This document shows positions 1 through 64,000 of a stretch of 64,000 bases of DNA, one piece after another. This DNA comes from Roseiarcus fermentans (lineage in GTDB: Bacteria; Pseudomonadota; Alphaproteobacteria; Rhizobiales; Beijerinckiaceae): NCBI RefSeq assembly GCF_003315135.1, contig NZ_QNRK01000035.1, forward strand, positions 1 through 64,000, in the 5' to 3' direction. Each line of letters opens with the position of its first letter. Position 1 is the stretch's first letter. The notes beneath the pieces were generated by a model. That model had not been told where the DNA came from, did not search any database, and saw only the letters and a program-made list of their open reading frames with translations. The translations under genes and the position numbers were made by a program.

Positions 1-1
1 A

Positions 2-1738
2 GCGATTCTCGGCGGAGTTCCGCGGCCCACACGGCGCAACGTTCTCTATTCGTCCCCTTATGCGTATCTGGTGGCCGTTTCGTTAGTTCGGGCCGCCTAT
101 GGCGCGCGACGCGTCCGCATCGCCATCGCGATCGGCCTCCCCGAGATCGACATCCTCGTCAAAGAACCTGACGACCACGACCATATGCGGGCGGTCAGCG
201 AGAATGTCGTCCGCGCTCCAATGGCGAGCGTCGACCTCTGGCGCGCGATCGAAAGCCTCGCTTCCGAGAACTGGACGGAAGAGGCGATCGCCTCCGCGCT
301 GGCCATACCCGTTCGCCAGATCCGCAAGCTGCGCCTGCTCGCCACCGTCAACCCCGCCATGCTCGATCAGATCGGCGCGGGCGACATGCCGAAAGAACAG
401 GAACTGCGGACGATCGCCTCGGCGTCGCGCGAGGATCAGGCTGCCGTATGGAAGAAGTCCAAGCCCAGGAAGGGCGAGGGCGCTCTATGGTGGCAGATAG
501 CCCAAGCGCTGCAGAAGACACGCTTCTTCGCCAGGGACGCCAAATTCGGGGAGGCCGAGCGCGAGGCCTTCGCCATCGTCTGGCAGGAAGATCTTTTCGC
601 CGAGGGCGACGAGGACAATCGCTTCACGATAGACGGCGAGGCCTTCGTATCCGCCCAGCGCGCATGGGTCGACGCAAACATGCCGAAGAACGGCGTTTCG
701 ATCGAGATCGACGAGTACGGCCGCGAGAAACTGCCGCCACGGGCGCAGCGCACCTGGGCGAAACCGAAGAAGGGCGACAAGGTCGGCTTTGCGATCCATC
801 CGCGCGACGGCACGATCCACGAAGTGGTGTTCCGCGTCTCCGAGCCCGACGTGAAGAAGGGCAAGGATCGTTCGATCGGCGGAGGCGACGACGCGCCGAC
901 GCCCAAGAAGACGCGTCCGGAGATCACCCAGAAAGGAACTGAGATCATTGGCGCACTGCGCACCGAGGCGCTGGTCAAGAGTCTCGAGGTCAACGCGTGC
1001 GACGACATGACCCTGATCGGCTTGCTCGTCCTCGCTTTTGACGCCAAGAACGTCACCGTCCAGTCCGATCGCCCGACGCACTCGACCCGGACGAAGCTCG
1101 TCCAGTCGATTACCGAGGGCGGCCGGCTCACCCACGACGCCGACCGCCTGCGCGTCGTCGCCCGTCAGATGCTCTCTGCCGTCCTCTCGTGCTCGATCGG
1201 GCGAAGCGACAGCGGGCTTGTCGCGCGCATCGCGGGCGACGCCCTCGGCGCCGACGCGCATGTCGGCAATATGGCGACTGAAGACTTCCTCGGCTGCCTG
1301 TCGAAGGCCGGGATCGAGAAGGTCGGATCTGCCTTACGCGTTCTGCCGCGCCCGCGCGCAAAGGATACGCGTGCCGAAGTCATCAAGCAAGCGTCGGGCA
1401 CGACCTACGTGCATCCGGCGGCCCTGTTCGCTCTGACCGAGGCCGAGCTCGCGCTCCACGCCGAAACGCCGCGGGACTATTCGTGGAGTCCCATCAATCC
1501 CGGCGAGGACGCTCAGGACATCGACGGCGACGCCGGCGGCGAGGGCGAACGCCAAGACAACGTCTCCGACGAGGGCGAAGGCGATCTCAGCGCCGAACAA
1601 GAGCGCGATGATGACGGCGTGGGTGACGATGGCGCCGCCGACGAGAACGCCCATCTCGACCGCGACGTCGACGACGAGCCTTCCGTGACGCCGGCCCGCT
1701 CACGCCCCGCGCCGCGCGGACGCTCCGCAGCGGCCTAA
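2..1738 (+). CDS. ParB-like plasmid protein, 5' end outside the window
   Basis: The frame is open from base 2, so the gene probably begins before the window; a GTG at 71 would give 555 residues but lacks a clear ribosome binding site. The early segment resembles the end of a ParB/Srx N-terminal domain (ARRVRIAIAIGLPEIDILV), followed by a helix-turn-helix-like stretch (WTEEAIASALAIPVRQIRKL). The last 70 or so residues are very acidic and low in complexity. ParB-fold proteins bind DNA and CTP in segregation or regulation; the repB at the other end of the window is the canonical partition protein, so this is a second, divergent family member whose job is not known. Family call fairly sure, function not. 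Confidence 0.75.
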   Translation, partial: AILGGVPRPTRRNVLYSSPYAYLVAVSLVRAAYGARRVRIAIAIGLPEIDILVKEPDDHDHMRAVSENVVRAPMASVDLWRAIESLASENWTEEAIASALAIPVRQIRKLRLLATVNPAMLDQIGAGDMPKEQELRTIASASREDQAAVWKKSKPRKGEGALWWQIAQALQKTRFFARDAKFGEAEREAFAIVWQEDLFAEGDEDNRFTIDGEAFVSAQRAWVDANMPKNGVSIEIDEYGREKLPPRAQRTWAKPKKGDKVGFAIHPRDGTIHEVVFRVSEPDVKKGKDRSIGGGDDAPTPKKTRPEITQKGTEIIGALRTEALVKSLEVNACDDMTLIGLLVLAFDAKNVTVQSDRPTHSTRTKLVQSITEGGRLTHDADRLRVVARQMLSAVLSCSIGRSDSGLVARIAGDALGADAHVGNMATEDFLGCLSKAGIEKVGSALRVLPRPRAKDTRAEVIKQASGTTYVHPAALFALTEAELALHAETPRDYSWSPINPGEDAQDIDGDAGGEGERQDNVSDEGEGDLSAEQERDDDGVGDDGAADENAHLDRDVDDEPSVTPARSRPAPRGRSAAA

Positions 1739-1775
1739 CCCTCCGCCCACCGCCGATCTTGTCCCAAAACCTGAC

Positions 1776-1811
1776 GCGAGCGCCAGTCACGCCTGGCGCT
1801 CGCCTTTGCTT
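1776..1811 (+). terminator. Hairpin after the ParB-like gene
   Basis: Perfect 11-bp stem (1776-1786 with 1793-1803) with a 6-nt loop, followed by a weak pyrimidine tract. It starts 37 nt after the stop codon and probably ends that transcript. Confidence 0.6.
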
Positions 1812-2011
1812 GGGAAGCGCTCGCCATGATCCAGCCAAACCGCATCGCCTCCGGCCTCGCCGACAGCCTCCTCAGGGCGCCAAGCCGGACGCCAATCCAA
1901 AGCGCCTGATCGAAGCCACCTTTCGCCGAGGCGTTCGACTCCGCCGCACCATCGGAGCCGCCTCCCGAGGTTGCCCGACGCGCGCCCTTCTCTGCGAGAA
2001 GGAGGCGCGTC

Positions 2012-2230
2012 ATGGACCGGGCTAATCGATCCTCCCGATCCGTGCGCCTCAAAGCTCAGGCGGATCGCTTGGCCATCGATCTCATCCTCGATTGCGAGCG
2101 CGCAGCAAGCCGCCGCGATCCCCGCCTATGTGATCCGACGCGCTGGAGCAGGACCGCATGGCGGCGCTATCTCTATGCCGCCGCCCATGCGCCGAGCCTC
2201 GTCGATCTGCGGCGCGTTTTCGGACGCTGA
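2012..2230 (+). CDS. Small basic hypothetical protein (72 aa)
   Basis: An AGAAGGAGG ribosome binding site stands just before the ATG, which is the main reason to accept this short frame. The product is Arg-rich with no membrane segment and no recognised domain. A strong intrinsic terminator follows at 2275. The 273 bases between the ParB-like gene and this one hold only the hairpin at 1776 and a 27-codon frame from 1827 without a binding site. Function unknown. Confidence 0.5.
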   Translation: MDRANRSSRSVRLKAQADRLAIDLILDCERAASRRDPRLCDPTRWSRTAWRRYLYAAAHAPSLVDLRRVFGR

Positions 2231-2274
2231 AGCCTATTAGCACTGACCTGACGGTCCCAAACCGAACCGACAGG

Positions 2275-2313
2275 AAGCCCGCCTCCCTCTGGAAGGGACG
2301 GCGGGCTTTTTTC
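2275..2313 (+). terminator. Intrinsic terminator
   Basis: Nine-bp stem AAGCCCGCC (2275-2283) with GGCGGGCTT (2300-2308), an inner TCCC/GGGA pairing, then six T residues. It faces the plus-strand genes and separates them from the minus-strand cluster. Confidence 0.85.
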
Positions 2314-2315
2314 GT

Positions 2316-2738
2316 TTAGTTATTGATGCCGAGGCCGGGTTCCAGATGAAACATGATCAGACCATCCGAACGCCGCCGAAGAGTGCAACCACCTGTGGTT
2401 CCGTCCGCTCTTCGCAAGGGACGAACGGCGTTCTGCTCAAGCCATCCTGTTGTGCCATCGTAGCTCATTGCCTTCACATATCCGTTTTCGATGACGGGCG
2501 GCCACGCAATGTAGATTATGGTAGAGATCCGTCTTACCGGTTTCGCGTCGTCCCTTGGCGCATCAAGGATCAACGCGAATCTTGCGCCCGTCCGGAGATC
2601 ATCCTGGCTTAGCTGCAATCCCTTGATATTGACCCCGACGCACTGAAAACCGGATACGATCTCGCCCTCCGGCTGTCCATGGGCTTTGCTGAACGTCAGC
2701 AACGCCACGATGCATGAAACGAAAACAACGGCCTTCAT
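2316..2738 (-). CDS. Exported protein, possible immunity partner of the adjacent transglycosylase
   Basis: The ATG at 2738 has a GGAGAG binding site and opens with a signal peptide (MKAVVFVSCIVALLTFSKAHG), giving 140 residues; longer frames upstream would run into the preceding gene. The mature part has two cysteines and an SH3-like stretch (SYDGTTGWLEQNAVRPL). It begins 13 bases after the hydrolase gene at 2752-3633, so the two are probably one transcript under the element at 3677. A small exported protein directly behind a secreted cell-wall hydrolase fits an immunity or inhibitor role, but that is inference from position only; no family was recognised with certainty. Confidence 0.7.
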   Translation of the reverse strand: MKAVVFVSCIVALLTFSKAHGQPEGEIVSGFQCVGVNIKGLQLSQDDLRTGARFALILDAPRDDAKPVRRISTIIYIAWPPVIENGYVKAMSYDGTTGWLEQNAVRPLRRADGTTGGCTLRRRSDGLIMFHLEPGLGINN

Positions 2739-2751
2739 GACGCTCTCCAAG

Positions 2752-3633
2752 TTATTGAGCCAGCACTGTTTGATTTGCTGTCGCCGAGCCGAGTTTTGCG
2801 ACGATGGTGGCCCGCCAATCCCCGACCGAGCTTGAACTCGTGAGACCATTTGCAGCGAGTGACGCCCCGCTCAGGCCCGTCAGCTCGGCGATATTTTCGG
2901 AGTCGTTAGCGGTCGCGACCGCCGGTCCCGACCCGGCGCCGAACTGATACACGGCGCGAACGGCGAGTACCGTAGGACTATCTATGCCGTTGGACTGCAA
3001 CAGGAGCGCGTCGCTTCGCAGTTCATACGATGCGGCATACGCTTCCGTGGCAGGATCCATCTGTCCCGCGAGCCCCGAAACAATGCTGCCGGCAATGCCC
3101 GGATCGTAGGCGACCGCCCCGCTGATATCAGCGGTGTAGGTCGAGTTGATCATTTGGAACGCACCGGTCGCGCTGCTCCCGGACGCGGCGCCGACATTCT
3201 GACAGTTCGACTCCATCACGCAGGTCGCCGCGAGCGCCGTCGCGCTCACGCCCATCGCAGCCGCCGCATCGGCGGCTTGCGAGCCCCAATCCTGCGCCAT
3301 CATCGTGTTGTAGGCGTCGCCGCTGCCGCCGGTGCTTCCGCTGCCCCCGCTCCCGCTCCCTCCGTCGCCAACGCTGCCGCTCGATCCGCCCAACGAGGAC
3401 GAGCCGCCGGCGGGAAACGAAAAAGCCGGAAGACCCGGCTCGGGAAACGTCGGGTGGACCTGCACCGGCAATCCACTCGGAAGCACGAGGCTGGGATCAG
3501 CATGGGCCCCTATCGCGCCAACCCCGATACCGAGTACAACGCTTGCCGTCGTGCATCGCAGTCGCAAGCGCATTCGCCCGCTGCGCGGCGGCCCGCTCGC
3601 GCGGCAAAGCCCCAAGGGCGTATTCCCGAACAT
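2752..3633 (-). CDS. Secreted lysozyme-like transglycosylase with shared N-terminal module
   Basis: Start chosen at the ATG with a GGAAGGAGG binding site (293 aa). Order of parts: basic start and hydrophobic export segment ending near AHA; the module GLPVQVHPTFPEPGLPAFSF; a Gly/Ser-rich linker; then a lysozyme-like domain with the likely catalytic Glu in CVMESNCQ and a following GAFQMINSTY, as in SLT/lysozyme folds. It should cleave peptidoglycan glycan strands. The same N-terminal module recurs in the amidase gene at 4234-4962, whose catalytic domain is unrelated. The secretion-gene promoter element lies 43 nt upstream. It could be a conjugation-associated wall-opening enzyme or an antibacterial effector; the adjacent exported partner favours the second. 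Confidence 0.75.
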   Translation of the reverse strand: MFGNTPLGLCRASGPPRSGRMRLRLRCTTASVVLGIGVGAIGAHADPSLVLPSGLPVQVHPTFPEPGLPAFSFPAGGSSSLGGSSGSVGDGGSGSGGSGSTGGSGDAYNTMMAQDWGSQAADAAAAMGVSATALAATCVMESNCQNVGAASGSSATGAFQMINSTYTADISGAVAYDPGIAGSIVSGLAGQMDPATEAYAASYELRSDALLLQSNGIDSPTVLAVRAVYQFGAGSGPAVATANDSENIAELTGLSGASLAANGLTSSSSVGDWRATIVAKLGSATANQTVLAQ

Positions 3634-3676
3634 GAAGCCTCCTTCCAAAACAAGAGGCCCCATCGTTCGCTGCGAC

Positions 3677-3690
3677 GGCGCGAACAAGAA
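3677..3690 (-). promoter_or_regulatory. Dispersed transfer-gene element, copy 1
   Basis: Reads TTCTTGTTCGCGCC in the direction of the transglycosylase gene, 43 nt before its ATG. One of 17 copies in the window. Confidence 0.75.
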
Positions 3691-3920
3691 CGGCGAAATT
3701 CACGGTCGAGCAAGAAAAGTCCACGACCCCGGATGGGCGCGCCTCAATGCACCCTTCCCTGCTTGCGTGGGCGGGTTGGGGTGCGTTGGCTTTGGGCAGG
3801 CGGGACCGGCCCACGGGTGCGCGGCGCAGCCGGCGGTCGCGTTGAGGCTGGGCGCGCTTCAGCGCGCCACTTCGCCGTCGAGGCGGCGGGGCGAGCGCGC
3901 GCGCTCGCCCCGCGGTTCGG

Positions 3921-4253
3921 TCAGAAGCAGCGCACTCGCCGCTCGTCGTTGTCCCAGACACACGTATCGATCGTATCCGGCAAGACGACAGGCACGACCT
4001 TGTTGGCGTACCGGCAGATCACTTTAAGCGGTCGGATCGCGGCGTGCAGATTGTGCCACCGCTGCTCCTGCAATTTGCCGTCCAGGTGAAATGTCCCCGC
4101 GTCCGGCGAAATGTAACCCGGCGCAGGCATCCCTTGCCCTTGCTCGATGCTGATTGCCGGAACGCCACGATGACAAGGTTCGATTGCGAACGCCGCACTC
4201 GCCGAAAGACAGGTCGCCACGACCGCGACGCCCTTAACTATGCGTGACGACAT
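3921..4253 (-). CDS. Exported protein, possible STY0301-like immunity partner of the amidase
   Basis: The ATG at 4253 follows a GGGAG binding site and overlaps the end of the amidase gene by 20 bases, so the pair is translationally linked. The 110-residue product begins with a signal peptide ending near AAFA and has four cysteines after it (EPCHRG, KVICRYANK, DTCVWD, VRCF). The LKVICRYANK...LPDTIDTC pattern reminds me of STY0301-type periplasmic proteins, which I recall as neighbours of BPSL0067-type amidases; this recall needs a profile search. Inferred role: protecting the producer's own periplasm. The 230 bases downstream up to the element at 3677 show no gene. Confidence 0.65.
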   Translation of the reverse strand: MSSRIVKGVAVVATCLSASAAFAIEPCHRGVPAISIEQGQGMPAPGYISPDAGTFHLDGKLQEQRWHNLHAAIRPLKVICRYANKVVPVVLPDTIDTCVWDNDERRVRCF

Positions 4254-4962
4254 AGAATTTGCTCCCTGATTCATAGGAATTGCTAGTGGTCCAGGGTATC
4301 CAGCGGGTCCCGGCCGCCTGCCCAAGCCACTGATCCTCGACGAAAATGCCTTGGTCGCTTTGGCCGAGATAAATCGCCGTATGCGACTGCCCATAGGTGT
4401 TCGTGTATGTGCCGTCGCTGCCGAACGTCGCGATCACCGTGCCGACCGCGATGTCGGTCTCGCCCTCGACCTGCGCGCCGGGAGACCACGTCGAAGTGTA
4501 ACCGACGTCCGACGACGCCTGCGCGAGCGCGACGCATTGTCCCGTGCCGACGCTCTGACCCAAAAGGTCTGCATAGCCCGTCGCGATGATCGCGCCGGCA
4601 ACTCCAGAACCCGTGCCGCTATAGGAACCCAGGCTCGCGGAGCCAGAGCCCGACCCGCTCCCCGAGCCGCCGCCGATCGTCACGGCGTCGGCGACGCCGC
4701 CAGTGTCCGACAGGCCACCCTGCGGAAAGCTGAACGCGGGCAGGCCCGGCTCCGGAAAGGTCGGGTTGACCTGAACCGGCAGGCCGTTCGGCGACACGAT
4801 CGCCGGATCGGCCCAGCTCTCGCCTCCCGCGATCACAAGGCCAAGCCCGAGCGGCGCAAGCAGCGGCCAAAGCAACTGCGCCGATTCCCCTGTCGTCCGC
4901 CTGTCCGTCCGGGCGGCGCTCCCGCGCCGCCACAAGACAGGCGACTGGCATCCCGTTCCCAT
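4234..4962 (-). CDS. BPSL0067/CHAP-like amidase with shared N-terminal module
   Basis: Start at the ATG with an AGGGAGA binding site (242 aa). N-terminal basic region and hydrophobic export segment (about residues 29-47), then GLPVQVNPTFPEPGLPAFSF, nearly identical to the module in the 2752-3633 product, a Ser/Gly linker, then a domain with Cys in GTGQCVAL, WSPGAQVEG, GTVIATF and His in SHTAIYL. That Cys/His order fits BPSL0067-like NlpC/P60-CHAP amidases, which cut peptidoglycan peptides. The downstream gene overlaps and encodes an exported small protein. The regulatory element sits 44 nt upstream, as for the other hydrolase. Delivery through the Dot/Icm-like system is an inference. Confidence 0.75.
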   Translation of the reverse strand: MGTGCQSPVLWRRGSAARTDRRTTGESAQLLWPLLAPLGLGLVIAGGESWADPAIVSPNGLPVQVNPTFPEPGLPAFSFPQGGLSDTGGVADAVTIGGGSGSGSGSGSASLGSYSGTGSGVAGAIIATGYADLLGQSVGTGQCVALAQASSDVGYTSTWSPGAQVEGETDIAVGTVIATFGSDGTYTNTYGQSHTAIYLGQSDQGIFVEDQWLGQAAGTRWIPWTTSNSYESGSKFYVVTHS

Positions 4963-5006
4963 ATCCCGTCTCCCTGAACGTCCTGACGTTCAGGGTCGGA
5001 GACGAC

Positions 5007-5020
5007 GGCGCGAACAAGTA
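5007..5020 (-). promoter_or_regulatory. Dispersed transfer-gene element, copy 2
   Basis: Reads TACTTGTTCGCGCC toward the amidase gene, 44 nt before its ATG. Confidence 0.7.
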
Positions 5021-5082
5021 TCCCTTTATTCAGGGGCGCGGCGTGTCGGGAGGCGCGCTCCCCAAAAGGGAGAAGCGCCGCT

Positions 5083-5655
5083 CTATCGGGCGAGCGCCCT
5101 CTGCGCGGCGACGAGGGCGTCGACGTCCTCTTCGACATTGGACGGGCGCCAGGGCTCGCCGCGCTTGGCGAACTCGATCGCCCGGCCCGCCCCATGAGCC
5201 GCCTCTGCGGCCTCATAGGCGGTGAGCTGAAGCCGCGCGGACTCGACCGCCCAATGATTGGCGGCGTCCTCGAGCGGAGCCAGCCAATAGCCGCCCTCGA
5301 TCTGCGCGCTGGCAAGCTTCTCGCCTGCTTCATCCGAACGCAGCGCCGTCTGGCGCGCTTCCCCGCAGGCGGCGACCGCACGATCGACGAGCGGCCTCAG
5401 CATCGCGTTCAACGCTGTCCGCCGCTCCTTCGGATCGGCCGGCAAATCCGTCTTCGCGATCGTCTCCGCCATCGCGCGATCCGCCTTGCTCCGCCCATCC
5501 GGGTCGGGCGGTTCGAACCCGAACGCTTCGGCGATGAGCTCGACCTCACGCGAATCCGGCGCGACCTCGATCAGGAGATCGATCGAGGGCTTCGCCCTCA
5601 GCTCGACGGGGAACCGGATCACATTGCTGCCCAGGGTCATCGTCTCGTAACGCAT
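5083..5655 (-). CDS. Hypothetical plasmid protein, distant paralogue of the 8491-9060 product
   Basis: The ATG at 5655 has a GGAGG binding site, giving 190 residues; the longer frame to 5784 has no such site. No signal peptide or membrane segment. It shares with the 8491-9060 product an early FGFEPPD/FGLIVPD motif, a similar helical middle, and a late segment (AYEAAEAAHGAGRAIEF against AYALLAAAHGAIDAYKD) followed by W(R/K) and P. The two are therefore likely paralogues of about equal length. No function recognised; widespread plasmid accessory proteins of this type are usually annotated hypothetical. Confidence 0.7.
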   Translation of the reverse strand: MRYETMTLGSNVIRFPVELRAKPSIDLLIEVAPDSREVELIAEAFGFEPPDPDGRSKADRAMAETIAKTDLPADPKERRTALNAMLRPLVDRAVAACGEARQTALRSDEAGEKLASAQIEGGYWLAPLEDAANHWAVESARLQLTAYEAAEAAHGAGRAIEFAKRGEPWRPSNVEEDVDALVAAQRALAR

Positions 5656-5810
5656 GGCGGCCTCCAGTCGAACAGACCATGAACAATTAGCTGGGGTTCG
5701 GAGAAGGCGCAACACAAGATGTTGAGAAAAAGCAGGAGACGGACAGAAAATGGAGCGAGAGAGACGCATGGCGTTCCAGCTCATGGCCGTGCGGGCCCTC
5801 GGTCATCTGG

Positions 5811-5993
5811 CGGCTTTAAGCCAGCCGATCCACGCCGCAACGGCTCATGGTCGACGATTTTCCCCTTCGGCCTGACGGCCGAATTCCTCGCGCGGCAAAA
5901 TCGCCGCCCTTCACCCTCCTCCGCTTAACGCTCCGGCCCGCTCGTTCCTCGCGGGTGCTGGCCTGCCTCGCCCGGCTTTTCGTGAGCCGCACC
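5811..5993 (+). promoter_or_regulatory. Structured leader A, upstream of ssb
   Basis: This stretch aligns along its length with 8263-8431. Both copies contain CCCCTTCGG followed by a hairpin (here TTCGGCC/GGCCGAA with a 4-base loop), then CGAATTCCTCGCG, a GGCAAAATCGCC motif, a GC-rich hairpin, CCGGCTTTT and a GCCGCACC tail. The stem differs between copies but pairing is kept. It lies just before ssb and probably forms a structured 5' leader. The remaining bases between 5656 and 6052 hold no gene. Confidence 0.55.
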
Positions 5994-6052
5994 CCGAGGG
6001 ACCGACGGCATGAGCCGAAGGCCCAGGGGGAGACTGAAAAGGGACTGAAGAC

Positions 6053-6445
6053 ATGAACACGATCGCGGAATTCACGATCATCGGCCGCGTTGGCGAAATC
6101 AAGCAGGTCGGCTCCACGTTGCGCGTGAGCGTCGCTTCGAGCTTCAGCCGCCGCGACAACAGCGGCGAATGGGTCGAGCGCACCCGCTGGAACGAAGTCA
6201 CTGTCTTCGGCGAGGGCACGCGCGGCTACGTCAAGCGCAACATCGTCAAGGGCGATCTCATCTTCACCTCCGGCTCGATGGGCCAGACGAAGTGGGAAAA
6301 GGATGGCGAGACGTTCTACGGCGTCACGCTTGCCTGCGAGCGGATCGAGCGCCTGAGCAAAGGGCCGAACCACGGCGAGGACAATGGCGCGGATGCGCAA
6401 GAGAGCCGCCGGCCTCCCGTCGACGACTCGGATATTCCGTTCTGA
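6053..6445 (+). CDS. ssb: Single-stranded DNA-binding protein
   Basis: 130 residues, a normal length for a short plasmid SSB. An OB-fold opens with NTIAEFTIIGRVGEIKQVGSTL and contains ERTRWNEVTVFGEGT; the C-terminal tail ends DDSDIPF, the conserved acidic tip that docks replication and repair partners. The AAGGGACTGAAGAC before the ATG serves as binding site. Plasmid SSBs coat the transferred or lagging strand and protect it in the recipient. It sits behind a repeated structured leader, not behind the transfer-gene element. Confidence 0.95.
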   Translation: MNTIAEFTIIGRVGEIKQVGSTLRVSVASSFSRRDNSGEWVERTRWNEVTVFGEGTRGYVKRNIVKGDLIFTSGSMGQTKWEKDGETFYGVTLACERIERLSKGPNHGEDNGADAQESRRPPVDDSDIPF

Positions 6446-6551
6446 CAGGTTCCGACCGGGGAGGCTTCGGCCTCCCCCAAGTCCTCTAACCCCGCATCGC
6501 CGATTGTCCTTCCGCGTCGCCCGGCTGAAGGAGATGAGGAAACGTGCTACA

Positions 6552-7160
6552 ATGCTCGCCATGAACCTCGCCGTGCGAAAGCCGATGTCGCTCGCCGAAT
6601 TCCTCGAATGGGAGGACCGGCAGGAACTGCGCTACGAATTCGATGGCGTCGAACCCTCCGCCATGACTGGCGGCACGGTTGCTCATGCCACAATTCAGGG
6701 AAACTTAGCAGTCGCTATCGGAGGAAGGCTCAGGGGCAAGCCCTGCCGCTTTTACGGAAGCGATCTCAAGATCCGCGTCGCTGACGACCACATTCGTTAC
6801 CCGGACGGCATGGTCGTGTGCTCGCGCGTCGATCAAACCGCCAAGGTCGTTCATGATCCCGTGGTGATCTTCGAGGTGCTGAGCCCCAGCACCGCCGCCA
6901 AGGATCGCATCGTCAAGGCCCGCGAGTACCAGGCGACGCCGTCCCTTAAGCGCTACGTCATGCTCGAGCAGGAGCGTATCGGCGCGACCGTCCTTGTCCG
7001 GGCCCAGGACGGGTGGAGCGCCCTAATCCTGAAGGACGACGACGCGCTCGACATGCCGGAAATCGGCCTCGCGATCCCGCTCGCCGAATTCTACGAAGGC
7101 CTCGCCTTCGAGGCGCAGCCGGTCGAGGACAACGACCGGCCGCCGCCCACCACTGCCTGA
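6552..7160 (+). CDS. Uma2 (DUF820) family restriction endonuclease-like protein
   Basis: About 202 residues from ATG 6552 (a second in-frame ATG at 6561 is possible). The family pattern is clear: KPMSLAEFLEWEDRQELRYEFDGVEP at the start, then RYPDGMVVC, FEVLSPST and KAREYQ..PSLKRYVML. Asp and Glu in PDGMVV/FEVLSPS are the PD-(D/E)xK-type acidic residues. These proteins have a nuclease fold but their biological role is poorly defined; they are common on mobile DNA. GAGG about 11 bases before the start may be the binding site. Confidence 0.85.
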   Translation: MLAMNLAVRKPMSLAEFLEWEDRQELRYEFDGVEPSAMTGGTVAHATIQGNLAVAIGGRLRGKPCRFYGSDLKIRVADDHIRYPDGMVVCSRVDQTAKVVHDPVVIFEVLSPSTAAKDRIVKAREYQATPSLKRYVMLEQERIGATVLVRAQDGWSALILKDDDALDMPEIGLAIPLAEFYEGLAFEAQPVEDNDRPPPTTA

Positions 7161-7276
7161 CCGGTTTTTTGACGACCGCTTCTTCGACGCCGGACGCTTG
7201 GGCTCGCCGCTGAGGCCCCCCCTTTCGTCCTCCGTCACGACCCTCGACATCTCGTTCCGATGCTCTATGAAGACGG

Positions 7277-7726
7277 TTGCTGAGAAAGCCGGTGCGGGAC
7301 CCCCTGTCCGAGATCGATAGCAACCTGCTTCCCTCACGAGAGGAAGAGCGCCTGCTGAAGCGCGCCCTCGGCTCCGCGATCCCCGAATTCATCGCGCGCT
7401 TCGGAGCCGAAAACGCAATCAAGCGGGCCGAAGCGGAATTGCGGCGCGCGAGGCGCGCCCGCTCCCGGAAGCTATACGCCTTCTGGAGCGCCGTCCTGGC
7501 GCAGATCGACCCCGGCAGGAATGAGAGTTCCTTCCGGGGTGATCGGACGGCGCGGAGCCCTTTCGCTCCCCGCCAGGGGCGTCAACCCCACGAAGGTTCT
7601 GCGCGGCTCAGCGACGACCACCTTTCGCCGGCGCCAGCAGGCGGCGCAGCCCGTCCGGTCATCACCGGTCAGGCCCTTGAAATGCCCGCGCCGAATGCGC
7701 CACGGAAGGCGGCGAGCAGGGCGTAA
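7277..7726 (+). CDS. Doubtful hypothetical protein, possibly degraded at the 3' end
   Basis: No ATG is available; TTG 7277 or GTG 7292 would have to start it, and no binding site is visible. Residues to about nucleotide 7520 look protein-like (EEERLLKRALGSAIPEFIAR, then basic helices and SRKLYAFWSAVLAQID). After that the composition changes to a Pro/Ala/Arg-rich tail that may be non-coding. Probably a short gene whose end has decayed. Function not recognised. Confidence 0.35.
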   Translation: MLRKPVRDPLSEIDSNLLPSREEERLLKRALGSAIPEFIARFGAENAIKRAEAELRRARRARSRKLYAFWSAVLAQIDPGRNESSFRGDRTARSPFAPRQGRQPHEGSARLSDDHLSPAPAGGAARPVITGQALEMPAPNAPRKAASRA

Positions 7727-8262
7727 GCCTGCATGATCAAGAGCCCTGTCAGCGCGATCGTCGGGTCCGTTTCCGGCTGCTTTCAGGCGCAGGTCCACGT
7801 TCGTCGCCGGCGCCTTCCTGCAGGCGAGCCGGGACGGATACGGCGCAAGGGGCTCGGACCTTGATGGACGAGCGGCAGAAACATCCCGCCCCGACCGCAG
7901 AGCCGCGATGGGCCGCTCACCGACGATCAACGCGGGAGCATCGACCACCTTGTCGTCGAGGGAAAAGCTTCCGCGGCCAACGACGGCCATCCGCATGAGG
8001 GCATGAGCTCCGCGAGGAGCGACCCACGTCATTGTCGTCGACGATGAGCCAGTTTCCCGCGAGGCGACATTCTCCGCGATTCATACGCCCTCGCGAAAAG
8101 GGGGCAGAACAGGAGGGCCATTAGGATCGGCGGCAGAAGCAGGTCCGGATCGCGGGAGGGACGTTGCGGGTCAGCGCGCCGCCATTTCGGTGATCCTTCT
8201 TCTCGCGCCAACAACGGGCCGCAAGAGGAGCCCATCGCCAGCTCATTCCCCTCGGTTATGGG
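7727..8262. other. Gene-poor stretch with an inverted, decayed leader copy
   Basis: No convincing gene on either strand. From about 8186 to 8262 the minus strand matches the 3' end of leader B (8427-8489), including GGATCACCGA before an ATG at 8185, but that ATG runs into a stop after four codons. This looks like the remains of a divergent, now dead relative of the 8491 gene. Confidence 0.5.
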
Positions 8263-8431
8263 CGGCCTTAAGCCCAACCCGTTCGGCCAGCAACGGCTGC
8301 GTTCAACGAATTTCCCCTTCGGCTAAAGCCGAATTCCTCGCGAGGCAAATTCGCCGCCCTTCGCCGTCCTCCGCATGCGCGCCGGCCCTTCGGGTGCAGG
8401 CCGCCCGGGCCGGGCTTTTTTGTGCCGCACC
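8263..8431 (+). promoter_or_regulatory. Structured leader B with terminator-like hairpin
   Basis: Second copy of the leader before ssb. The hairpin here is TTCGGC/GCCGAA with a TAAA loop. Further on CCGGCCC can pair with GGGCCGG, followed by GC and six T residues (8416-8421 area), so an intrinsic terminator appears to lie inside the untranslated leader, about 70 nt before the start codon at 8491. That suggests attenuation. Confidence 0.55.
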
Positions 8432-8490
8432 GAAGGGAACGCGCTGGCGATGGGCCAGCGGCCCACGGCGCGAGAAAAAGGATCACCGAG

Positions 8491-9060
8491 ATGGCTTCCA
8501 ACCGCTCCAAGTCCTCCCCCAAGCGTGAGACCCGCCAGGCCCTCACCTTCGAGATGGCCCTCCAGCTCTGCCCCCACGAGGGCGTCGCGGAAAACGTCGC
8601 TGCCGCCTTCGGCCTCATCGTCCCCGATTACGACGCGATCCGCGCCGAGCACGCGAGCGCCCTCAAGCGGATGGCCGAGGCCTTCGAAGGCTCCCTCAAC
8701 GACAAGGCGACCGAGATGCACTTCCAGCGCATCGTCGGGGCCCTCGTCGGCTCCGCAGTCGGGGCGGGACGCTTCTACTCCACCAAGGTCGGCGAGGCCC
8801 GCGCCGCGACCGCCCGGGCCGCAGACGGCGGCGACGACGAACACGGGTCCCCGATCGGCTTCGAAAGCAAGGCGCAGCGGACCCGCGAATTCGCAGCCGA
8901 CATGGCGATGCAGGCCTACGCCCTGCTCGCCGCCGCCCACGGCGCGATCGACGCCTACAAGGACCTGACCGGCGACGACTGGAAGGCCTACGAAGCCCCG
9001 GCCGAAGCCCAGGTCGAGAAGAAGGCCGCCACCGCCCAGATCGGCGCCTTCGGGGGCTGA
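8491..9060 (+). CDS. Hypothetical plasmid protein, paralogue of the 5083-5655 product
   Basis: Start at the ATG after AAAAAGGATCACCGAG; 189 residues. Soluble, mostly helical. Motifs FGLIVPDYD early and AYALLAAAHGAIDAYKDLTG...WKAYEAP late match the product of 5083-5655. The gene follows a leader that contains a terminator-like hairpin, so it may be attenuated. A 123-residue gene follows at 9144 on the same strand. No function can be named. Confidence 0.75.
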   Translation: MASNRSKSSPKRETRQALTFEMALQLCPHEGVAENVAAAFGLIVPDYDAIRAEHASALKRMAEAFEGSLNDKATEMHFQRIVGALVGSAVGAGRFYSTKVGEARAATARAADGGDDEHGSPIGFESKAQRTREFAADMAMQAYALLAAAHGAIDAYKDLTGDDWKAYEAPAEAQVEKKAATAQIGAFGG

Positions 9061-9143
9061 CGCCCCCCGGCGGGGACCGAAAGGTCCCCGCCCCTCTTCC
9101 CTGCGGCAGCAGAGCCGCATGCTCTCCTGAAAAGGAGCCTTCG

Positions 9144-9515
9144 ATGTCCGTCAGCTTCACCCTCTTGAAGGCCTCCGGCCAACGCTTCGACCTCTTGCCC
9201 GGCCATGACGACAGGGAATTCTCCCTCTCGAACGCCAACGCCGCCGACGTCCTCGACGCTCTCGGCATCGAAGACTCCTTCTCCGAACGCCCCTGGCCGA
9301 TTCCCTGCTTCCGGGCGCTCGTCATCGTCGCCCGGCGCAAGCGCCTCGGCCACGCTTCCCCCGCCATCCCCGTCACCGAAATGAGGAAGCCGGGGACGAT
9401 GTTGGTGATCGATTGTGGCCGGGCCGACGGCTACATCGAGCAAAAGCTCGCCCAGCTCTCCGATCTCGTGAATGAGGGCGTCGAAATCGGAGCGACTCAT
9501 GTGGGATGGGGCTAA
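9144..9515 (+). CDS. Hypothetical protein (123 aa)
   Basis: AAAAGGAGCC precedes the ATG at good spacing. The product starts MSVSFTLLKASGQRFDLLPG and has no signal peptide or membrane segment and no domain I recognise. It lies 83 bases after the 8491-9060 gene and may share its transcript. The 288 bases that follow, to the element at 9804, contain no supported gene. Confidence 0.6.
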   Translation: MSVSFTLLKASGQRFDLLPGHDDREFSLSNANAADVLDALGIEDSFSERPWPIPCFRALVIVARRKRLGHASPAIPVTEMRKPGTMLVIDCGRADGYIEQKLAQLSDLVNEGVEIGATHVGWG

Positions 9516-9803
9516 CCCCCAATCCTGCGTCCGGCGACGGAGAGATCCTTCGGATGTCGGGCGTCCCCCCTTCGGGGCCGCGATCTACTCGCGGCTTTCC
9601 GCCGCTCACGAAGCCCGTTGCCGGTCTTCGCCCTCTCGGGTCACGATCGCTGACGCTGGGAGGGGAGGGCGTTCCCCCTCCCTTCCCCGCAAGGCCGCAC
9701 GGAGATCGTCACGAACCGTCGCGCGGTTCCCCCCAATTTCGCCAAGCGCAAAGCGCGCAGGCGGGCGCTCCCGCAGTCGGAGTCGAAAAAGCAATTTCCT
9801 CAT

Positions 9804-9817
9804 TTCTCGTTCGCGCC
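9804..9817 (+). promoter_or_regulatory. Dispersed transfer-gene element, copy 3
   Basis: TTCTCGTTCGCGCC, 46 nt before the ATG of the ParA-like gene. Confidence 0.8.
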
Positions 9818-9863
9818 GTGGCGCGGTCTCCTGTTGCGTCTCAACCTGAAAGGAAGACGCAAC

Positions 9864-10544
9864 ATGCCATCGGATACCCTTCTCGCCAACAACACGAACG
9901 CCGCCGAGCGCCACCGGGCGAAGCTTATTCTCCCGATCGGTTCCGGCCGAACGGGCAAAAGCTTCTGGTCCCGCTGGTTCATCGACCGCGCCGCCGAACG
10001 TCGCTCGCAACTCGACATCATCGACGGCGATACGATCAATCCCGGCGTGGCGCCGCTCTACAAGAGCGTCCTCGTCCCGCCCGCGTTCAGAGGGGATCAA
10101 CCGCCATGGTTCGAAAAAACCATCGAATCCGCGGTCGCAACCCGGCGCTCCGCCCTGCTCGAGCTCGGGTTCTGGCTGTTCGACGACTGGCTCGCCGAAT
10201 TGCCACTCGCCGAGACCCTTGAAGAAAACGGCGTCGATCTCATCGCCGTCTATCTCATGACTCCAGACGCCTACAGCCTCCCCCGACTTCCCTATATCCT
10301 CGACCTCATCAAGCCCCCGCGCACGCTTATCGTCATGAATGAGTGGGGTTTCGAAGCGGACAAGGCCCGCGCCGCCTTCGCTCCCATCCTCGCCAATCCC
10401 ATCGTCGCGGCTGCTGAAGCCGATGGCGCACGGATCGTCACGATGCCTCATCTTGACGACGCTGAGGCGTTGGACGCGATCCGCGCCCTGCGCCGGGACG
10501 GCGCTTCGGGCGCAGTGGCGGATTATCCCGCACTCTCCGCCTAG
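9864..10544 (+). CDS. ParA-like P-loop protein with an in-frame amber near its end
   Basis: ATG 9864 follows AAAGGAAG; 226 residues to the stop. The P-loop GSGRTGKS is at residues 26-33, then a D-x-D-like IIDGDTINPG and YLMTP, LIVMNEWGF segments, matching the neighbouring product of 11333-12118. Translation stops at TAG 10542-10544, but the same frame continues LNRMEENFAPVADWLD to TAA 10593-10595, and this matches the C-terminus of the paralogue (INRMEENLSEVKDWLP), where the TAG position is Trp. So the gene has either lost its last 17 residues or is read through. ParA-like ATPases position DNA or secretion complexes; the exact role here is unknown. Confidence 0.75.
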   Translation: MPSDTLLANNTNAAERHRAKLILPIGSGRTGKSFWSRWFIDRAAERRSQLDIIDGDTINPGVAPLYKSVLVPPAFRGDQPPWFEKTIESAVATRRSALLELGFWLFDDWLAELPLAETLEENGVDLIAVYLMTPDAYSLPRLPYILDLIKPPRTLIVMNEWGFEADKARAAFAPILANPIVAAAEADGARIVTMPHLDDAEALDAIRALRRDGASGAVADYPALSA

Positions 10545-10600
10545 CTGAACCGCATGGAAGAAAACTTCGCGCCCGTCGCCGACTGGCTCGACTAAAAGGG

Positions 10601-10638
10601 ACGGCCGCCCGATCCTTGCCGGAACGGGCGGCCGTTTT
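10601..10638. terminator. Bidirectional intrinsic terminator
   Basis: Perfect 11-bp stem (ACGGCCGCCCG with CGGGCGGCCGT) with TTTT on the plus side and AAAA just before the stem, so it can stop transcripts from both converging genes. Confidence 0.9.
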
Positions 10639-10655
10639 CTGTCACGAGCCGTCTG

Positions 10656-11336
10656 CTATCCGCCCTGCTTCGGCACAAGATCCTGAAGGCGGCACATTTC
10701 GATCGCCGCGCCGCTCGCGTCTTGCAACGTGACCGGCTTCTTCCAGCACCGCTCGACCGCCGCAACCACGGACCGCTCGGCCTCCGTCTCTTTGTCCTGT
10801 CGCCATCCCGCCGTCGCGTAGCCGCCGACGAACACCGCCAGCGCCGCCGCCGCGACGCCGACGGCCAGCCGCCGTGCGTCGCGCCGATTATGCTGGGTCT
10901 GTTTCAGGACGAGCCATTGCTGGCATTCGTCCAGAAGCTTGACCGACAGTTCCCTCGCGATCTTCGCCACCGACGCATTGAACACCTGTTCGGCGCGCTC
11001 GCCCGTAGCCGCCGCCGTGTCGGCCGCCTGGCGCGCCATGCTCAGCGCCTCCTGCCCGCTTGTCAGCAGAATTTCCGCGCGCCTGAACTCGTCGTCACGA
11101 AACCGGCGCGACGACTCTTCGATCCGCGCGCAGGCGGTCTCGACCCGCTCCCCCATCGTCTTCTCGGCTTCGAGAAGGATGCCGCCAAGGCCCTCGACCG
11201 ATTCGCGTTGCCAGCGGACGAAGATGGCATGCGAGCCGTGCTCGTCGAAGCCCTCCTCCCGAAGGGCCTCGTCCATCTTTCCGGCCGCCTCGCGAAATCT
11301 CGCGAGGCGGTCCGGAAGAGCGAGCGCCCCGTTCAT
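10656..11336 (-). CDS. Coiled-coil membrane protein (226 aa)
   Basis: Third gene of a tightly coupled minus-strand operon: its ATG overlaps the stop of the ParA-like gene as ATGA. The first 145 residues are helical and rich in Glu, Arg and Ala (coiled coil likely), then one membrane segment (VGVAAAALAVFVGGYATAGW), then a short tail with two cysteines. A membrane-anchored coiled-coil protein next to a ParA-like protein suggests a positioning or docking pair in plasmid transfer, but no family was recognised. Confidence 0.7.
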   Translation of the reverse strand: MNGALALPDRLARFREAAGKMDEALREEGFDEHGSHAIFVRWQRESVEGLGGILLEAEKTMGERVETACARIEESSRRFRDDEFRRAEILLTSGQEALSMARQAADTAAATGERAEQVFNASVAKIARELSVKLLDECQQWLVLKQTQHNRRDARRLAVGVAAAALAVFVGGYATAGWRQDKETEAERSVVAAVERCWKKPVTLQDASGAAIEMCRLQDLVPKQGG

Positions 11337-12118
11337 GGCAGCCAGTCCTTGACCTCGGACAGGTTCTCTTCCATCCGGTTGATCCAGGTCTTGACCATGA
11401 ACTGATGGCCAAGCGACATCGGTCGGCCGCTTTTGCCTCGCTTGCCTTCGGCCGCTTCATAGAAAGTCAGCCCCTCGTCGCGCATCGCCTTCATGCAGGC
11501 GAGCCTCGGCATGGTCACGGTCCGGGCGCTTTCCGCCAACTCCTCGAATCGCGGTTGCGCATAGACGAAATCGAACATCCCGCCCGGCGCCTTGCCTGCC
11601 GGAACCAGACTTTCGTTCAGGACCATCACCGATCGATCCGAACGAAAATATCCCTTCTCATAGATCCTCATGACATGATCGAAGTCCTCCATGGTCGGTC
11701 CCATCGAGTAGATCGCCAGCGGCTGGACGCCGGCGGCCTCACAGAACTCTCGCAGATTCAGGTCCTTGGCGTGCTCAGACAGCACCTTGTCGCCGCCCCC
11801 CATGTCGAGGACCATCGACTGTTGCTCCGCCGCCATCTGACTGGTGACTTCCGTCACCCACTCCGCGACGTCGCCAACATCGCTCCCCCGCGGTTGGATC
11901 GCTCCGCCCGGCTCGCCAGGCGGATAAAGATGCGCGAGCGTCGCGTTATGAGTATCGCCATCGGCGATTCCCACCACCCGCTCCGCCCGACGCGCTCGCT
12001 GGATCAGGAAGTCCAGGACCGTCGTCCCCCCGGTCCTGCCCCGGCCGAACCGAACCGCCAACACGGGCAGCCGCTCTTGCGCAGCGTCTTTGATCTCTTC
12101 AATCGCGTGGATATTCAT
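11333..12118 (-). CDS. ParA-like protein with altered Walker A
   Basis: 261 residues; its ATG overlaps the previous stop (ATGA). The nucleotide-binding loop region reads FGRGRTGGTT (residues 24-33): the invariant Walker lysine is replaced by Gly, unlike the paralogue at 9864 (GSGRTGKS). The rest aligns with that paralogue: IADGDTHNATLAHLYP, MVLDMGGGD, SVMVLNESL and the C-terminal RMEENLSEVKDWLP. It may bind but not hydrolyse ATP, or act as a regulatory partner of the other copy. The operon is preceded by a diverged copy of the transfer-gene element. Confidence 0.75.
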   Translation of the reverse strand: MNIHAIEEIKDAAQERLPVLAVRFGRGRTGGTTVLDFLIQRARRAERVVGIADGDTHNATLAHLYPPGEPGGAIQPRGSDVGDVAEWVTEVTSQMAAEQQSMVLDMGGGDKVLSEHAKDLNLREFCEAAGVQPLAIYSMGPTMEDFDHVMRIYEKGYFRSDRSVMVLNESLVPAGKAPGGMFDFVYAQPRFEELAESARTVTMPRLACMKAMRDEGLTFYEAAEGKRGKSGRPMSLGHQFMVKTWINRMEENLSEVKDWLP

Positions 12119-12777
12119 AGATCCTCACTCCTGAGTCCAAGCCTTGCGTAATAGTCCTCAGACAAATCGTTGATCGGGCGGCCGCCTCTCACATTGAGCT
12201 GCTGTTTCCCTTTCAAAGCGCTGGCTCGAGCCGTTGTCGCGGCAATCATCCCGTCTTCCTTGAAGACGTAGTCCTGAGTCGCTCTCTCTGTTTTGAAGAC
12301 CCGACTGACGCGCGTGACGACGACGCCCTCAGCCGTGGACAGCTGAAACCCGCGACTCGCCTGCTCAACCGTCGTCGCCGGCAGTTTCGGCCTCGCCGCT
12401 TCCGCCGTGGTCGCGAGGGGCGGCCCATAGTCGCCCTTGCGGAATTGCGAGGGCATGTCGCGCCGCGGGTTCGCCGCCGCCCGCCTCTCGCGCTCCGCGC
12501 GTTCGGCGGCGCGCAGCGCCTCGATCCGCGCGTGCTCCTTGCGGACGCGCCACCACGTCATGCGCGCTGTGCGGACTGTCGGCGCCTTGCCGTCGAGATC
12601 GGTCAGTCCCTGGTCACGAAAGGTTGTACACAACTCCGTCCAATCAAACCGGCGCCCCTCGGCCCGCTGCGCGATCGCCGCGTGATTGTCGAAGAGCCAC
12701 CAGAATAGCGACGAGCGCGTCTTAGGGCGCGCGATGCCGTTCAGGATGACGTCCGTCTTCGCTGCCTGGTTTCTCAT
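12115..12777 (-). CDS. Hypothetical protein, first gene of the ParA-like operon
   Basis: The start is taken at ATG 12777, directly after GGAGTGGAGG; the frame remains open further upstream but without a site. 220 residues, soluble, basic. Residues 15-90 (RPKTRSSLFWWLFDNHAAIAQRA...FDWTELCTTFRDQGL...TVRTARMTWWRVRKE) look like a helix-turn-helix DNA-binding region similar to small plasmid mobilisation or regulatory proteins. Its position beside the repeat-rich gene-free stretch and the relaxase operon fits a relaxosome accessory or regulator; not proven. Confidence 0.65.
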   Translation of the reverse strand: MRNQAAKTDVILNGIARPKTRSSLFWWLFDNHAAIAQRAEGRRFDWTELCTTFRDQGLTDLDGKAPTVRTARMTWWRVRKEHARIEALRAAERAERERRAAANPRRDMPSQFRKGDYGPPLATTAEAARPKLPATTVEQASRGFQLSTAEGVVVTRVSRVFKTERATQDYVFKEDGMIAATTARASALKGKQQLNVRGGRPINDLSEDYYARLGLRSEDL

Positions 12778-12799
12778 CCTCCACTCCATACGAGGTGAC

Positions 12800-12813
12800 G
12801 GCGCGAACAGCGG
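12800..12813 (-). promoter_or_regulatory. Dispersed transfer-gene element, copy 4 (diverged left half)
   Basis: Reads CCGCTGTTCGCGCC, 22 nt before ATG 12777. The right half GTTCGCGCC is intact and the left half differs. Confidence 0.5.
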
Positions 12814-12864
12814 CTGCTGGTCGCCCGTCCACGTGCCCGTGGCGGCGAGGACTGACCCTCGCAA

Positions 12865-13361
12865 CGCCCGCTCGATTGAGAGGTAGAGGACGCCGGCGCG
12901 AAGAAGTCGGAGAAAGTTTTGGCCGACGCAGCCGCCGGACCGTTACAGCTGCGCCACGGCAACGCCACGGCGAGACGCGCAGCGTTTCAGCTTCGCCACG
13001 GCAGCGCCACGGGAGAAGCGACGAAAAAACACCTATACGGACCAATGCACCGTTGGTGCGGTCCGCTGCGCGGCGCGAAAGGGGCCTCGCCTGAAGACCC
13101 AGGCAAGCCCGCTTGCCGAAATGAAGTGGCCGACCCGAGGGTGAAGATGGGAATAGCCGCGCAGCGCCCCTAGGAAGGCCACTGAGCGGCTGCAAGCCAA
13201 TCCCGCTGCCCACGCAGCCTCGGAAACCCGCGCTCTTCCACGGCCTCCCTAGCGCCTGCGGTCTGGGGGCGCGTTTCTGCGCGGCTCACCCGATCCCTTC
13301 ACTGTGGCAGGCCCGCCCTTCGGCCTGCCGGTTCGGCGCGAAAAAACTCTCCAATTCACGT
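12865..13361. other. Gene-free repeat-rich region, candidate oriT
   Basis: About 500 bases between divergent transfer operons with no gene. It holds two imperfect direct repeats of about 31 bp (12946-12976 and 12988-13018) built on GCCACGGCARCGCCACGG, so GCCACGG occurs four times; a perfect inverted repeat GGCAAGC-CC-GCTTGCC (13102-13117); and a hairpin GGCAGGCC/GGCCTGCC (13306-13329). Iterated sites plus a short inverted repeat near a relaxase gene are what an origin of transfer looks like, but no nick sequence was identified. Confidence 0.45.
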
Positions 13362-13375
13362 TTCTCGTTCGCGCC
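13362..13375 (+). promoter_or_regulatory. Dispersed transfer-gene element, copy 5
   Basis: TTCTCGTTCGCGCC, identical to copies 3 and 6, but 126 nt before the next start codon (13502), the longest distance in the set. Confidence 0.7.
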
Positions 13376-13501
13376 GTTGCCGCCCACGCTTCCTTCGCGG
13401 CCAAGGCAATCCCGCCTCGGCCGATCGTGCGGCGAAACCGCTCCCAGCGCTCTTGTCCGCTCTCATGATCGAGCGACAAGCCCGTCAAAAGGAACCCGTT
13501 T

Positions 13502-14212
13502 ATGTCTTTCGACGAAATGGCCGATGCGGCCGCAAACCCGAAGAACCTGCCTGTCGAATTCACGTTCGACGAGAGCCTAGTGCGAAGCGTCATCAAAAAC
13601 GGTGAGGCTTGGTTCGTAGCCAAGGACATATGCGACATCCTCGAACATTCGGATCCGAGCAAGGCGGTCAGTCGCCTCGATGACGACGAACAGGGTACGA
13701 CTACTGTTCGTACCCTTGGCGGCCCCCAAGAAATGTTGACCGTGAACGAGTCGGGGCTCTATGGACTGATCTTCACGAGCCGGAAGCCCGAGGCTAAACG
13801 CTTCCGGAAGTGGGTGACGAGCGAGGTTCTTCCCGCCATCCGTCAGACCGGGCGCTATTGCGGCTACTCCGCCAACGATCCCGATCCGGTCGTCGTCTGG
13901 GCGAAGCTCCTCGGCGTCCGAACTTCCGACGTCATCACGAAGGGCTTCGGCGTCGGCTATCTGCTGGGCGGCCCGATCCACCCGAGCGATTACCTCGCCC
14001 ACAACCACCGCGTGCTCTGCCACGCCGTCACGGGCCTGGCCTCGTGCTGGCCCGGCCTGCATGAATCGGACTACGATCCGCGCTGGTCACGCCGCGAATG
14101 GTCGGCAAAGGAGTTCGCCTTCAACCTCCAGATCGCCGACTGGCTCGCGAATCGATTCCTGGAAGCGGACAGAGCCCAACCCTCATCCGTCCGACCGTTT
14201 CACCTCTCATGA
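13502..14212 (+). CDS. BRO-N domain protein (phage antirepressor-like)
   Basis: ATG 13502 after AAAAGGAA; 236 residues. Residues 18-120 form a BRO-N domain (VRSVIKNGEAWFVAKDICDILEHSDPSKAVSRLDDDEQG, then SGLYGLIFTSRKPEAKRFRKWVTSEVLPAIRQTG). The C-terminal half is not a known antirepressor partner domain. BRO-N proteins bind DNA and are typical of phages and mobile elements. Its place between the candidate oriT and the relaxase operon, and the element upstream, suggest a transfer regulator or relaxosome protein. Function inferred. Confidence 0.8.
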   Translation: MSFDEMADAAANPKNLPVEFTFDESLVRSVIKNGEAWFVAKDICDILEHSDPSKAVSRLDDDEQGTTTVRTLGGPQEMLTVNESGLYGLIFTSRKPEAKRFRKWVTSEVLPAIRQTGRYCGYSANDPDPVVVWAKLLGVRTSDVITKGFGVGYLLGGPIHPSDYLAHNHRVLCHAVTGLASCWPGLHESDYDPRWSRREWSAKEFAFNLQIADWLANRFLEADRAQPSSVRPFHLS

Positions 14213-14302
14213 CCGCGTTTCGCCGAGGGCCTGCCGAATTGACCGTCCGCCCCTCGGCGAACACGACGCCGGCGAAGCGCCCTGCCTCGCCAGCGTCGCC
14301 AT

Positions 14303-14316
14303 TTCTCGTTCGCGCC
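14303..14316 (+). promoter_or_regulatory. Dispersed transfer-gene element, copy 6
   Basis: TTCTCGTTCGCGCC, 45 nt before ATG 14362 of the relaxase operon. Confidence 0.8.
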
Positions 14317-14361
14317 GTGCGCCGCCAAACCCCTCGTCAGCCTTTTCCAGACCGGAGGTTC

Positions 14362-14733
14362 ATGTTCATGGCCGCTGCCACGCCCCGCGATACCCTTGAC
14401 GCCAGCCTGACCCGAATCGGCGACGACCTGATCGGTCTGCGCGAAATCGTCGACAAGATGGATCACGCGCAAGACGCCCTGCTCGTGAATGGAACTTCGC
14501 TTCAGGGACAGGTCGAAACCTTGTCCAACCTCATCGCACACATGATCGAAGTGCTGACCCCGGAGCGGCCCGAAGAGCAAGGCCCTTCCCTCGCCGACCT
14601 TCTGTCGCGGCTCATCACCCAACAGGCGGCGCTCGCCGGCCTCATGCGCCAGACCCTCGAAATCGTCACCCGCCTCGACCCAACCGTCTCCGCGGCCGAC
14701 GGAGCCCCCGCGAACGGCGCCGGACGATCCTGA
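14362..14733 (+). CDS. Small helical protein upstream of the relaxase
   Basis: CGGAGG precedes ATG 14362 (a second ATG is two codons in). 123 residues, predicted helical, acidic, with heptad-like repeats (DTLDASLTRIGDDLIGLREIVDKMDHAQD); no membrane segment. The relaxase start codon lies one base after its stop, so the two are almost certainly co-translated. It may be an accessory relaxosome protein or a chaperone for the relaxase. No family recognised. Confidence 0.65.
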   Translation: MFMAAATPRDTLDASLTRIGDDLIGLREIVDKMDHAQDALLVNGTSLQGQVETLSNLIAHMIEVLTPERPEEQGPSLADLLSRLITQQAALAGLMRQTLEIVTRLDPTVSAADGAPANGAGRS

Positions 14734-14734
14734 C

Positions 14735-17700
14735 GTGCTCAACTTCGCCAAAGTCTCCGCCGCAAGCGAAGGCGCGCTGATCCGCGCCTATATGACCCAG
14801 GACAAGCCCGAGCCTGAGACCCTCAAGGTCCACGGCGTCGCCATCGATGGCCGGAATCTCGAAACCGGCGAGCGCCTGACCGCCTACTATACCGGCCGGG
14901 GCGAGCGGGCGAACTGGCGGCCGGATATGTCGCCACGCGTCGCGGCGGCGCTCGGCGTGGGCAAGCTCCGGGCGGACCCCCGCGACGATGAGCTCGACGC
15001 CCTCTTTGAGGCGAGGCGAGCCGACAACGGGGCTGACTGGAGCGAGCATGTTCGGAAGAATTCCGGCTTTGACTTCGTGTTCGCCCCCCACAAATCCGTG
15101 TCGCTTGCGGCGGAATTCGCGCCGAGCGAAGCCGAGCGGCTCATGATCCGCAACGCGATCCATGCCGCGAGCGACGATGCGCTCCGCTACGCCTCGCGAG
15201 ACCTCGGCGTCGCGAGGAAGGGGCATGCGGGCGAGAAAGGCTCCGAGCGCGGCGAGATCGGCTGGGTCACGTTCGCCCATGACGCCGCGCGGCCGACCCT
15301 TGCCGTCCAGAACGGTCCCGATGGGGCGACCTATCTCATGGACGCGCCGATCGCCGGAGATCCGCACTATCATCTCCACAATTTCATCCCGAACCTCGTG
15401 GTCACGGATGATGGAAGAGTCGGCTCGATCGATTCGAAGGCGCTGACCGCCCACAAGGTCCATGAGTACGGCGCGATCTTCCAGGCGCGGCTTGCCGACC
15501 GGCTCCGGGCGCTCGGCGTCCGGGTCGGGCTCGACGCCGATGGCGAAGCCGTCGTCGCTCTCGATATCCCGGAAAGCGCGGTTGCGACCTTTTCCAAGCG
15601 CGACCGCCAGGTGATCGGCGACGCCAAGGCTTATGCCAAAGAGAACGCCATGGAGTGGGACGAGCTCTCGCTCGAGCGCAAGAAGCAGCTCCTGCACGAA
15701 GCAAGCGCGGCCGGACGGCTCGGCAAGAGCAAGGACGAGGCGCAATCGGTCTGGCGGCAACAAGCGGCCGCCATTGGCTGGATGCCGAAAACCGTCCTCG
15801 ACGCGGCGGCGCCCGTGTTGCGGACGGGGGCCCAGCGCCATGAGGCGGCCTACGCTCTGGCGTCGGAAGCGCTCTCGGCGGAATTCCAGACGGCGGCGGT
15901 CCTCGACGCCGAGCGGCTGCGCGTCCATGCCGCCCGCGGCCTGATCGAGGCCGGGGCGACGGGCGGGCGGGATGATGTCGACGCCGTCGTGGATCTCATC
16001 GAGAAGCGCGGCTTCATCCATGACGGCAATTCCGTCGCTCTTGTTTTCGGCGTCCACGAAGGCAAAATCCGGTTCAGCCATACCGAGCAGCTGCGGATTG
16101 AGCGCGACGTCGCCGAGAAATCCAGGCTCGCGGCGCTCGACCGCTCCGACGCGCTCTCGGACGCTGCGATCCGGCGCGCGATGGAAGCCGTTGAGGCCGG
16201 GGATGCAGGAATCCGGTTTACGAGGGAGCAGCGGGCCGCCATCCATGCGCTGGGCGGCGGCGGCAAGCTCTCCCTCCTCACCGGCGTCGCGGGATCGGGC
16301 AAGACCACGCTCCTCAAGCCCCTGGTGGAGGCCTGGCACGCGGACGGACGAACAATCGTCGGCATGTCGACCGCATGGCGGCAGGCCGACGCCCTCAAGG
16401 ACGCCGGCGTCGACGAGACGTGGGCGCTCCAGCCGCTCCTCAACGCCATCGACACGGGTGAATTCCGCCCCGACGCCAAAACCGTCCTCGTTGTCGACGA
16501 GATCAGCCAGATCGGCCCTCGCCCGATGCTGCGCCTCCTCGAACTGCAGGCCGAGACCGGCATGACCATCAAGATGCTCGGCGACCCGGAGCAGGTCCAG
16601 TCGATCGACGCCGGCGATACGATCGCGCTCCTGAAGCGCGTTCTGCCCAAGACCGCCCTGCCCGAGGTTTTGACCGCCGTTCGCCAGAAGAACGACCGCG
16701 ACCGCAAGATTGCTTCGCAGTTCCGCGACGGCGACGCCGCGACCGCCTTCGCCATGAAGCGGGAGGACGGAACGGCCCGCCTCCTCGAAGGCGACTATGA
16801 TCAGGTCGTGCGCCAGATCGCCGACCTCTATATCGAGCGGGACGACGCCCTGAAGGCGCAGGATCCAAGCTACGGGGTCACGCTGACCACCCTCACCAAC
16901 GCCGAGGCCGCCGACATCAGCCGGGCGATTCGCGAGCGCCTCAAGGCCCGCGGGGAGATCGGCACAGACGAGGCGACCTACAAGGCCGTCGTCTATCGCG
17001 GCGACAAGCCTGAATTCTTTGATTTGGCCGTAGCCACCGGCGACCGGCTGCGCATGTATCGCAAGACCGTGGCCAAGATCGATGGCGAGCGCGCGACGAT
17101 CGGAAACAACGGCGATATTGTCGAGGTGGTCCGCAAAACGGGCGCCGGCCTTGTTCTTCGAAATGCGCGCGGCCAGACCGCTGAGATCGACTGGAAGCGC
17201 CTCTCGGACCAGAGGACCGGACGGCTCCTTCTGGGGTTCGGCCGCGCCTTCACGATCGACGCGGCGCAAGGCATGAGCACCAAAGGCGAGCACATCAACG
17301 CCTTGCCCCATGGAACCGGGGCCACGTCGGCTTTCAAGACCTATACGGCCGAGAGCCGGGCCACCGGCCGCACGCATACGCTGATTTCCAAGGCCGCGGT
17401 CCACGCCGCCGTCCAACGCTCCCGGGCGCTCGGCGACGTCACGCCGATGACCGAGGATGATTTATGGGAGCGCGTCGCCAAGGACGCCTCTGCCAAGCCC
17501 TACAAGGCGCTGGCGCTCGACCTCGCCGGTAAGGCGCATCGTCGCCACGACCAGGCGGTCGAGATGGGGCTTTCGTCGCATAACCAGGTCGAGAAGGCGC
17601 GAGCGCGGCCGGATGCAGGGGGCCAGATGAAGGCGGCTTACGAGATCGGCCTTGCGCGCGAGGCATTCACTCAGCAACGCGTCGCGCTCGAAACCATTGC

Positions 17701-17860
17701 CGAGGTCGCGTTCGAGCGCCTGAAGCAGGCCGCAGACCTTATCGCCGAACACGCGAGAGCCGTCGCCGCGGTCATTCGACTCCGGGCCGACGCGGTCGGT
17801 TCCGCTGAACCGCAACCTCCAAGTCCGCGTTCGCCATCCCCTAACGGTCCCAGCCTATAA
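14735..17860 (+). CDS. MOBF-family conjugative relaxase-helicase (TrwC/TraI type)
   Basis: 1041 residues from GTG 14735, one base after the preceding stop. N-terminal TrwC relaxase domain with the three-histidine metal site in DPHYHLHNF (His211, 213, 215) and candidate catalytic tyrosines near the N-terminus (RAYMTQD; TAYYTGRG). The second half is an SF1 helicase of RecD type with Walker A GVAGSGKTT (517-525), VLVVDEISQIG and TIDAAQGMS. It nicks at oriT, binds the 5' end and unwinds the strand for transfer. Its partner here is an I-type channel with DotL, an unusual pairing because IncI plasmids use MOBP relaxases. No frameshift or missing motif seen. Confidence 0.93.
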   Translation: MLNFAKVSAASEGALIRAYMTQDKPEPETLKVHGVAIDGRNLETGERLTAYYTGRGERANWRPDMSPRVAAALGVGKLRADPRDDELDALFEARRADNGADWSEHVRKNSGFDFVFAPHKSVSLAAEFAPSEAERLMIRNAIHAASDDALRYASRDLGVARKGHAGEKGSERGEIGWVTFAHDAARPTLAVQNGPDGATYLMDAPIAGDPHYHLHNFIPNLVVTDDGRVGSIDSKALTAHKVHEYGAIFQARLADRLRALGVRVGLDADGEAVVALDIPESAVATFSKRDRQVIGDAKAYAKENAMEWDELSLERKKQLLHEASAAGRLGKSKDEAQSVWRQQAAAIGWMPKTVLDAAAPVLRTGAQRHEAAYALASEALSAEFQTAAVLDAERLRVHAARGLIEAGATGGRDDVDAVVDLIEKRGFIHDGNSVALVFGVHEGKIRFSHTEQLRIERDVAEKSRLAALDRSDALSDAAIRRAMEAVEAGDAGIRFTREQRAAIHALGGGGKLSLLTGVAGSGKTTLLKPLVEAWHADGRTIVGMSTAWRQADALKDAGVDETWALQPLLNAIDTGEFRPDAKTVLVVDEISQIGPRPMLRLLELQAETGMTIKMLGDPEQVQSIDAGDTIALLKRVLPKTALPEVLTAVRQKNDRDRKIASQFRDGDAATAFAMKREDGTARLLEGDYDQVVRQIADLYIERDDALKAQDPSYGVTLTTLTNAEAADISRAIRERLKARGEIGTDEATYKAVVYRGDKPEFFDLAVATGDRLRMYRKTVAKIDGERATIGNNGDIVEVVRKTGAGLVLRNARGQTAEIDWKRLSDQRTGRLLLGFGRAFTIDAAQGMSTKGEHINALPHGTGATSAFKTYTAESRATGRTHTLISKAAVHAAVQRSRALGDVTPMTEDDLWERVAKDASAKPYKALALDLAGKAHRRHDQAVEMGLSSHNQVEKARARPDAGGQMKAAYEIGLAREAFTQQRVALETIAEVAFERLKQAADLIAEHARAVAAVIRLRADAVGSAEPQPPSPRSPSPNGPSL

Positions 17861-17862
17861 GC

Positions 17863-18111
17863 ATGACCGAACTGAAGGACCGTCCTCACACACAAATTGC
17901 GGACATTCAGTTCGGCACCATGAACAGGGAGGAAGCGCCACTAGCGCGAATTTGGCCGGCCCTCGGGAGCGCCCGCACTGCGCACATTCCGGTCGTCGCT
18001 CGACGGCTTCGCGAACGGGCGGCATCCGACCCTCTTCTGCCCTTCGCGGTGGAGTTGGTACGTGAAGACCTGCACAGTAGACCCCGCAACCGTAATAGGC
18101 GATCCAGATGA
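17863..18111 (+). CDS. Possible small protein after the relaxase
   Basis: An ATG two bases after the relaxase stop opens an 82-codon frame. There is no clear binding site, but such spacing allows coupling. The Arg-rich product has no recognised domain. Without it, the stretch from 17861 to 18190 would be empty. Weakly supported. Confidence 0.3.
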   Translation: MTELKDRPHTQIADIQFGTMNREEAPLARIWPALGSARTAHIPVVARRLRERAASDPLLPFAVELVREDLHSRPRNRNRRSR

Positions 18112-18190
18112 CGGAGAGGACCGTGCGAATCAGTTATTCTACCGTCGCAGCGGCAAGAAGTCGCTGTGCGATTGTCTTCCGCGAACTTCT

Positions 18191-19222
18191 CTATCCGCCA
18201 GTCACGCTCATGTGGCGCGCTACGGCGGGGCCAAGATTGGCCCGGCTGATATCGAAATCATGCCCCTTTGGCTTTCGTGCGATCGCGTCGCGAATCGCCG
18301 CATTGAGGAGATCGTTCCCTTCCGAAGCGCGGAGGGGGCTGCGTAGGTCGGCAGCGTCTTCGTGCCCCAGACACATGTAGAGCGTTCCGGTGCAGGTGAC
18401 CCGCACGCGATTGCAGGCCTCGCAGAAATTGTGGGTCAGCGGAGTGATGAATCCTATCAGGCCGCCGGTTTCGCCCACCCGCGCATAGCGCGCGGGGCCG
18501 CCCGTGCGGTGATCCGTCTCGTGCAAGGTGAAATGGCGGGCGAGTTCCGCGCGCACCTTCGTCAGCGGCAAATGCTGATCGAACCGCGAGGCCTCGATCT
18601 CGCCGAGCGGCATGACCTCGATGAATGTGATCGCCATGTTGCGCACATGCGCCCAGCGGATCATCGGTTCGAACTCGTCCTCGTTGACCCCCTTGAGCGC
18701 GACGACGTTGATTTTCACGGCAAGGCCAGCTCGCTGTGCGGCGTCAATGCCGGCGAGGACGCGGCTGAGATCCCCACGCCGCGTGATCGCCTTGAATCGC
18801 CCAGGATCGAGCGTATCAAGCGACACGTTGACCCGGCGGACGCCGCAACTTGCGAGTTCTCCGGCAAACCGCGCCAGTTGTGAGCCGTTCGTTGTCAGGG
18901 TGACTTCTTGAAGCGTTCCGGCTTCGAGATGCCCGGACAATGAACGGAACAACTCCATGATCCCGCGGCGGACCAGAGGCTCTCCGCCCGTAATTCGAAT
19001 CTTGCGCGTTCCCATCTCGACGAACGCCAAGCAGAGCCTGTCAAGCTCCTCAAGCGTGAGAAGCTCGCGTTTTGGCAGGAACGTCATCTCTTCCGCCATG
19101 CAATAGGCGCAGCGAAAGTCACACCGGTCCGTCACCGACACGCGAACGTAGGTAATCGCGCGGCCATGGGGGTCGACGAGGGTCGCGTCTCGCAGACGCC
19201 CAATCGAAATCTGCTCTGCCAT
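18191..19222 (-). CDS. moaA: GTP 3',8-cyclase (molybdenum cofactor biosynthesis protein A)
   Basis: ATG 19222 follows GAGG; 343 residues. Radical-SAM cluster motif CDFRCAYC, the [11 protein letters not shown] segment, the second iron-sulphur site [11 protein letters not shown] plus a further Cys in LYMCLGHE, and the conserved C-terminal Gly-Gly. The enzyme makes the first intermediate of molybdopterin from GTP. It lies 160 bases after aioA on the same strand; moaA beside aio genes is a known arrangement that boosts cofactor supply for arsenite oxidase. Not preceded by the transfer-gene element, which fits a cargo role. Confidence 0.93.
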
Positions 19223-19382
19223 GATTGACCTCGCTGGAAGATTACGGACACGACACGCCCAACCCAGACCCCCCGTCGGACCGGCGCGAGCCGCTCTACG
19301 TCCCATGTAGGAGGGGTCGGGCCTTTGTTGTTTGATCGGCTCGGGCGTGCCGTCGCCCGAGCCGACTCTAATCCAGCGATCG

Positions 19383-21914
19383 TCAGGCCTTGTACTCCCA
19401 AGACTTGAAGCTCGTACCGCGTGCGGCGCCGGGCACGGAAGCGATCTTCCGAATATCACCCCACGTCTGCTTGTAGTTGGGGATGATGAGCTCGTTGACG
19501 CCCGGCGAGACGACGTTCCCCTGGATGCCCATCGGAAAGCCGAACAGCATGAAGGTCTGCTTGCGTTTGGCGGTTGGCGTCGGATACGCCATTGCCTGCG
19601 TCGCTCCGTTGTCGTTGTGGATCTCGACGAGATCGCCCGCCGAAATGCCCAGCTCCTTCATGTCGTCCGGATTCATCTGGATGAACGGATACGGCCAGCG
19701 CCCCATGACGAAGTCCGACTCCTGGTCGAGATAGGCGCTCTGCCAGACGTGGTTGGCGCGGCCGTTGTTGATGAGGAACGCGAACTTCTTCGACTCCTCC
19801 TCCTTGCCCGGCGCCTCGAGCCCACGCCACGGCGCATCCATGAACCGGGCCTTGCCATCCTCCGAGGAGAACACGCCATCCGTGTAGAGGCGCTGCGTTC
19901 CGACCAGCTTGCCGTTGTCGAAAGCGATCGCTGGCTCCTGGACGCCGTTGGTGCCCATCGCGCGCAACCGGTCATAGGTGACGAACTGGCCGCCCTTGGC
20001 ATTGCCGTGATAGCCGTCCGTGAAGGCGTCTTCCTCGGTCTTCCAATCGAAACCCTTGAACTTGTCGGCCTCCGATGACTTGCCCATTTCCCGGAAGACG
20101 CGCTCCAGGTTGTTGGCGAGCCGGGCTGCGATGAGGCAGTCGGGCATGGCTTCGCCCGGCGGGTCCATATAGCGCTCCGTCAGGCGCAGCCGGCGCTCAC
20201 CGTTCATCGAGGTGAGGTTCATCTCGCCCGCCGTCGCGGCCGGCAACCAGACGTGGCAAGCTTGGCCGATCTTGCTCGGGATGATGTCTACGTCGACCGC
20301 GAACAGCCCACCCTTACCGATTGCGGCCACGATGGCTGCGACCATGGCTTTCTGATCGCCATAAGCGACCGCGGACATCGCGTCCTTCACGATGTCGGTC
20401 CGCTTCTTGTAGTTCTGTTTGAACCGGTCGGCGTTCAGGGTCGTCTTGTAGTGGTCGCAGGCCCAGATGTGGTGGACGCCGCCTTTGCCGTCCATGATGA
20501 GCTGGTCGATGTAGGGAGCCGGTCGCGATCCTGGATAGTCGGGACGCACGTAGCCTTCCTGATGGCCACCGAGACGCACGACGCCGCCACCCAACTGACC
20601 GACGTTGCCGGTCGCGAGCGCGATGTTCACCAAGGCGCCGTTCGTGCGGTAGTTGTCGTTGCCCCAGATGAGGCCCTTCTCGTATCCGATCATCGCGCGT
20701 CGCCGCTTGCCGCCTTCTTTCGGCATGGCGATCCATTCGGCGGCCTTGACGATGTCGGCGGGGTTCAGACCGGTGATCTTGGCTGCATCGTCGATCGACA
20801 TCCTGCACCCTTCGAGGGCGCCCTCGAAGCTGGTGAGATGGCCAGGCATTGCAGGCGAATTGCCGCGCGCCGGGAACAGGGGCGGACGGTCGACGGGCGT
20901 GCGCAGCGTGCTCTTCTCGATGAAGTCCTTTTGCACCCAGCCCTTGTCGGCGATGTAGGTGAAGAGGGCGTTGAACAGGGCGAGGTCGGTGCCCGAATTG
21001 ATGGCCAGATGAAGCACATTGTCCTTGCCGGCCTCGACCTCGCACGCGTTGACGCTCACTGTGCGTCGCGGATCGATAAAAATGATCCGGGCGGCGGGGT
21101 GCGGCTCATCCGGCATCAGCTTTTTCTTCTTGTCGAGCGTCCCGCCCTGAAGGTTCGGGATCCAGTGGTTCAGAAAATAGTTGGTCTGGGTCTCCAGTGG
21201 ATTTGTGCCGACGGCGACGATCGTGTCCGCAAGTTCGGCGTCCTCGTAGCAGTTGTTGAGTTCGCCGACCCCCATGTCGCGGGTGCCGTGTACCTCCGAG
21301 TTATAGGCCGGGCGATTGTGAATCCGGATGTTCTTGATCTTCATCGCGCCGAAATAGAGCTTCCCGGTCCCCCACGTGTTCTCGTAGCCGCCGCCCGCAC
21401 CGCCGTGGTCGAAGGCGGAAACGAAAAGCCCGTCCTCGCCCTGCGCGTCGATCACCGCCGCGGTCACGCGCGCAACCAGGTCGAGCGCATCGTCCCAGCT
21501 CGTCGGCTGCATCTGCCCATAGCGCCAGACCATCGGTTCGGTGAGGCGCTGCTGCTGCGTCGAGCGCGCCTCGGAATAGGATTCCTCCGCCATGCGCCCC
21601 CCGCGGACCGACGCAAGCCCCGCGTTCACGACGCAGTTCGGATCGGGCTTGATGACGAGGTGGACGTCCTTCCCATCCTGCTTGACGATGTTGTACATCG
21701 ATGGGGAGTACCAGTTAGGCGTCATCGGCAACTGCTGCTTCGCGAGGTCGACGCCGAATTTGTTGTCGTTCGGGCTCACGCCGCCCTGATCATTGATGCC
21801 CCAGGTGTAGGCCTTGTAGCCGCACCCGACGATGCAGAACTGACAGGTGACGTTGTGCTCTTTCGCATCCGCCGGGATGATCGGAAGGCGATCAATATTG
21901 CGCTTGAAAGTCAT
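19383..21914 (-). CDS. aioA: Arsenite oxidase large subunit
   Basis: 843 residues, normal for AioA. The N-terminal cluster motif [10 protein letters not shown] (Cys24, 27, 31) lacks a fourth cysteine further on, as expected for the 3Fe-4S centre of this family. The molybdopterin-binding subunit of the DMSO reductase superfamily oxidises arsenite to arsenate in the periplasm, passing electrons to AioB. Long stretches are characteristic ([40 protein letters not shown]). It starts three bases after aioB ends, so the order is aioB-aioA-moaA. It has no signal peptide and is exported with AioB by the Tat route. Confidence 0.97.
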
Positions 21915-21917
21915 GGT

Positions 21918-22445
21918 TCAGCCCTCCAACACGTTCGAGAGACGGCCATAAAGAAGCTCGTCGACGCCTTCGGCGTAGATGTCGCCCTTGGCGTCGATCC
22001 GAAGCTGATATTGGGGAAGGTTCTGGGTCGCGTGCCCCCAGATTTCCTGGCCGCCGTTTTCGGCGTCGAAGCGCGAGTAATGGCCAGAGCAGTTCAGGGT
22101 CTTGTCCGAGGAATTGTAGGCGAGCGGAAACCCCTTGTGCGGGCATGTCGTCGTGAAGCCGACGATGTCGCTGTCGGGGCCGGCTCCGCCGGGGACGGCC
22201 TTGCCGAGTTTGAGGAGGACGCCGGGTGCGTCCTTGTCCGGATAGGCCACTTGCAGAGGCTCGTTGGGCTTGAGGTCGGCGACGTTCGCGAGGCGGTTCG
22301 ACGGATAGCGCAGCCGCGCAAGCTGTGGGCTCGCATCCGCCTTCTGGGGCATGACGGTGGCGGCGGCGGCGCCCGCGGCGGCGACAGCCCCTCCCGAAAG
22401 AAACCACCGACGGCCGATATCAACCTGGCGATCGCATCGCTTCAT
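21918..22445 (-). CDS. aioB: Arsenite oxidase Rieske subunit
   Basis: ATG 22445 follows GGGAGGAACGT; 175 residues. Twin-arginine signal (GRRWFLSGG then an Ala-rich hydrophobic core) and a Rieske 2Fe-2S site: CPHKGF (Cys101, His103) and CSGHYS (Cys119, His122). The positions that carry a disulphide in many Rieske proteins are Phe and Gly here, the variant known from the Rhizobium NT-26 enzyme. AioB accepts electrons from AioA and hands them to cytochrome c. First gene of the aioBA-moaA group, with a sigma-54-type promoter about 40 bases upstream. Confidence 0.96.
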   Translation of the reverse strand: MKRCDRQVDIGRRWFLSGGAVAAAGAAAATVMPQKADASPQLARLRYPSNRLANVADLKPNEPLQVAYPDKDAPGVLLKLGKAVPGGAGPDSDIVGFTTTCPHKGFPLAYNSSDKTLNCSGHYSRFDAENGGQEIWGHATQNLPQYQLRIDAKGDIYAEGVDELLYGRLSNVLEG

Positions 22446-22485
22446 ACGTTCCTCCCATCGTTCCTTCGAACGTTGGAAGTTGCAC

Positions 22486-22500
22486 GCAACAGCTATGCCG
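22486..22500 (-). promoter_or_regulatory. Candidate sigma-54 (-24/-12) promoter of aioBA
   Basis: On the minus strand the sequence reads CGGCATAGCTGTTGC, with GG and GC separated by the required 10 bases and TTGC at -12. The predicted start of transcription is near 22475, about 30 nt before the aioB ATG. Known aio operons of this type need RpoN and AioR. Confidence 0.7.
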
Positions 22501-22673
22501 CGGTCTCCGCCGACCAACAGATCAAGGAAACCAGATAGTTAGAGGCTGGCCCACCCTAGCGGCGTGCGGAACTCCGGACGCTTTCACCAGCCGGACGTTC
22601 GGGAATCCGAACAAGTCACCGACGGCGCCCAGTTCGACGCGACGCGAGGCGCGGCCCGGCCCGTCCACAAGCG

Positions 22674-23483
22674 TCACCCGATCGCCCGGTCGGGTTCGAT
22701 CCCGTAGCGTCTCATCTTCTCCCACAGCGTCGTGCGAGACACGTCGAGCCGTTTCGCCGCCTCGGCAAGGTGGCCGCGCGTCTCGTGGATCACCCGCAGG
22801 ATCTGCTGTTTCTCCGCCGCATCGCGCACCGCTGCAAGCGGCAGGTTCGGACCGGCCTCGACTGCCGCATTGCGCAGCTCGGGGAACAGATCGCCGGGCA
22901 TCAGCCACGGACCGGTTCCCAGAGTCATCGCGCGTTCGAGCCGATTTCGCAATTCGCGCACGTTGCCCCGCCACGGGTGGGACAACGCGGCTCCTTCCGC
23001 GATCGAGCTGATCCCCCGCAACTCTGTTTCCTCCTGCGCTGCGAACAGTGAAAAATAGCGATTGAGCAACCATGAGATGTCTTCGGGACGCTCGCGAAGA
23101 GGCGGCAGCACGACGGTCACCGCGTTGATGCGATAGAGCAGATCTTCCCGGAATGCCCCGCGACGGACTTGCTCAACCAGATCTTCGCTGGTCGCGCAGA
23201 CGATGCGCGCCCTGAGCGGAACGGAGGCCTCGCCGCCAACCCGGTGGAACGACCTCTCTTCGAGGACCCGCAACATCTTCGATTGCAGCGCGAGCGGCAT
23301 CGCCGCGATTTCGTCGAGGAACAGAATTCCGCTTCGCGCGCGCTCCGCGTATCCCAGATGACGCTGATGGGCGCCCGAGAAGGCACCCCGTTCGTGGCCG
23401 AACACCTCGCTTTCGAGGAGGTCGGACGGAATCGCCGCGCAATTGACCGCCATAAACGGCTCCGCGCCGGCGCGCTCGATGAA
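22674..23483 (-). pseudogene. aioR: aioR-like sigma-54 activator, 5' truncated
   Basis: The frame encodes the AAA+ core from just after the normal Walker A position (EPFMAVNCAAIPSDLLESEVFG, ERGAFSGAHQ, GILFLDEIAAMP, FREDLLYRINAVTV) and a Fis-type helix-turn-helix at the end (LAEAAKRLDVSRTTLWEKMRRYGI). The receiver domain and a proper Walker A are gone: the upstream sequence turns into antisense of an arsM fragment near 23470. A regulator of this class should activate the aioBA promoter next to it, but without an ATP-binding loop it is unlikely to work. The only start codon is ATG 23453, without a good binding site. Confidence 0.8.
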
Positions 23484-23723
23484 AGCGACTACCGCATCAA
23501 GCTTGCCGTCGCCGGCTTCGAGGCCATCGGCGTCGAGCCGACCCGCGTCTACAAGGTCGACGACGCGCGCGAGTTCCTGTCGGGCAAGGGCGTCGACGTG
23601 GACGCCATAGCGCCCACCGTCGACGGCAAGTTCATGAGCGCGTTCGTACGCGCGAAGAAGCCCGGCCCTAGCACGGCGGAGACCGTCGGCGCCTGCTGTG
23701 CGCCGACCTGCTGCGGGAAGTGA
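23469..23723 (+). pseudogene. arsM: 3' fragment of arsenite methyltransferase
   Basis: The last 84 codons match an ArsM C-terminus: GALDESDYRIKLAVAGFEAIG, EPTRVYKVDDAREFLSGKG, DGKFMSAFVRAKKP, ending in a Cys-rich tail (ACCAPTCCGK). The S-adenosylmethionine-binding and catalytic parts are absent; the frame upstream is antisense to the aioR-like gene. This marks a recombination junction between two arsenic gene clusters. Its stop overlaps the start of the next gene (GTGA). Confidence 0.8.
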
Positions 23724-24199
23724 GGGGCCCGGCGACGACGACGACGAATGGTATCGGCGATGACCTTGACGCCGCGCCGGTCGCGCGCGGCGAGTTGGCT
23801 ACCCTGGGCAGAGCCTTGCGCGCCGCGGGTCTCCTGGATGATGACCTCGATGCCGAGGGCTTGACCCTCTACGCCTTCGCCCAAGGCGATGGCGTCATCG
23901 GGTATGGCGGACTGGAGCTTTGCGGTGAGAGCGCGCTTGTCCGTTCGATCTTGGTCGATGCAGGCGCCCGACGCCACGGCGTCGGCCGGCGGATCGTCGA
24001 GCATTTGCTAATGACCGCGGCGCGTGGGGGCGTTCGGCGGGCGTTTCTTCTGACGACGGACGCGCGAGCCTTTTTCGAAAGACTCGGGTTTACGGCAATC
24101 GATCGCAAGAGCGCTCCGTCGGAGATTCTCGCGACGCGCCAGGCGGCCGGCTTGTGCCCGGCCTCGGCCGTTCTCATGGTCAAAGCGCTTACCCAGTGA
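23720..24199 (+). CDS. GNAT acetyltransferase, ArsN-like
   Basis: GTG 23720 overlaps the stop of the arsM remnant, so it was originally translated behind a full arsM. 159 residues with the GNAT acetyl-CoA loop (VDAGARRHGVGRRIVEHLL), then LLTTDARAFFERLGF. ArsN-type enzymes acetylate arsenic-containing antibiotics or related compounds and usually sit in ars operons; the context supports that subfamily, though substrate is not shown. With arsM cut, its own promoter is not obvious. Confidence 0.75.
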   Translation: MRGPATTTTNGIGDDLDAAPVARGELATLGRALRAAGLLDDDLDAEGLTLYAFAQGDGVIGYGGLELCGESALVRSILVDAGARRHGVGRRIVEHLLMTAARGGVRRAFLLTTDARAFFERLGFTAIDRKSAPSEILATRQAAGLCPASAVLMVKALTQ

Positions 24200-24659
24200 G
24201 CGCTGCTCGGTATGTCCTATTTCGAGCGCTTTGCAGCTCCGGTTGATGCGAGTGGCGGCCTAGAATGATCCCGATCTGCCCTTCTCGATGTTCTAATCGC
24301 GTCTTGATGTATGCCTGCTTCAGGCGGATTCCACGTGTAGGGCAAGGCCCGCTTTCGTACCCAATCCGCTTACGAGGCGGCGATCCGCGAGGACCGCTAA
24401 ACGTCGACACCGCCTGTTGGAGTGCTCGCGACGAACACCGGCTCCGGGCGGATCCTTGCCGTTTCCGATCCGCTGCTGGAGGTCCGCTCTCCCGTCCTCT
24501 TCCACCGTTCCAGGCGACTCCGCGATCGCCGCCACCAATGGCGAGGGCCAAACATGTTATGCGCGATCTCGCGCCCGATCCCCTAGCCGAATCCATGCAC
24601 CACGGACCGCACGAGTCCGGAGCCCTGCTGGGGCTCAAAGACCGCGATCGCGCCGACGG
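24200..24659. other. No supported gene
   Basis: 460 bases between the ArsN-like gene and the DUF2726 gene. Open frames here lack binding sites and resemble no protein I know. This marks the border between the arsenic island and the transfer region. Confidence 0.5.
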
Positions 24660-25271
24660 CTAGTCCGGCGAGGATGAGGAGTCGCATGAAGGTGCTCCGT
24701 GAGTTGGAGGTGGGACGCACAGGTCCACGCGGGCGAAGAGAGCGCGCAATTCAGCAACGGAATATGTTCGCTGCGCCTTCACCCGCAGCAACGGCAGCCC
24801 GATTTCCGCGAAGACCGCGTTGACGAACGCGTCGCGGTCGCGGCGTTCGGGAAGGAGATGGCTGCGGTCATCGACTTCGATCGCGGCGACCGGATCGAGG
24901 GTCAGGACGTCGCAGATCACGAAGTCGACGCTCTTCGCCATGACGGCGTTGAGGGCCCGGCGGCGAAGGTGGACGTTGGCGCTGTCGGCAGGGTTCGCGA
25001 TCTCGGCCAACCGCACTTGCGCGAACGCGCGATAGCCGCGGCCGAGCGCCGCATCGAGAGTCCGCAGAAAAATCTTCTCGTTGGCGCTCAGGAACCGGCC
25101 GCGTCGATAGCCGACCCGGTTCTCGGCCCTGAGGCCCCTGAGCGCCAGGGCGAGGACCGAGACGACCCCCACGACATAGAACAGGGCGGCCGGGCGCTCG
25201 AGGAGCGCGGCGAGGCCCGTTCGCGAATTCTCACCAAACGCCTGCGCGACGTAGGCCAGCGTTCCCGTCAT
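24660..25271 (-). CDS. DUF2726 membrane-anchored protein
   Basis: 203 residues: one N-terminal membrane segment (ALFYVVGVVSVLALALRGL), then a DUF2726 domain with FLSANEKIFLRTLDAALG, FAQVRLAEIA, KSVDFVICDVL, AAIEVDDRSH and GLPLLRVK. The domain has a restriction-endonuclease-like fold pattern (DFVICD...IEVDD). It is the last gene after dotL, separated by 38 bases, so it may be co-transcribed with the coupling protein. Its role in transfer is unknown. Confidence 0.75.
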   Translation of the reverse strand: MTGTLAYVAQAFGENSRTGLAALLERPAALFYVVGVVSVLALALRGLRAENRVGYRRGRFLSANEKIFLRTLDAALGRGYRAFAQVRLAEIANPADSANVHLRRRALNAVMAKSVDFVICDVLTLDPVAAIEVDDRSHLLPERRDRDAFVNAVFAEIGLPLLRVKAQRTYSVAELRALFARVDLCVPPPTHGAPSCDSSSSPD

Positions 25272-25309
25272 CTGACTTCAGGCGTCCGACAGCGCATCGA
25301 GAAACACGT

Positions 25310-27709
25310 TCATGGCGCCGCCCCGTGAGACCGGGGCGCCGCCTCGTCGTCGGCTTCGACTTGAGCATCAGCCGTCGGCGCGTCTCCCGCCGACAGAAGC
25401 GCGCCATCAGCCCGAATATCCTCTGAGAGCGCCTCGATCTGCCGCACGATCTCGATCTCCCGCACGCGCTTTTGCGGCGCCCCGCCCGATCCGGAGGCCA
25501 CCTCGATCGCCTGCCCCGCCGCGAGCAGCGCCGTCGCCGCCGCACGGGCGCCAGCCCGCGACGCTCCCGTGCTCGTTTCGATGCTTTCGAGCGTCTCGCG
25601 CGCGGCCTCGGCTGGCTCCCCGACCGACGCTGAGACGGGGCCGTGAGGGGCTTGCGGAGGACGGCGGGCGGCGGCGGTCAGCATGGCTTCGAGCGGCGAG
25701 GCCGGCGCAAGCGTCTCGATCTCGTCGCGCGCCATCGGACGATCTTTCGCCGCCTCGAGCGCCGCCTCGACGCAGGCTTCACCCCCCTGCCCCGCGGCCG
25801 CCGCGTGCTGGAAGGCTCCCAGCATCGCGGCCAGCGTCGCCGAACGCTTGGTCTTCCCCGTCCCGAGTCCGCCTTCCAGAGCCTTCAGAACTGCGCCGAT
25901 ATGCTCGTTCGCAGCCTTCAGGGATTCGACGTCGGGCTGCGCCAGCGCCACGGGGCGGTTCAGCCGCATCGGCCCGCGCGTATCAATCTCGGCGTGAAAC
26001 AGCTTGGCGTAGATGCGCCGTCCGCCGAACAGGATGATCGCCTCGCCCTCGATCAGGCTCTGCAGATCGCGCCAGTCGACGCCCGCGACCTCGCGGACCT
26101 CGGCCGAGCGGGTTTCGGCATATTCGCCGGTCCCGCCGCCTTGATAGCTGGTCGCCTGGGTCACATAGGTCTTGCCGGCCGTGTCTTCGATCCATTGCCG
26201 GGTGCGATTGGCGTCCTGCTGCCGCATCGCGATCGTCAGGTTGGCGTTGCCGAACAGCGACTGGGTCTTTTCCCCGAGCCGCGCCCAGATCCCTGAGACT
26301 TCCTGAAAGCCGAGCCAGAACATGAAGTTGAGGCCCCGCCCCATGGCGAGCATGCGGTCCATGCCGCTCGTCGCGTAATAGGCGACCTCGTCGAGGACGA
26401 CATGGAACGGCGCCGAGCCCATCCCAGGCTTGTTGGCGACGATTCGCTCAGAGTCTCCCTCGAGGCGGGCGCCGAGCATCTGCGCCATCATGCCTCGAAG
26501 GGAAGCGACAACGATCTTGCCGAGCGCGGCCAGCCGTTCGTCCGAGCTTTCCAGCGCCGGCAGGTTCACGACGAGGATGCGCCGGTTCAGCACGACGTCG
26601 CGCATGTCGACGTCCGATTGCTCGACCTTGAAGATATGACCGAGCGAGACGCCGAGCAGTTCGAACGTGCGGGTAAAATAAAACTGGGCGAAGCCGTGCT
26701 GCTTCGAGGGCTCCTCGGTCTTCTGCTTGTTCCAGTCGAGGGTCAGATCATAGGAGGGCAATTCGCCGAGATAGGCTTTCAGCGGGTAGATGATGTCCTC
26801 GGGCATATTCGGGACCGGAATGTCCGTCTTCTCGCCGGTCGAGGGATTCCGGACCTCGAATGCGCGCTTCATCGCCACCTTCCAGATGCAGCGCAGTTCG
26901 AAGGCGAGACGGATCGTCTCGATGTTGAGCGGCACGCCCTTATGGTCGCGCATCCAGACGAGGACCGGCGCCAGCGTACCGACGAGGGCGACGGCGCGAT
27001 CGCGAAAAACCTGGTTGCTGTCCCCCGGCGCCGATTCCCCGAGCTGGCTCGACAGCATTTCGCCGATGGCGTCGGCATTGCCGACCGCGAAGGGATTGAA
27101 GGTGTTCGAGTCCTTGACGCCGGACGCGACCATGAAGTTGAGGCAGAGAACGTCATCCTCGCGGCCGAAGCGACGGGCGAGCGCCAGAACCTCGCCGTAG
27201 AGCTTGTTGTCCGCCTTGCCGTCGACCAGCACAAAGCCGGAGGCGTGGGTCAGCGCGTTCGCCAGGAATGACAGCAGCGCCGTCGTCTTGCCTGCCCCGG
27301 TGGTGCCCGGCACGGTCGCGTGCTGGCGGCCGTCCTCGGAGGAGATCCAAAGCTCCCTACCCTTGAGATCGTGGCCCAGATAGATCGAGCCTGCCGCCAT
27401 GCGCGGGCGGCGGCCGACCGGCGAGGGATAGTTCCAGTCCCTGATACCCGCAGTCTGCGGCAGGCGCAGCGGCAGCGTCACGCGACGGCTCATGACGATC
27501 CCGGCGTAGAGGAGCGAAGCCGGCGTCACGAAATTGACGAGCGCCGGCTCAACGAACATCGCCATGGCTCCCCCGGCGAGGACCACGCCCGAGAACTCGC
27601 TCATCATCGCCGACCACAGGCGGGTCGTGATTGGGCGGATGTCGCGCAGGCGTTGGGCGCCCGAGCGTTCGAACCGTTCCTGCGGCCCGACGATCTCCCG
27701 CTGCGTCAT
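25310..27709 (-). CDS. dotL: Type IV coupling protein, DotL/IcmO/TrbC type
   Basis: ATG 27709 follows GGAGGACGAGG; 799 residues. Two N-terminal membrane segments (about 40-70), Walker A PGTTGAGKTT (134-143), Walker B FHVVLDEVAYY, and conserved LGFQEVSGIW and AMRQQDANRTRQW segments. The C-terminal 200 residues are Ala/Glu-rich, where DotL of Legionella binds adaptors. This hexameric ATPase hands the relaxase-DNA complex to the channel. Its gene lies behind dotM and a small membrane protein, as trbA-trbC in IncI plasmids and icmP-icmO in Legionella. Confidence 0.93.
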   Translation of the reverse strand: MTQREIVGPQERFERSGAQRLRDIRPITTRLWSAMMSEFSGVVLAGGAMAMFVEPALVNFVTPASLLYAGIVMSRRVTLPLRLPQTAGIRDWNYPSPVGRRPRMAAGSIYLGHDLKGRELWISSEDGRQHATVPGTTGAGKTTALLSFLANALTHASGFVLVDGKADNKLYGEVLALARRFGREDDVLCLNFMVASGVKDSNTFNPFAVGNADAIGEMLSSQLGESAPGDSNQVFRDRAVALVGTLAPVLVWMRDHKGVPLNIETIRLAFELRCIWKVAMKRAFEVRNPSTGEKTDIPVPNMPEDIIYPLKAYLGELPSYDLTLDWNKQKTEEPSKQHGFAQFYFTRTFELLGVSLGHIFKVEQSDVDMRDVVLNRRILVVNLPALESSDERLAALGKIVVASLRGMMAQMLGARLEGDSERIVANKPGMGSAPFHVVLDEVAYYATSGMDRMLAMGRGLNFMFWLGFQEVSGIWARLGEKTQSLFGNANLTIAMRQQDANRTRQWIEDTAGKTYVTQATSYQGGGTGEYAETRSAEVREVAGVDWRDLQSLIEGEAIILFGGRRIYAKLFHAEIDTRGPMRLNRPVALAQPDVESLKAANEHIGAVLKALEGGLGTGKTKRSATLAAMLGAFQHAAAAGQGGEACVEAALEAAKDRPMARDEIETLAPASPLEAMLTAAARRPPQAPHGPVSASVGEPAEAARETLESIETSTGASRAGARAAATALLAAGQAIEVASGSGGAPQKRVREIEIVRQIEALSEDIRADGALLSAGDAPTADAQVEADDEAAPRSHGAAP

Positions 27710-27730
27710 AGCCTCGTCCTCCGCTTGGCC

Positions 27731-28213
27731 CTACTGTTCGTGCAGCCCGAACGTCGCCGGACCCGTCGGCGGCGCGGCCGGGGCGGCCCTCGACGTCGCG
27801 GGCGCGCCGGTCGATTGCGAATACGGGCTCGAGGCTTCGATCGATGGCGCCGCCTGACCGGGGGGCGGCGGCGCAAAGGATTCGACGGCATATTGAGGCG
27901 CGGTATGGGACGCCGACAGAAGAAGGGTCGTCACGCTGCCGATCGCCGCGCAGAGCGTGAATGCGAAGGCTCGGCCGAGCCATCGCCTCGCCCGCGATTT
28001 CGGCGGCTTCGTCGTCCTGGCGAGCCGCTCGAGCTCGAATTGCGACAGAACCTCACGGAACCCTTCGCGGACTGCGCGCTGGACTTCGCCCGGGTCGCAG
28101 GCGGCCACGGGTCCGGCGAAGAAAGCCGGACGAAGCGCAATTTCAATCAGGAGCCGCGGCGGGTCGCCCTTGTCGATCCCCGCTTCGACGCTCGCATAAT
28201 CCTTGACCAGCAT
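27731..28213 (-). CDS. Small membrane protein between dotM and dotL
   Basis: 160 residues from ATG 28213 (GAGGT upstream). An N-terminal soluble part with charged helices (REGFREVLSQFELERLART), one membrane segment (AFAFTLCAAIGSVTTLLLS) and a Pro/Ala-rich tail presumably in the periplasm. It occupies the slot between dotM and dotL, where no Dot/Icm component of this kind is standard (IncI has trbB there). Likely an accessory of the coupling complex, with its own copy of the element 65 nt upstream. Confidence 0.65.
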   Translation of the reverse strand: MLVKDYASVEAGIDKGDPPRLLIEIALRPAFFAGPVAACDPGEVQRAVREGFREVLSQFELERLARTTKPPKSRARRWLGRAFAFTLCAAIGSVTTLLLSASHTAPQYAVESFAPPPPGQAAPSIEASSPYSQSTGAPATSRAAPAAPPTGPATFGLHEQ

Positions 28214-28278
28214 CGCGTGACCTCATCTTTCATGAAGGGAGCGCCGGCGCGCTCATGGGCCAGAGCGTGCGGGCGCAC

Positions 28279-28292
28279 GGCGCGAACGAGAA
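28279..28292 (-). promoter_or_regulatory. Dispersed transfer-gene element, copy 7
   Basis: TTCTCGTTCGCGCC toward the 27731-28213 gene, 65 nt before its ATG and just behind the dotM stop. Confidence 0.7.
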
Positions 28293-28297
28293 GCGGG

Positions 28298-29452
28298 CTA
28301 AGTTTCGACCGCCTTCGCGACCGTCTTCGGCCGAATGGCCGCGATCGCCGCGTCGAACTCCGGCGTCGAGATGGGCGCGCCGACCGCGCGCTCGGCCGCC
28401 CAATGGGCGCTGGCGCCGATCGCCTCGACCCGCTGGCTCGGATGGGGATGAGCGAGAAGGCCGTCCGCTTCGAACCCGAGCGCATGCAGGGCGTACCAGA
28501 GCCGGCGATCGACGAGCTTCAGGAATGCGAACTGCGCCGGGGCCAAGACGCCGCTCCTCGAGCGCGCCGCGTTCAGGACCGACATCAGACCGGGCGTGGT
28601 GAAGTGATGCGCGTCCATGATCTCGATGGCCCAGACGGCTGCCTTGGTCTCCGCCAGAACCCGATCGGCGACGGCGAGCGTCTTGGGATCGAAGGGGAGC
28701 GGTTCGTTGGGACCGTCGCCGCTGTCGGTCTTGTCGACGGGCAAGCCCTCCGACAGGAGGCCGAGAAGGCCCGCCGCCTCATCCCGCCGCTCAGCGCCAT
28801 GCAGGGCGAAGACCGCCAGAACGCAGCGCACCGTCGGCGAGGCGCTTGAGCGCCCTTTCCACTCCGCGCCCAGCTGGCGGACGAGCTCACGTCTCGCGCT
28901 CGCCTCGTGGAAACGGCCATCCCGTTGCGCGTATCTGGCGATCCATTCGGAAACATGGAGCGCGGGATCAGCGGGACGCGGGTCGCCCGCCCGGACGCCC
29001 GAGAGCGTCAAGCGCCGACCGACATACGCCGCCGTGCTACGCGAGGTCTTCGCCTGTTCCGCCATAAGCTTCTCGAGGTCGAAGGCGCGCGTGAACCTCG
29101 CATTGCCGGCGCGAACGAAGCAAAGCCCCGCGAGCCCGAGAACAAGCGCCATCGCCGGATAGAGGAATTCGGCCCCGATATTGCGATAGAGTCGCACGAG
29201 ATCGTTGAACTGGACGCCGGTCGGATCGGCGCGCTCAACCCCGATGTCGGCCCGGGAGAAGCGATCCGAAAACCATGCGATCGCCTGCATCTCGCGATGA
29301 GCGACGATCAGCGCGCCCGCGCTGATTTCCGCATGCCACAGTTTCCACCCTGCCCAACCGAGGATCGCGAGTCCGACGCAAATCAGGATCAGGCTGAAGC
29401 CGGTGTAGTCGTCGCTGCCGATCGCGCCCGGAGCGCGGGGAGACCGCGCCAT
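28298..29452 (-). CDS. dotM: Coupling-complex membrane protein, DotM/IcmP/TrbA type
   Basis: 384 residues; ATG two bases after the preceding stop, with GGAGGG upstream. Two N-terminal membrane segments (about 20-36 and 100-116) are followed by a large cytoplasmic helical domain with WSVW-like and HHFTTPGLMSVLNAARSR and RRLWYALHALGF segments typical of DotM. In Legionella DotM binds DotL and acidic effector signals. Its place before dotL agrees with icmP-icmO order. Confidence 0.88.
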   Translation of the reverse strand: MARSPRAPGAIGSDDYTGFSLILICVGLAILGWAGWKLWHAEISAGALIVAHREMQAIAWFSDRFSRADIGVERADPTGVQFNDLVRLYRNIGAEFLYPAMALVLGLAGLCFVRAGNARFTRAFDLEKLMAEQAKTSRSTAAYVGRRLTLSGVRAGDPRPADPALHVSEWIARYAQRDGRFHEASARRELVRQLGAEWKGRSSASPTVRCVLAVFALHGAERRDEAAGLLGLLSEGLPVDKTDSGDGPNEPLPFDPKTLAVADRVLAETKAAVWAIEIMDAHHFTTPGLMSVLNAARSRSGVLAPAQFAFLKLVDRRLWYALHALGFEADGLLAHPHPSQRVEAIGASAHWAAERAVGAPISTPEFDAAIAAIRPKTVAKAVET

Positions 29453-29454
29453 GG

Positions 29455-30000
29455 TCAGCGCCCTCCCCCATTGGGATCGGCGCTCGCCAGCTCCCGCGCG
29501 GACTCGCGCTTGAGACGCATCGCCTGCGCATAGACGAGCCGCATATATTCGAGCTTATGGACGGGGTCATGCGAGTGGTAGAGGGCGACCCCCTTCCAGA
29601 GATCGCCATGAGCTTCATCGAGCTCCTGGCGCAGGATCCACGCGCCGCCCTCGACATTGGCGCAGAAATTGTCGCGCAACGCTCGATAGGCGGCGTCAGG
29701 CGACGCGCGCCAATGCCCGGCGATTTTTCGAACCCATGTGTCGTTGACCTGCATCGGGCCGATGTCGACGGTGCCGTTCGTGTTCTGGCTTACCTCTCCG
29801 AGGCGGCCGGCCTCGACGCTCATGAGGAGCACCAGCACCCCGGCCGGGACTTGATGCAATTCGGCCGCGGCCCTGAGACAGCCCTCGATCATGGCTTCGT
29901 CCGCTTTTGCCGAGGCGAGCCCGATCGGGCCGATCATTGCCAGGATGAGCGCCACGCTGGAGAGAGCATCTCGACGCCATTTCATGCGAGCGCCCTTCAC
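29455..30000 (-). CDS. Secreted lytic transglycosylase of the T4SS
   Basis: GTG 30000 follows AAGGAGG and overlaps the previous stop (GTGA). 181 residues with a signal peptide ending near ASAKA and an SLT domain: VPAGVLVLLMSVEAGRLGEVSQN (catalytic Glu in VEAG), GTVDIGPMQVNDTW and LYHSHDP. It opens the peptidoglycan for channel assembly, like VirB1. Unlike the hydrolase at 2752-3633 it lacks the GLPVQV-PTFPEPG module and is embedded in the dot operon. Confidence 0.85.
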   Translation of the reverse strand: MKGARMKWRRDALSSVALILAMIGPIGLASAKADEAMIEGCLRAAAELHQVPAGVLVLLMSVEAGRLGEVSQNTNGTVDIGPMQVNDTWVRKIAGHWRASPDAAYRALRDNFCANVEGGAWILRQELDEAHGDLWKGVALYHSHDPVHKLEYMRLVYAQAMRLKRESARELASADPNGGGR

Positions 30001-30428
30001 GGCAGCCTCCTTCTGGCTTCTGCCCTGGCGGTCGCCTCGTCGAACACGCGCGCGAGATCGAGGACCATCACCCCCTCAGGGACCGCGACCTGAGCAATCG
30101 CCTCCATCACCGAGAGGAGGACGCACGAGAACGTCTCTGCCTCGATCGCCTCGATCCGCCATGAGAGCAGCGCGCCGAGGTCGCGCTGGAGCTTCAATTC
30201 GAAACCCCGGCCCGTGACGTCCCGCCAGATCGCCTCGCCAGCGACCAGGAAGACCGGCAGAAGACCGTCCTCTGCAGCGGCCGTATCGAATGGGATCGGC
30301 ACGAGATCCTGCCGTTGCCCGTCCTCGACGAGGATTTGCCGTCCAGCTTCGTTCAGCAGCGCCCGAACGACCTGCGACACAAAGAGGACGTCGAGCGTCT
30401 TCAAGAGCGCCGTCTCCATCGCGCTCAT
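29997..30428 (-). CDS. Small soluble protein in the IcmS position
   Basis: 143 residues; its ATG overlaps the icmT stop (ATGA) and its stop overlaps the next start. No signal peptide or membrane segment; helical with a hydrophobic C-terminal half (SCVLLSVMEAIAQVAVPEGVMVLDLARVF). In Legionella the gene after icmT is icmS, a small acidic adaptor of DotL. By position and size this could be an equivalent, but I see no clear sequence match. Confidence 0.6.
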   Translation of the reverse strand: MSAMETALLKTLDVLFVSQVVRALLNEAGRQILVEDGQRQDLVPIPFDTAAAEDGLLPVFLVAGEAIWRDVTGRGFELKLQRDLGALLSWRIEAIEAETFSCVLLSVMEAIAQVAVPEGVMVLDLARVFDEATARAEARRRLP

Positions 30429-30673
30429 GCGAACCTCCGCCGCTTCCAGGCCGGGACCGCAGGCCGGTAGGGGCCGACGAAGGCGCGGCGGATCATTCTC
30501 AGCGTGGAGGGGACTGTGAGCCCGGCCCAGCTGATCACCGAGAAGACGATCACGCCGGTCGCCGCGATGTAGAAGGTCGTCCAGCTCCAGTAGACGACGA
30601 AGACGAGCAGCGGCAGACAGGCCCGCGCGTCGAGAAAGACGACCCTGACCGGTCGCCCGGTGTCACGCCACAT
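30425..30673 (-). CDS. icmT: IcmT/TraK-type small membrane protein
   Basis: 82 residues, the usual size; AGGAGC before the ATG. It starts WRDTGRPVRVVFLDARACLPLLVFVVYWSWTTFYIA with one or two membrane segments and ends in a basic tail, as IcmT of Legionella and TraK of IncI plasmids. It is an essential but poorly understood inner-membrane component. It follows dotB and overlaps the next gene by four bases. Confidence 0.85.
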   Translation of the reverse strand: MWRDTGRPVRVVFLDARACLPLLVFVVYWSWTTFYIAATGVIVFSVISWAGLTVPSTLRMIRRAFVGPYRPAVPAWKRRRFA

Positions 30674-30700
30674 CGCTTTTGCTCCTATCCAATTGCTTTG

Positions 30701-31870
30701 TTATCCGATTTCCTGGCGGACCTTTTCCGCCGTCTCTTCGTCGATCCGGCCTTCGGCCAGGGCGATTTCGATCGCCTTCGTGTAGGACTGCCCCTGAGCA
30801 TCGACGGCTTCGGCGGTGATCTGCGGCCAGTCGTCGGCGCGGGCGGACGCCAAGCGCTTGCGATAAAGCGCGTCGCAGACGAGGAACTCGCGCAACGGCG
30901 TCCACTTGCCATCCCTCGATTTGACCAGCCGCTGGTTGATGACGAGCCTCAGCGCCTGGGCGCACGAGATCATCGCATCCTTGAGCTGGGCGGGCGGAAG
31001 CAGGCTCGCGACGCGCTGCATGGTCAGCGGCACCGTTTCCGCGTGGATCGTCGTCGCCGTCGCGTGACCTGAGATCGCCGCCTGGATGGTCGCGATCATA
31101 TGTTCGGGCTTGCGGCACTCGCCGATGATGATGTCGGTCGGCTGGCGGCGCATCGCCCCCGCCATGAAGTCCTCAAAGGACTTTACGTTGCGGGGAATCT
31201 CGCTCTGCGAGATGGTGCTGGTTACGCTCTGGACGCGATCGAGCAGGAATTCGACCGGCTCGGCGCATTCGATGATGTTGCGATGGGCGTGGGGATCGCG
31301 GAGCTTCTCGACCGTCATCGCGCCGATCAGGGTCGACTTTCCCGATCCGGTCGCGCCCGAGACAATCATCATGCCCTTGGTCATCCGGTAGTGGGCGAGG
31401 ATTTCCGGCTCGACATTCTGCTCACCGAGCGGCTGAGGCAGATCGCGAACCGGGCGGATGACGACATTGGCGCCCGCGCCCCGGCTCGCGATGATCGCCG
31501 TGACGTTGCAGCGAAAGCGCAGCGTGCCTTTCCGCGGCGAGCCGATCTGGTACATGACGTTGATGTCGCCGCCGCCCTGAAGCCGCGCCATCCCGTCCGC
31601 CCCGTAGAGGTGATTGACGATCAGGCTCGCGTCGTTCTCGTCGAGCGGGTCGCGTGTCATGACCTTGCGGTTCCGCCCCCAGAGTCGAAAGGACGCTGGC
31701 TGGAAGGTCGAGAACATCACCTGTTCCGCCCCGAGCCGGTGGGCGTGCGTCAGGTACGCATCGAGGGCGGGAGCCGCGCGGCGCGGCTCCTTCACCCAGC
31801 GCTCGCCCGCATCGACCCAGGCATAAGGGTCATGCGGAGTCTCGGGCTCGCGGGAGGGGCGATCGAGCAT
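30701..31870 (-). CDS. dotB: Secretion ATPase DotB/TraJ
   Basis: Start at ATG 31870, 13 bases after dotC, giving 389 residues; the longer frame inside dotC is rejected. Walker A GATGSGKST (172-180), the PilT/VirB11-type Asp and His boxes (IIIGECRKPEHMI, AISGHATATTIHAE) and QRLVKSRDGKW. It is the cytoplasmic hexameric ATPase that energises the DotO-DotB base of the channel. Downstream are icmT and the IcmS-position gene. Confidence 0.93.
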   Translation of the reverse strand: MLDRPSREPETPHDPYAWVDAGERWVKEPRRAAPALDAYLTHAHRLGAEQVMFSTFQPASFRLWGRNRKVMTRDPLDENDASLIVNHLYGADGMARLQGGGDINVMYQIGSPRKGTLRFRCNVTAIIASRGAGANVVIRPVRDLPQPLGEQNVEPEILAHYRMTKGMMIVSGATGSGKSTLIGAMTVEKLRDPHAHRNIIECAEPVEFLLDRVQSVTSTISQSEIPRNVKSFEDFMAGAMRRQPTDIIIGECRKPEHMIATIQAAISGHATATTIHAETVPLTMQRVASLLPPAQLKDAMISCAQALRLVINQRLVKSRDGKWTPLREFLVCDALYRKRLASARADDWPQITAEAVDAQGQSYTKAIEIALAEGRIDEETAEKVRQEIG

Positions 31871-31883
31871 TGGGTCGTCCCCC

Positions 31884-32933
31884 TCACTTCGGGCAATGGC
31901 GCGCGCCGCGCCACACGCCGGCGTCCGCCCTGAGGCCCGGTTGCGCCGTGATGGTGACGATCCGGTCGCCCGCCCGCAGTTCGCCGCCGCCGCCGTCGAC
32001 GATCCTCTGCTTCGTCGCGACGTTCGGTTTGGCGACGACGCCGGCGCGCAGCAGCACCCGGTACCGGGCCATGCCGGTGATGTCGCGCTGCAGCCGTCCA
32101 AGGTCGTTGAGGAAGATTTCGACCGCCTGCCGCTCGCCCTCGCCCCAACCTTCCGCGACATATTTGTTCCAGTATTGGACCTCCTGCTCGGTGCGCGGCA
32201 GCACGGCGTCTGCGGGACGGCTCGGTTGCTCCCAGGTCCGCACGAGGTAGGTCCGCCAGTTCGGCGGCGCGGAACCGAGCTGAGCCAGCTTGGAGATCGA
32301 ATAGACGCAGGCCGTCTCGCGGGCGATCTGGCCGCCGTCGCCGAGCGCCAGCGCCATTTCGGCTTCCGAGATGACCGGCGGGCGCATGATGATCTGGCTG
32401 CCCGGCCGCCGCTGAATCACGTCATCGAAATTATAGACGCTATCGAGCGTGCCTTCGTAGCGGCGCAGCATCTCATTGATGGCGAAAGCGCGCGCTGCGA
32501 GCCCGCCCCGCGCGCCATAGGCGAGGCCCGACTGATAGAGGATGTCCTGACGCCCCGGCTCCAGCCCCTCCGCCTGAAGCCCGCTTCCCGCCCTCGTCGC
32601 CTGCAGAGACTCGAGGGACAGCGGCCGGTCGCCGCCGACCACTTCCGGCTCGATCGAAGCGCCCGTGACCGGCTTGTTGATCGGATTGCCCGTTTGACGG
32701 GCCGCCGCGTCGACCGTCGCCGGCGACGGCTGCGGCGGGATCGGCATGACGATCAGGCTGTTGTCGCGAGCCGGAGGCGCATTGGTTGTGACCGGAACCG
32801 CGGCGGGCGCGGGCGCGAGATAGGGTTGCGCCGGAGCAGGCCACGTCGCTGTGTCGGCGGCTTCGGCCGGAGCCGTGAGGCCGAGCGCGGCCAGGGAGAC
32901 GGCCGCGAGCAGAAAGGGACGACGCTCAGCCAT
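31884..32933 (-). CDS. dotC: Outer-membrane core protein DotC/TraI type
   Basis: The ATG overlaps the dotD stop by eight bases; 349 residues. A normal signal peptide (LLAAVSLAALGLTAPAEA) is followed by a Pro/Ala-rich stretch, then the DotC core (LSLESLQATRAGSGLQ...IRNEML-like AINEMLRRYEGTLDSVYNF, PPVISEAEMALALGDGG, NWRTYLVRTWEQPSRP, WGEGERQAVEIFLNDLGRL). Legionella DotC is a lipoprotein that with DotD localises DotH to the outer membrane; here no lipobox cysteine follows the signal peptide, so anchoring may rest on DotD alone. Confidence 0.88.
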   Translation of the reverse strand: MAERRPFLLAAVSLAALGLTAPAEAADTATWPAPAQPYLAPAPAAVPVTTNAPPARDNSLIVMPIPPQPSPATVDAAARQTGNPINKPVTGASIEPEVVGGDRPLSLESLQATRAGSGLQAEGLEPGRQDILYQSGLAYGARGGLAARAFAINEMLRRYEGTLDSVYNFDDVIQRRPGSQIIMRPPVISEAEMALALGDGGQIARETACVYSISKLAQLGSAPPNWRTYLVRTWEQPSRPADAVLPRTEQEVQYWNKYVAEGWGEGERQAVEIFLNDLGRLQRDITGMARYRVLLRAGVVAKPNVATKQRIVDGGGGELRAGDRIVTITAQPGLRADAGVWRGARHCPK

Positions 32934-33402
32934 GATAGATGACCTCGAGGAGTTGATGCTGTTCATCGACGCGCACCGTCGCGGCGTCGCCGGCCTGGTC
33001 GCCGAGGCCGTGAAGGATGTCGTAGACGCGCCGCGGGGCCGGATCGACCGCGACATTGACGCCCGCCTGCGGCGCGTTGCCGGTGACAGCCGTGCGGTAG
33101 CCGATCGTCTCGCCGAGGCGTCTGACCGCGCCGTCGAGCGCGCCGCTCCACTGCATCGAAACCACGCGGTCGAGCTCGCCCGCGACGACCGCCGGCTTCG
33201 ATGCGACGGCGGCGCTCGGCTCAATCGCTCCGATCCGGGCCATCTCGCGCGCCGTGTCGTCCATGCTCTTTTGCAGGGCGACCTCGGCGTTCGGCATGCC
33301 GGGCGTATCGACATTCGGCGCGACCGGCGTCACACCGCAGCCGGCGAGCGACAGGGCCACAAGTCCGGCGCCGGCCAATCGCACTTTTGAACTCAGGATC
33401 AT
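32926..33402 (-). CDS. dotD: Outer-membrane lipoprotein DotD/TraH type
   Basis: Start at ATG 33402 (158 aa), 42 nt behind the element at 33445. Lipoprotein signal with lipobox LSLAGC (Cys22). The C-terminal domain (WSGALDGAVRRLGETIGYRTAVTGNAP...YDILHGLGDQAGDAATVRV) resembles the secretin-N0-like fold of DotD. It assists DotH assembly in the outer membrane. First gene of the dotD-C-B-icmT-...-dotM operon. Confidence 0.85.
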   Translation of the reverse strand: MILSSKVRLAGAGLVALSLAGCGVTPVAPNVDTPGMPNAEVALQKSMDDTAREMARIGAIEPSAAVASKPAVVAGELDRVVSMQWSGALDGAVRRLGETIGYRTAVTGNAPQAGVNVAVDPAPRRVYDILHGLGDQAGDAATVRVDEQHQLLEVIYHG

Positions 33403-33444
33403 GGTCACCGGGTCCCTTCTCGAAATGGGAGCCTCGTCGCCCAC

Positions 33445-33458
33445 GGCGCGAACAAGAA
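33445..33458 (-). promoter_or_regulatory. Dispersed transfer-gene element, copy 8
   Basis: TTCTTGTTCGCGCC, 42 nt before the dotD ATG, identical to copy 1. Confidence 0.8.
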
Positions 33459-33697
33459 CGGGCCGCCGAAACTTTATCTTGCGGCGCGGCGGAGACGACA
33501 GCCGGTAGCGGAGCGCCTACGCTTGGCCGGTCGACGTGGTCCTGACCACGGAGTCGTTTAGTCGGTTTCTCCGCGGCGGACGCCTCAAAATCCTAGCGGC
33601 CCGCAAAGCCCGGTCTCGACGGATATTGTTGAAAAACTCGCTTGCTTCGTAGACTCGGCTCTGATTCAGTTTTCTTAATGATTCTGGGGCTTTCGCG

Positions 33698-33979
33698 ATG
33701 ATCGGCGAGCGGAAAGTGATGCAGGAGTCGCTGTTCTACGGCTTCAGCCTCGAGCGGCATGTCCCGGACAATCACCTGCTTCGCAAGATCGATCGGTTCG
33801 TCGACCTTTCGGAGGTTCGCGCGCATCTGGAGCCCTATTACAGCGAGACGGGTCGGCCTTCGATCGATCCCGAGCTGATGATCCGGATGCTGATCGTCGG
33901 CTACTGCTTCGGTATTCGCTCCGAACGGCGACTGTGCGACGAGGTCCACCTCAATTTGGCCTATCGCTGGTTTCTTTAG
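33698..33979 (+). pseudogene. IS1182-family transposase, 5' remnant
   Basis: 93 codons match the N-terminus of IS1182/IS5-group transposases (SLERHVPDNHLLRKIDRFVDL, HLEPYYSETGRPSIDPELMI, GIRSERRLCDEVHLNLAYRWF) and then stop; the DDE core is missing. The upstream sequence from about 33640 looks like the element's left end. It lies between dotD and the end of dotO and marks a past insertion and deletion at the join of the two dot blocks. Confidence 0.8.
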
Positions 33980-34014
33980 GCGGGCATCTCGCACGCGACT
34001 TGACGCCCTGGCCC

Positions 34015-37000
34015 TTATTGCGCCGCGACGGCGTATTCGGCCGCCATGTCGTCGTGCGGCCGCAACATGAGGGCGACGCCGCGACCGTCGATGAGTTCGG
34101 CGGTCAGCCCCTCGACCACGCTTTGTGTGGCGTGCGCCTCCATCTCGCCGCCCCGCAGGCGCTCGGAGCGCCGCCGCTCGACTTCCTTCTGCGCCGACCC
34201 GGTCGGAAACACTTTGGCGAGGCGCCGCAACGCCTCCTGGAATCCGACCGCCTCATAGAGACGATTGCGCAACGCCGCGTCGTCGGGCGTGGTCGAGAGC
34301 GCCCAGAGCTCGATCGGTCCCAGATTGTTGACGAGCAGCTGCTCGTATTTGGAATTGTCGATCTGCATGATCGCCAGGAACGGCGCGCCTTTGGGGCCTG
34401 GTCCATGCAGGCCGTGGCGCACAACGGCGGCCGACGCCGGCGTCAGGTTGAACCGCTCGATGACTTCCTCGGCCTCGCGCTCGTCGCCGGCGCGCAGCAC
34501 GAACCGGCCGGTCGACTGGCTGATCAGCGCATCGCCCATGTCCGAGAGACGCTGGCTCGCGAAACCGAGTTGAATGTTGTGCTTGCGGCCTTCGCGCGAA
34601 TCGAGCTCGGCTTGAGCGCGCACCTGCGGGCTTCCCTGGGTGCGATGCCACTCGTCATAGTCGAGCCGTTTGACTGTCTCGTAGGCCTCCCGGAAGCGCT
34701 TCGCGTGATAAGGCCGGACCGCTTCCGGGACGTGATGCACGTAGTCCGGCCGCAGGAAGAAGTTTCGGGCGAGGATATGCCGCCCGAGAAGATACATCAT
34801 CTCGGTCTGGCGATTGGACGCCGCCGAGCCGGTCGGGGCGACTTCCTGAAGGTTGAGGACGATGATCCGCGCCGACCCGAAATCGAGCTTCGTCGGCTGG
34901 TTCAGCGTCGGATACTTGCGGATCGCATCGTAGATGTAGCGCTCGAACACCGCCGAGACCGTCTCCGCCGTGGTCTGGATCTTGAGCTCAGAAAACATGT
35001 CCTGGACCTGTTCGGAGCGGGACGCCGCGATCAGGTCCTCGAGCGCCGGCACGGCGTACCGCTGCGCGATCTCGGCCAGACGGAACTCCTCGACTTCGCA
35101 AAGCGCCGTCACCACGTCCCGCCAGATCGCATCCGCGCCCTCAAGCTTGATGTGATATTTGGCGATGGCCCCGTCGACCAGCGGTTCGACGCCCTTGCGG
35201 TAGCGCTTCGGCGCGCCGTCCGGGACTTCCGTACAGCGGCGATAGGCCTCGTCGATCACCAGCGAGATCATCTGCGCCATGCCCTCGAACGGCCGCGTCT
35301 CTTCCGGCGGCAGGGTCAGGAGCGCGAGGAAGTTCTGCAAGAAGGCCTTTTCAAGCGGCAGCGGGTATTCGCAGCCGACCTGAAGGTCGAAGGCGTTGAA
35401 TTCGTAGCCCGGCGCAAACTGCATCGTCGTATAGATCGCCTCATGCCGGCGCTCCGGCCCGACCGCCTCCTGAATCAGGCGTACGAACCCTTCCGCCGAC
35501 GAGCCGATATCGAGCTTGCCGATCAGCGGCAGTTTCGCCTTGGCGCTTCCAAGGACCGCCGAGGACAGGCAGAGACCGATATTGATGGTGTTGGCGAGCA
35601 CCGACTTGCCGGAGCCCGGGGGGGCCACGAAAATGTCGATCACCAGCGGCCGCATCAAGCCGCCGGAAGGATCGTAAGGCCAGATTGCTCCGTTCGGCAG
35701 GCGGAACAGCACCGATCCCCGCTCCCAGGGCGAGATCGTGTGCGACCACGGAAGGAGCGGCAACGCCTCGCCGATCGGGGCGAGCGAGGGATTGCCGGTC
35801 GAGGCGAGCGCGAGGCCCGGCACGGAGCTCATCACGCCATCAAGCGGATCGCCGGCGACGCGGGCGGTCTTGCAATTGCCCCATCCCTCGATCCTTTGCG
35901 CCAGCGTGGAGGCCCGACGCCTGAGCTTCCGCGTCTCGCCAAGGGGCGCCCAGGTCGCAAAGGAGGCGCGGAGCCTGACGGATATGTGGTTCTCCTGTTC
36001 GCGTAAGTTGCGCAGCGACGCAAAGGCGCGCTGCAGGTCGCGGTTCGCCGGAAAGATCGACAGGAACGACGATCCGACCTCCTTGAACGCCATGCCCGCC
36101 TTACCGCCGCCCTCGAGGATGAACGAGCAGCGCCACGGCAGCCGATCCTGGCCAAGCCAGCTCGCGAGTTCGACGAAAGGCCGCGGATCTTCCGGCCCGA
36201 TCATCATGTCGACGCTTGCGTATTCGTTCTCGCCGATCTCGACCCGCTGGCCGCCGTGCGTCACGGCGTCGATCCGGAAGATCTGGCTGCGCAGCGATGG
36301 CCACAGGAGACCTTCCTTGCTCGGATTCTGGACGTGGTCCTCGGGAAGGCGCGGCATGACCTTGTCGCCGATCAGGGTCGGCTTCCATTGCGAGCCCGCG
36401 GTCTCCCGGTAGAGCGCCTCGCGCGCGAGGACGAGCGCGTCGCGCGCAGAGAGTTCGGTCGCCGAGACTTCGGCCCCGCGAAGCGCCGCCATGACCCGGT
36501 TGACGAACCCGGTATGATGCGCCGCCATCAGTTCGGAGCGTAGGAAGAAGCGTTGCGCGTCGCCGATCCGCGGGACCTCTTTCGCGGCCGCCGCCTTCTC
36601 CTCCTTCATCTGCTTCAACTCTTCTTTCGTTAGGACCGCGCGGCGCGTCCACAGGATGAAGCAGGAGGTCTCCCAGCGCATCGTCTCGCTCCAGAGACGC
36701 AGCCGCTCGTCAAGAATATCGGAGAGATCGAGACCGACTTCGCGCCCGACGCGGCGGCAAGAGTCCATGTTGATCCGCTCGATCTCGCGCGCGGCCATGT
36801 CGGGATCGGAGAGATACCAGCCGACGATCGCATGGCCTTTGCTTTCGAGGGCTCCCGAAAGATCGAGGCGAAGCGCATTGGAGAGCCGTGTGATGTCGTC
36901 GCGCGTCGCCATGCGCTTCATGCCGCCGATTCGGATGAAGGTGCAGTAATCCCCTTGTTTCGTGACCAGCGCGTCGCCATGGGTGGTCTCGACGTCGCAA

Positions 37001-37068
37001 TACCCGGCGAGCGGCTGCTTCAGCGCCAGCGACAGGCTGGCCAACAAGCTCGAAACGGCGCTCAGCAT
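34015..37068 (-). CDS. dotO: Secretion ATPase DotO/IcmB/TraU
   Basis: 1017 residues from ATG 37068 (GGAGGAG upstream), the normal size. VirB4-related: Walker A VAPPGSGKS (481-489), a later IIVLNLQEVAP Walker B-like segment, ETRPFEGMAQMISLVIDEAYR and HNIQLGFASQRLSDM. The N-terminal half (MKRMATRDDITRLSNALRLDL) is typical of IcmB. DotO forms the large cytoplasmic ATPase ring on which DotB docks. Last gene of the dotI-H-G-F-E-P-N-O block. Confidence 0.94.
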   Translation of the reverse strand: MLSAVSSLLASLSLALKQPLAGYCDVETTHGDALVTKQGDYCTFIRIGGMKRMATRDDITRLSNALRLDLSGALESKGHAIVGWYLSDPDMAAREIERINMDSCRRVGREVGLDLSDILDERLRLWSETMRWETSCFILWTRRAVLTKEELKQMKEEKAAAAKEVPRIGDAQRFFLRSELMAAHHTGFVNRVMAALRGAEVSATELSARDALVLAREALYRETAGSQWKPTLIGDKVMPRLPEDHVQNPSKEGLLWPSLRSQIFRIDAVTHGGQRVEIGENEYASVDMMIGPEDPRPFVELASWLGQDRLPWRCSFILEGGGKAGMAFKEVGSSFLSIFPANRDLQRAFASLRNLREQENHISVRLRASFATWAPLGETRKLRRRASTLAQRIEGWGNCKTARVAGDPLDGVMSSVPGLALASTGNPSLAPIGEALPLLPWSHTISPWERGSVLFRLPNGAIWPYDPSGGLMRPLVIDIFVAPPGSGKSVLANTINIGLCLSSAVLGSAKAKLPLIGKLDIGSSAEGFVRLIQEAVGPERRHEAIYTTMQFAPGYEFNAFDLQVGCEYPLPLEKAFLQNFLALLTLPPEETRPFEGMAQMISLVIDEAYRRCTEVPDGAPKRYRKGVEPLVDGAIAKYHIKLEGADAIWRDVVTALCEVEEFRLAEIAQRYAVPALEDLIAASRSEQVQDMFSELKIQTTAETVSAVFERYIYDAIRKYPTLNQPTKLDFGSARIIVLNLQEVAPTGSAASNRQTEMMYLLGRHILARNFFLRPDYVHHVPEAVRPYHAKRFREAYETVKRLDYDEWHRTQGSPQVRAQAELDSREGRKHNIQLGFASQRLSDMGDALISQSTGRFVLRAGDEREAEEVIERFNLTPASAAVVRHGLHGPGPKGAPFLAIMQIDNSKYEQLLVNNLGPIELWALSTTPDDAALRNRLYEAVGFQEALRRLAKVFPTGSAQKEVERRRSERLRGGEMEAHATQSVVEGLTAELIDGRGVALMLRPHDDMAAEYAVAAQ

Positions 37069-37105
37069 CCGACTCCTCCGGGAAATATTGGATGGTCGCG
37101 CGCGG

Positions 37106-37672
37106 TCAAGCCGCGACGCGATCGGCGATCAGCTGCGGATAAATGTCCTCGCCGTCGACAAAGAACCGCCCACGGGGCCAAAGCCTGAGGCCCCCGAGCA
37201 ACCGGGCGCGATCCTCATAAAGTCTGGGCTTCATGCGCATGAGCGCGGCGCCGAGCACGCGGGGCGAAGATGCGCCAAGCCGCGTTTCCGCCTCGACGCT
37301 TCGCGCCTCGAGCGCGCGGATCGTTTCGAGCGCACCATTGGGAACCTCATCAGGGGTGAGAGCGAACGGACTCGCCCAGCGGAGCGCGCCCTCGCGCGCC
37401 AGCCGCTTGTGCGCGCCATGAGCCAGAGCATTGAGTGCCGCTTGCGTCATCTCCGGTAGCCAGATCAGCACGGCTTCCTCGGCGATCGTATCTCGTTCCA
37501 GATGACGCACGAGGTGGCAGGGGGCGCATGAGAAGTCTGCGCTCCCGTCCGGGCAGAGGAAAGGCTCCTGCCCTTCTGCGAAGCGCACTCCGCAGAAGGG
37601 ACAGGAGCTTTGGGCGCAGCCAGCCTTTCGACCGCTTTCGCGAACGGAGAGGACGAGCGGCGCGAGGCGCAC
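37106..37672 (-). CDS. dotN: Zinc-binding coupling adaptor DotN/IcmJ
   Basis: 188 residues from GTG 37672. Paired cysteine motifs CPFCGV and CAPC followed by His (CHLVRHL), then VLIWLPEMTQAALNALAHG, the signature of IcmJ/DotN. In Legionella DotN is a cytoplasmic part of the DotL coupling complex with an HNH-like zinc site. It lies between dotP and dotO exactly as icmJ lies between icmD and icmB. Confidence 0.88.
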   Translation of the reverse strand: MRLAPLVLSVRESGRKAGCAQSSCPFCGVRFAEGQEPFLCPDGSADFSCAPCHLVRHLERDTIAEEAVLIWLPEMTQAALNALAHGAHKRLAREGALRWASPFALTPDEVPNGALETIRALEARSVEAETRLGASSPRVLGAALMRMKPRLYEDRARLLGGLRLWPRGRFFVDGEDIYPQLIADRVAA

Positions 37673-37696
37673 GTTGGCGACCCTCTTCCCGATGCC

Positions 37697-38122
37697 TTAC
37701 GGGAACGTTACGGCGCCAGCGGTGCTCGAGATCGAGGCCGCCGTGCCGGTCGCGGTCTCAGCCGCCTTGTTGATCCACGCGCCGCCGGTCACGAGAAGAC
37801 CGGTCAGCACGAGACCCGCCGCGCCGGCCGCCACCTTGCCCGCCTCGCGGTTCTCCGGCTGGCGCGACTGCCACAGGAACCACGCGCCCGCGATGAAGCA
37901 GATCAGCGCGCCAACATACATCGCGGTCGAGGCTGCGAAGCCGCCGGCGGTCGAGAACTCCTGCGCCATGGTCTGGACCTGCGCGCCGATCGTGCCGCCG
38001 GCGGCCTGTGCCAAGGCGGCATTGCTGGCGACCATGGAGCCGCCGAGCCCCGAGGCTCCGACAAGGACCTTCCAGGAACCGAGAGAACGCGCCTTTGGGT
38101 TGATGAACGAACGATGTGTCAC
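37697..38122 (-). CDS. dotP: Small inner-membrane protein DotP/IcmD
   Basis: 141 residues from GTG 38122 with GGAG upstream; an in-frame stop just before limits the start. A signal-like N-terminus, then GGTIGAQVQTMAQEF and two membrane segments (ASTAMYVGALICFIAGAWFLW; GAAGLVLTGLLVTGGAW). This matches IcmD/TraR in size and topology and in its place between dotE and dotN. Confidence 0.8.
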   Translation of the reverse strand: MTHRSFINPKARSLGSWKVLVGASGLGGSMVASNAALAQAAGGTIGAQVQTMAQEFSTAGGFAASTAMYVGALICFIAGAWFLWQSRQPENREAGKVAAGAAGLVLTGLLVTGGAWINKAAETATGTAASISSTAGAVTFP

Positions 38123-38198
38123 GAGTTTGCTCCAGGGTTTGAATCAGAGGGTCGATTGCGTTCCGCCTTGCCCTCGGGAGCCAAGGTTCGCCGCCTGC

Positions 38199-38212
38199 GG
38201 CGCGAACAAGTG
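38199..38212 (-). promoter_or_regulatory. Dispersed transfer-gene element, copy 9
   Basis: CACTTGTTCGCGCC, 76 nt before the dotP GTG and downstream of dotE; an internal promoter is implied. Confidence 0.6.
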
Positions 38213-38241
38213 CGAGAAAAGCGACGGCTTGGAGAAAATCT

Positions 38242-38784
38242 TCAGGCGACGAACATCGCGATCAGCGCATTGGTGATCGCGAGAATGTTGATCAGCATGA
38301 TCCCGAACACGAACTGCACCACGCAACCCATCTGACTTCGGTTGGCATGGCCGTTGATCACCGCGCGCCACGAGAGCAGCGCGAAGAAGGCGCACATCGC
38401 CCCAAAACTCTGGAAGAACCCCTGAAACAGCGTCACGACGTTCACGAGCGTCGCGCTCGGCGTCGAGCCCATCAGGGACGAAGTGGCTGACACGCTCGGC
38501 GGTGAATAGCTCGACAGCGACGTGATCGAGGCCGAGAGACTCGATCCCCCCGAGGCGAGCGCCATGGAGAGAATCTTGTCGAAGCTCGCGAACGCGCCCG
38601 TGAGTAACAGCGACACGAACGGTATCCATGGCTGGCCCCGGAACGGATTGTGCGGCTGGGCCTGCATCCAGAAGCCCCAGGCCGCGAACAGAAAACACCC
38701 AAGGGCGGCCAGATAGGCGAAGGTTGGCAGGAGAACGGCGAACACCTCGCCGATCTGGCTGGCGAAATCGACGAGCCCTTGCAT
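38242..38784 (-). CDS. dotE: Inner-membrane protein DotE/IcmC
   Basis: 180 residues with four membrane segments (LLPTFAYLAALGCFLFAAW; WIPFVSLLLTGAFASF; FFQSFGAMCAFFALLSW; VVQFVFGIMLINILAITNAL). IcmC/TraQ proteins have this topology and sit before icmD. It starts 13 bases after dotF. Function within the channel is not known. Confidence 0.82.
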   Translation of the reverse strand: MQGLVDFASQIGEVFAVLLPTFAYLAALGCFLFAAWGFWMQAQPHNPFRGQPWIPFVSLLLTGAFASFDKILSMALASGGSSLSASITSLSSYSPPSVSATSSLMGSTPSATLVNVVTLFQGFFQSFGAMCAFFALLSWRAVINGHANRSQMGCVVQFVFGIMLINILAITNALIAMFVA

Positions 38785-38797
38785 GGATCCCGGCCCC

Positions 38798-40567
38798 TTA
38801 CTCGATCGAGCCGCGATCGGCCTTCACCACCCAGGCTTCGCCGTGCTGTTCGATGCTCACGACCTTGCCGTAGCCGGGCAGTTCCGTTCCGATCGCCACT
38901 TCGACCGGCCTGTCGTCAGGACTGCCGTCGACCGCCGTCAGCATGGCGAGTCCCGGAGAGGCCGCCTGGATGCGATACGTGCGCTTCACGTCCGCGGCTG
39001 CGACCTTCATGTGCGTCCGGTCTTGAGCCTCGGAACCATTCGCCGACCCTTTCTCCTTCGGCGACGCCGCCGAACCCCTCGACCCGGCATTCTCCGCGCT
39101 CGCGACGGCGCGATCGGCTTCGCCGAGCGCGACCCGGCGCGTCAGATCGGCGAACTTTTCCTCCGCGCCTGTCGAGAGGGTCTGGACCTTGTCCTGCAAG
39201 TCCTTCACCTGCCCCGTCAGGCGCGTCACCAGCGCCCCGAGTTCGGCGATTCTTTCGAGCGTATGCGTTTCGGCTTTCTCCGCTTCGAGCCGCGCCCGCG
39301 CGTCGTTCGAACGGTCCTGCACCGCCGTCTCCAGCTCGGCCAGTCGCACTTCGATCTTCGCGGCTTCGCCAAGACCGGGTTCCGACGGCGCAGGGGTGAC
39401 AGCGCTAGGCGTCGGCGCCAAGGACGGCGGCGTGGCCGGATGGGACGCCGGCGGCCGCGCGACGTCGACCGCCTTCGGCGCGGGCGCTTGCGCGGCGTCA
39501 GCCGCTCTCGCCGTCTCGATCAGCGCCGAGGGCGGCGGAGTCACTGGAAGGGGTGCGAGGGCTCGCGCCACGTCCACCGCCTTCGTCTGCTCCGCCGGCC
39601 CCGGCGCTTTGGCTTCGGGGGCGGCCGGAGGAACAGCGGTTCTCTCGGATGCCGGATGCGCTGGCGCGGGGCTGGCCGTCTCGGGCGCCTGAGCCACGAC
39701 CGGCGGCTGAGCCGCAGGCGCGGCTGTCGCGGGCGAGGGTTCCGCCTTCAGGCGAGCGGTGATTGCAGACGGAGCCGCCGCCGGCGCGTCGGCTTTCGGC
39801 GATGATCCGTCCGCAGCCCTGTCGCCGCCCTTGAAGGACATCATTTTGGTGAGTTCGTCGCGCCGCGTCTCTTCTACCCGCGGCCGGTCGCGCGAGACGT
39901 TGGGTTCCTCCCTCGGCAGCGCGGTCGCCAGCGCGGCGGACGGAGCCATCACCTTCGTCTGTCCATCCGCCAGCATGCCAGGCTCAACGACGGGTTGCGG
40001 CGCGCTCCGGGGCCAATTCAGGACGACGAGCGCAGGAATAACGACGCTGGCTACAAGCGCCACCGCGAGCGCGCCCTTGCGCTTCGGGACCGGACGCTTT
40101 GCTTTGGCGGCGAGCGCGGCGCCGTCCCCATCACGGTCGCTGTCAACGATAGCACGATCGCCTTCTGCGTCGGCCGGGTTCTCAGGCTCGCCGTCAGGGC
40201 CTTGGCTCCCCTCCGCAGCGCTGGCCGGCGCCTCCTCCTTCGGCTCACCCTCCCCTCCGCCCTCGCCCTTATCTTCCCAGTCGACAAGCGCGGACGCCTT
40301 GGGCTTCGGCGGCCAGATGAGCGCGATCAGCTTCGCGACAACCTTTTTCGATCCTCTCTCGGCGTTGCGCGCCCCGCCCGCGCGGTCCTCGGGCTCGGCG
40401 ACGAGGGGCGGCGGGCCGTCGCCAAGGATGTCGTTCCGGTTCGACCCGCCTTCCTCCGGAAGCCCGATCGTGGCCTCGTCGCGGCCTTCACCGTTCTCAT
40501 GAGCGTCATGATGGTTGACGTCTTCAGCCACAGTCTCGGACGAGACCAAACGGATATGCGCGTTCAT
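38798..40567 (-). CDS. dotF: DotF/IcmG/TraP-position protein, long Pro/Ala-rich
   Basis: ATG 40567 behind GGAGAT; 589 residues, about twice the length of Legionella DotF. Acidic cytoplasmic N-terminus, one membrane segment (GALAVALVASVVIPALVVL, near 175), a long Ala/Pro-rich periplasmic region, a coiled coil (VRLAELETAVQDRSNDAR...VTRLTGQVKDLQDKV), and a compact C-terminal domain (TYRIQAASPGLAMLTAV...AIGTELPGYGKVVSIEQ). The call rests on topology and its slot between dotG and dotE; similarity to IcmG itself is weak. Confidence 0.7.
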   Translation of the reverse strand: MNAHIRLVSSETVAEDVNHHDAHENGEGRDEATIGLPEEGGSNRNDILGDGPPPLVAEPEDRAGGARNAERGSKKVVAKLIALIWPPKPKASALVDWEDKGEGGGEGEPKEEAPASAAEGSQGPDGEPENPADAEGDRAIVDSDRDGDGAALAAKAKRPVPKRKGALAVALVASVVIPALVVLNWPRSAPQPVVEPGMLADGQTKVMAPSAALATALPREEPNVSRDRPRVEETRRDELTKMMSFKGGDRAADGSSPKADAPAAAPSAITARLKAEPSPATAAPAAQPPVVAQAPETASPAPAHPASERTAVPPAAPEAKAPGPAEQTKAVDVARALAPLPVTPPPSALIETARAADAAQAPAPKAVDVARPPASHPATPPSLAPTPSAVTPAPSEPGLGEAAKIEVRLAELETAVQDRSNDARARLEAEKAETHTLERIAELGALVTRLTGQVKDLQDKVQTLSTGAEEKFADLTRRVALGEADRAVASAENAGSRGSAASPKEKGSANGSEAQDRTHMKVAAADVKRTYRIQAASPGLAMLTAVDGSPDDRPVEVAIGTELPGYGKVVSIEQHGEAWVVKADRGSIE

Positions 40568-40615
40568 CGAGCCATCTCCCAAGCGAGATCATGAGTCCCG
40601 AGGGTGACGGCGCAC

Positions 40616-40629
40616 GGCGCGAAGACCGA
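40616..40629 (-). promoter_or_regulatory. Dispersed transfer-gene element, copy 10 (variant)
   Basis: Reads TCGGTCTTCGCGCC, with G to C at the tenth core base counted from the right, 48 nt before the dotF ATG. The core TTCGCGCC and spacing are kept. Confidence 0.55.
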
Positions 40630-40691
40630 ACAGAAAAAGGGCGGCCCCAACCACGGGGCCGCCAATCGCAATGTCGGTCTGACAGCGCGAT

Positions 40692-41966
40692 CTATTTGAT
40701 CGAGACGTTCGACAGGAACATCACCCCGACCGAGACATTCGCCGCCAGATGAACGGTTGGACCTTTTGGGATCGAAGCGGTCATGGCGTTACCGACCGCC
40801 TGGGCCGCCGCGCCGCCGGCGACCATGGCTTCCTGCTTGACGGTCAGAGGCCCAAAGGTTTGCGTCGTGCCTCCGAATGGGCTGACCGTGGTGGTCGAGT
40901 TCCCCATCGCGACCGCCGTCCCCAGTCCCTGAACGAACGCCGCCGCAGCCGGCAAGACAAAACGCTCAAGATAATGCTGATCGACACTGGTCGCGACCGC
41001 TTCCTCCATCGAATCCGGCGCAACCACGATTCCGTTGGCCTCGAGCGGTTTGCCGCGATGCTCGACCGTCTCGACCCTGACGATCAGCCGGTCGTTGCCC
41101 GACTTCGAGAACGAACCGATCATCCGGTCGCCCGCGATCGGTCCCGTGTCGGCTTCGAGGACGATTGGCCCGTTGGTGTCGGAATCGACGGCCACGACCG
41201 TATGGGCGTAGACGCCACGCCCCGCCGGGACCAGCACCTTCTCGAGGAGCGTCCCGCTTGCCGTCCCCTTGCCGAGCGCCGGAGGATCCCCCGCGCCTTC
41301 CTTCAGGACCGCCGGCTCCAGCACGACCGTCGTCTGCGGCGGCCTCGTGTTCCAGGAGCCCAGCATGTCGCCGATCGCCTTCTGGCGTTGCTGATGGGCG
41401 CCCTGCGCGTCTGCGGCGGCCGCCTCGGCGGCGCTGTCGTCAGAGGCGATCCGCTCGACGCGGGCGCCGTTGATCTCGTGCTCGGGCGACAGCCGCTCAG
41501 GCGGTGTATAGGCCGGCGGCGGTTCGGGCACGATCGCCGGCGGGGGAGGCGTATCGATCTTGGTGAGCGTCGGTCGGAAGTCCGGGGACGCGCCCACGCC
41601 GACCTCGCCTGGCGGAGGGCCGTTGAACGGATAGGAGCTCGGTATGGGCGGCGTATAGGACTCGTGCTTTTCTTCGGCTTTGTGGGCCTTTTCCTGCGAA
41701 TCGGTCTTCAGCAGCGCATCCTGCGTCGGCGTGCCCTGCAGGCCGCCCGGCAGCAGATTGCCGGGCTTCATCTTGACGACCTGGGACTGCGGCAGGAACC
41801 GATTGCTGTGCGTCGAAGCGAAGATCGCCACGCCGACGGCGAGAGCGATCACCGAGACGATGCCGACGAGCCGCAGCGGGCCGCCTCGACCGGCGCCGCC
41901 GAGAAGGCCGCTCCGGAACCACGCAAAACGCGAATGGCTTGCAGGAATGAGGGTCATTGACGTCAT
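40692..41966 (-). CDS. dotG: Channel protein DotG/IcmE/TraO (VirB10-like C-terminus)
   Basis: The ATG overlaps the dotH stop (ATGA); 424 residues. One membrane segment near 33-51, a Pro-rich middle, and the conserved C-terminal TrbI/VirB10-like domain (VLVPAGRGVYAHTVVAVDSDTNGPIVLEADTGPIAGDRMIGSF; FVQGLGTAVAM). DotG spans both membranes in the core complex. The long pentapeptide repeat of Legionella DotG is absent, as in IncI TraO. Confidence 0.92.
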   Translation of the reverse strand: MTSMTLIPASHSRFAWFRSGLLGGAGRGGPLRLVGIVSVIALAVGVAIFASTHSNRFLPQSQVVKMKPGNLLPGGLQGTPTQDALLKTDSQEKAHKAEEKHESYTPPIPSSYPFNGPPPGEVGVGASPDFRPTLTKIDTPPPPAIVPEPPPAYTPPERLSPEHEINGARVERIASDDSAAEAAAADAQGAHQQRQKAIGDMLGSWNTRPPQTTVVLEPAVLKEGAGDPPALGKGTASGTLLEKVLVPAGRGVYAHTVVAVDSDTNGPIVLEADTGPIAGDRMIGSFSKSGNDRLIVRVETVEHRGKPLEANGIVVAPDSMEEAVATSVDQHYLERFVLPAAAAFVQGLGTAVAMGNSTTTVSPFGGTTQTFGPLTVKQEAMVAGGAAAQAVGNAMTASIPKGPTVHLAANVSVGVMFLSNVSIK

Positions 41967-42901
41967 GGCTCCGAAAGAGATGCGGAAATCGTTCGACCGT
42001 CCTGCGAGAGCAGCACGATCGGGGTGACAGGCAGGGAATAGACCGTGACGCCGCCCTCGCCGGTCTGAGAGGCCAGCCATTCCGGAGAGATCAAAGCAAA
42101 GCGGGTGCGCAACACCACACGGTTCCCCACCTTCCAGGCGCGCAGATCATCGGGCGAGACCCCGCTGACCGCGAGCGGCTCCGCTTCGGCGGGCGGCGCG
42201 CCATCGAGCATTGCGGTCAGGAACGGCGAAGCAGTGTCGGGCGCGACCGGGCCGGTCGCCGGACCCTTGGCGTTCGGCCCTCGCTCCCCCACCTGCACCG
42301 TGAGATCGGCGTCGTAGGTTCCTCCGCCCGCGACCAGCATGAACGAGATCGGCTTCGGCGCGCCCTTCAGCGTAACCAGGAGCCCGCCGCGCGGCTGCAA
42401 GGACGCCGCGGCCACCTGCAGGACATTCGAGCCTTGCGTCGGCGTGCAGACATAGAAACCCGCGCTGGCGACGGCAGGGCCGCCGCCGCCAGCCGGACCC
42501 TGGTTGCAATTGCCGTTGTTCGCCTGTCCGGCCGGATTGGAGTTGGTGTCCCACTCGATCGGCCACGGCTGGCCGGTGCGGTCGAAGAAGCTCAGCGCGG
42601 TCGGGTAGCCCTTGACGATCCGCACGATCGGCGTCGACTGTCCCGGAGCAAACGAGACATTGACGCGCCGGCTGATCGGCGAGGCGATCTCCGTGTTGAC
42701 CTCTTCCTCGGCGCGCCTGTTGTCGCCGACCCGTCGCCCGAGATCGCGGATCATGCCGGGCGTCAGCGGGATCGCCTGCTCGACGTCGGCTTTGGCGGAC
42801 GGCGCCGACGCATTGCCCGGTTGCGGCGGAGATTGTTGGGCGAATGCGGGGCACGACAGCGCCACGACAGCACAAGCCAAGCGAAACGTTCTGCGCGACA
42901 T
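41963..42901 (-). CDS. dotH: Outer-membrane core protein DotH/IcmK/TraN
   Basis: Start at ATG 42901, eight bases after GAGGAGG (two GTG codons just before it are alternatives); 312 residues. Signal peptide (LACAVVALSCPAFA), then IPLTPGMIRDLGRRVGDNRRA, ISRRVNVSFAPGQSTPIVRIVKGYPTALSFFDRTGQPWPI and GGTYDADLTVQV, all characteristic of IcmK. It forms the outer-membrane ring with DotC, DotD and DotG. Confidence 0.92.
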   Translation of the reverse strand: MSRRTFRLACAVVALSCPAFAQQSPPQPGNASAPSAKADVEQAIPLTPGMIRDLGRRVGDNRRAEEEVNTEIASPISRRVNVSFAPGQSTPIVRIVKGYPTALSFFDRTGQPWPIEWDTNSNPAGQANNGNCNQGPAGGGGPAVASAGFYVCTPTQGSNVLQVAAASLQPRGGLLVTLKGAPKPISFMLVAGGGTYDADLTVQVGERGPNAKGPATGPVAPDTASPFLTAMLDGAPPAEAEPLAVSGVSPDDLRAWKVGNRVVLRTRFALISPEWLASQTGEGGVTVYSLPVTPIVLLSQDGRTISASLSEP

Positions 42902-42914
42902 CACCACTGCCTCC

Positions 42915-43544
42915 TCACCGGGCTTCGGCGACGAGCTGATCGATCGCGATGCCGTCGCGATGATCCTCGTCGTTGGTCCTGACGACGAGCGCCGTCAGCA
43001 TCATCTTCTGGGTGTTGGCCTGCTGGCTGTTCTGGCAGGTCTGAAGGATCGGGAACTGGATGCGGTAGGCGAGCGCGCCCGACTGGATCCTGGTCTCGAT
43101 GATGACGGCGGCACGTTGCGCCTGCGCGAAGCAGAGCATCATGCCCTGTTTCATGGCTTCGTAATTGCCCGACTTGATGTAGCTTTCCGCAAACGTGCGC
43201 CAGCCGTTCAAGGTGAAGTGACGCCCCGCCGTGTTCAGCTCTTCCGGATAGTCGTGATAATTGACGTTGTAGGGCGCGGAGGCCCACTTCACCGTCCAAT
43301 CGAGCAGTTGCGCGTCGTTGACGATCGGACTGTCGAGCGCCGCGACCGGTCGGGGCGCATGCTCGCCGTCGACAATGAAATATTTGGGCGTCGGCGGATT
43401 GGCCCAGATATAGGCGTCGTGGATCACGAACGCCGCAAGGGCCACAGAGAGGCCCATGACGAGGCCGAGGCTCCTATTGACGAGCGACGACTGAAAGTCC
43501 GGATCGGACAGTTTTCGGGCGACGGCGGCGCGCTGGTTTTCCAT
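42915..43544 (-). CDS. dotI: Inner-membrane protein DotI/IcmL/TraM
   Basis: 209 residues; one membrane segment (LGLVMGLSVALAAFVIHDAYI) and a periplasmic NTF2-like domain with PKYFIVDGEHAPRPVAALDSPIV, LLDWTVKWASAPYNVNYHDYPEEL and FTLNGWRTFAESY, diagnostic of IcmL/TraM. It is related to VirB8 in fold. First gene of the dotI-H-G block, 22 nt behind the element at 43567. Confidence 0.93.
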   Translation of the reverse strand: MENQRAAVARKLSDPDFQSSLVNRSLGLVMGLSVALAAFVIHDAYIWANPPTPKYFIVDGEHAPRPVAALDSPIVNDAQLLDWTVKWASAPYNVNYHDYPEELNTAGRHFTLNGWRTFAESYIKSGNYEAMKQGMMLCFAQAQRAAVIIETRIQSGALAYRIQFPILQTCQNSQQANTQKMMLTALVVRTNDEDHRDGIAIDQLVAEAR

Positions 43545-43566
43545 GGGCTGCAGCCTCAGGGGTCAC

Positions 43567-43580
43567 GGCGCGAACAGGAA
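43567..43580 (-). promoter_or_regulatory. Dispersed transfer-gene element, copy 11
   Basis: TTCCTGTTCGCGCC, only 22 nt before the dotI ATG. The following 284 bases to 43864 hold no gene. Confidence 0.65.
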
Positions 43581-43864
43581 CGTCGGGCAGGCAAAAAACA
43601 GAGCCGCGCTCGGCGCCGATCGCGACCTTGTGGACAACGCTTAAGCGCCCTCGGCGCAGCGCGTGAGGTCGACAGGCAAGCAAGATCATGAGACGCGCCG
43701 GCCAGTTGGACTCTGCCGCTCCTGAAACCCCTAAGGCTCCGACATGGCAGCACACCGTCATGTCCGCGATCGAACGCATAGGTTCGAGGCGTCAGGGCCG
43801 CGCGTCGATAATCGTGGTGTTCACGTCGGCGGCGTTCAGTCCCCCTTGGCGCCGAACAACCGGC

Positions 43865-44890
43865 TCAGGCCAGCGCCGTCACTTCGCAGCAGCTGCGTTC
43901 GGCTTTGCGAGCCTGGAATTTCTTGGTGCCGAATTCCCGGCAGGTCGAACGGTTTCCGCCTTTCGCCTTGCACCACCAGAACGAGCGATTGAGTTCGGAG
44001 CATGTGCGCAACGTCGCCCCGAGACGTTTCATCGCCTCGGCCGCGCGGCGCTCGACGGCGCCTTCGTCGTATTCGCTGATCATGTCGCGACGATCGCGCA
44101 CGATCTGCAACCGCGAAATCCGGTTGTTGACCGCCGACTCGGTCAGACGCACGCCAAACTCGACCAGCATGCGCTCAGCGATCGCCGCGGCTTTCAAACC
44201 CGCAAAGCCGAGGATGGAGAACCGCTCGTCCTTGTCCTTGTCCCGGCCAAGCACCCACTTGACGTCGACCGGGAACCGCACACGCGGATCCATCTCGGGA
44301 ATAACCGGCAATCGGCCGTGCGTCGGACTGAACAGCCGCGCGACGATCGCGCCGACGTCGAAGGTTGGCTTCCACGGCAAAGCGGTCGCCCGACATTCGA
44401 CGACTGGACGTTCCGTAAGCCGCTTCCGGTCTCGCACGCCAAGGCCGAGCCAGCGGCGTTTGCCATGGACGCTCGATTGGGACCGACCGAGGGTCGCGGC
44501 AATCGACGCCGCCGAGACATTATCGAGCCAGAGCGCGATCAGGAGACGCACATCCCAGACCGACCACGGCTTCGCCGAGGCCGGCCGGCGAAGCGGCTTT
44601 TCCGCCGGCTCCGGAAGCCCCAGGGACGCTGCTCGCTCGCGGACTTCCTCTTCGTCGAGCCCCAGATAGAACGAGAGCGCCGCCACCCCGTGGCCGGCGC
44701 CCGCCATTCCCGAAAGCAAGAGGTCGAGCGTCGCCACATGCCCTCCCGGATCGCCCGCGGGGCGCATCAATCGCCGAGACCACTTCGGGGGAACGAAAAC
44801 CGGCGACTCCTCGGAACAGCCGGCTAGCACGGTCTCAACGCTGACGATAGAGATCGGAGAACGATCGGCGAAAGTATGGACGGCGAGCAT
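43865..44890 (-). CDS. Putative DNA-binding regulator with GcrA-like segment and Cys-rich tail
   Basis: 341 residues from ATG 44890 (CGAGG upstream). Residues 108-155 (WSVWDVRLLIALWLDNVSAASIAATLGRSQSSVHGKRRWLGL) resemble the GcrA-type DNA-binding helix set; a similar helical unit may occur earlier (LSFYLGLDEEEVRERAASLGL) and later (KAAAIAERMLVEFGVRLTESAVNNRISRL). The tail has five cysteines (TCSEL, WWCKAK, STCREF, SCCEV) that could bind zinc. No named family recognised. It sits beside the dotI operon and is a candidate to bind the shared element. Confidence 0.65.
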   Translation of the reverse strand: MLAVHTFADRSPISIVSVETVLAGCSEESPVFVPPKWSRRLMRPAGDPGGHVATLDLLLSGMAGAGHGVAALSFYLGLDEEEVRERAASLGLPEPAEKPLRRPASAKPWSVWDVRLLIALWLDNVSAASIAATLGRSQSSVHGKRRWLGLGVRDRKRLTERPVVECRATALPWKPTFDVGAIVARLFSPTHGRLPVIPEMDPRVRFPVDVKWVLGRDKDKDERFSILGFAGLKAAAIAERMLVEFGVRLTESAVNNRISRLQIVRDRRDMISEYDEGAVERRAAEAMKRLGATLRTCSELNRSFWWCKAKGGNRSTCREFGTKKFQARKAERSCCEVTALA

Positions 44891-45390
44891 GGCGGGCCTC
44901 GTTTCTGACGCGATGACGACACACTATGTGCGGCATAACGAGCACGCAACTTTACCGAAGAAACAAAAGCAGCGGCAAAACACGTGACAACCCACCGTCA
45001 TGAACGCAGATAAAACATCTACATTTGCGATGGTTGCGGGCCGTAGTTAATCCGTCTGCGGAGCGACCCGCCTGGCAGGGAACAATGATTTGTCTGGAAC
45101 TGTGGTTTTTCGGTCACAGGCCATTCGAGGCCCAACGCCGCCGTGAGCCGTAGTGAGGAGCGCTGATCTGACCCTTTCGCCGTCTTTCGACCGGGTTCGC
45201 CCGCGGGAGGCCGCGCCGCTTGTCATGTCGAGTTCGAAGCGACCCGCAAGGGTTTACATGAGCGCGTGCGCAGCCTGAGGGTGTTTGAAGGAAACAGCGG
45301 AGGCGGACCGCCCTGCGCGCAGCGCTTCCCAACGCTGCTTTATGCAATCTTTGGACGCGCCGCCGGGCGAGCGCCTCCCCGGCCGCGCGG
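44891..45390. other. No supported gene
   Basis: 500 bases between the two regulator genes, both read leftward. Apart from a small hairpin-like CTGTG...CACAG around 45093-45111 I see nothing defined; promoters of the 43865-44890 gene are expected here. Confidence 0.45.
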
Positions 45391-45891
45391 TCAGCCTTCT
45401 TCGGGGGGGTTGGCTTTCCGCTGTCTTCCCCTCTTCCGAACGACATCCGGGTCGCGTTCGCCTTCGGCCGGGCGCGGCTCTTCCTGCTCCTTGCGCTCCG
45501 CATACGCTTGCATGAAGTCCTCGAAATCGTTGGCAAAGCGGGCAATCTCGTCCGTGCGGCGGCGGAGGTGATCCACGGCCTTCTCCAGATTCGCCGCAAG
45601 ACGCACGATCGCGCTGTCCATGGCGCTTTTCGAACTGCCGATCCCCTCAAACAGATCCGACACAGGAACACCGAGGGCCTTCGCGATCTTGACCAGCACG
45701 AGCAAGCTGACATTACCAACGCCGGCCTCGATCAGCCCAAAATGCGGCCCCGATACGTCGGCGATGCTGGCTAGTTGGCGCTGGCTGAGTCCGTGCTGCT
45801 CGCGCAGCCGCTTGATCTTTCGCCCTAACGCTCCTTGCGCCTCGATAAACGCCTCGCTGTTCTCAAAAGTGCCCCCTTCACGACGCGTCAT
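45391..45891 (-). CDS. XRE-family transcriptional regulator
   Basis: 166 residues. Helix-turn-helix at about 22-77 (LGRKIKRLREQHGLSQRQLASIADVSGPHFGLIEAGVGNVSLLVLVKIAKALGVPVSDLF), then a helical segment (VRLAANLEKAVDHLRRRTDEIARFANDFEDFMQAYAE) and a charged tail. XRE regulators on plasmids often repress transfer genes. It lies between the dot block and the plus-strand transfer operon, so control of one or both is plausible. Confidence 0.88.
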   Translation of the reverse strand: MTRREGGTFENSEAFIEAQGALGRKIKRLREQHGLSQRQLASIADVSGPHFGLIEAGVGNVSLLVLVKIAKALGVPVSDLFEGIGSSKSAMDSAIVRLAANLEKAVDHLRRRTDEIARFANDFEDFMQAYAERKEQEEPRPAEGERDPDVVRKRGRQRKANPPEEG

Positions 45892-46034
45892 GACCCATCC
45901 GCCCTCCCTTCAGCCGCTCATCGCCGTCGTTTAGCGTGACCGGCGGAGCCGCACCATAACGGTTCGATCGGATATTCACATCGCCTTAGAATTCCGTGAT
46001 CCGAAGCCGCACTCATCCCACCCAAATTCTATCA

Positions 46035-46048
46035 CCTTCGTTCGCGCC
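46035..46048 (+). promoter_or_regulatory. Dispersed transfer-gene element, copy 12
   Basis: CCTTCGTTCGCGCC, 37 nt before ATG 46086. Confidence 0.7.
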
Positions 46049-46085
46049 GCAGCGCTCTACCGCCTGCAGTGCGATGGAGGATATC

Positions 46086-46490
46086 ATGCGCTTGACTGGC
46101 TTGATCCTGGCGACTGTCGGCTTCGTGACGCCGGCGACCGCCGAATTCGTGATGGTTTCGCCGCCCGCGACGGACGCCGCCGCGACTCCCGCGGCGCCTT
46201 CGACAGCGCCGATGAGGCCAAAACCTCACCCAAAAATCCGACCCGCCGCGCCCGACCCTGCGCTCGTCGGCTTCGGTACCCATGTTCCCTTGCGCTTCGC
46301 CGTCCGCCAGATTGTTCCCGCCCGCTTTCTCGTCGCTTTCGGCGAAACGGTCGATAGGGACGCGTCGGTCGACTGGAAAGGCGGCAAGGCGTGGCGCCCC
46401 ACGCTTTCCGACGCTCTCCGCCCGCTCGGTCTTACCGCTTCCGTGGTCGGCGCTGCGGTGACAATCGAGCCAATCCCAACTCCGCGCTGA
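46086..46490 (+). CDS. Exported TcpQ/PilL-like protein
   Basis: ATG 46086 after TGGAGG; 134 residues with a signal peptide (LTGLILATVGFVTPATA), a Pro/Ala-rich stretch and a C-terminal domain (VPLRFAVRQIVPARFLVAFGETVDRDASVDWKGGKAWRPTLSDALRPLGL...VTIEP) of the TcpQ/PilL kind, a small fold common in secretin-associated and IncI pilus proteins. Probably a periplasmic or outer-membrane component of the transfer system. Confidence 0.7.
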   Translation: MRLTGLILATVGFVTPATAEFVMVSPPATDAAATPAAPSTAPMRPKPHPKIRPAAPDPALVGFGTHVPLRFAVRQIVPARFLVAFGETVDRDASVDWKGGKAWRPTLSDALRPLGLTASVVGAAVTIEPIPTPR

Positions 46491-46520
46491 GGAAGCCCCA
46501 ACTTTCTTGACGAGAGCCCG

Positions 46521-46534
46521 ATCTCGTTCGCGCC
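46521..46534 (+). promoter_or_regulatory. Dispersed transfer-gene element, copy 13
   Basis: ATCTCGTTCGCGCC, 45 nt before ATG 46580. Confidence 0.75.
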
Positions 46535-46579
46535 GCGATGCGCCAGGCTCGCCTTCATCATCTTGATGCAGAGACCGCC

Positions 46580-46999
46580 ATGACCGACCCCGTACTCCAT
46601 GACCACTGGATCGACGCGCGCTATCCTTTCGCCCCGTCGACCGACCCGCCGGACGACATCGACAAGGCGCTCGACGCGCTCGCCGACGCGATCACGCGGG
46701 CGAACGACGGAGAGCGGCGGAGCATGGCGGGCCATTTCGCGCGCACCCCGGCCGTATCGAAAACCGCAAAAGTCCTTTCGCAACTGACGGCCTCGCGGCT
46801 GATCGCTTTCCTCGAACGCCAGAGCGGCCGCGATTCCGGGGCGCCGGCCGCCTTGATGCCCGGAATCGCCGCCTCCGGCGTCGCCGATCGTATCGCGCGG
46901 ACGCAATTGTTTCGGCGCGTGACCATGGCTCCCCGGCTCTCCGCGCTCCAACGCGCTTGCAAGGCCGCTGCGCTTGACCGCGCCGGAGACCGCCCATGA
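46580..46999 (+). CDS. Hypothetical protein, first of a transfer operon
   Basis: 139 residues from ATG 46580 (GCAGAGA upstream). Soluble, no signal peptide; helical, rich in Ala and Arg (DIDKALDALADAITRANDG...SRLIAFLERQSG). Its stop overlaps the next ATG (ATGA), and the row of plus-strand genes behind it carries exported T4SS-like proteins. No family recognised. Confidence 0.65.
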   Translation: MTDPVLHDHWIDARYPFAPSTDPPDDIDKALDALADAITRANDGERRSMAGHFARTPAVSKTAKVLSQLTASRLIAFLERQSGRDSGAPAALMPGIAASGVADRIARTQLFRRVTMAPRLSALQRACKAAALDRAGDRP

Positions 47000-47532
47000 A
47001 GGCCCCCCGCGCCCTCCTCCTCGCCGTCGCGCTCGCGGCCGCATCCCCGGCGATCGCCCAGACCACCGGCAGCGAATCCTGCACAACCCTGATCCAGAGC
47101 GCCGCGAACGCCGCGACGTCTCGAGTCTCGGCCGACGACACGGACATCCCCAAACCGCAGAGCGTCAAGAACTTCACCTGCCTCGACAAGTTCTTCAACG
47201 GCGCGGGCCTCAATGTCGTCATCAACCTCCTCAACCCGACGACCCTCTTGAACGCCATCGAGAGCCAGATCTGCAGCAAGCTGACCTCGATCTGGCAAAG
47301 CACGATCGGCAAGGCGCAGTGCGGGATCACCCTCACCGGATTCAAGATGGGCTTCCTCGGCGGCAGCACGCTCGGCGGCGGCCTTTCCTGCCCGAAGATC
47401 TCGATCGGCGGCGGCGGCCCGACGATCATGTCGATCGGCGTGGGAAGCACAGGCAGCGGCAAAATCTCGATCACCGGCAACGCCGTCGCCCCGACCGGCT
47501 ACTCGATCACATCCCTTCTCGGTCTCTATTGA
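46996..47532 (+). CDS. Exported hypothetical protein of the transfer operon
   Basis: 178 residues; ATGA overlap with the previous gene. Signal peptide (ALLLAVALAAASPAIAQ), then a Cys-containing domain (SCTTLIQSAANAA; FTCLDKFFNGAGLNVVINLLNP; QICSKL; AQCGITL; LSCPKI) and a Gly/Ile-rich end. Presumably periplasmic or surface-exposed. It is followed after 12 bases by another exported protein. No named family. Confidence 0.7.
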   Translation: MKAPRALLLAVALAAASPAIAQTTGSESCTTLIQSAANAATSRVSADDTDIPKPQSVKNFTCLDKFFNGAGLNVVINLLNPTTLLNAIESQICSKLTSIWQSTIGKAQCGITLTGFKMGFLGGSTLGGGLSCPKISIGGGGPTIMSIGVGSTGSGKISITGNAVAPTGYSITSLLGLY

Positions 47533-47544
47533 GGATGAGCGTCC

Positions 47545-48741
47545 ATGCCCAAATCCCGATTGCTGCTTTCGTCCGCCTCGGGCGTTTTGGTTGGCGCGCT
47601 CGTGTTCGGGGCCTCGCCCGCCTTCGCCCAGATCGCGGTCTTCGATTGGGCCAACAACGCCGTGCAGGTCGCAATCAAAGCGATCGAGCAGACGATGTCC
47701 AATACGCTCACCTCGATCACCAACCAACTCACCGCGACGGGGCCGCTCGGGACCTTGCTGGGGAGCGCCCAGTTCGGAAGCGTGACCGCGCTTCTCCAGC
47801 AAGGCTTTACCCAGAACGCCAATTACGCCAAGGCGCAGGTCGATGCGCAGAGCCAGATTGTCGACGGCGCGCTGACCTCTAACGCCCGCTTCCAGCGCGA
47901 CATCCGCAACGCCGGCATCCGCGATGAGCACACGACGAGTTCGCTTCATTGCGCCGCCCTCGACAGCGGTCAGACCGTCACCGTCAGCGGCGGCCAGAGC
48001 TGGAAAGTCACCCAGTCCATCCAGGACGTCGCCGACACGCGCGGCGAAGCGGGCCCCAACCAGCCTGCCTTCTACGGACAGTCGCAAGCGATCGCGGCGA
48101 TCGCGCAGCTGCATTTCGCACGCTATTGCGCGCCGCCCGAGGCGACGGCTGGGCTATGCTCCCTCTCCTCGACCCCGAACGCCGACCAGCGCGCCTCGAC
48201 CCTGTTTGGAACCGGCACGCTCTCCGGCCAGGCGGGCGTGACCGCCGCCAACGACTATGTGACCAACCTCGTCCAGCCGATCGTCCCCGCCGCATTGCGC
48301 GGCGACCAATTGACGTCGGAAGTCGGCCGCGACGCCAGCATTCGTCGCCACGCCTATAACGCGAGGATTTCTCTCGCGCGCCAGGTGCTCGACTACGCGG
48401 TCGGAATCCAGTCCCCCTCGGTGCCCCTCAACAGCGCCCAGCAGACACAGATGCAGAACGAAGGGCTGACGCCGGTCGGCACGGGATCATGGCTGCAAGT
48501 CCTCATGCTCGACGCCAACCGCCGCTACTCGGACGTGAACTATGCCGCGCAATTGCAGGCGATGCCGCCGGCCTCGGTCAATCGCGAGATCGCGCTCGAA
48601 CTCGCCTCGACCAACTATCTCCTGACCCAGCTTCTCCGGGTCGGGATCATGCACGCTTCGACGTCAGCGGCGCACATGGCGGCGGACGTCGAGCACGATT
48701 TCCAGCCGACCGCGCCCCTGTCTACGCCGAACATCAACTGA
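47545..48741 (+). CDS. Large exported protein, TraW-position
   Basis: 398 residues with a signal peptide (GVLVGALVFGASPAFA) and a helical mature part (VFDWANNAVQVAIKAIEQTMSNTLTSI; ISLARQVLDYAVGIQSPSVPL; LLTQLLRVGIMHASTSAAHMAADVEHDF). The coiled-coil start after the signal recalls VirB5-like or TraW-type proteins. Its place upstream of dotA resembles traW-traX-traY in IncI plasmids. The assignment is positional. Confidence 0.65.
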   Translation: MPKSRLLLSSASGVLVGALVFGASPAFAQIAVFDWANNAVQVAIKAIEQTMSNTLTSITNQLTATGPLGTLLGSAQFGSVTALLQQGFTQNANYAKAQVDAQSQIVDGALTSNARFQRDIRNAGIRDEHTTSSLHCAALDSGQTVTVSGGQSWKVTQSIQDVADTRGEAGPNQPAFYGQSQAIAAIAQLHFARYCAPPEATAGLCSLSSTPNADQRASTLFGTGTLSGQAGVTAANDYVTNLVQPIVPAALRGDQLTSEVGRDASIRRHAYNARISLARQVLDYAVGIQSPSVPLNSAQQTQMQNEGLTPVGTGSWLQVLMLDANRRYSDVNYAAQLQAMPPASVNREIALELASTNYLLTQLLRVGIMHASTSAAHMAADVEHDFQPTAPLSTPNIN

Positions 48742-48778
48742 CCCCGCTTCCACTCTCCGAACAAAGGACCCCATCTCC

Positions 48779-50137
48779 ATGGCCGACCCGGCTCCCTCTA
48801 CCCCCCTCCCCGCCGGCCCTGAGAGTCGCGTCGGTCCCGCCGACCAGATCGCCGCGTTGAGCGGCGAACCGGTCAAGATTTCGCAACCGGAGGACGACAA
48901 CCCGACCGAGGATCGCGACGCGTCGAGCGGCCGGCAAATCGACGCTCTCACGGCGATGGCGCCTTTCCAGACAACTGCGCCAGCGGTCAAAGTTCCCGCG
49001 AACGACCCAACGAAACGCGCGCCCGCCACACCGTCCGACTCCGCGCAAACGCCGATCTCGCCTCCGGCGCCGCGCGAACCCGCGTCCCCGCCTGAGCCGC
49101 CCCGCGCCGCCGACGCCGCGTCACGGGACCGTTCCGCGGCCGTCGGCGTCAAGCCTCAGCAGGGCCAATTAACCCCCGTCGTCCCCTCTTCCCCGAAAGC
49201 CCAGGACCATCCGAACGAGGCCTCGCGAAGCCCGCAGGGCGTGGCCCCGCTGAACGGGGCGGCGATGGTCGCCGCAGCCCTGACCGGCGGTCTCCGTCGC
49301 CCTGAGCCGCCTGTCCCGGCGGCTCCCGCCGCGGTTTCCAAGGCTGCAACTTCCAACGCCGCAGCTTCCAGCGACGCGCGAGCGCCGACGCCTTCCCTCC
49401 TTGATCGGCTCGCCGTCAAAAGCATCCTCGACAACCTTCGCCGGCCCGAGGCAAGGGTCCCCGCGCCGCAGACGGCGCCCACGCCCGGCGCGACTGCCTC
49501 CGCCTCCACCGCAGCCTCGACTGCGCCGGACGCCACGGCGAAGGCAGCCTCCCCTGCCGGCGGTCTCCGCGACAAGCTTGACGTCTTCACCGCCGACCGC
49601 ATGCAAGCGCGACGCGACGCGAAAGAGATCAAGGGCGCCTCCCAGGCCGGGACCGCTGTTCTTGCCTCGCTGGAGGCTCTTGAGCGGCAGGAAACGACCG
49701 GGATCCTCACCAAGATCCGCGACGCCGCCAGCGCCAATGGCGGCATCGAGCATGTCCTTTCCGAAATGCGCCCCGGCGGCGCGTTCGAGGATCTGCGCAA
49801 GGAGTTCAACGTCGCCCTCTCTCACGACGAGGGCTTCGCGGCGGCCTACGAGAAAGCGTCGGGCGCGCTTTCAAGCTACGCAGAGACGCGGGCTGGCATG
49901 ATCTCGGCGCCCCGTCCGCGCGCCGACGTCAACCTCGCCCGCCTCGAAACCCTCGATCAGGAGATCGGCGCGGCCGCCAGGACCCTCCCCGGGCTCAAGG
50001 ACGGTAAGAACGCTCTCGACGAGGCGCTCGAGGGCGGCAGAGAGGCAGTCGAAAAAGCCTTCACGGCCATCCGTCAGGCGTTCACTGGCGACGCGGACGT
50101 GCGCGGCCCTTCGCCGAGCCCACGTTTCGGGCCGTAG
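48779..50137 (+). CDS. Pro/Ala-rich cytoplasmic protein upstream of dotA
   Basis: 452 residues after AAAGGA; no signal peptide or membrane segment. The first 270 residues are low-complexity Pro/Ala/Ser; the last 180 are helical and charged (RDKLDVFTADRMQARRDAKEIKGASQAGTAVLASLEALERQE; RPGGAFEDLRKEFNVAL). Such architecture could be a secreted substrate, a linker or an adaptor. No family recognised. It lies between the TraW-position gene and dotA. Confidence 0.65.
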   Translation: MADPAPSTPLPAGPESRVGPADQIAALSGEPVKISQPEDDNPTEDRDASSGRQIDALTAMAPFQTTAPAVKVPANDPTKRAPATPSDSAQTPISPPAPREPASPPEPPRAADAASRDRSAAVGVKPQQGQLTPVVPSSPKAQDHPNEASRSPQGVAPLNGAAMVAAALTGGLRRPEPPVPAAPAAVSKAATSNAAASSDARAPTPSLLDRLAVKSILDNLRRPEARVPAPQTAPTPGATASASTAASTAPDATAKAASPAGGLRDKLDVFTADRMQARRDAKEIKGASQAGTAVLASLEALERQETTGILTKIRDAASANGGIEHVLSEMRPGGAFEDLRKEFNVALSHDEGFAAAYEKASGALSSYAETRAGMISAPRPRADVNLARLETLDQEIGAAARTLPGLKDGKNALDEALEGGREAVEKAFTAIRQAFTGDADVRGPSPSPRFGP

Positions 50138-50215
50138 TCTTCCATAGGCCTTCCATAGGCCTTGCTCTCGAAGTCGGAGCGCTTCGCGCGGCCAACTCTT
50201 TCCGTTTTCGGACGG

Positions 50216-50229
50216 GTCTCGTTCGCGCC
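50216..50229 (+). promoter_or_regulatory. Dispersed transfer-gene element, copy 14
   Basis: GTCTCGTTCGCGCC, 44 nt before the dotA ATG. Confidence 0.75.
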
Positions 50230-50273
50230 GTCATCCGGCAGCCTCGGATAATCCGCTAGCCCCGAGGCCGCCC

Positions 50274-52637
50274 ATGATGATCCGTCGCCGGTCCCTCCTT
50301 CTCGCCCTAGCCCTCGTCCTCCTGTCCATTGACGCGGCTCTCGCCCAGACGTCCTCGACCACGGGTTCGTCCAGCTTCAACATCAGCTGGTCGGCGCTCG
50401 ATCCTGGCGATGACTGGACCTGGCAGATGCTGCAAAGCGTCTTTCCGGTCAGCGGAACCCCGCCGACCAACACCGGGACCGCCGCCACCCTGATCGGAAC
50501 CCTGCTCGGCCAGATCACCGGCCTCGTCATGGCGCTCGCCATGTTCTTCCTCTGCTACCTCACCATCATCAACATCCACCGGGTCTCCGAATCGGCGCAG
50601 ATCCTGACGAGCGCCATGACCTCGATGGCCGCGGTGCGGATCGGCTTCGCGGCGATCATGATGTTCCCGCTGTCGTCGGGCTTCTCGGTCGGGCAGGCGG
50701 GTGTGATGCAGGTAGCCGGGTGGGGAATCGGCATGGCGCGCACCCTCTACGCCAACGCCGTCCAGGCGATCGGCCCCGACGCCATGGTGATCGCCGATCC
50801 AATCATTCCCGGGACCCGCACCATCGTCCTCGGCCTCATCGAGGACGAACTCTGCCGCAGCCTCATCAACCAGGCGACCGCCACGACCCTGGTTCCCGCC
50901 CCGTCCGCGACTGTCGTCAACAGCGGCAAGGGGGCCGTCGTCACCTACGCCTATTCGCTGGCGGCCGGGAACGGGACCGGGTCTCCGACATGCGGCTCGG
51001 TTTCGGTTGCCGACTCCTCCGCCGCGCCGGCGACACTTGGAAGCGTGACGGTCGACATGGCGACCCAGCAGCGTTCGATTCTCGAAGGCATCGTCGGTTC
51101 GCTGAGGCCCCAGATCGACTCGATCGCGCAGTCCTATTGGCAGAACAAGACTCAAGGTGCGCTGTCGCCGCTTCTCGGCCTCTATCAGAGCGCGACCCAG
51201 ACCTACACGCAGCAGCTGACCAGCGCCGCGCAGGCGATCACCGCGCAATTGCGCTCGAGCCTGAGCTCGACCGACGCCCGCAACGGCAATCTGGGCCTGA
51301 GCAAGAACGAAGTGCAGCTGTCGACCCTCGGGTGGACCTCGGCGGCGGCCTATTACCTCGGCTTCGCCCGCCTCAACGGCCTCACGCTTTCGCTCGCGAG
51401 CGGCACGCCAACGGTCAACATGCCGAGCTTCGAGGGCCTGTCTCCGTCCCTTGAGGCCGACATCGCGCCCCTCTTCACCTCCTCGAGCTCATTGCTCGAC
51501 AAGCTCAAAACCTATGTCGCGACCGCCGACGGCCTGACCTCGCCAGGCGGCAACGCCGACACCCTGACCGGCACGTTCACCGGAACGGATGGCAGCGGCA
51601 TGATGGAGAAGCTGTTCCGGGCGCTGAACTTCACCCCGACCCTCCTCCAGAGCTTCGTCGACAATCTCTCCCCAACCGCGCAGAACTGGGCCGATCCGTT
51701 CGGCGGCCTGATCGCGCTCGGCAATCAGATGATCCTTGTCGCCATGACGGCGCTCGGCCTCGCCGGCATCGCCTCGACCACCACCGGAACGGCCGCCACC
51801 ACCCTGTTCAACGCCCTCACGATGAACTGGGCGGGCGCCGTCGCCACCCTCAGCCTCAGCGTCCTCATGCAGTTCTTCGCGACGCCGATCTTCATCGGCT
51901 GCATGGCGTTGCTGATCCCGGGCCTGACGATCGCCTTCGTCCTGCCGATGATCCCCTGGGTCATGTGGATCGCCGGCGTCGCCGGCTACCTGATCCTCGT
52001 CTGCGAGGCGATGGTCGCTGTCCCCTTGTGGATGCTCGCCCATCTCACCTTCGAAGGCGACGGCCTGCACGGGCGCGGCTTCGCCGGCTACGAGCTTCTG
52101 TTCAACATCCTGTTCCGGCCGGTCCTGATGCTGATCGGGCTCTTCCTCGGCTACTTCATCTTCACCTGCATCTCATGGCTGATCCGGATGTCGTTCGGGA
52201 TCGCGGCCGCCTTTGTGCTCGGCGACGGCTGGCTCGTCACTAACTGGCTCGGCCTCTTCGTTCTGCTGTCGATCTTTGTGCTCACGCATGTCGTGGCGGC
52301 GATCGCATCGTTCCGCATGATCACCCTGATCCCGCACCACATCCCGCGCATGATCGGGTTCTCGTCTGCGAACCGGGTCGACATGGACGAGTTTTCGAGA
52401 GGCGCGGCTTTGATCGGGGCCAACGAGACGTTGTCCACGGTGCGGAAAAGCCTCAGCCCGAAGCAACTCACGTCGGGCGGGGGAAGCGGCGGAGGACAGG
52501 GCAGTCAAAAGTTGTTAGGATCTCCAACACGCGACGATGCTTCAACAACCACTTCGCCACCGAACTCGGGGTTAGACACGACTTTGCAGGCGACAACCGA
52601 TATGGGCGGCGGCTCACCAGAGCCCGAGGATGCGTGA
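50274..52637 (+). CDS. dotA: Polytopic membrane protein DotA/TraY
   Basis: 787 residues. Signal peptide (LLALALVLLSIDAALAQ), FNISWSALDPGDDWTWQMLQSVFPV, then membrane segments near 75-100 and a large periplasmic region with two cysteines, and a C-terminal cluster of at least five membrane segments (LSLSVLMQFFATPIFIGCMAL through ISWLIRMSFGIAAAFVLG). The domain layout and the segment LIPHHIPRMIGF fit DotA/TraY, which may form a ring or be secreted. Its stop overlaps the next start (TGATG). Confidence 0.93.
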   Translation: MMIRRRSLLLALALVLLSIDAALAQTSSTTGSSSFNISWSALDPGDDWTWQMLQSVFPVSGTPPTNTGTAATLIGTLLGQITGLVMALAMFFLCYLTIINIHRVSESAQILTSAMTSMAAVRIGFAAIMMFPLSSGFSVGQAGVMQVAGWGIGMARTLYANAVQAIGPDAMVIADPIIPGTRTIVLGLIEDELCRSLINQATATTLVPAPSATVVNSGKGAVVTYAYSLAAGNGTGSPTCGSVSVADSSAAPATLGSVTVDMATQQRSILEGIVGSLRPQIDSIAQSYWQNKTQGALSPLLGLYQSATQTYTQQLTSAAQAITAQLRSSLSSTDARNGNLGLSKNEVQLSTLGWTSAAAYYLGFARLNGLTLSLASGTPTVNMPSFEGLSPSLEADIAPLFTSSSSLLDKLKTYVATADGLTSPGGNADTLTGTFTGTDGSGMMEKLFRALNFTPTLLQSFVDNLSPTAQNWADPFGGLIALGNQMILVAMTALGLAGIASTTTGTAATTLFNALTMNWAGAVATLSLSVLMQFFATPIFIGCMALLIPGLTIAFVLPMIPWVMWIAGVAGYLILVCEAMVAVPLWMLAHLTFEGDGLHGRGFAGYELLFNILFRPVLMLIGLFLGYFIFTCISWLIRMSFGIAAAFVLGDGWLVTNWLGLFVLLSIFVLTHVVAAIASFRMITLIPHHIPRMIGFSSANRVDMDEFSRGAALIGANETLSTVRKSLSPKQLTSGGGSGGGQGSQKLLGSPTRDDASTTTSPPNSGLDTTLQATTDMGGGSPEPEDA

Positions 52638-53233
52638 TGTTCGGGAGCGACTATCTTATCGGCTATAGCCAAGGTCGATCTTCTGCCGAAGACGAGCGCG
52701 AGACGAAGGAGCTCGTCGCACGGGTAATCTATGGTCATCGGCCCGTTCAGGTCGAGCAGTCTTACCTCGATCAGCTGACGTCCGTTATTGAAACGCTCCG
52801 ATCCACCTCGGATCACAATCTGGGCAAAGCGCGGATGTTTCGATCGGAGGCGCTTGAATGGAAAGCGGGTGCCGAGCGCCATGAGGCGCGCGCGGCGGCT
52901 CTCGAGGCCCAGCTTGCCTCGCTTCAAGCCCAACTCGCCGAGCGTACCGACGCCCTCGACCAAGCGCAGGCGGCGATTGCCGAGCAACTGGCGGCCCATC
53001 AGTCGACCCACGACGAAAAGTGGGGTCTCAACCTCTTCCGGCTGATCGCGACCTGGCTCATCAACGCGCATATCGCCGGCCGAAGCGACCGACCAGCATT
53101 CGCCGAAATGCGCGACATGGCCAAGGACGTCACCGATGCGATCGAGCGCGGCGAACCTTTCCGCGGCTACCAAGACGAGCCGGAGAAAAAGGCGCGGCTT
53201 CAGGCGCTGCTGGAAGAGTTGCTTCGCCCGTAG
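52637..53233 (+). CDS. Coiled-coil protein coupled to dotA
   Basis: 198 residues from ATG 52637, overlapping the dotA stop by one base (a GTG one codon earlier is the alternative). A coiled coil at about 75-120 (EARAAALEAQLASLQAQLAERTDALDQAQAAIAEQLAAH) follows a soluble start (DYLIGYSQGRSSAEDERETKELV). No membrane segment. It may be a cytoplasmic partner of DotA. An ISL3-family element follows after 31 bases. Confidence 0.7.
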   Translation: MFGSDYLIGYSQGRSSAEDERETKELVARVIYGHRPVQVEQSYLDQLTSVIETLRSTSDHNLGKARMFRSEALEWKAGAERHEARAAALEAQLASLQAQLAERTDALDQAQAAIAEQLAAHQSTHDEKWGLNLFRLIATWLINAHIAGRSDRPAFAEMRDMAKDVTDAIERGEPFRGYQDEPEKKARLQALLEELLRP

Positions 53234-53264
53234 ATCCCGCGTGGTCTGTCAATCGGCGTCGAAC

Positions 53265-54913
53265 ATTGGCTCTGACGCACTTTTGATGACGGCTACGCGG
53301 CGCCGATGACGCGGGCTTGGAGCAGATCGAGTTTTCCTCGCCCGTACATCTGGCGCTTGACAAGCTTCAGCTTGCAGATTTGGCCTTCGGCTTGGCCGTT
53401 TGACCAGCCCGTCGAGATCGCGGCGCTCACGGCCGCTTTGTCCTTCATGACGCCGTTCGCGAATGACGCGACGAGGCTCGTCCTTGCGCGGTCAATCCAC
53501 GGATCGAGTTCCGGTAGCGCCCGTCTTCGGATCATGCCTTGGAATTCCTCCACGAGCGCCCGCGCCTCGACCAGAAGTTCAACGCCGTCCTCAATCGCAG
53601 CGACGGTTACGGTCTCGGCCTTGGTGAGACGGTCGCGCCCGACCGTCATCAACCGGGCGATGGTTCGAGCGGACGGCGTGCGGCTTATTGCGCTCGCATC
53701 TGTCTTTTCCGATCGCCGTCGCCGTCCGCTCCACTCGCTGACGACGCGAAGGCATCCGCGAAATCCCTGCCGCCTCAGCGAGCGCCAGAGCTCAGAGCCG
53801 TTGCGACGCCCCGCTATCTATTGCTCGTCCAACCAGGGGAGATAGGGATCGAGCGAGCTGCTGCGAACGCGGAAGATGTCGGACCGCTGGCCACGAAGCA
53901 CCTTTCGGGCGAGACCGCGGCTGTAACCGGTGCGCCGGACGATCTCCTTGATCGTCGCGCCCTCTTTGGCCATCGCAAGAATGGCGGCGTTGGTTTCTTC
54001 ACGGCGCAGATACCCTTCATATTGGAGCTTCTCCGCCGCGGTGAGCAGGGCCGGATTGATCGTGGCCGCTCCGATCGCGGCCCGAATCTGGCGCATGGAT
54101 TTGCGCACGGCGTCGAGGAACGCGTGGCTCGCGTTTTCCATCAAATGCCAACGGTCGGCGACCTGCACCGCGTTGGGCAGCGCCCTTTGGGTTGCCAGCG
54201 CGTAGCCGCCCCCTCGATCCCGAGCCACGACGGCGATCTGAGGCTGGTTCGTCAGCCACGCCTCGGCGGTCGCCGGTTCTCGATCCGGCAACAACGCGAT
54301 CGTCTTTCGGCGTTCGAGATCACAGATCAACGTTCCGTATCGCTGGTTGCGACGCCAGGCCCAGTCGTCGATCCCGATGATCGCGGGGGGCGGGAAACTT
54401 GGGCTGCCATGCCTGCGCACGGCGCGAAGCAGGGTGTCGTTGCTGACCGGCATGCTCAACCGCCGGGCGAAGCTCGCCGCCGGGCGCCCGCCCAGGGCGA
54501 GCGCGAGGCAATGGACGACCTGATCGAGCCGAACTGTGCGCCGCGCCCATGGCTCGAGGACGTTGCAGTCGAAGCGTTCCGTGAAGATGCGGCGTGCACA
54601 CAAAGCCGCGTCACAACGGAACCGCCGGGCGAGGAGCTTCAGGACGACGCGCTGTCCCGCGATCGGCAAGTCCGCCAAGCGTCGAAGATATCGGCTATGA
54701 ATCCGATCCGAAAGGACGCCACAGGACGGGCACGCACTGATTGCGCCTGTCGCACGGATCGTAATGGCGGCGCTGTCGCGATCGCTAGACGTAGCGACAG
54801 CGGAGAACCCGGGCGGGAGCAACTTTGAGGCGTGGAGAGATGGCATGGCGCTGATTCCCTGCGAACCAGGCGAAACGGCGCCTCAACTTCATCAAAAGTG
54901 AGTCAGAGCCAAT
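53265..54913 (-). mobile_element. ISL3-family insertion sequence
   Basis: Terminal inverted repeats of 25 bp at 53265-53289 and 54889-54913 differ at one position (GGCTCTGACKCACTTTTGAT core). The element is 1649 bp with one transposase gene read leftward. Flanking 8-bp sequences do not match, so no target duplication is visible, which suggests an old or rearranged insertion. It splits the plus-strand transfer operon between the dotA-linked gene and the lipoprotein gene at 55022. Confidence 0.85.
53293..54846 (-). pseudogene. ISL3-family transposase with in-frame amber codon
   Basis: The frame shows the ISL3 zinc-finger start (CPSCGVLSDRIHSRYLRRLADLPI), the DDE core (IGIDDWAWRRNQRYGTLICDL, VVARDRGGGYALA, VADRWHLMENASHAF) and the C-terminal domain (ISTGWSNGQAEGQICKLKLVKRQMYGRG, with the catalytic Glu). 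It is interrupted by TAG at 53818-53820 after YLPWLDEQ; the same frame resumes IAGRRNGSELW and runs to 53293. Trp is the likely original residue, a single G-to-A change. Only 342 residues are made unless the stop is suppressed. Confidence 0.88.
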
Positions 54914-54966
54914 TTTGGACGCCGATCCCCCGCCTCAGGGGTCACTTTTCCACGCCGGATCACAGC

Positions 54967-54980
54967 GTGGTCTTCGCGCC
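54967..54980 (+). promoter_or_regulatory. Dispersed transfer-gene element, copy 15 (variant)
   Basis: GTGGTCTTCGCGCC, 41 nt before ATG 55022; same GGTCTTCGCGCCG variant as copy 10. Confidence 0.55.
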
Positions 54981-55021
54981 GATCGTCCTGAAGATGGGCT
55001 CCGGATCCCAAGGAGCCCATC

Positions 55022-55333
55022 ATGAAACCCCTCTATCCGCTCGCCCTCGTCCTCGGCGCCATGACTATGACCGGCTGCGCGCAGGGCAACCTTCGCACGC
55101 CCGGCAGCTACGCCGCCCTCGCCTCTCCCCCCGTCCGAAATCCTTGGTACGACCCCTACGCTGCCTATGGCTCCTCCGACGCGATCTGGCGGCCGCCCGT
55201 CTACGACCTTCAACGAACGATCGTGAAGCCGGTCGAGCCCGCTTCGCAGGCCTCACGCCCCGACTACGAGGGGGCGGAATGGGCGACGGGGGCTGGCGGA
55301 GGATCGACGCTACGGCCTCCCGGCACTTTCTGA
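55022..55333 (+). CDS. Small lipoprotein of the transfer region
   Basis: 103 residues; AAGGAG before the ATG. Lipoprotein signal with lipobox MTMTGC (Cys19), then a Pro/Tyr-rich stretch (SPPVRNPWYDPYAAYGSSDAIWRPPVYDLQRTIVKP) and a Gly-rich end. Outer-membrane anchoring likely. Its element copy at the canonical distance suggests it belongs to the transfer regulon despite lying beyond the ISL3 element. No family recognised. Confidence 0.75.
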   Translation: MKPLYPLALVLGAMTMTGCAQGNLRTPGSYAALASPPVRNPWYDPYAAYGSSDAIWRPPVYDLQRTIVKPVEPASQASRPDYEGAEWATGAGGGSTLRPPGTF

Positions 55334-55411
55334 CGCTTTCTGAGCACTCCGTGAGCGGCGCTCCATTGGCGCCGCCCGCCCTTTTGCGAAGCCGCTTGGT
55401 CGAGGGCTGCG

Positions 55412-55936
55412 TCAGCGCGGCCAGAAGCCGCCGGGCGCGCTGAGATATTCCATCACCGTGACCTTGCGACGCATCCGGATCTGGTAGTTCTCGAGCCCGA
55501 ACCGGAACGCCAGCAGGAAGAAGACCGCGCAGGCCGGCGTGAACTGCAACGCGGTCAGCGTCGCATTGGCGGTCCACGTCATTGTCATGAGCCGGTAGAG
55601 CCAGCCAAGAAAGAACAGCGCGCCGAGCCCGAGAAAAATCCAGGCGTTGCGAGCCGTCGACCCTTGCCGAACGGCGAGCGCATCCTCGAACGCCGCGCGC
55701 CGCTGGCCATGCAGAAACCCAGAGGCGTCGAGATCGAACGCGCCGGTCTCATCGAGCCGTATGCGCGAGGCCCCTGCCCGTCCGCCGGCGTTGAGATCGT
55801 CGAAATCCCGGCGGATCGCAGCCATGCTGTCGTCGATCCGGAGGAAGCGCCCGGGTGCGAATGCGGCGCGCCCCATGCGGCGAAAAACGCCAAGCGGTCG
55901 CGCATCGCCGCCCCGATCCTCAGCGCGCGGAGACAT
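55412..55936 (-). CDS. Membrane protein behind the DsbC-like gene
   Basis: 174 residues; its start overlaps the end of the upstream DsbC-like gene by 17 bases. Two membrane segments near the C-terminal half (NAWIFLGLGALFFLGWLYRL; TALQFTPACAVFFLLAFRFGL) and a C-terminal motif (RMRRKVTVMEYLSAPGGFWPR). The N-terminal 95 residues are cytoplasmic and basic. TraX-like or other IncI accessory membrane proteins have similar topology, but no clear match was found. Confidence 0.7.
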   Translation of the reverse strand: MSPRAEDRGGDARPLGVFRRMGRAAFAPGRFLRIDDSMAAIRRDFDDLNAGGRAGASRIRLDETGAFDLDASGFLHGQRRAAFEDALAVRQGSTARNAWIFLGLGALFFLGWLYRLMTMTWTANATLTALQFTPACAVFFLLAFRFGLENYQIRMRRKVTVMEYLSAPGGFWPR

Positions 55937-57050
55937 TGTGCGCTCCCTCGACCTCGGCGATCAAAGCCTCCCAGCTCTTCGGTATGCCGTCGATCTCTCC
56001 CGCCGTCCCATCCGACTTGCGCCAGACGAGTGTCGGCGTGCCCTTGAGCCCAATCTCTTCGGCGATTCGGTTGTTCTTCTGCAGAAGCGCGGGGGCCTCT
56101 TGCGACGCGGGTGCCCGAAAACTCTGATGATCCCACGCTTCCGCCATGCGCGCCGGGTCCCGGCTCAACAGAGACTCCGCCGCCGGCGTGCTTTGGCCGT
56201 TCGTCTCGTAGTCCAGGATCGAAATCGGAACGATCGCGAGCTGGATGCGCCCGGCCGCCACGTAGGGTTTGAGCTCGTCGAAGGCGCGCACCGAGTAGCT
56301 GCAATAGGGGTCGAAGATCATCCACAACCGCGGCGCGGCCGGATCGCCATTGGTTCCGAAGGCCGTATGCTCGACGCCGAGCAGCGCGTCGGCCTTGGCC
56401 GCGACTTCGAGCGTCTTCGATCCTTCCTTCTCGACCACCATGGTCGGGACTGCGCCGTCGATCTTCGAAACCTGCTCGCGCGTCAGATTCTTGCCCGTGG
56501 CGTCCCACATCACCCCGGCGATTGTCGATTGCCCGTCCGGCGTCACGTAGAGCACCTGGAACTCCTGGCCGTTGCGCAGATAGAGGCCGCGGAGCCCATG
56601 GATCTCGCCGAGCTCCTTCACCTGTCCCGAGGCGAGGGTCATCAGCTTGTCGACCGGAAGATCGAGCTGCGGGCCACCGACGACCACCTGGCCGTCGGGG
56701 GCGATCTGCAGGATCATGAACTGGTCGCCGCTGCGGGCGCTGACGGATCTCAGCCCGTGCGCTTCGCCGAGATCCAGAAGCTGTGCGCCGGTCGCAGCGA
56801 TGTGCTTCAGCACTGGAACGGTCTCGACGTCGACCGGGGAGGCAAGCGCAAGTGGTGGTTCGCTTTGGCCGTCATTCGCGAAACGCGCGCCCGACGGAAC
56901 CGACGGTTGCGCCGCAGGGGCAGTCCCAGGCTCGCTTTGGCCGCTCCGAACAACGCCGCCGTCATTGCTCGCGTCGCCTGGACCGGCGAACGCCGGCGTT
57001 GCAAACGCGACGAGACTGACGCTCATCGCGATGAGGAAATGTCTGGGCAT
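55920..57050 (-). CDS. Periplasmic DsbC/DsbG-like thioredoxin-fold protein (TrbB-like)
   Basis: Start at ATG 57050, 46 nt behind the element; 376 residues with a signal peptide (LIAMSVSLVAFATPAFA). A repeated N-terminal part (LLDLGEAHGLRSVSARSGDQFMILQIAPDGQ and VKELGEIHGLRGLYLRNGQEFQVLYVTPDGQ) is followed by a thioredoxin-fold domain with FDPYCSYSVRAFDEL and GLKGTPTLVW (cis-Pro). The active site reads CSYS instead of CxxC, so it cannot form the usual disulphide alone. IncI plasmids carry a DsbC-like trbB in their transfer region. Confidence 0.8.
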   Translation of the reverse strand: MPRHFLIAMSVSLVAFATPAFAGPGDASNDGGVVRSGQSEPGTAPAAQPSVPSGARFANDGQSEPPLALASPVDVETVPVLKHIAATGAQLLDLGEAHGLRSVSARSGDQFMILQIAPDGQVVVGGPQLDLPVDKLMTLASGQVKELGEIHGLRGLYLRNGQEFQVLYVTPDGQSTIAGVMWDATGKNLTREQVSKIDGAVPTMVVEKEGSKTLEVAAKADALLGVEHTAFGTNGDPAAPRLWMIFDPYCSYSVRAFDELKPYVAAGRIQLAIVPISILDYETNGQSTPAAESLLSRDPARMAEAWDHQSFRAPASQEAPALLQKNNRIAEEIGLKGTPTLVWRKSDGTAGEIDGIPKSWEALIAEVEGAHNVSAR

Positions 57051-57096
57051 GGGCTGAAACCTCCAATCGTCGGAAGCGCGACGCTTAAGAGGGTCC

Positions 57097-57110
57097 GGCG
57101 CGAACGAGAA
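57097..57110 (-). promoter_or_regulatory. Dispersed transfer-gene element, copy 16
   Basis: TTCTCGTTCGCGCC, 46 nt before the DsbC-like ATG. Confidence 0.8.
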
Positions 57111-57123
57111 TTCCTCTCTCCAA

Positions 57124-57921
57124 TCAGCCGACAGAACGGCGAGGCATCGGCGAGTCTCTCCCGTGAAGTCGACGATAAGCGAGGTAATCGAAGTCTCGCA
57201 GGTAGGAATCCTGCAACGCGAAAAGGCAGTCCATCGCGTTGAAAAAGTCCAACAGGTCGCTGAATATTTTTCCCTTCGCCCTGAGACCAACAGTCGTCAT
57301 GGTTTCATAGCGCGCCACGCTCCAGACAGACTCGTGCAGCTCGGCCCACGCCATTGAGAGTGAGGAGCCGTCGCGAAGTTCGTCTAATCTTCCCGCTTCC
57401 TCGCTCTGCTCGACACAATCCCATCGCGCTTCGATCGCGGCCGTTTGCTCCTGGACCCGCTGGCACAAGGCCCAGAGCTCCGGCTCCAGAGCCCTCAGGC
57501 ATTGCTCCCCGTCGCCGTCTTGAGCGAGCGCGCGAGCGCACTCTTCCATGTACTGCGGGGTCAAAACGACCCCCACCTCGCCTTCCGACAACAGAGACGC
57601 TGTCATAGCCACTTTCAACAGGAGCTCCTGGATCGTTGGCGCGGCCGCGTCGACGATCCTCCTCGCGAGTTCTGCTCGCTTGCGCCAGAGCGCGTCTATG
57701 TCGTCGGTCTGATGCGAGTGGCCCTGCACCGCCTCAATGTGCTTCAGACGCCACGTCACCACCACGTATTCGTAACAGCTGCGACAGACCGGGCCCTGGT
57801 TTTCCCAACCTCGGGACGATTGCTGGGAATCGTCGCCATACGAAGACCCGCAACCAAAGAGTTCATCGCCTCGAAGCATGTCTGGCCCCATGTTCCCGAA
57901 TATAATCCGATGATAGTCCAC
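57124..57921 (-). CDS. Hypothetical protein (up to 265 aa)
   Basis: The start is uncertain: GTG 57921 has a site only two bases away, and ATG codons 10 and 14 codons in are alternatives. The N-terminal part has a possible zinc motif (CGSSYG...CRSCYEY); the rest is helical and acidic (RIVDAAAPTIQELLLKVAMTASLLS; EECARALAQDGDGEQCLRALEPELWALC). No membrane segment. No element copy upstream. The 278 bases between it and 58200 show no gene. Function unknown; base composition is slightly less GC-rich than neighbours. Confidence 0.55.
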   Translation of the reverse strand: MDYHRIIFGNMGPDMLRGDELFGCGSSYGDDSQQSSRGWENQGPVCRSCYEYVVVTWRLKHIEAVQGHSHQTDDIDALWRKRAELARRIVDAAAPTIQELLLKVAMTASLLSEGEVGVVLTPQYMEECARALAQDGDGEQCLRALEPELWALCQRVQEQTAAIEARWDCVEQSEEAGRLDELRDGSSLSMAWAELHESVWSVARYETMTTVGLRAKGKIFSDLLDFFNAMDCLFALQDSYLRDFDYLAYRRLHGRDSPMPRRSVG

Positions 57922-58199
57922 GTCTCCCGTAAGTCAAAAACGCACTTAACCGTGTATAAACAACGGCCTCAGTACCCGCATTGCGATATGTTGCATTGTC
58001 ATATGGACCGCCACACCCAATACAACTCGACAAGTGTATGTGGGCCGCGGCACCGTACTGACGACTGACCTAACATAGTGCGCCGCACTATGGAATCCTT
58101 CGGTCACAAAAAACACACAAAAAATGCGTCGAGTCTCTCAAAAGAACTGGTAAACAGTGCGTGCGGCGTGCCTCGTGCGCGATCGCCACGCCCCGGAGA

Positions 58200-58970
58200 T
58201 CACGATTCCACCCACGACTCCAACTCCTGGACTCCAGCAAACGCTTGGAGCTCGTCGCCCGGTCGACAAGGAGCGTCACGATGCGCGACGGCGTATTCCA
58301 GATCCTCTTGAAATTCTTCGTAGGTGCTCTCGACCAACAGCTCCGAGTCATGAGCCTGCCGAACAAGCGGCGCAAGATCGGTCAGCGCCAGGCGAGAAAC
58401 CAGCTTCTCCCATCCCGACCAGATCAACGACTCCTCTTCGTCACGCGAAAGTTTTCCAAACGCCTGTCGCGCAAAATCCGCCGCAACCGTTCGATCGAGT
58501 TTTCCCTCGAGCGCAATCAGCGTCAGCGCGTGCCATTGCCAGAAGCGAACGGACCGGTCGGCGCCGCCATCGAGGATGATGTCGAAAATGACCTGCGGGT
58601 CGCCGTCGTATAGCGACGCCATGATTCGATAGCCCGGCTCCTCGAGCGCCGGCTCGCCGAGAAGATTATCGTGGCTGACCCAGGGAAATCGCATCAAGCG
58701 CGCGAACGGACGATACGCTGCTCTTTCACGCCAGTCCGCGAGCAGGAAGACGCCAAAGAACAGCGGCGAGGTCGCGTTCAGGAATCGTTTCACCTTGGCC
58801 TTTGGGAATCCTGCGGCATCGAGGTTCTCGATCTCTGCGACTGCTTGCGCCAACTTTTCCAGCAGAAGCACACCGACCTCGGAACGCTGCGCTGACGCAG
58901 CCTCAAGCGCCTCTCCGGGCCAACGGTCATGGCCTTGCGACAAGACCTTCAGGATTTGCGACGGCGTCAT
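58200..58970 (-). CDS. DUF1186 family protein under the transfer element
   Basis: 256 residues: MTPSQILKVLSQGHDRWPGEALEAASAQRSEV, FFGVFLLADWRERAAYRPFARLMRFPW, YRIMASLYDGDPQVIFDIILDGGADRSVRFWQWHALTLIAL, SLIWSGWEKLV, with the pattern of DUF1186 (helical repeat) proteins. The C-terminal SEC-C zinc motif found in some members is absent. The element lies 47 nt upstream, the same spacing as for channel genes, so it belongs to the apparent transfer regulon; a secreted substrate or accessory role is possible. Confidence 0.75.
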   Translation of the reverse strand: MTPSQILKVLSQGHDRWPGEALEAASAQRSEVGVLLLEKLAQAVAEIENLDAAGFPKAKVKRFLNATSPLFFGVFLLADWRERAAYRPFARLMRFPWVSHDNLLGEPALEEPGYRIMASLYDGDPQVIFDIILDGGADRSVRFWQWHALTLIALEGKLDRTVAADFARQAFGKLSRDEEESLIWSGWEKLVSRLALTDLAPLVRQAHDSELLVESTYEEFQEDLEYAVAHRDAPCRPGDELQAFAGVQELESWVES

Positions 58971-59017
58971 GGCGATTCGTTCCTTTCTCGCGTTCGTCGT
59001 CGCTCATCTCCGATGCC

Positions 59018-59031
59018 GGCGCGAACATGAA
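59018..59031 (-). promoter_or_regulatory. Dispersed transfer-gene element, copy 17
   Basis: TTCATGTTCGCGCC, 47 nt before the DUF1186 ATG. Confidence 0.7.
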
Positions 59032-59187
59032 CATGCGATTGAAACGAAGCGATTGGGAACCGCGCCAGCACGCGCTTCATCGCTTCCGGATGGCGCGCTA
59101 CCCTCTGGGCCAATTTGAGAAGCGAGACGCTCGCCGCACGGCTATTTCCACCGCAAACCAGGCGATCCGCCCGATCCCGGGCGCCAC

Positions 59188-59394
59188 TCAGTCGAGATCT
59201 TCCTCGACGATCATACGGTCGATGTTCGTAAGCTTCTTGGCGATCTTAACCAAGGCCTCGCGTAACGGTTCCGAAGTCGTGTACTGTGCGCTCACGCCGA
59301 AGGCGGTTTGAACCAAGCTCATTTCATAGGGCGACAGCGTCTCGCGCCGTATCCGCCGCTTCCCCTTCTCGGTCGTCAATTTTTCCGTCGGCAC
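59188..59394 (-). CDS. Small hypothetical protein (68 aa)
   Basis: GTG 59394 with AAGGA about ten bases upstream. The product is charged, with a basic start (KLTTEKGKRRIRRET) and a helical end (LREALVKIAKKLTNIDRMIVEEDLD). It could be a small regulator or antitoxin-like protein; nothing decisive is visible. It precedes no obvious partner in the same orientation. Confidence 0.45.
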   Translation of the reverse strand: MPTEKLTTEKGKRRIRRETLSPYEMSLVQTAFGVSAQYTTSEPLREALVKIAKKLTNIDRMIVEEDLD

Positions 59395-59557
59395 TGTCTC
59401 GGTTCCTTCGTCGGGCGCTAGCGAGCGTCACCGACGGAGCGGCAAGGAAGAGAGATTACGTAACGCCATCACCGCCGCCGCCGCAAGGGGACCGGGTGCT
59501 GACTGATCGCCCGGGCCTGGGCGCCCGCAGGGCGTGGAGATGAAGCTTCGGTTCCGA

Positions 59558-60142
59558 TTATCCCTCGTTGACGAGCGTTACACCGAGAGCGTTCAATGCC
59601 GGAATGAGCGCACGGAGCCGCACGATGTCGACCGCCTTGCTCGCCATGAGTTTCGTCGCTACCGCGCGGTCATAAACTGCGATGCATTGTGCCGCAGTGA
59701 GGCGAGAAAGATACAAAATCCCATCGACGGCGAAGCGCTTGTAGAATTCCTGGCTCAAGAGGCGACCGGTCTCCTGCGCCTTTGCGCGGCTTGCGTCCGT
59801 GGTCACACCACGCTTCAGGAGGCCGGTCGTTCTGAGATCGACCACGATCAGCGGTGACCGGACGGTGATCGTCGATGCGGCCCAATCCGAGACCTCACTT
59901 GCGTGCAGAGTGCGATCGGTCTGGTCTTCGAAGCGATCTCGAACAATCGTCTCCGCGACCCCAGTCATAAGGTCTCGAGCGAGATAGACGAGTTGGAAGG
60001 ACCGGTCGGGACTCGCGAAGCGAGTCTGTCCGTAACCCATTCCGAGGGGCTGCCCCGAATGAACTTTGGGTATCACCCTCAGATAATTGCGGGGCTGGAA
60101 CCGGATCGACAGTTCCCGGACGATTTCCGGATCCAGCTTCAC
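59558..60142 (-). CDS. RES-domain toxin
   Basis: 194 residues, typical for RES toxins: NYLRVIPKVHSGQPLGMGYGQTRFASPDRSFQLVYLARDLMTGVAETIVRDRF carries the Arg, Tyr and Glu positions of the NAD-degrading fold. RES enzymes deplete NAD+ and are paired with Xre/MbcA/ParS antitoxins. Its gene lies three bases after such an antitoxin gene, next to the replication operon, which fits a plasmid-addiction module. Confidence 0.88.
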   Translation of the reverse strand: MKLDPEIVRELSIRFQPRNYLRVIPKVHSGQPLGMGYGQTRFASPDRSFQLVYLARDLMTGVAETIVRDRFEDQTDRTLHASEVSDWAASTITVRSPLIVVDLRTTGLLKRGVTTDASRAKAQETGRLLSQEFYKRFAVDGILYLSRLTAAQCIAVYDRAVATKLMASKAVDIVRLRALIPALNALGVTLVNEG

Positions 60143-60145
60143 GAA

Positions 60146-60871
60146 CTAGCCGAAGTCGCGTTCGGCTGCGGCGGCGACCTCGGCGATGCGCCCCTGCTTC
60201 AGGCGCTCGAGGGGCGGAGTCTTGTCTCCCGTCGGGTGCGGCCTTGTCAGCCAAAGCCACGCGGCGCGAGGATTGGCGATGATCTTCGTAATCCGCGCCA
60301 TGCCTTCGATGGGACGTCCATCGATGAACTGAGCCAGCGGGTAGACGTGCTTCCGCTCACCCTTCAGCAAGCCGATGACGGCTCCACGTTTTTGCCAGTC
60401 GTGCAGTGTCGAACGCCTCGTTCCGAAATCCCGCTCGATCTTTCCCGGGCCCGCCACTGAGCCAGCCCAGTCTTCCAGCCGAACCGGAGTGGCATATGCG
60501 GCGACGCGGTTGCGGCCTTCCTCCACCGGCAGCAGTTCGCCAAATCCCTCACCCTGGCTCTCCTCGACCGGCGCCTGGGCCGCTACGGCAATGAGACGCT
60601 TGTTGGCCGTCCTGCCGGAGGCCAGCCTGGATACCGGATCGACAAAAGCTTGGGCGACTTCTTCGGCAGGATGCACGATCCGGGACTGCTGCAGGGGCGA
60701 GTGTTTCGCGGCGATCTTCAAAGTTGCAACGACGGCGCGCACTGTCGTCTCGATCTCGGCCTTGGGCGCCGCGGGATTGTGCTTGATCAAAACGGCCGCG
60801 ATGTCGTTGGCCGCCGACCTTGTGATCGTAACTGGCGCTCTCGCGTGCTTCTGAGTGTTGCTCGGCGCCAT
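60146..60871 (-). CDS. Antitoxin of the Xre/MbcA/ParS type, RES partner
   Basis: 241 residues, long for this family. The C-terminal part has a helix-turn-helix (ERDFGTRRSTLHDWQKRGAVIGLL) and the toxin-binding domain (QFIDGRPIEGMARITKIIANPRAAWLWLTRPHPTGDKTPPLERLKQGRIAEVAAAA), with the conserved W-L and P-L-D/E-L-K-G pattern. The N-terminal 130 residues are extra and unclassified. It precedes and is coupled to the RES toxin gene and probably represses the pair. Confidence 0.8.
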   Translation of the reverse strand: MAPSNTQKHARAPVTITRSAANDIAAVLIKHNPAAPKAEIETTVRAVVATLKIAAKHSPLQQSRIVHPAEEVAQAFVDPVSRLASGRTANKRLIAVAAQAPVEESQGEGFGELLPVEEGRNRVAAYATPVRLEDWAGSVAGPGKIERDFGTRRSTLHDWQKRGAVIGLLKGERKHVYPLAQFIDGRPIEGMARITKIIANPRAAWLWLTRPHPTGDKTPPLERLKQGRIAEVAAAAERDFG

Positions 60872-61117
60872 GACAGTCTCCGCTTGGGTGGAAGGATGTA
60901 TAGTCCAGATGGCACGGAATGTCCAGATCGTCCGATTGAGACGGCGCCAGCCGGATCGAGCCTATGTTTCCGCCGCGTCTTCGATGGCGACACGAAAGGT
61001 CACAGGGTCGCCGAGATCGCAGCTCCCTGACCAGAGGCCGGGTCGTTCTGAAATGCGTTCGATTGAGCACCCCGGAATTTGATGCCGTGACGACAAGCAT
61101 GCCGTACTCTTGGTGGC

Positions 61118-62344
61118 TTAGGCGCGCCTTTTTTGTCGAGCGGAGATGAGCGCCATCAGCATCGGCCCGATCGAAAAGGTGTTCGCTTGCGCCTTGCGGG
61201 TGAGTTCCCGGAGATAGCCTCCAGCGCTCGTGATCGCATTTCCGCGTTGGAGGATTGCTGCGATCACGATCGCGGCGGATTTCTCACCCAGGATGGTCTG
61301 CGCCTCCTCCCAGGCGCTCGGGCTGACGCCGAGCGCGGATCGCACGACGCTGGCGGCCGCAAGAAGGTCTCGCCAATGCGAGATGCCCCCTCGAGCATAA
61401 TCGTTGATGTCGGGGCAGGCGTCGAGAACCATACCCAAGGGGAAGACGGTCTCCCCTACCCTCTTGAGCTCGGGATGAAGGGCGATGGGTTCGCCGACCC
61501 CGCTTCTTTCGGAAGCCGGTTCAAGATCAATAAGGGGTTCTGGATTTGAATTCTGTATGTGACGCTCAATCTGGGACTCATTGGCGCTCATATTTGTTGT
61601 TTCGGCCTGCGTTTCCAGGAGGATGCGGATATCGTCGGCAAGTTGGGATAACGTTTCGGCAGCCTCCTCGAGTTGCTGCCGCGTTGCGGCCCTGGGAAGG
61701 CCCTCCACAGCCGCCCGGAAGGCTGCGTGGACGTCCTGCCAGCTTGCCGGCCCCCGCCCTTCCCTGCGCGTCGGAACGCCTTCCTCGATCCCCGTTGCAA
61801 TCATCTTGGCGATGTCGCGCCGGCAGAGCGTGATCCGTTCCCGGGCGAGTTTGACGGCGCGCGCTTCCGCTTCGATCTCGGCGGCCAGGCCCTCGAACTC
61901 CTCGGCGCGGGCGATGAGCGGTGAGAGGTCGAAGCCGAACGCGAACTGAAGCTCCCCTCCCCTGCCCTTCCGCGCGTAGCGTTTGCCGTTCGGGCTGTCG
62001 CGACGGAGCACGAGCCCGGCGTCGACCAGGCCTGCCAGATGCCGGCGCAGCGTCGAGGCGGGCATCCCATGCGCTCGCAAAGAGAGTTGCTCATTCGAGG
62101 GGAAGACGATCAGGTCATCCCCCGAGAGCGTCGTCTCCGGATAGAAGCTCAGCAGGGCGTTGAGCACGCTGAGCGCCCGCTCGGACACGCCGAGTCGAGG
62201 CCGCGCGAGGCAGATGGCGCGAAACACCTGCCACTTGTGGACGACCTTGTCCGGCGGTCGGCGTGAAGCGACGACCTGCGCCGCCACATGGGCAAGCGTC
62301 AATGATCGCCGCCCAAAGGGCGTCGTCGGTTGATGAGTCTGCAT
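61118..62344 (-). CDS. repC: Plasmid replication initiator RepC
   Basis: 408 residues, normal for RepC. It begins TTPFGRRSLTLAHVAAQ and contains a winged-helix region (SNEQLSLRAHGMPASTLRRHLAGLVDAGLVLRRDSPNGKRYARKG) and a C-terminal domain (GISHWRDLLAAASVVRSALGVSPSAWEEA). RepC binds the origin inside its own coding sequence and sets copy number. It follows repB after 205 bases that encode a counter-transcribed RNA. The 246 bases after its stop hold no gene. Confidence 0.95.
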   Translation of the reverse strand: MQTHQPTTPFGRRSLTLAHVAAQVVASRRPPDKVVHKWQVFRAICLARPRLGVSERALSVLNALLSFYPETTLSGDDLIVFPSNEQLSLRAHGMPASTLRRHLAGLVDAGLVLRRDSPNGKRYARKGRGGELQFAFGFDLSPLIARAEEFEGLAAEIEAEARAVKLARERITLCRRDIAKMIATGIEEGVPTRREGRGPASWQDVHAAFRAAVEGLPRAATRQQLEEAAETLSQLADDIRILLETQAETTNMSANESQIERHIQNSNPEPLIDLEPASERSGVGEPIALHPELKRVGETVFPLGMVLDACPDINDYARGGISHWRDLLAAASVVRSALGVSPSAWEEAQTILGEKSAAIVIAAILQRGNAITSAGGYLRELTRKAQANTFSIGPMLMALISARQKRRA

Positions 62345-62396
62345 GTCCTTGCCTCAGTCGGGCAAAGGAAACCTGCTCACCGGAACGGCGCGACTC

Positions 62397-62427
62397 TTGA
62401 CAGTGATTCGCGGAAAGGAGTACTGAT
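62397..62427 (+). promoter_or_regulatory. Promoter of the counter-transcribed RNA
   Basis: TTGACA (62397-62402), an 18-base spacer and TACTGA (62421-62426), pointing against repABC. Confidence 0.7.
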
Positions 62428-62432
62428 GAGTT

Positions 62433-62486
62433 GCCAGAAACATCAGTAGGGCCTTCCGGAGCGGCGACGTTTCGGGGGGCCTTTTT
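62433..62486 (+). ncRNA. Counter-transcribed RNA of the repB-repC interval (incA-type)
   Basis: Between the promoter at 62397 and an intrinsic terminator (GGCCTTCC paired with GGGGGGCC, then TTTTT at 62482-62486). About 54 nt, antisense to the repC leader. In repABC plasmids such an RNA represses repC and causes incompatibility. Ends are estimated. Confidence 0.75.
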
Positions 62487-62549
62487 CTTTGCCTGAATGC
62501 TCCTTGGTGCGGGTGAACGTGGGCTACGCGGTGAAAACGGGCGAGCCGA

Positions 62550-63554
62550 TCAGCGGCCCTGCAGATAGTCCTCTCTGAGCGAAGCTAGTCGACCTTCGAT
62601 CCAGTCGGCGAACGAAACGCCATCGGAACGCGGTGCAGCGTCCCTCGAGATTGTCAGCGTCGCGGCCTTGGCCGTCTTCTTGATCGTCATGTAGACGCCG
62701 GCGGCGTCGGAGAGACTTGCAGCGCGGGAAACGTCCGGCTCGCCCGCCGCGGGCGACGCCAGCGCGGCTAAGACGGCCTCGAAACGCTCATCGGATGACA
62801 GGGCCTGAAAGTCGGGTTTGACAATGAGTTTGTCCCAGACGGTCCTGTCTCTCGGAACATGCGGAATGAGCGCGAGCCATCTCCGCCTCCCTACACCTGG
62901 GGCAGGACCGATTGCGACGATCAGATCTTCCGGGATGCGCTCGGCAACCTTGACCGACTCGGAGACGGTCGACACGGGCGCCGCCAGAGCGGCGGCAATG
63001 CGAATGATCGCCATGCCGCGCTCGTTGAGCCGCCGTGCGTACAAGCAGCGCTCGACGAAGGAGGTGTTCTTTCGCTCGTTGTTTTCCTGGCCTTGGGCGA
63101 CGAGCGCGTCTTCCTCGGACATGTCGGCCACGACGGCGCGGACAGCGATCATCGCGGCCTTCGCGATCCCGATTCTTCGGTGGCCGTATACCGTGACGTA
63201 TCGATCCGGGTCCCCAGATTTTGGCCGAACGAGCACCGGCACGCGTTGGCCGTCGCGAAGAATGCTCTCGCGCAGGCTGTCCATGTCCTGCGAGTCCGGA
63301 TCGTCGAGGCGGTCCCGGACCGGAGAAGGGTCGATGAGGTCAGGGTTGAGGTCGACGACGTGCTTGCCGGAGGCGAGCATACGCTGCAAGTCAGCGACTT
63401 GGCCGGCTTCATCGTTCATTTCACGGAGCAAAGAACCGAGTTTTCCGACCGCTGCGATGGGCCGTGGCGCCGGAGCGGAAGCAACGTTGGGGGCAGGGGG
63501 ACGATCCGCGCTTCCCGAAGAAAATGCGTGGTTCAGGAGATTTTTGCGGCTCAT
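62550..63554 (-). CDS. repB: Plasmid partition protein RepB (ParB family)
   Basis: 334 residues with a ParB domain: LNPDLIDPSPVRDRL, ILRDGQRVPVLVRPKSGDPDRYVTVYGHRRIGIAKA, AQGQENNERKNTSFVERCLYARRL and a helix-turn-helix (IRIAAALAAPVSTVSESVKVAERIP). It binds parS sites and works with RepA in segregation. It follows repA on the minus strand. A full parS palindrome (GTTNNNNGCNNNNAAC) was not found in the part of the operon inside the window. Confidence 0.94.
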   Translation of the reverse strand: MSRKNLLNHAFSSGSADRPPAPNVASAPAPRPIAAVGKLGSLLREMNDEAGQVADLQRMLASGKHVVDLNPDLIDPSPVRDRLDDPDSQDMDSLRESILRDGQRVPVLVRPKSGDPDRYVTVYGHRRIGIAKAAMIAVRAVVADMSEEDALVAQGQENNERKNTSFVERCLYARRLNERGMAIIRIAAALAAPVSTVSESVKVAERIPEDLIVAIGPAPGVGRRRWLALIPHVPRDRTVWDKLIVKPDFQALSSDERFEAVLAALASPAAGEPDVSRAASLSDAAGVYMTIKKTAKAATLTISRDAAPRSDGVSFADWIEGRLASLREDYLQGR

Positions 63555-63672
63555 AGCGCTGCCCCATTTGTGCGCCCGCCAGCAACGGCGATGAATTTCG
63601 CCGCGGCGAAAGTTTTCGGAATGCCCGAAATCGCGCGCATGGCGAACCCGATCGCCGGAAGGGTCCAGGCGG

Positions 63673-64000
63673 TCACTTTCGACCCCACGCCGACCGGATC
63701 AGACCAAGGATTTCCGCATTTACAGAGTTCACGCTTTCGAGCGCCCGATCATATGTGGATCGAGTGACCTGGGCTCTCTCAATCTCGTAGATTGTCTGGC
63801 TAGTGATTCCGGCATCCGAGATTGCCGATGACTTGACCGTTGGATTCTTGAGAACGTAGTCGCCGAAAATCATGCGCAGGAAGGCGGCCATCTGGCTTTG
63901 CGGTCCGTCACTCGGCTCGAACCGGGTAATCAGGTACCGGAGCCAATCATAGTTGCTGCGCGGACGTCCCGACGCTTTGGCGACTGTGTCGAGCAGAGAG
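63673..64000 (-). CDS. repA: Partition ATPase RepA (ParA family), C-terminal part
   Basis: The frame is open to the right edge; only the last 108 codons are present. The visible end (RSNYDWLRYLITRFEPSDG, AAFLRMIFGDYVLKNPTVKSSAISDAG, ITSQTIYEIERAQVTRSTYDRALESVNSVNAEI) is a RepA C-terminus. RepA is the Walker-type ATPase that represses repABC and moves plasmid copies. The Walker motifs lie beyond the window. Confidence 0.92.
   Translation of the reverse strand, partial: SLLDTVAKASGRPRSNYDWLRYLITRFEPSDGPQSQMAAFLRMIFGDYVLKNPTVKSSAISDAGITSQTIYEIERAQVTRSTYDRALESVNSVNAEILGLIRSAWGRK

Follow-up and report, generated by a model that had tools for sequence, protein, structure and literature searches.

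A two-part promoter with a plasmid-specific element ahead of the transfer genes of Roseiarcus fermentans, and a GcrA-like protein as its putative reader

The window, that is, the whole stretch of 64,000 nucleotides analysed here (contig NZ_QNRK01000035.1 of Roseiarcus fermentans, positions 1 to 64,000), carries markers of a type IVB (MPF_I) conjugation system: DotI, DotH, DotD, DotA, a relaxase and a coupling protein. A short element, GTTCGCGCCG, is dispersed through this region. It occurs 17 times on the two strands of the window, against 1.7 copies expected (dinucleotide shuffles gave a mean of 1.70 and a largest value of 6), and the estimate of fewer than one exact 10-mer by chance, made in a sequence-only reading of the same DNA, was slightly low. 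The element itself is real and placed as that reading had described: 15 exact copies lie upstream of transfer-region genes and are oriented into them, and two TTCGCGCCG variants, the claimed GGTCTTCGCGCCG ones at 40615 (minus strand) and 54969 (plus strand), are likewise upstream of and directed into such genes. The remaining two exact copies of GTTCGCGCCG (2952 and 29107, both on the minus strand) are inside called genes, so that the rule that the element always stands ahead of a gene holds for the sites collected earlier and not for every exact 10-mer. The whole genome contains 275 copies of GTTCGCGCCG in 6.79 Mb, which makes the window about 6.5-fold enriched. Non-coding DNA 25-140 nt upstream of called window genes contains 26 TTCGC cores, none of them before ssb or the genes named moaA, aio and rep, in agreement with the reported absence of the element there. 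The 17 window sites discussed below and listed in the table are the set defined by exact TTCGCGCCG. A gap of 37-48 nt to the start codon was counted at 11 of them with the start codons used here and at 12 in the earlier reading, whose names for dotD, dotI, dotA, BRO-N and the relaxase agree with Pfam or NCBIfam matches; the ParA-like gene gave no match in either collection and dotP none in NCBIfam, and dotF and the DsbC-like gene stayed below the NCBIfam cut-off.

Table. Predicted promoters, their target genes and candidate regulators in the window. A+18, A exactly 18 nt past the first T of TTCGC; T+22, T four bases past that A.
Feature	Position	Strand	Gene or target	Details
Promoter	3662..3690	-	2752-3633 gene	TTCTTGTTCGCGCCG, A+18, T+22; coordinates span element to -10; earlier called a cell-wall hydrolase, no Pfam match at E 0.001
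Promoter	4992..5020	-	4234-4962 gene	A+18, T+22; BPSL0067 family (NCBIfam NF033857)
Promoter	9804..9832	+	9864-10544 gene	Exact element, no A+18, T+22 present; earlier called ParA-like, no Pfam or NCBIfam match
Element	12785..12813	-	12115-12777/12789 gene	A+18, no T+22; core to ATG 30 nt; second core nearby at 12902-, likewise with A+18
Promoter	13362..13390	+	BRO-N gene 13502-14212	A+18, T+22; 134 nt to ATG; Pfam Bro-N
Promoter	14303..14331	+	Relaxase operon from 14362	A+18, no T+22
TrwC-type relaxase	14735..17860			In relaxase operon; Pfam TrwC
TraD/TraG-like coupling protein	25310..27709			Downstream of 27731-28213 gene; PF12696
Promoter	28264..28292	-	27731-28213 gene	A+18, T+22
Promoter	33430..33458	-	dotD 32926-33402	A+18, T+22; Pfam DotD
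Promoter	38184..38212	-	37697-38122 gene	A+18, T+22; earlier called dotP, no NCBIfam match
Promoter	40601..40629	-	dotF-like gene 38798-40567	GGTCTTCGCGCCG variant, A+18, T+22; weak NCBIfam DotF match, below cut-off
Promoter	43552..43580	-	dotI 42915-43544 and genes behind, dotH 41963-42865	A+18, T+22; dotI ATG 30 nt past core (predicted +2); Pfam DotI, DotH
Candidate reader	43865..44767	-		300 aa, three GcrA-like helix-turn-helix units; directly upstream of dotI
XRE-type helix-turn-helix protein	45391..45891	-		Rival reader or repressor; Pfam HTH_3
Promoter	46035..46063	+	46074-46490 gene	A+18, no T+22
Promoter	46521..46549	+	Operon starting near 46580	A+18, T+22
Promoter	50216..50244	+	dotA 50274-52637	A+18, T+22; NCBIfam DotA/TraY
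Promoter	54967..54995	+	Small ORF 55022-55333	GGTCTTCGCGCCG variant, A+18, T+22
Promoter	57082..57110	-	DsbC/DsbG-like gene 55920-57050	A+18, no T+22; DsbG-like, below NCBIfam cut-off
Promoter	59003..59031	-	58200-58970 gene	A+18, no T+22; Pfam DUF1186

The sites contain a second, -10-like block, which went unnoticed in the earlier reading and yet is their strongest feature. A+18 is present at 16 of the 17 window sites (p ~1e-11), the single exception being 9810 on the plus strand, and at 3 of the other 26 TTCGCGC sites of the window; T+22 is present at 12 and missing from five. When the TTCGCGCCG rule is dropped, GCCG is found in 10 of the 11 upstream cores that have both A+18 and T+22 (the exception is 37644, minus strand). 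In the genome as a whole the two-part pattern has 36 matches, 19 of them on two plasmid contigs, and the other 17 are close in number to a reversed-pattern control (16). The arrangement TTCGC-N13-ANNCT fits a predicted -10 of the sigma70 type, and on this count the element would span roughly -32 to -20. The two sigma70 -10 features, A-11 and T-7, are thus present in the window, and the T is kept at 65 of 73 sites of relatives; a TTGACA-like -35 is not seen, apart from a partial TT at -35/-34 at 9 of the 17 window sites. The predicted +1 lies, to within a base, 11 nt past the conserved A and 29 nt past the first T of TTCGC. Because a purine occupies that position at just 3/17 window sites (9/17 one base later), the exact start is uncertain for the window; in Acetobacteraceae a purine, mostly A, is found there in 25/28 sites, and in ten plasmids or loci dotI has its ATG at the predicted +1 or +2. 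An Rfam scan of the window gave nothing at the gathering threshold. Separately, the 62-nt stretch from the element onward has a folding mean z of -1.07, with a few strong local hairpins.

The same two-part promoter precedes the same genes in related elements of Beijerinckiaceae-type bacteria and Acetobacteraceae. In eight related plasmids, A+18 accompanies 59/77 upstream cores against 149/657 control cores. Among 68 further DotO loci, many of which are close kin and hence not independent, core and A+18 were found before dotI in 54/56, before dotF in 20/21, before the 37697-type gene in 41/43 and before dotD in 46/54 placeable starts, and for all four genes the count of A peaks at offset 18. 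Methylosinus trichosporium departs from this pattern (A+18 in just 3/9 candidate cores, with the peak not at offset 18), and a search of viral contigs for DotO relatives found none. A distinct spelling over positions -3 to +9 marks each of the ten plasmids in the comparison, and the plasmid-specific information is concentrated there (z 4.8-13.8 at the variable positions); beyond +9, in a stretch that takes in spacer and -10, the plasmid signal reaches a z of at most 2.0. Even the sister plasmid in the same genome spells the element differently, C35 and C12 differing at +7 (C versus A/G). The relatives' sites in this comparison were picked by A+18, as were the C12 sites (12 of 21 cores), so A+18 is no evidence there; the evidence is the spelling and T+22, which was not a selection criterion. 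The Komagataeibacter core was fixed by eye as [AG]GTCGCA, and its difference at position 0 is therefore a matter of definition. Taken together, these comparisons of sequence show a putative two-part promoter with fixed spacing, conservation across plasmids and a private spelling in each.

The likely reader of the element is the GcrA-like protein encoded at 43865-44767. It matches Pfam GcrA (PF07750) with 29.2 bits against a cut-off of 26.9, its family profiles match the GcrA structures 7ye1 and 5yiu (PDB), and its AlphaFold model has three confidently predicted helix-turn-helix (HTH)-like blocks, which are detectable repeats; a Foldseek search with the whole model gave no match at E 0.001. The family was found in 56/56 testable loci, with a Pfam GcrA match at E 0.01 for just 14 of 35 regulators. 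GcrA, the cell-cycle regulator of Caulobacter, is likewise alphaproteobacterial and has a homologous HTH, but it is a protein of 173 aa with a single DNA-binding domain and a sigma-interacting domain, whereas the candidate has three HTH-like blocks in 300 aa and would be tied to one transfer regulon. The C-terminal sigma2-interacting domain of GcrA was not detected in the candidate by a sequence test, which a diverged domain could escape, and the Pfam match ends at profile position 97/155; the candidate has a hairpin domain at its C-terminus. Since ATTCG resembles the GcrA consensus as given in PMC7987155 (YGAKTCG), a methylation-dependent site was considered; it was rejected as a general rule, just 2/90 sites (0/17 in the window) overlapping GANTC, the methylated target of GcrA. 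The lack of a detected sigma-binding domain and the sites other than GANTC indicate that the protein is not a GcrA orthologue. When 385 genomes of the class were searched with the regulator profile, scoring no more than five candidates per genome, 108 of them gave a match in addition to the regulator's own. These matches did not exceed about 51 bits and mostly covered the HTH2 region, and they are therefore probably GcrA itself; full-strength copies were found in the regulator's own genome only. Covariation between element spelling and the regulator was measured on the 30 of 35 plasmids or loci with at least two sites each. Partial Mantel values were 0.43 and 0.31 for the first two HTH units, but the control genes scored alike (dotI 0.44, dotD 0.33, the 37697-type gene 0.45), so that covariation does not single out the regulator and is not counted as proof. 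No link to spelling was seen for HTH3 or for the C-terminus, both of which align poorly, and within the 16 Acetobacteraceae loci the HTH2 link was gone (partial 0.03).

The reading that we favour, with moderate confidence, takes the element for the upstream half of a host sigma70 promoter that depends on an activator, the activator most likely being the 43865-44767 protein. Housekeeping sigma70 RNA polymerase of the host would use a promoter that lacks a good -35 and combines a weak -10 (xANNCT, with A-11 and T-7 kept) with a plasmid-specific recognition sequence at about -32 to -20. The N-terminal GcrA-type HTH units would bind the element, and the protein would keep the polymerase at the poor -10, or remodel it there, independently of methylation; GcrA does so at methylated promoters. 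The element before the regulator gene is at background (4/65 against 6% in random sequence) and would thus not start the chain, which may instead run from host sigma70, possibly restrained by the XRE protein, to the activator and on to the transfer regulon. A TTGAC-type sigma70 pattern is enriched before the regulator gene (9/65 against 1.3% in random sequence), with no match upstream of the window's own copy. From sequence comparison we infer the start at the predicted position, the binding of the element by this protein and the activation.

The neighbouring XRE-type protein at 45391-45891 could be the reader instead and either activate or repress the transfer regulon. Its family adjoins the regulator in 46/52 loci and its two versions on the sister plasmids are strongly diverged, with 36% identity, but we regard this as unlikely. 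No XRE gene was found by tblastn in 6/52 loci (L097, L111, L113, L139, L142 and L145), where a very divergent one could be missed, and five of these six retain the element before dotI; moreover, the link between XRE HTH and spelling is weak (partial 0.13, p 0.09), and the element is non-palindromic, which is unusual for sites of dimeric XRE proteins. Three options were first offered for the element, namely a regulator site, a piece of an alternative-sigma promoter and a conserved 5' mRNA end, and it is the first, within a sigma70-type promoter, that the data favour. The constant spacing of the two conserved blocks and their clear promoter geometry would also suit the -35 and -10 of an ECF-like sigma factor, a reading rendered improbable by the centring of the element near -26 rather than -35, by the retention of sigma70 A-11 and T-7, and by a start-to-start distance from TTCGC to ANNCT of 18 nt, where promoters of the sigma70 family have roughly 22-23 nt. 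In addition, the annotation of eight stretches of 26-43 kb from relatives includes no sigma factor, and one host sigma cannot explain two spellings on two plasmids of one genome. It is equally improbable that the same GcrA-like protein represses, the element being an operator inside ordinary sigma70 promoters. The position between -35 and -10 and the partial TT at -35/-34 (also in 6/12 sites of the sister plasmid) suit an operator; against it, this TT is found in 0/11 Lichenicola and 0/11 Roseomonas sites, the poor -35 and GC-rich -10 (xANNCT) would leave the promoters weak unaided, and the candidate family resembles an activator. Very improbable, lastly, is a conserved leader motif at the 5' end of the mRNA, judged so on 5' UTR folding and a search for upstream sigma70 promoters: the element does lie on the sense strand and roughly 50 nt ahead of many start codons, but it is in fixed phase with a -10-like block, dotI start codons fall at the predicted +1/+2 as noted above, a TTG[AC]C-type promoter is found within 104 nt upstream of the element in 0/17 cases (a weak point, random windows having just 0.5%), and predicted 5' UTR folding is not special (mean z 0.12 in 68 targets, -0.15 in 108 controls, p 0.22).

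The promoter with its putative GcrA-like activator can be set beside several known systems. AcaCD and SetCD are master activators of conjugative elements, and with them, as with GafA of RcGTA as described, the proposed arrangement shares one element-encoded activator for a dispersed transfer regulon. The protein families of these three are not known to be related to the candidate reader, and their sites are of a type located further upstream, unlike an element between -35 and -10. MerR-type activators do act within the -35/-10 spacer, at palindromic sites and with long spacers, a position that is shared here by a non-palindromic element. GcrA acts with sigma70, and its footprint, according to the cited accounts, can overlap the -35 (PMC3667746, PMC7403470). 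GcrA homologues of the phiCbK phage group also place a GcrA-family protein on a mobile element; they are proposed in PMC3556154 to act on host replication genes, whereas the putative targets here are the element's own transfer genes, through a private site. The four regulatory motifs described with the published TSS set of Methylosinus sporium 5 (PMC12403871) do not include this element. A literature search found no regulator for these alphaproteobacterial type IVB conjugative plasmids, and one for an enterobacterial IncM plasmid.

More broadly, and with somewhat less confidence than in the activator itself, it is possible that a class of GcrA-type activators with three tandem HTH units, free of methylation, enables sigma70 at promoters nearly devoid of a -35, each conjugative plasmid having a private site, so that two near-identical systems in one cell could be switched separately. 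If true, a plasmid group of methanotrophs, Roseomonas and acetic acid bacteria would have a single switch that acts through a single site on a clear regulon, and mobile DNA would have turned a cell-cycle module that reads methylation into a plasmid activator that works without it. The 30 plasmids or loci compared would form a natural series of changes in protein-DNA specificity to decode, and the private spelling would suggest a way for co-resident plasmids to escape cross-talk.

The window covers the first 64,000 bases of contig C35, which is 72,595 bp long in a 6.79-Mb genome of 90 contigs. A type IVB (MPF_I) conjugation system is encoded in the window, where Pfam and NCBIfam gave matches to DotI, DotH, DotD, DotA/TraY, a TrwC-type relaxase and a TraG/TraD-type coupling protein. 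The nearest DotO proteins belong to plasmids of Methylocella, Methylocapsa, Methylosinus, Lichenicola, Roseomonas, Beijerinckia and acetic acid bacteria. A second, similar system is present in the same genome on the sister-plasmid contig C12; DotO and DotI of the two systems are 90% and 91% identical, whereas the regulators discussed below are only about 58% identical. Separately, a 93-aa ORF at 33698–33979 shares 99% identity with a C12 copy near 80885, and matches to this stretch occur on several further plasmids, one of them under an IS1182 transposase.

The sequence GTTCGCGCCG occurs 17 times in the window, against a shuffle mean of 1.70. The sequence-only reading had placed this element always ahead of genes, which holds for its 15 exact copies, upstream of genes and co-directional with them, but not for the two remaining occurrences (2952 and 29107, both on the minus strand), which fall within called genes; its two variants were recovered as further upstream sites spelled GGTCTTCGCGCCG. 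Alignment of these 17 upstream sites on TTCGC revealed a second block, absent from that reading: an A 18 nt after the first T (A+18) in 16/17 sites (p = 1.1e-11), with C+21 and T+22 in 12/17 each, the exceptions being one site without A+18 and five without T+22. Among the remaining 26 TTCGCGC sites of the window, A+18 was found in three and A+18 plus T+22 in none. If the A and T are −11 and −7 of a sigma70 −10, the element would lie at about −32 to −20 and transcription is predicted to start 29 nt past the first T. Since the first T lies 49–56 nt from the start codon in 11 of the 17 sites, leaders would be about 20–27 nt long. The predicted +1 is a purine in only 3/17 window sites (9/17 one base later), and therefore the exact start there is uncertain. 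Before the gene at 12115–12789 there are two TTCGCGCCG cores 95 nt apart (12807 and 12902, minus strand), and which of them is used is ambiguous because the 12902 core has A+18 too.

The two-part arrangement is conserved in relatives. Stretches of 26–43 kb around dotO were compared in eight named plasmids, counting as upstream those TTCGC[AGT] cores ([AG]GTCGCA for Komagataeibacter) that lay in non-coding DNA with an annotated gene 25–130 nt downstream. A+18 accompanied 59/77 upstream cores versus 149/657 other cores of the same stretches, and offset 18 was the commonest position for A among offsets 10–29 in seven of the eight plasmids, the exception being M. trichosporium (A+18 in 3/9 cores). 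A DotO-alignment scan of genome contigs then gave 68 loci, in which [TG]T[CT]GC with A+18 was sought before dot genes; among placeable gene starts it was found ahead of dotI in 54/56, dotF in 20/21, orthologues of the gene at 37697–38122 in 41/43 and dotD in 46/54, and together with T+22 in 53, 19, 23 and 44, respectively, counts that are not independent events because the loci include many nearly identical relatives from Komagataeibacter or Gluconobacter. In dotI cores, A stands at offset 18 in 56/69 and in at most 23 at each other offset from 12 to 25; in dotF cores offset 18 (21/29) is closely followed by offset 17 (17/29). At the predicted +1, the 28 Lichenicola, Roseomonas and Komagataeibacter sites (L055, L057 and L058) have a purine in 25 and strongly prefer A (20/28), compared with A in 1/17 window sites. 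The dotA promoters of L055 (near 7700) and L057 (near 7970) contain an inverted repeat, ATCCTCGCAGG ... CCTGCGAGGAT, with one mismatch in L057, which starts at the −10, extends toward the start codon and may serve as an operator or form a hairpin in the leader.

The alternative that the element acts within the mRNA is argued against by the predicted leaders, which show no extra folding, and by the start codon of dotI. In the window (43544), C12, Methylocapsa, Beijerinckia and six further loci, a dotI ATG coincides with the predicted +1 or +2, 29–30 nt past the core (beyond the window and C12: L052, L056, L096–L098, L100, L123 and L150; for L096 and L150 the first in-frame ATG was used, not the BLAST-aligned start). 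A sigma70 pattern further upstream was found at 0/17 window sites, which weighs little given its frequency of 0.5% in random windows. With the ATG at the predicted start, these Rhizobiales plasmids or loci may produce leaderless dotI mRNA; this position was not seen among the Acetobacteraceae compared.

The spelling of the element varies between plasmids. Mutual information between plasmid and base, over 90 sites from ten plasmids, was high across positions −3 to +9 (z 4.8–13.8, the nearly fixed core excepted) and slight at −6 (z 3.2), and from +10 onward, including the spacer and the −10, z did not exceed 2.0. C+7 is present in 17/17 C35 sites versus 1/12 C12 sites, although that spelling was the selection rule for the C35 sites; without this rule, 10 of 11 upstream C35 cores with A+18 and T+22 keep it. 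A universal −10 joined to a plasmid-specific box suggests two readers, the host polymerase for the former and a plasmid-made protein for the latter. In the host genome, GTTCGCGC-N11-ANNCT occurs 36 times, 19 of them on the two plasmids (8 on C35, 11 on C12); the 17 elsewhere compare with 16 for a reversed-pattern control, and thus the rest of the genome shows no clear excess.

Consensus spellings of the plasmid-specific box and location of its candidate readers
Feature	Position	Strand	Spelling or remark
Window			TTGTTCGCGCCGT
C12			CTGTTCGCGC[AG]
M. tundrae			GTTCGCGC
Methylocapsa, Methylosinus			ATTCGCGCA
Lichenicola			CCGTTCGC.CC
Roseomonas			CCGTTCGCACC
Komagataeibacter			GTCGCATGAT
Candidate reader (regulator)	43865–44767	minus	directly upstream of dotI; Pfam GcrA above cut-off
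XRE-type HTH protein	45391–45891	minus	rival reader

The regulator was present in 56/56 loci with 1.8 kb or more of sequence ahead of dotI, and the neighbouring XRE gene in 46/52 with 2.5 kb or more. Family profiles of 10 and 35 members match two Caulobacter GcrA structures, 7ye1 (E 5.7e-8 and 1.6e-9) and 5yiu, in match lists that also contain unrelated repeat proteins aligned to the first HTH block. An AlphaFold model (35 sequences, mean pLDDT 82) predicts helical HTH-like blocks at 7–48, 70–107 and 177–219, followed by a helix and a beta hairpin; Foldseek with the whole model gave no match at E 0.001. Profile comparisons (HTH2 vs HTH3, E 1.6e-9, probability 96%; HTH1 vs HTH2, E 2.2e-5, probability 76%) indicate that the blocks are repeats of one another. 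In the host genome, further GcrA-family matches lie at C6:201188, C9:174616 and C42:64982, besides the best, on C53 (153 bits). Upstream of the regulator gene itself the element shows no enrichment (4/65 vs 6% at random), while a TTGAC-type promoter does (9/65 vs 1.3%; none in the window). In Roseomonas L057, upstream of 12845, this gene is preceded by forward and inverted GTTCGCACC copies without the spaced A, which might reflect autoregulation. Partial Mantel tests over 30 plasmids or loci linked spelling to HTH1 and HTH2 of the regulator, but likewise to the controls (dotI, dotD and the 37697-type protein), so that the regulator is not singled out and the link is to be taken as shared ancestry until shown otherwise.

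The usual sigma70 promoter of a methanotroph relative is given in PMC12403871 as TATAHT and TYGMSV with a 17-nt spacer. By comparison, the plasmid promoters retain just A−11 and T−7 of the −10 and little of the −35, and are therefore expected to be weak on their own. They are best read as promoters that the GcrA-like protein would activate from inside the spacer. This protein does not qualify as GcrA proper, since no sigma-interacting domain was detected in its sequence, it has three HTH units and its putative sites are not GANTC. Sigma70 promoters, GcrA-type domains and element-encoded activators are already known, and literature listings on GcrA with conjugation, plasmids or type IV secretion, on GcrA-like proteins and on promoters of this plasmid group yielded no such regulon. 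What looks new is the combination, in which a GcrA relative with three HTH units works free of methylation on sites private to each plasmid.
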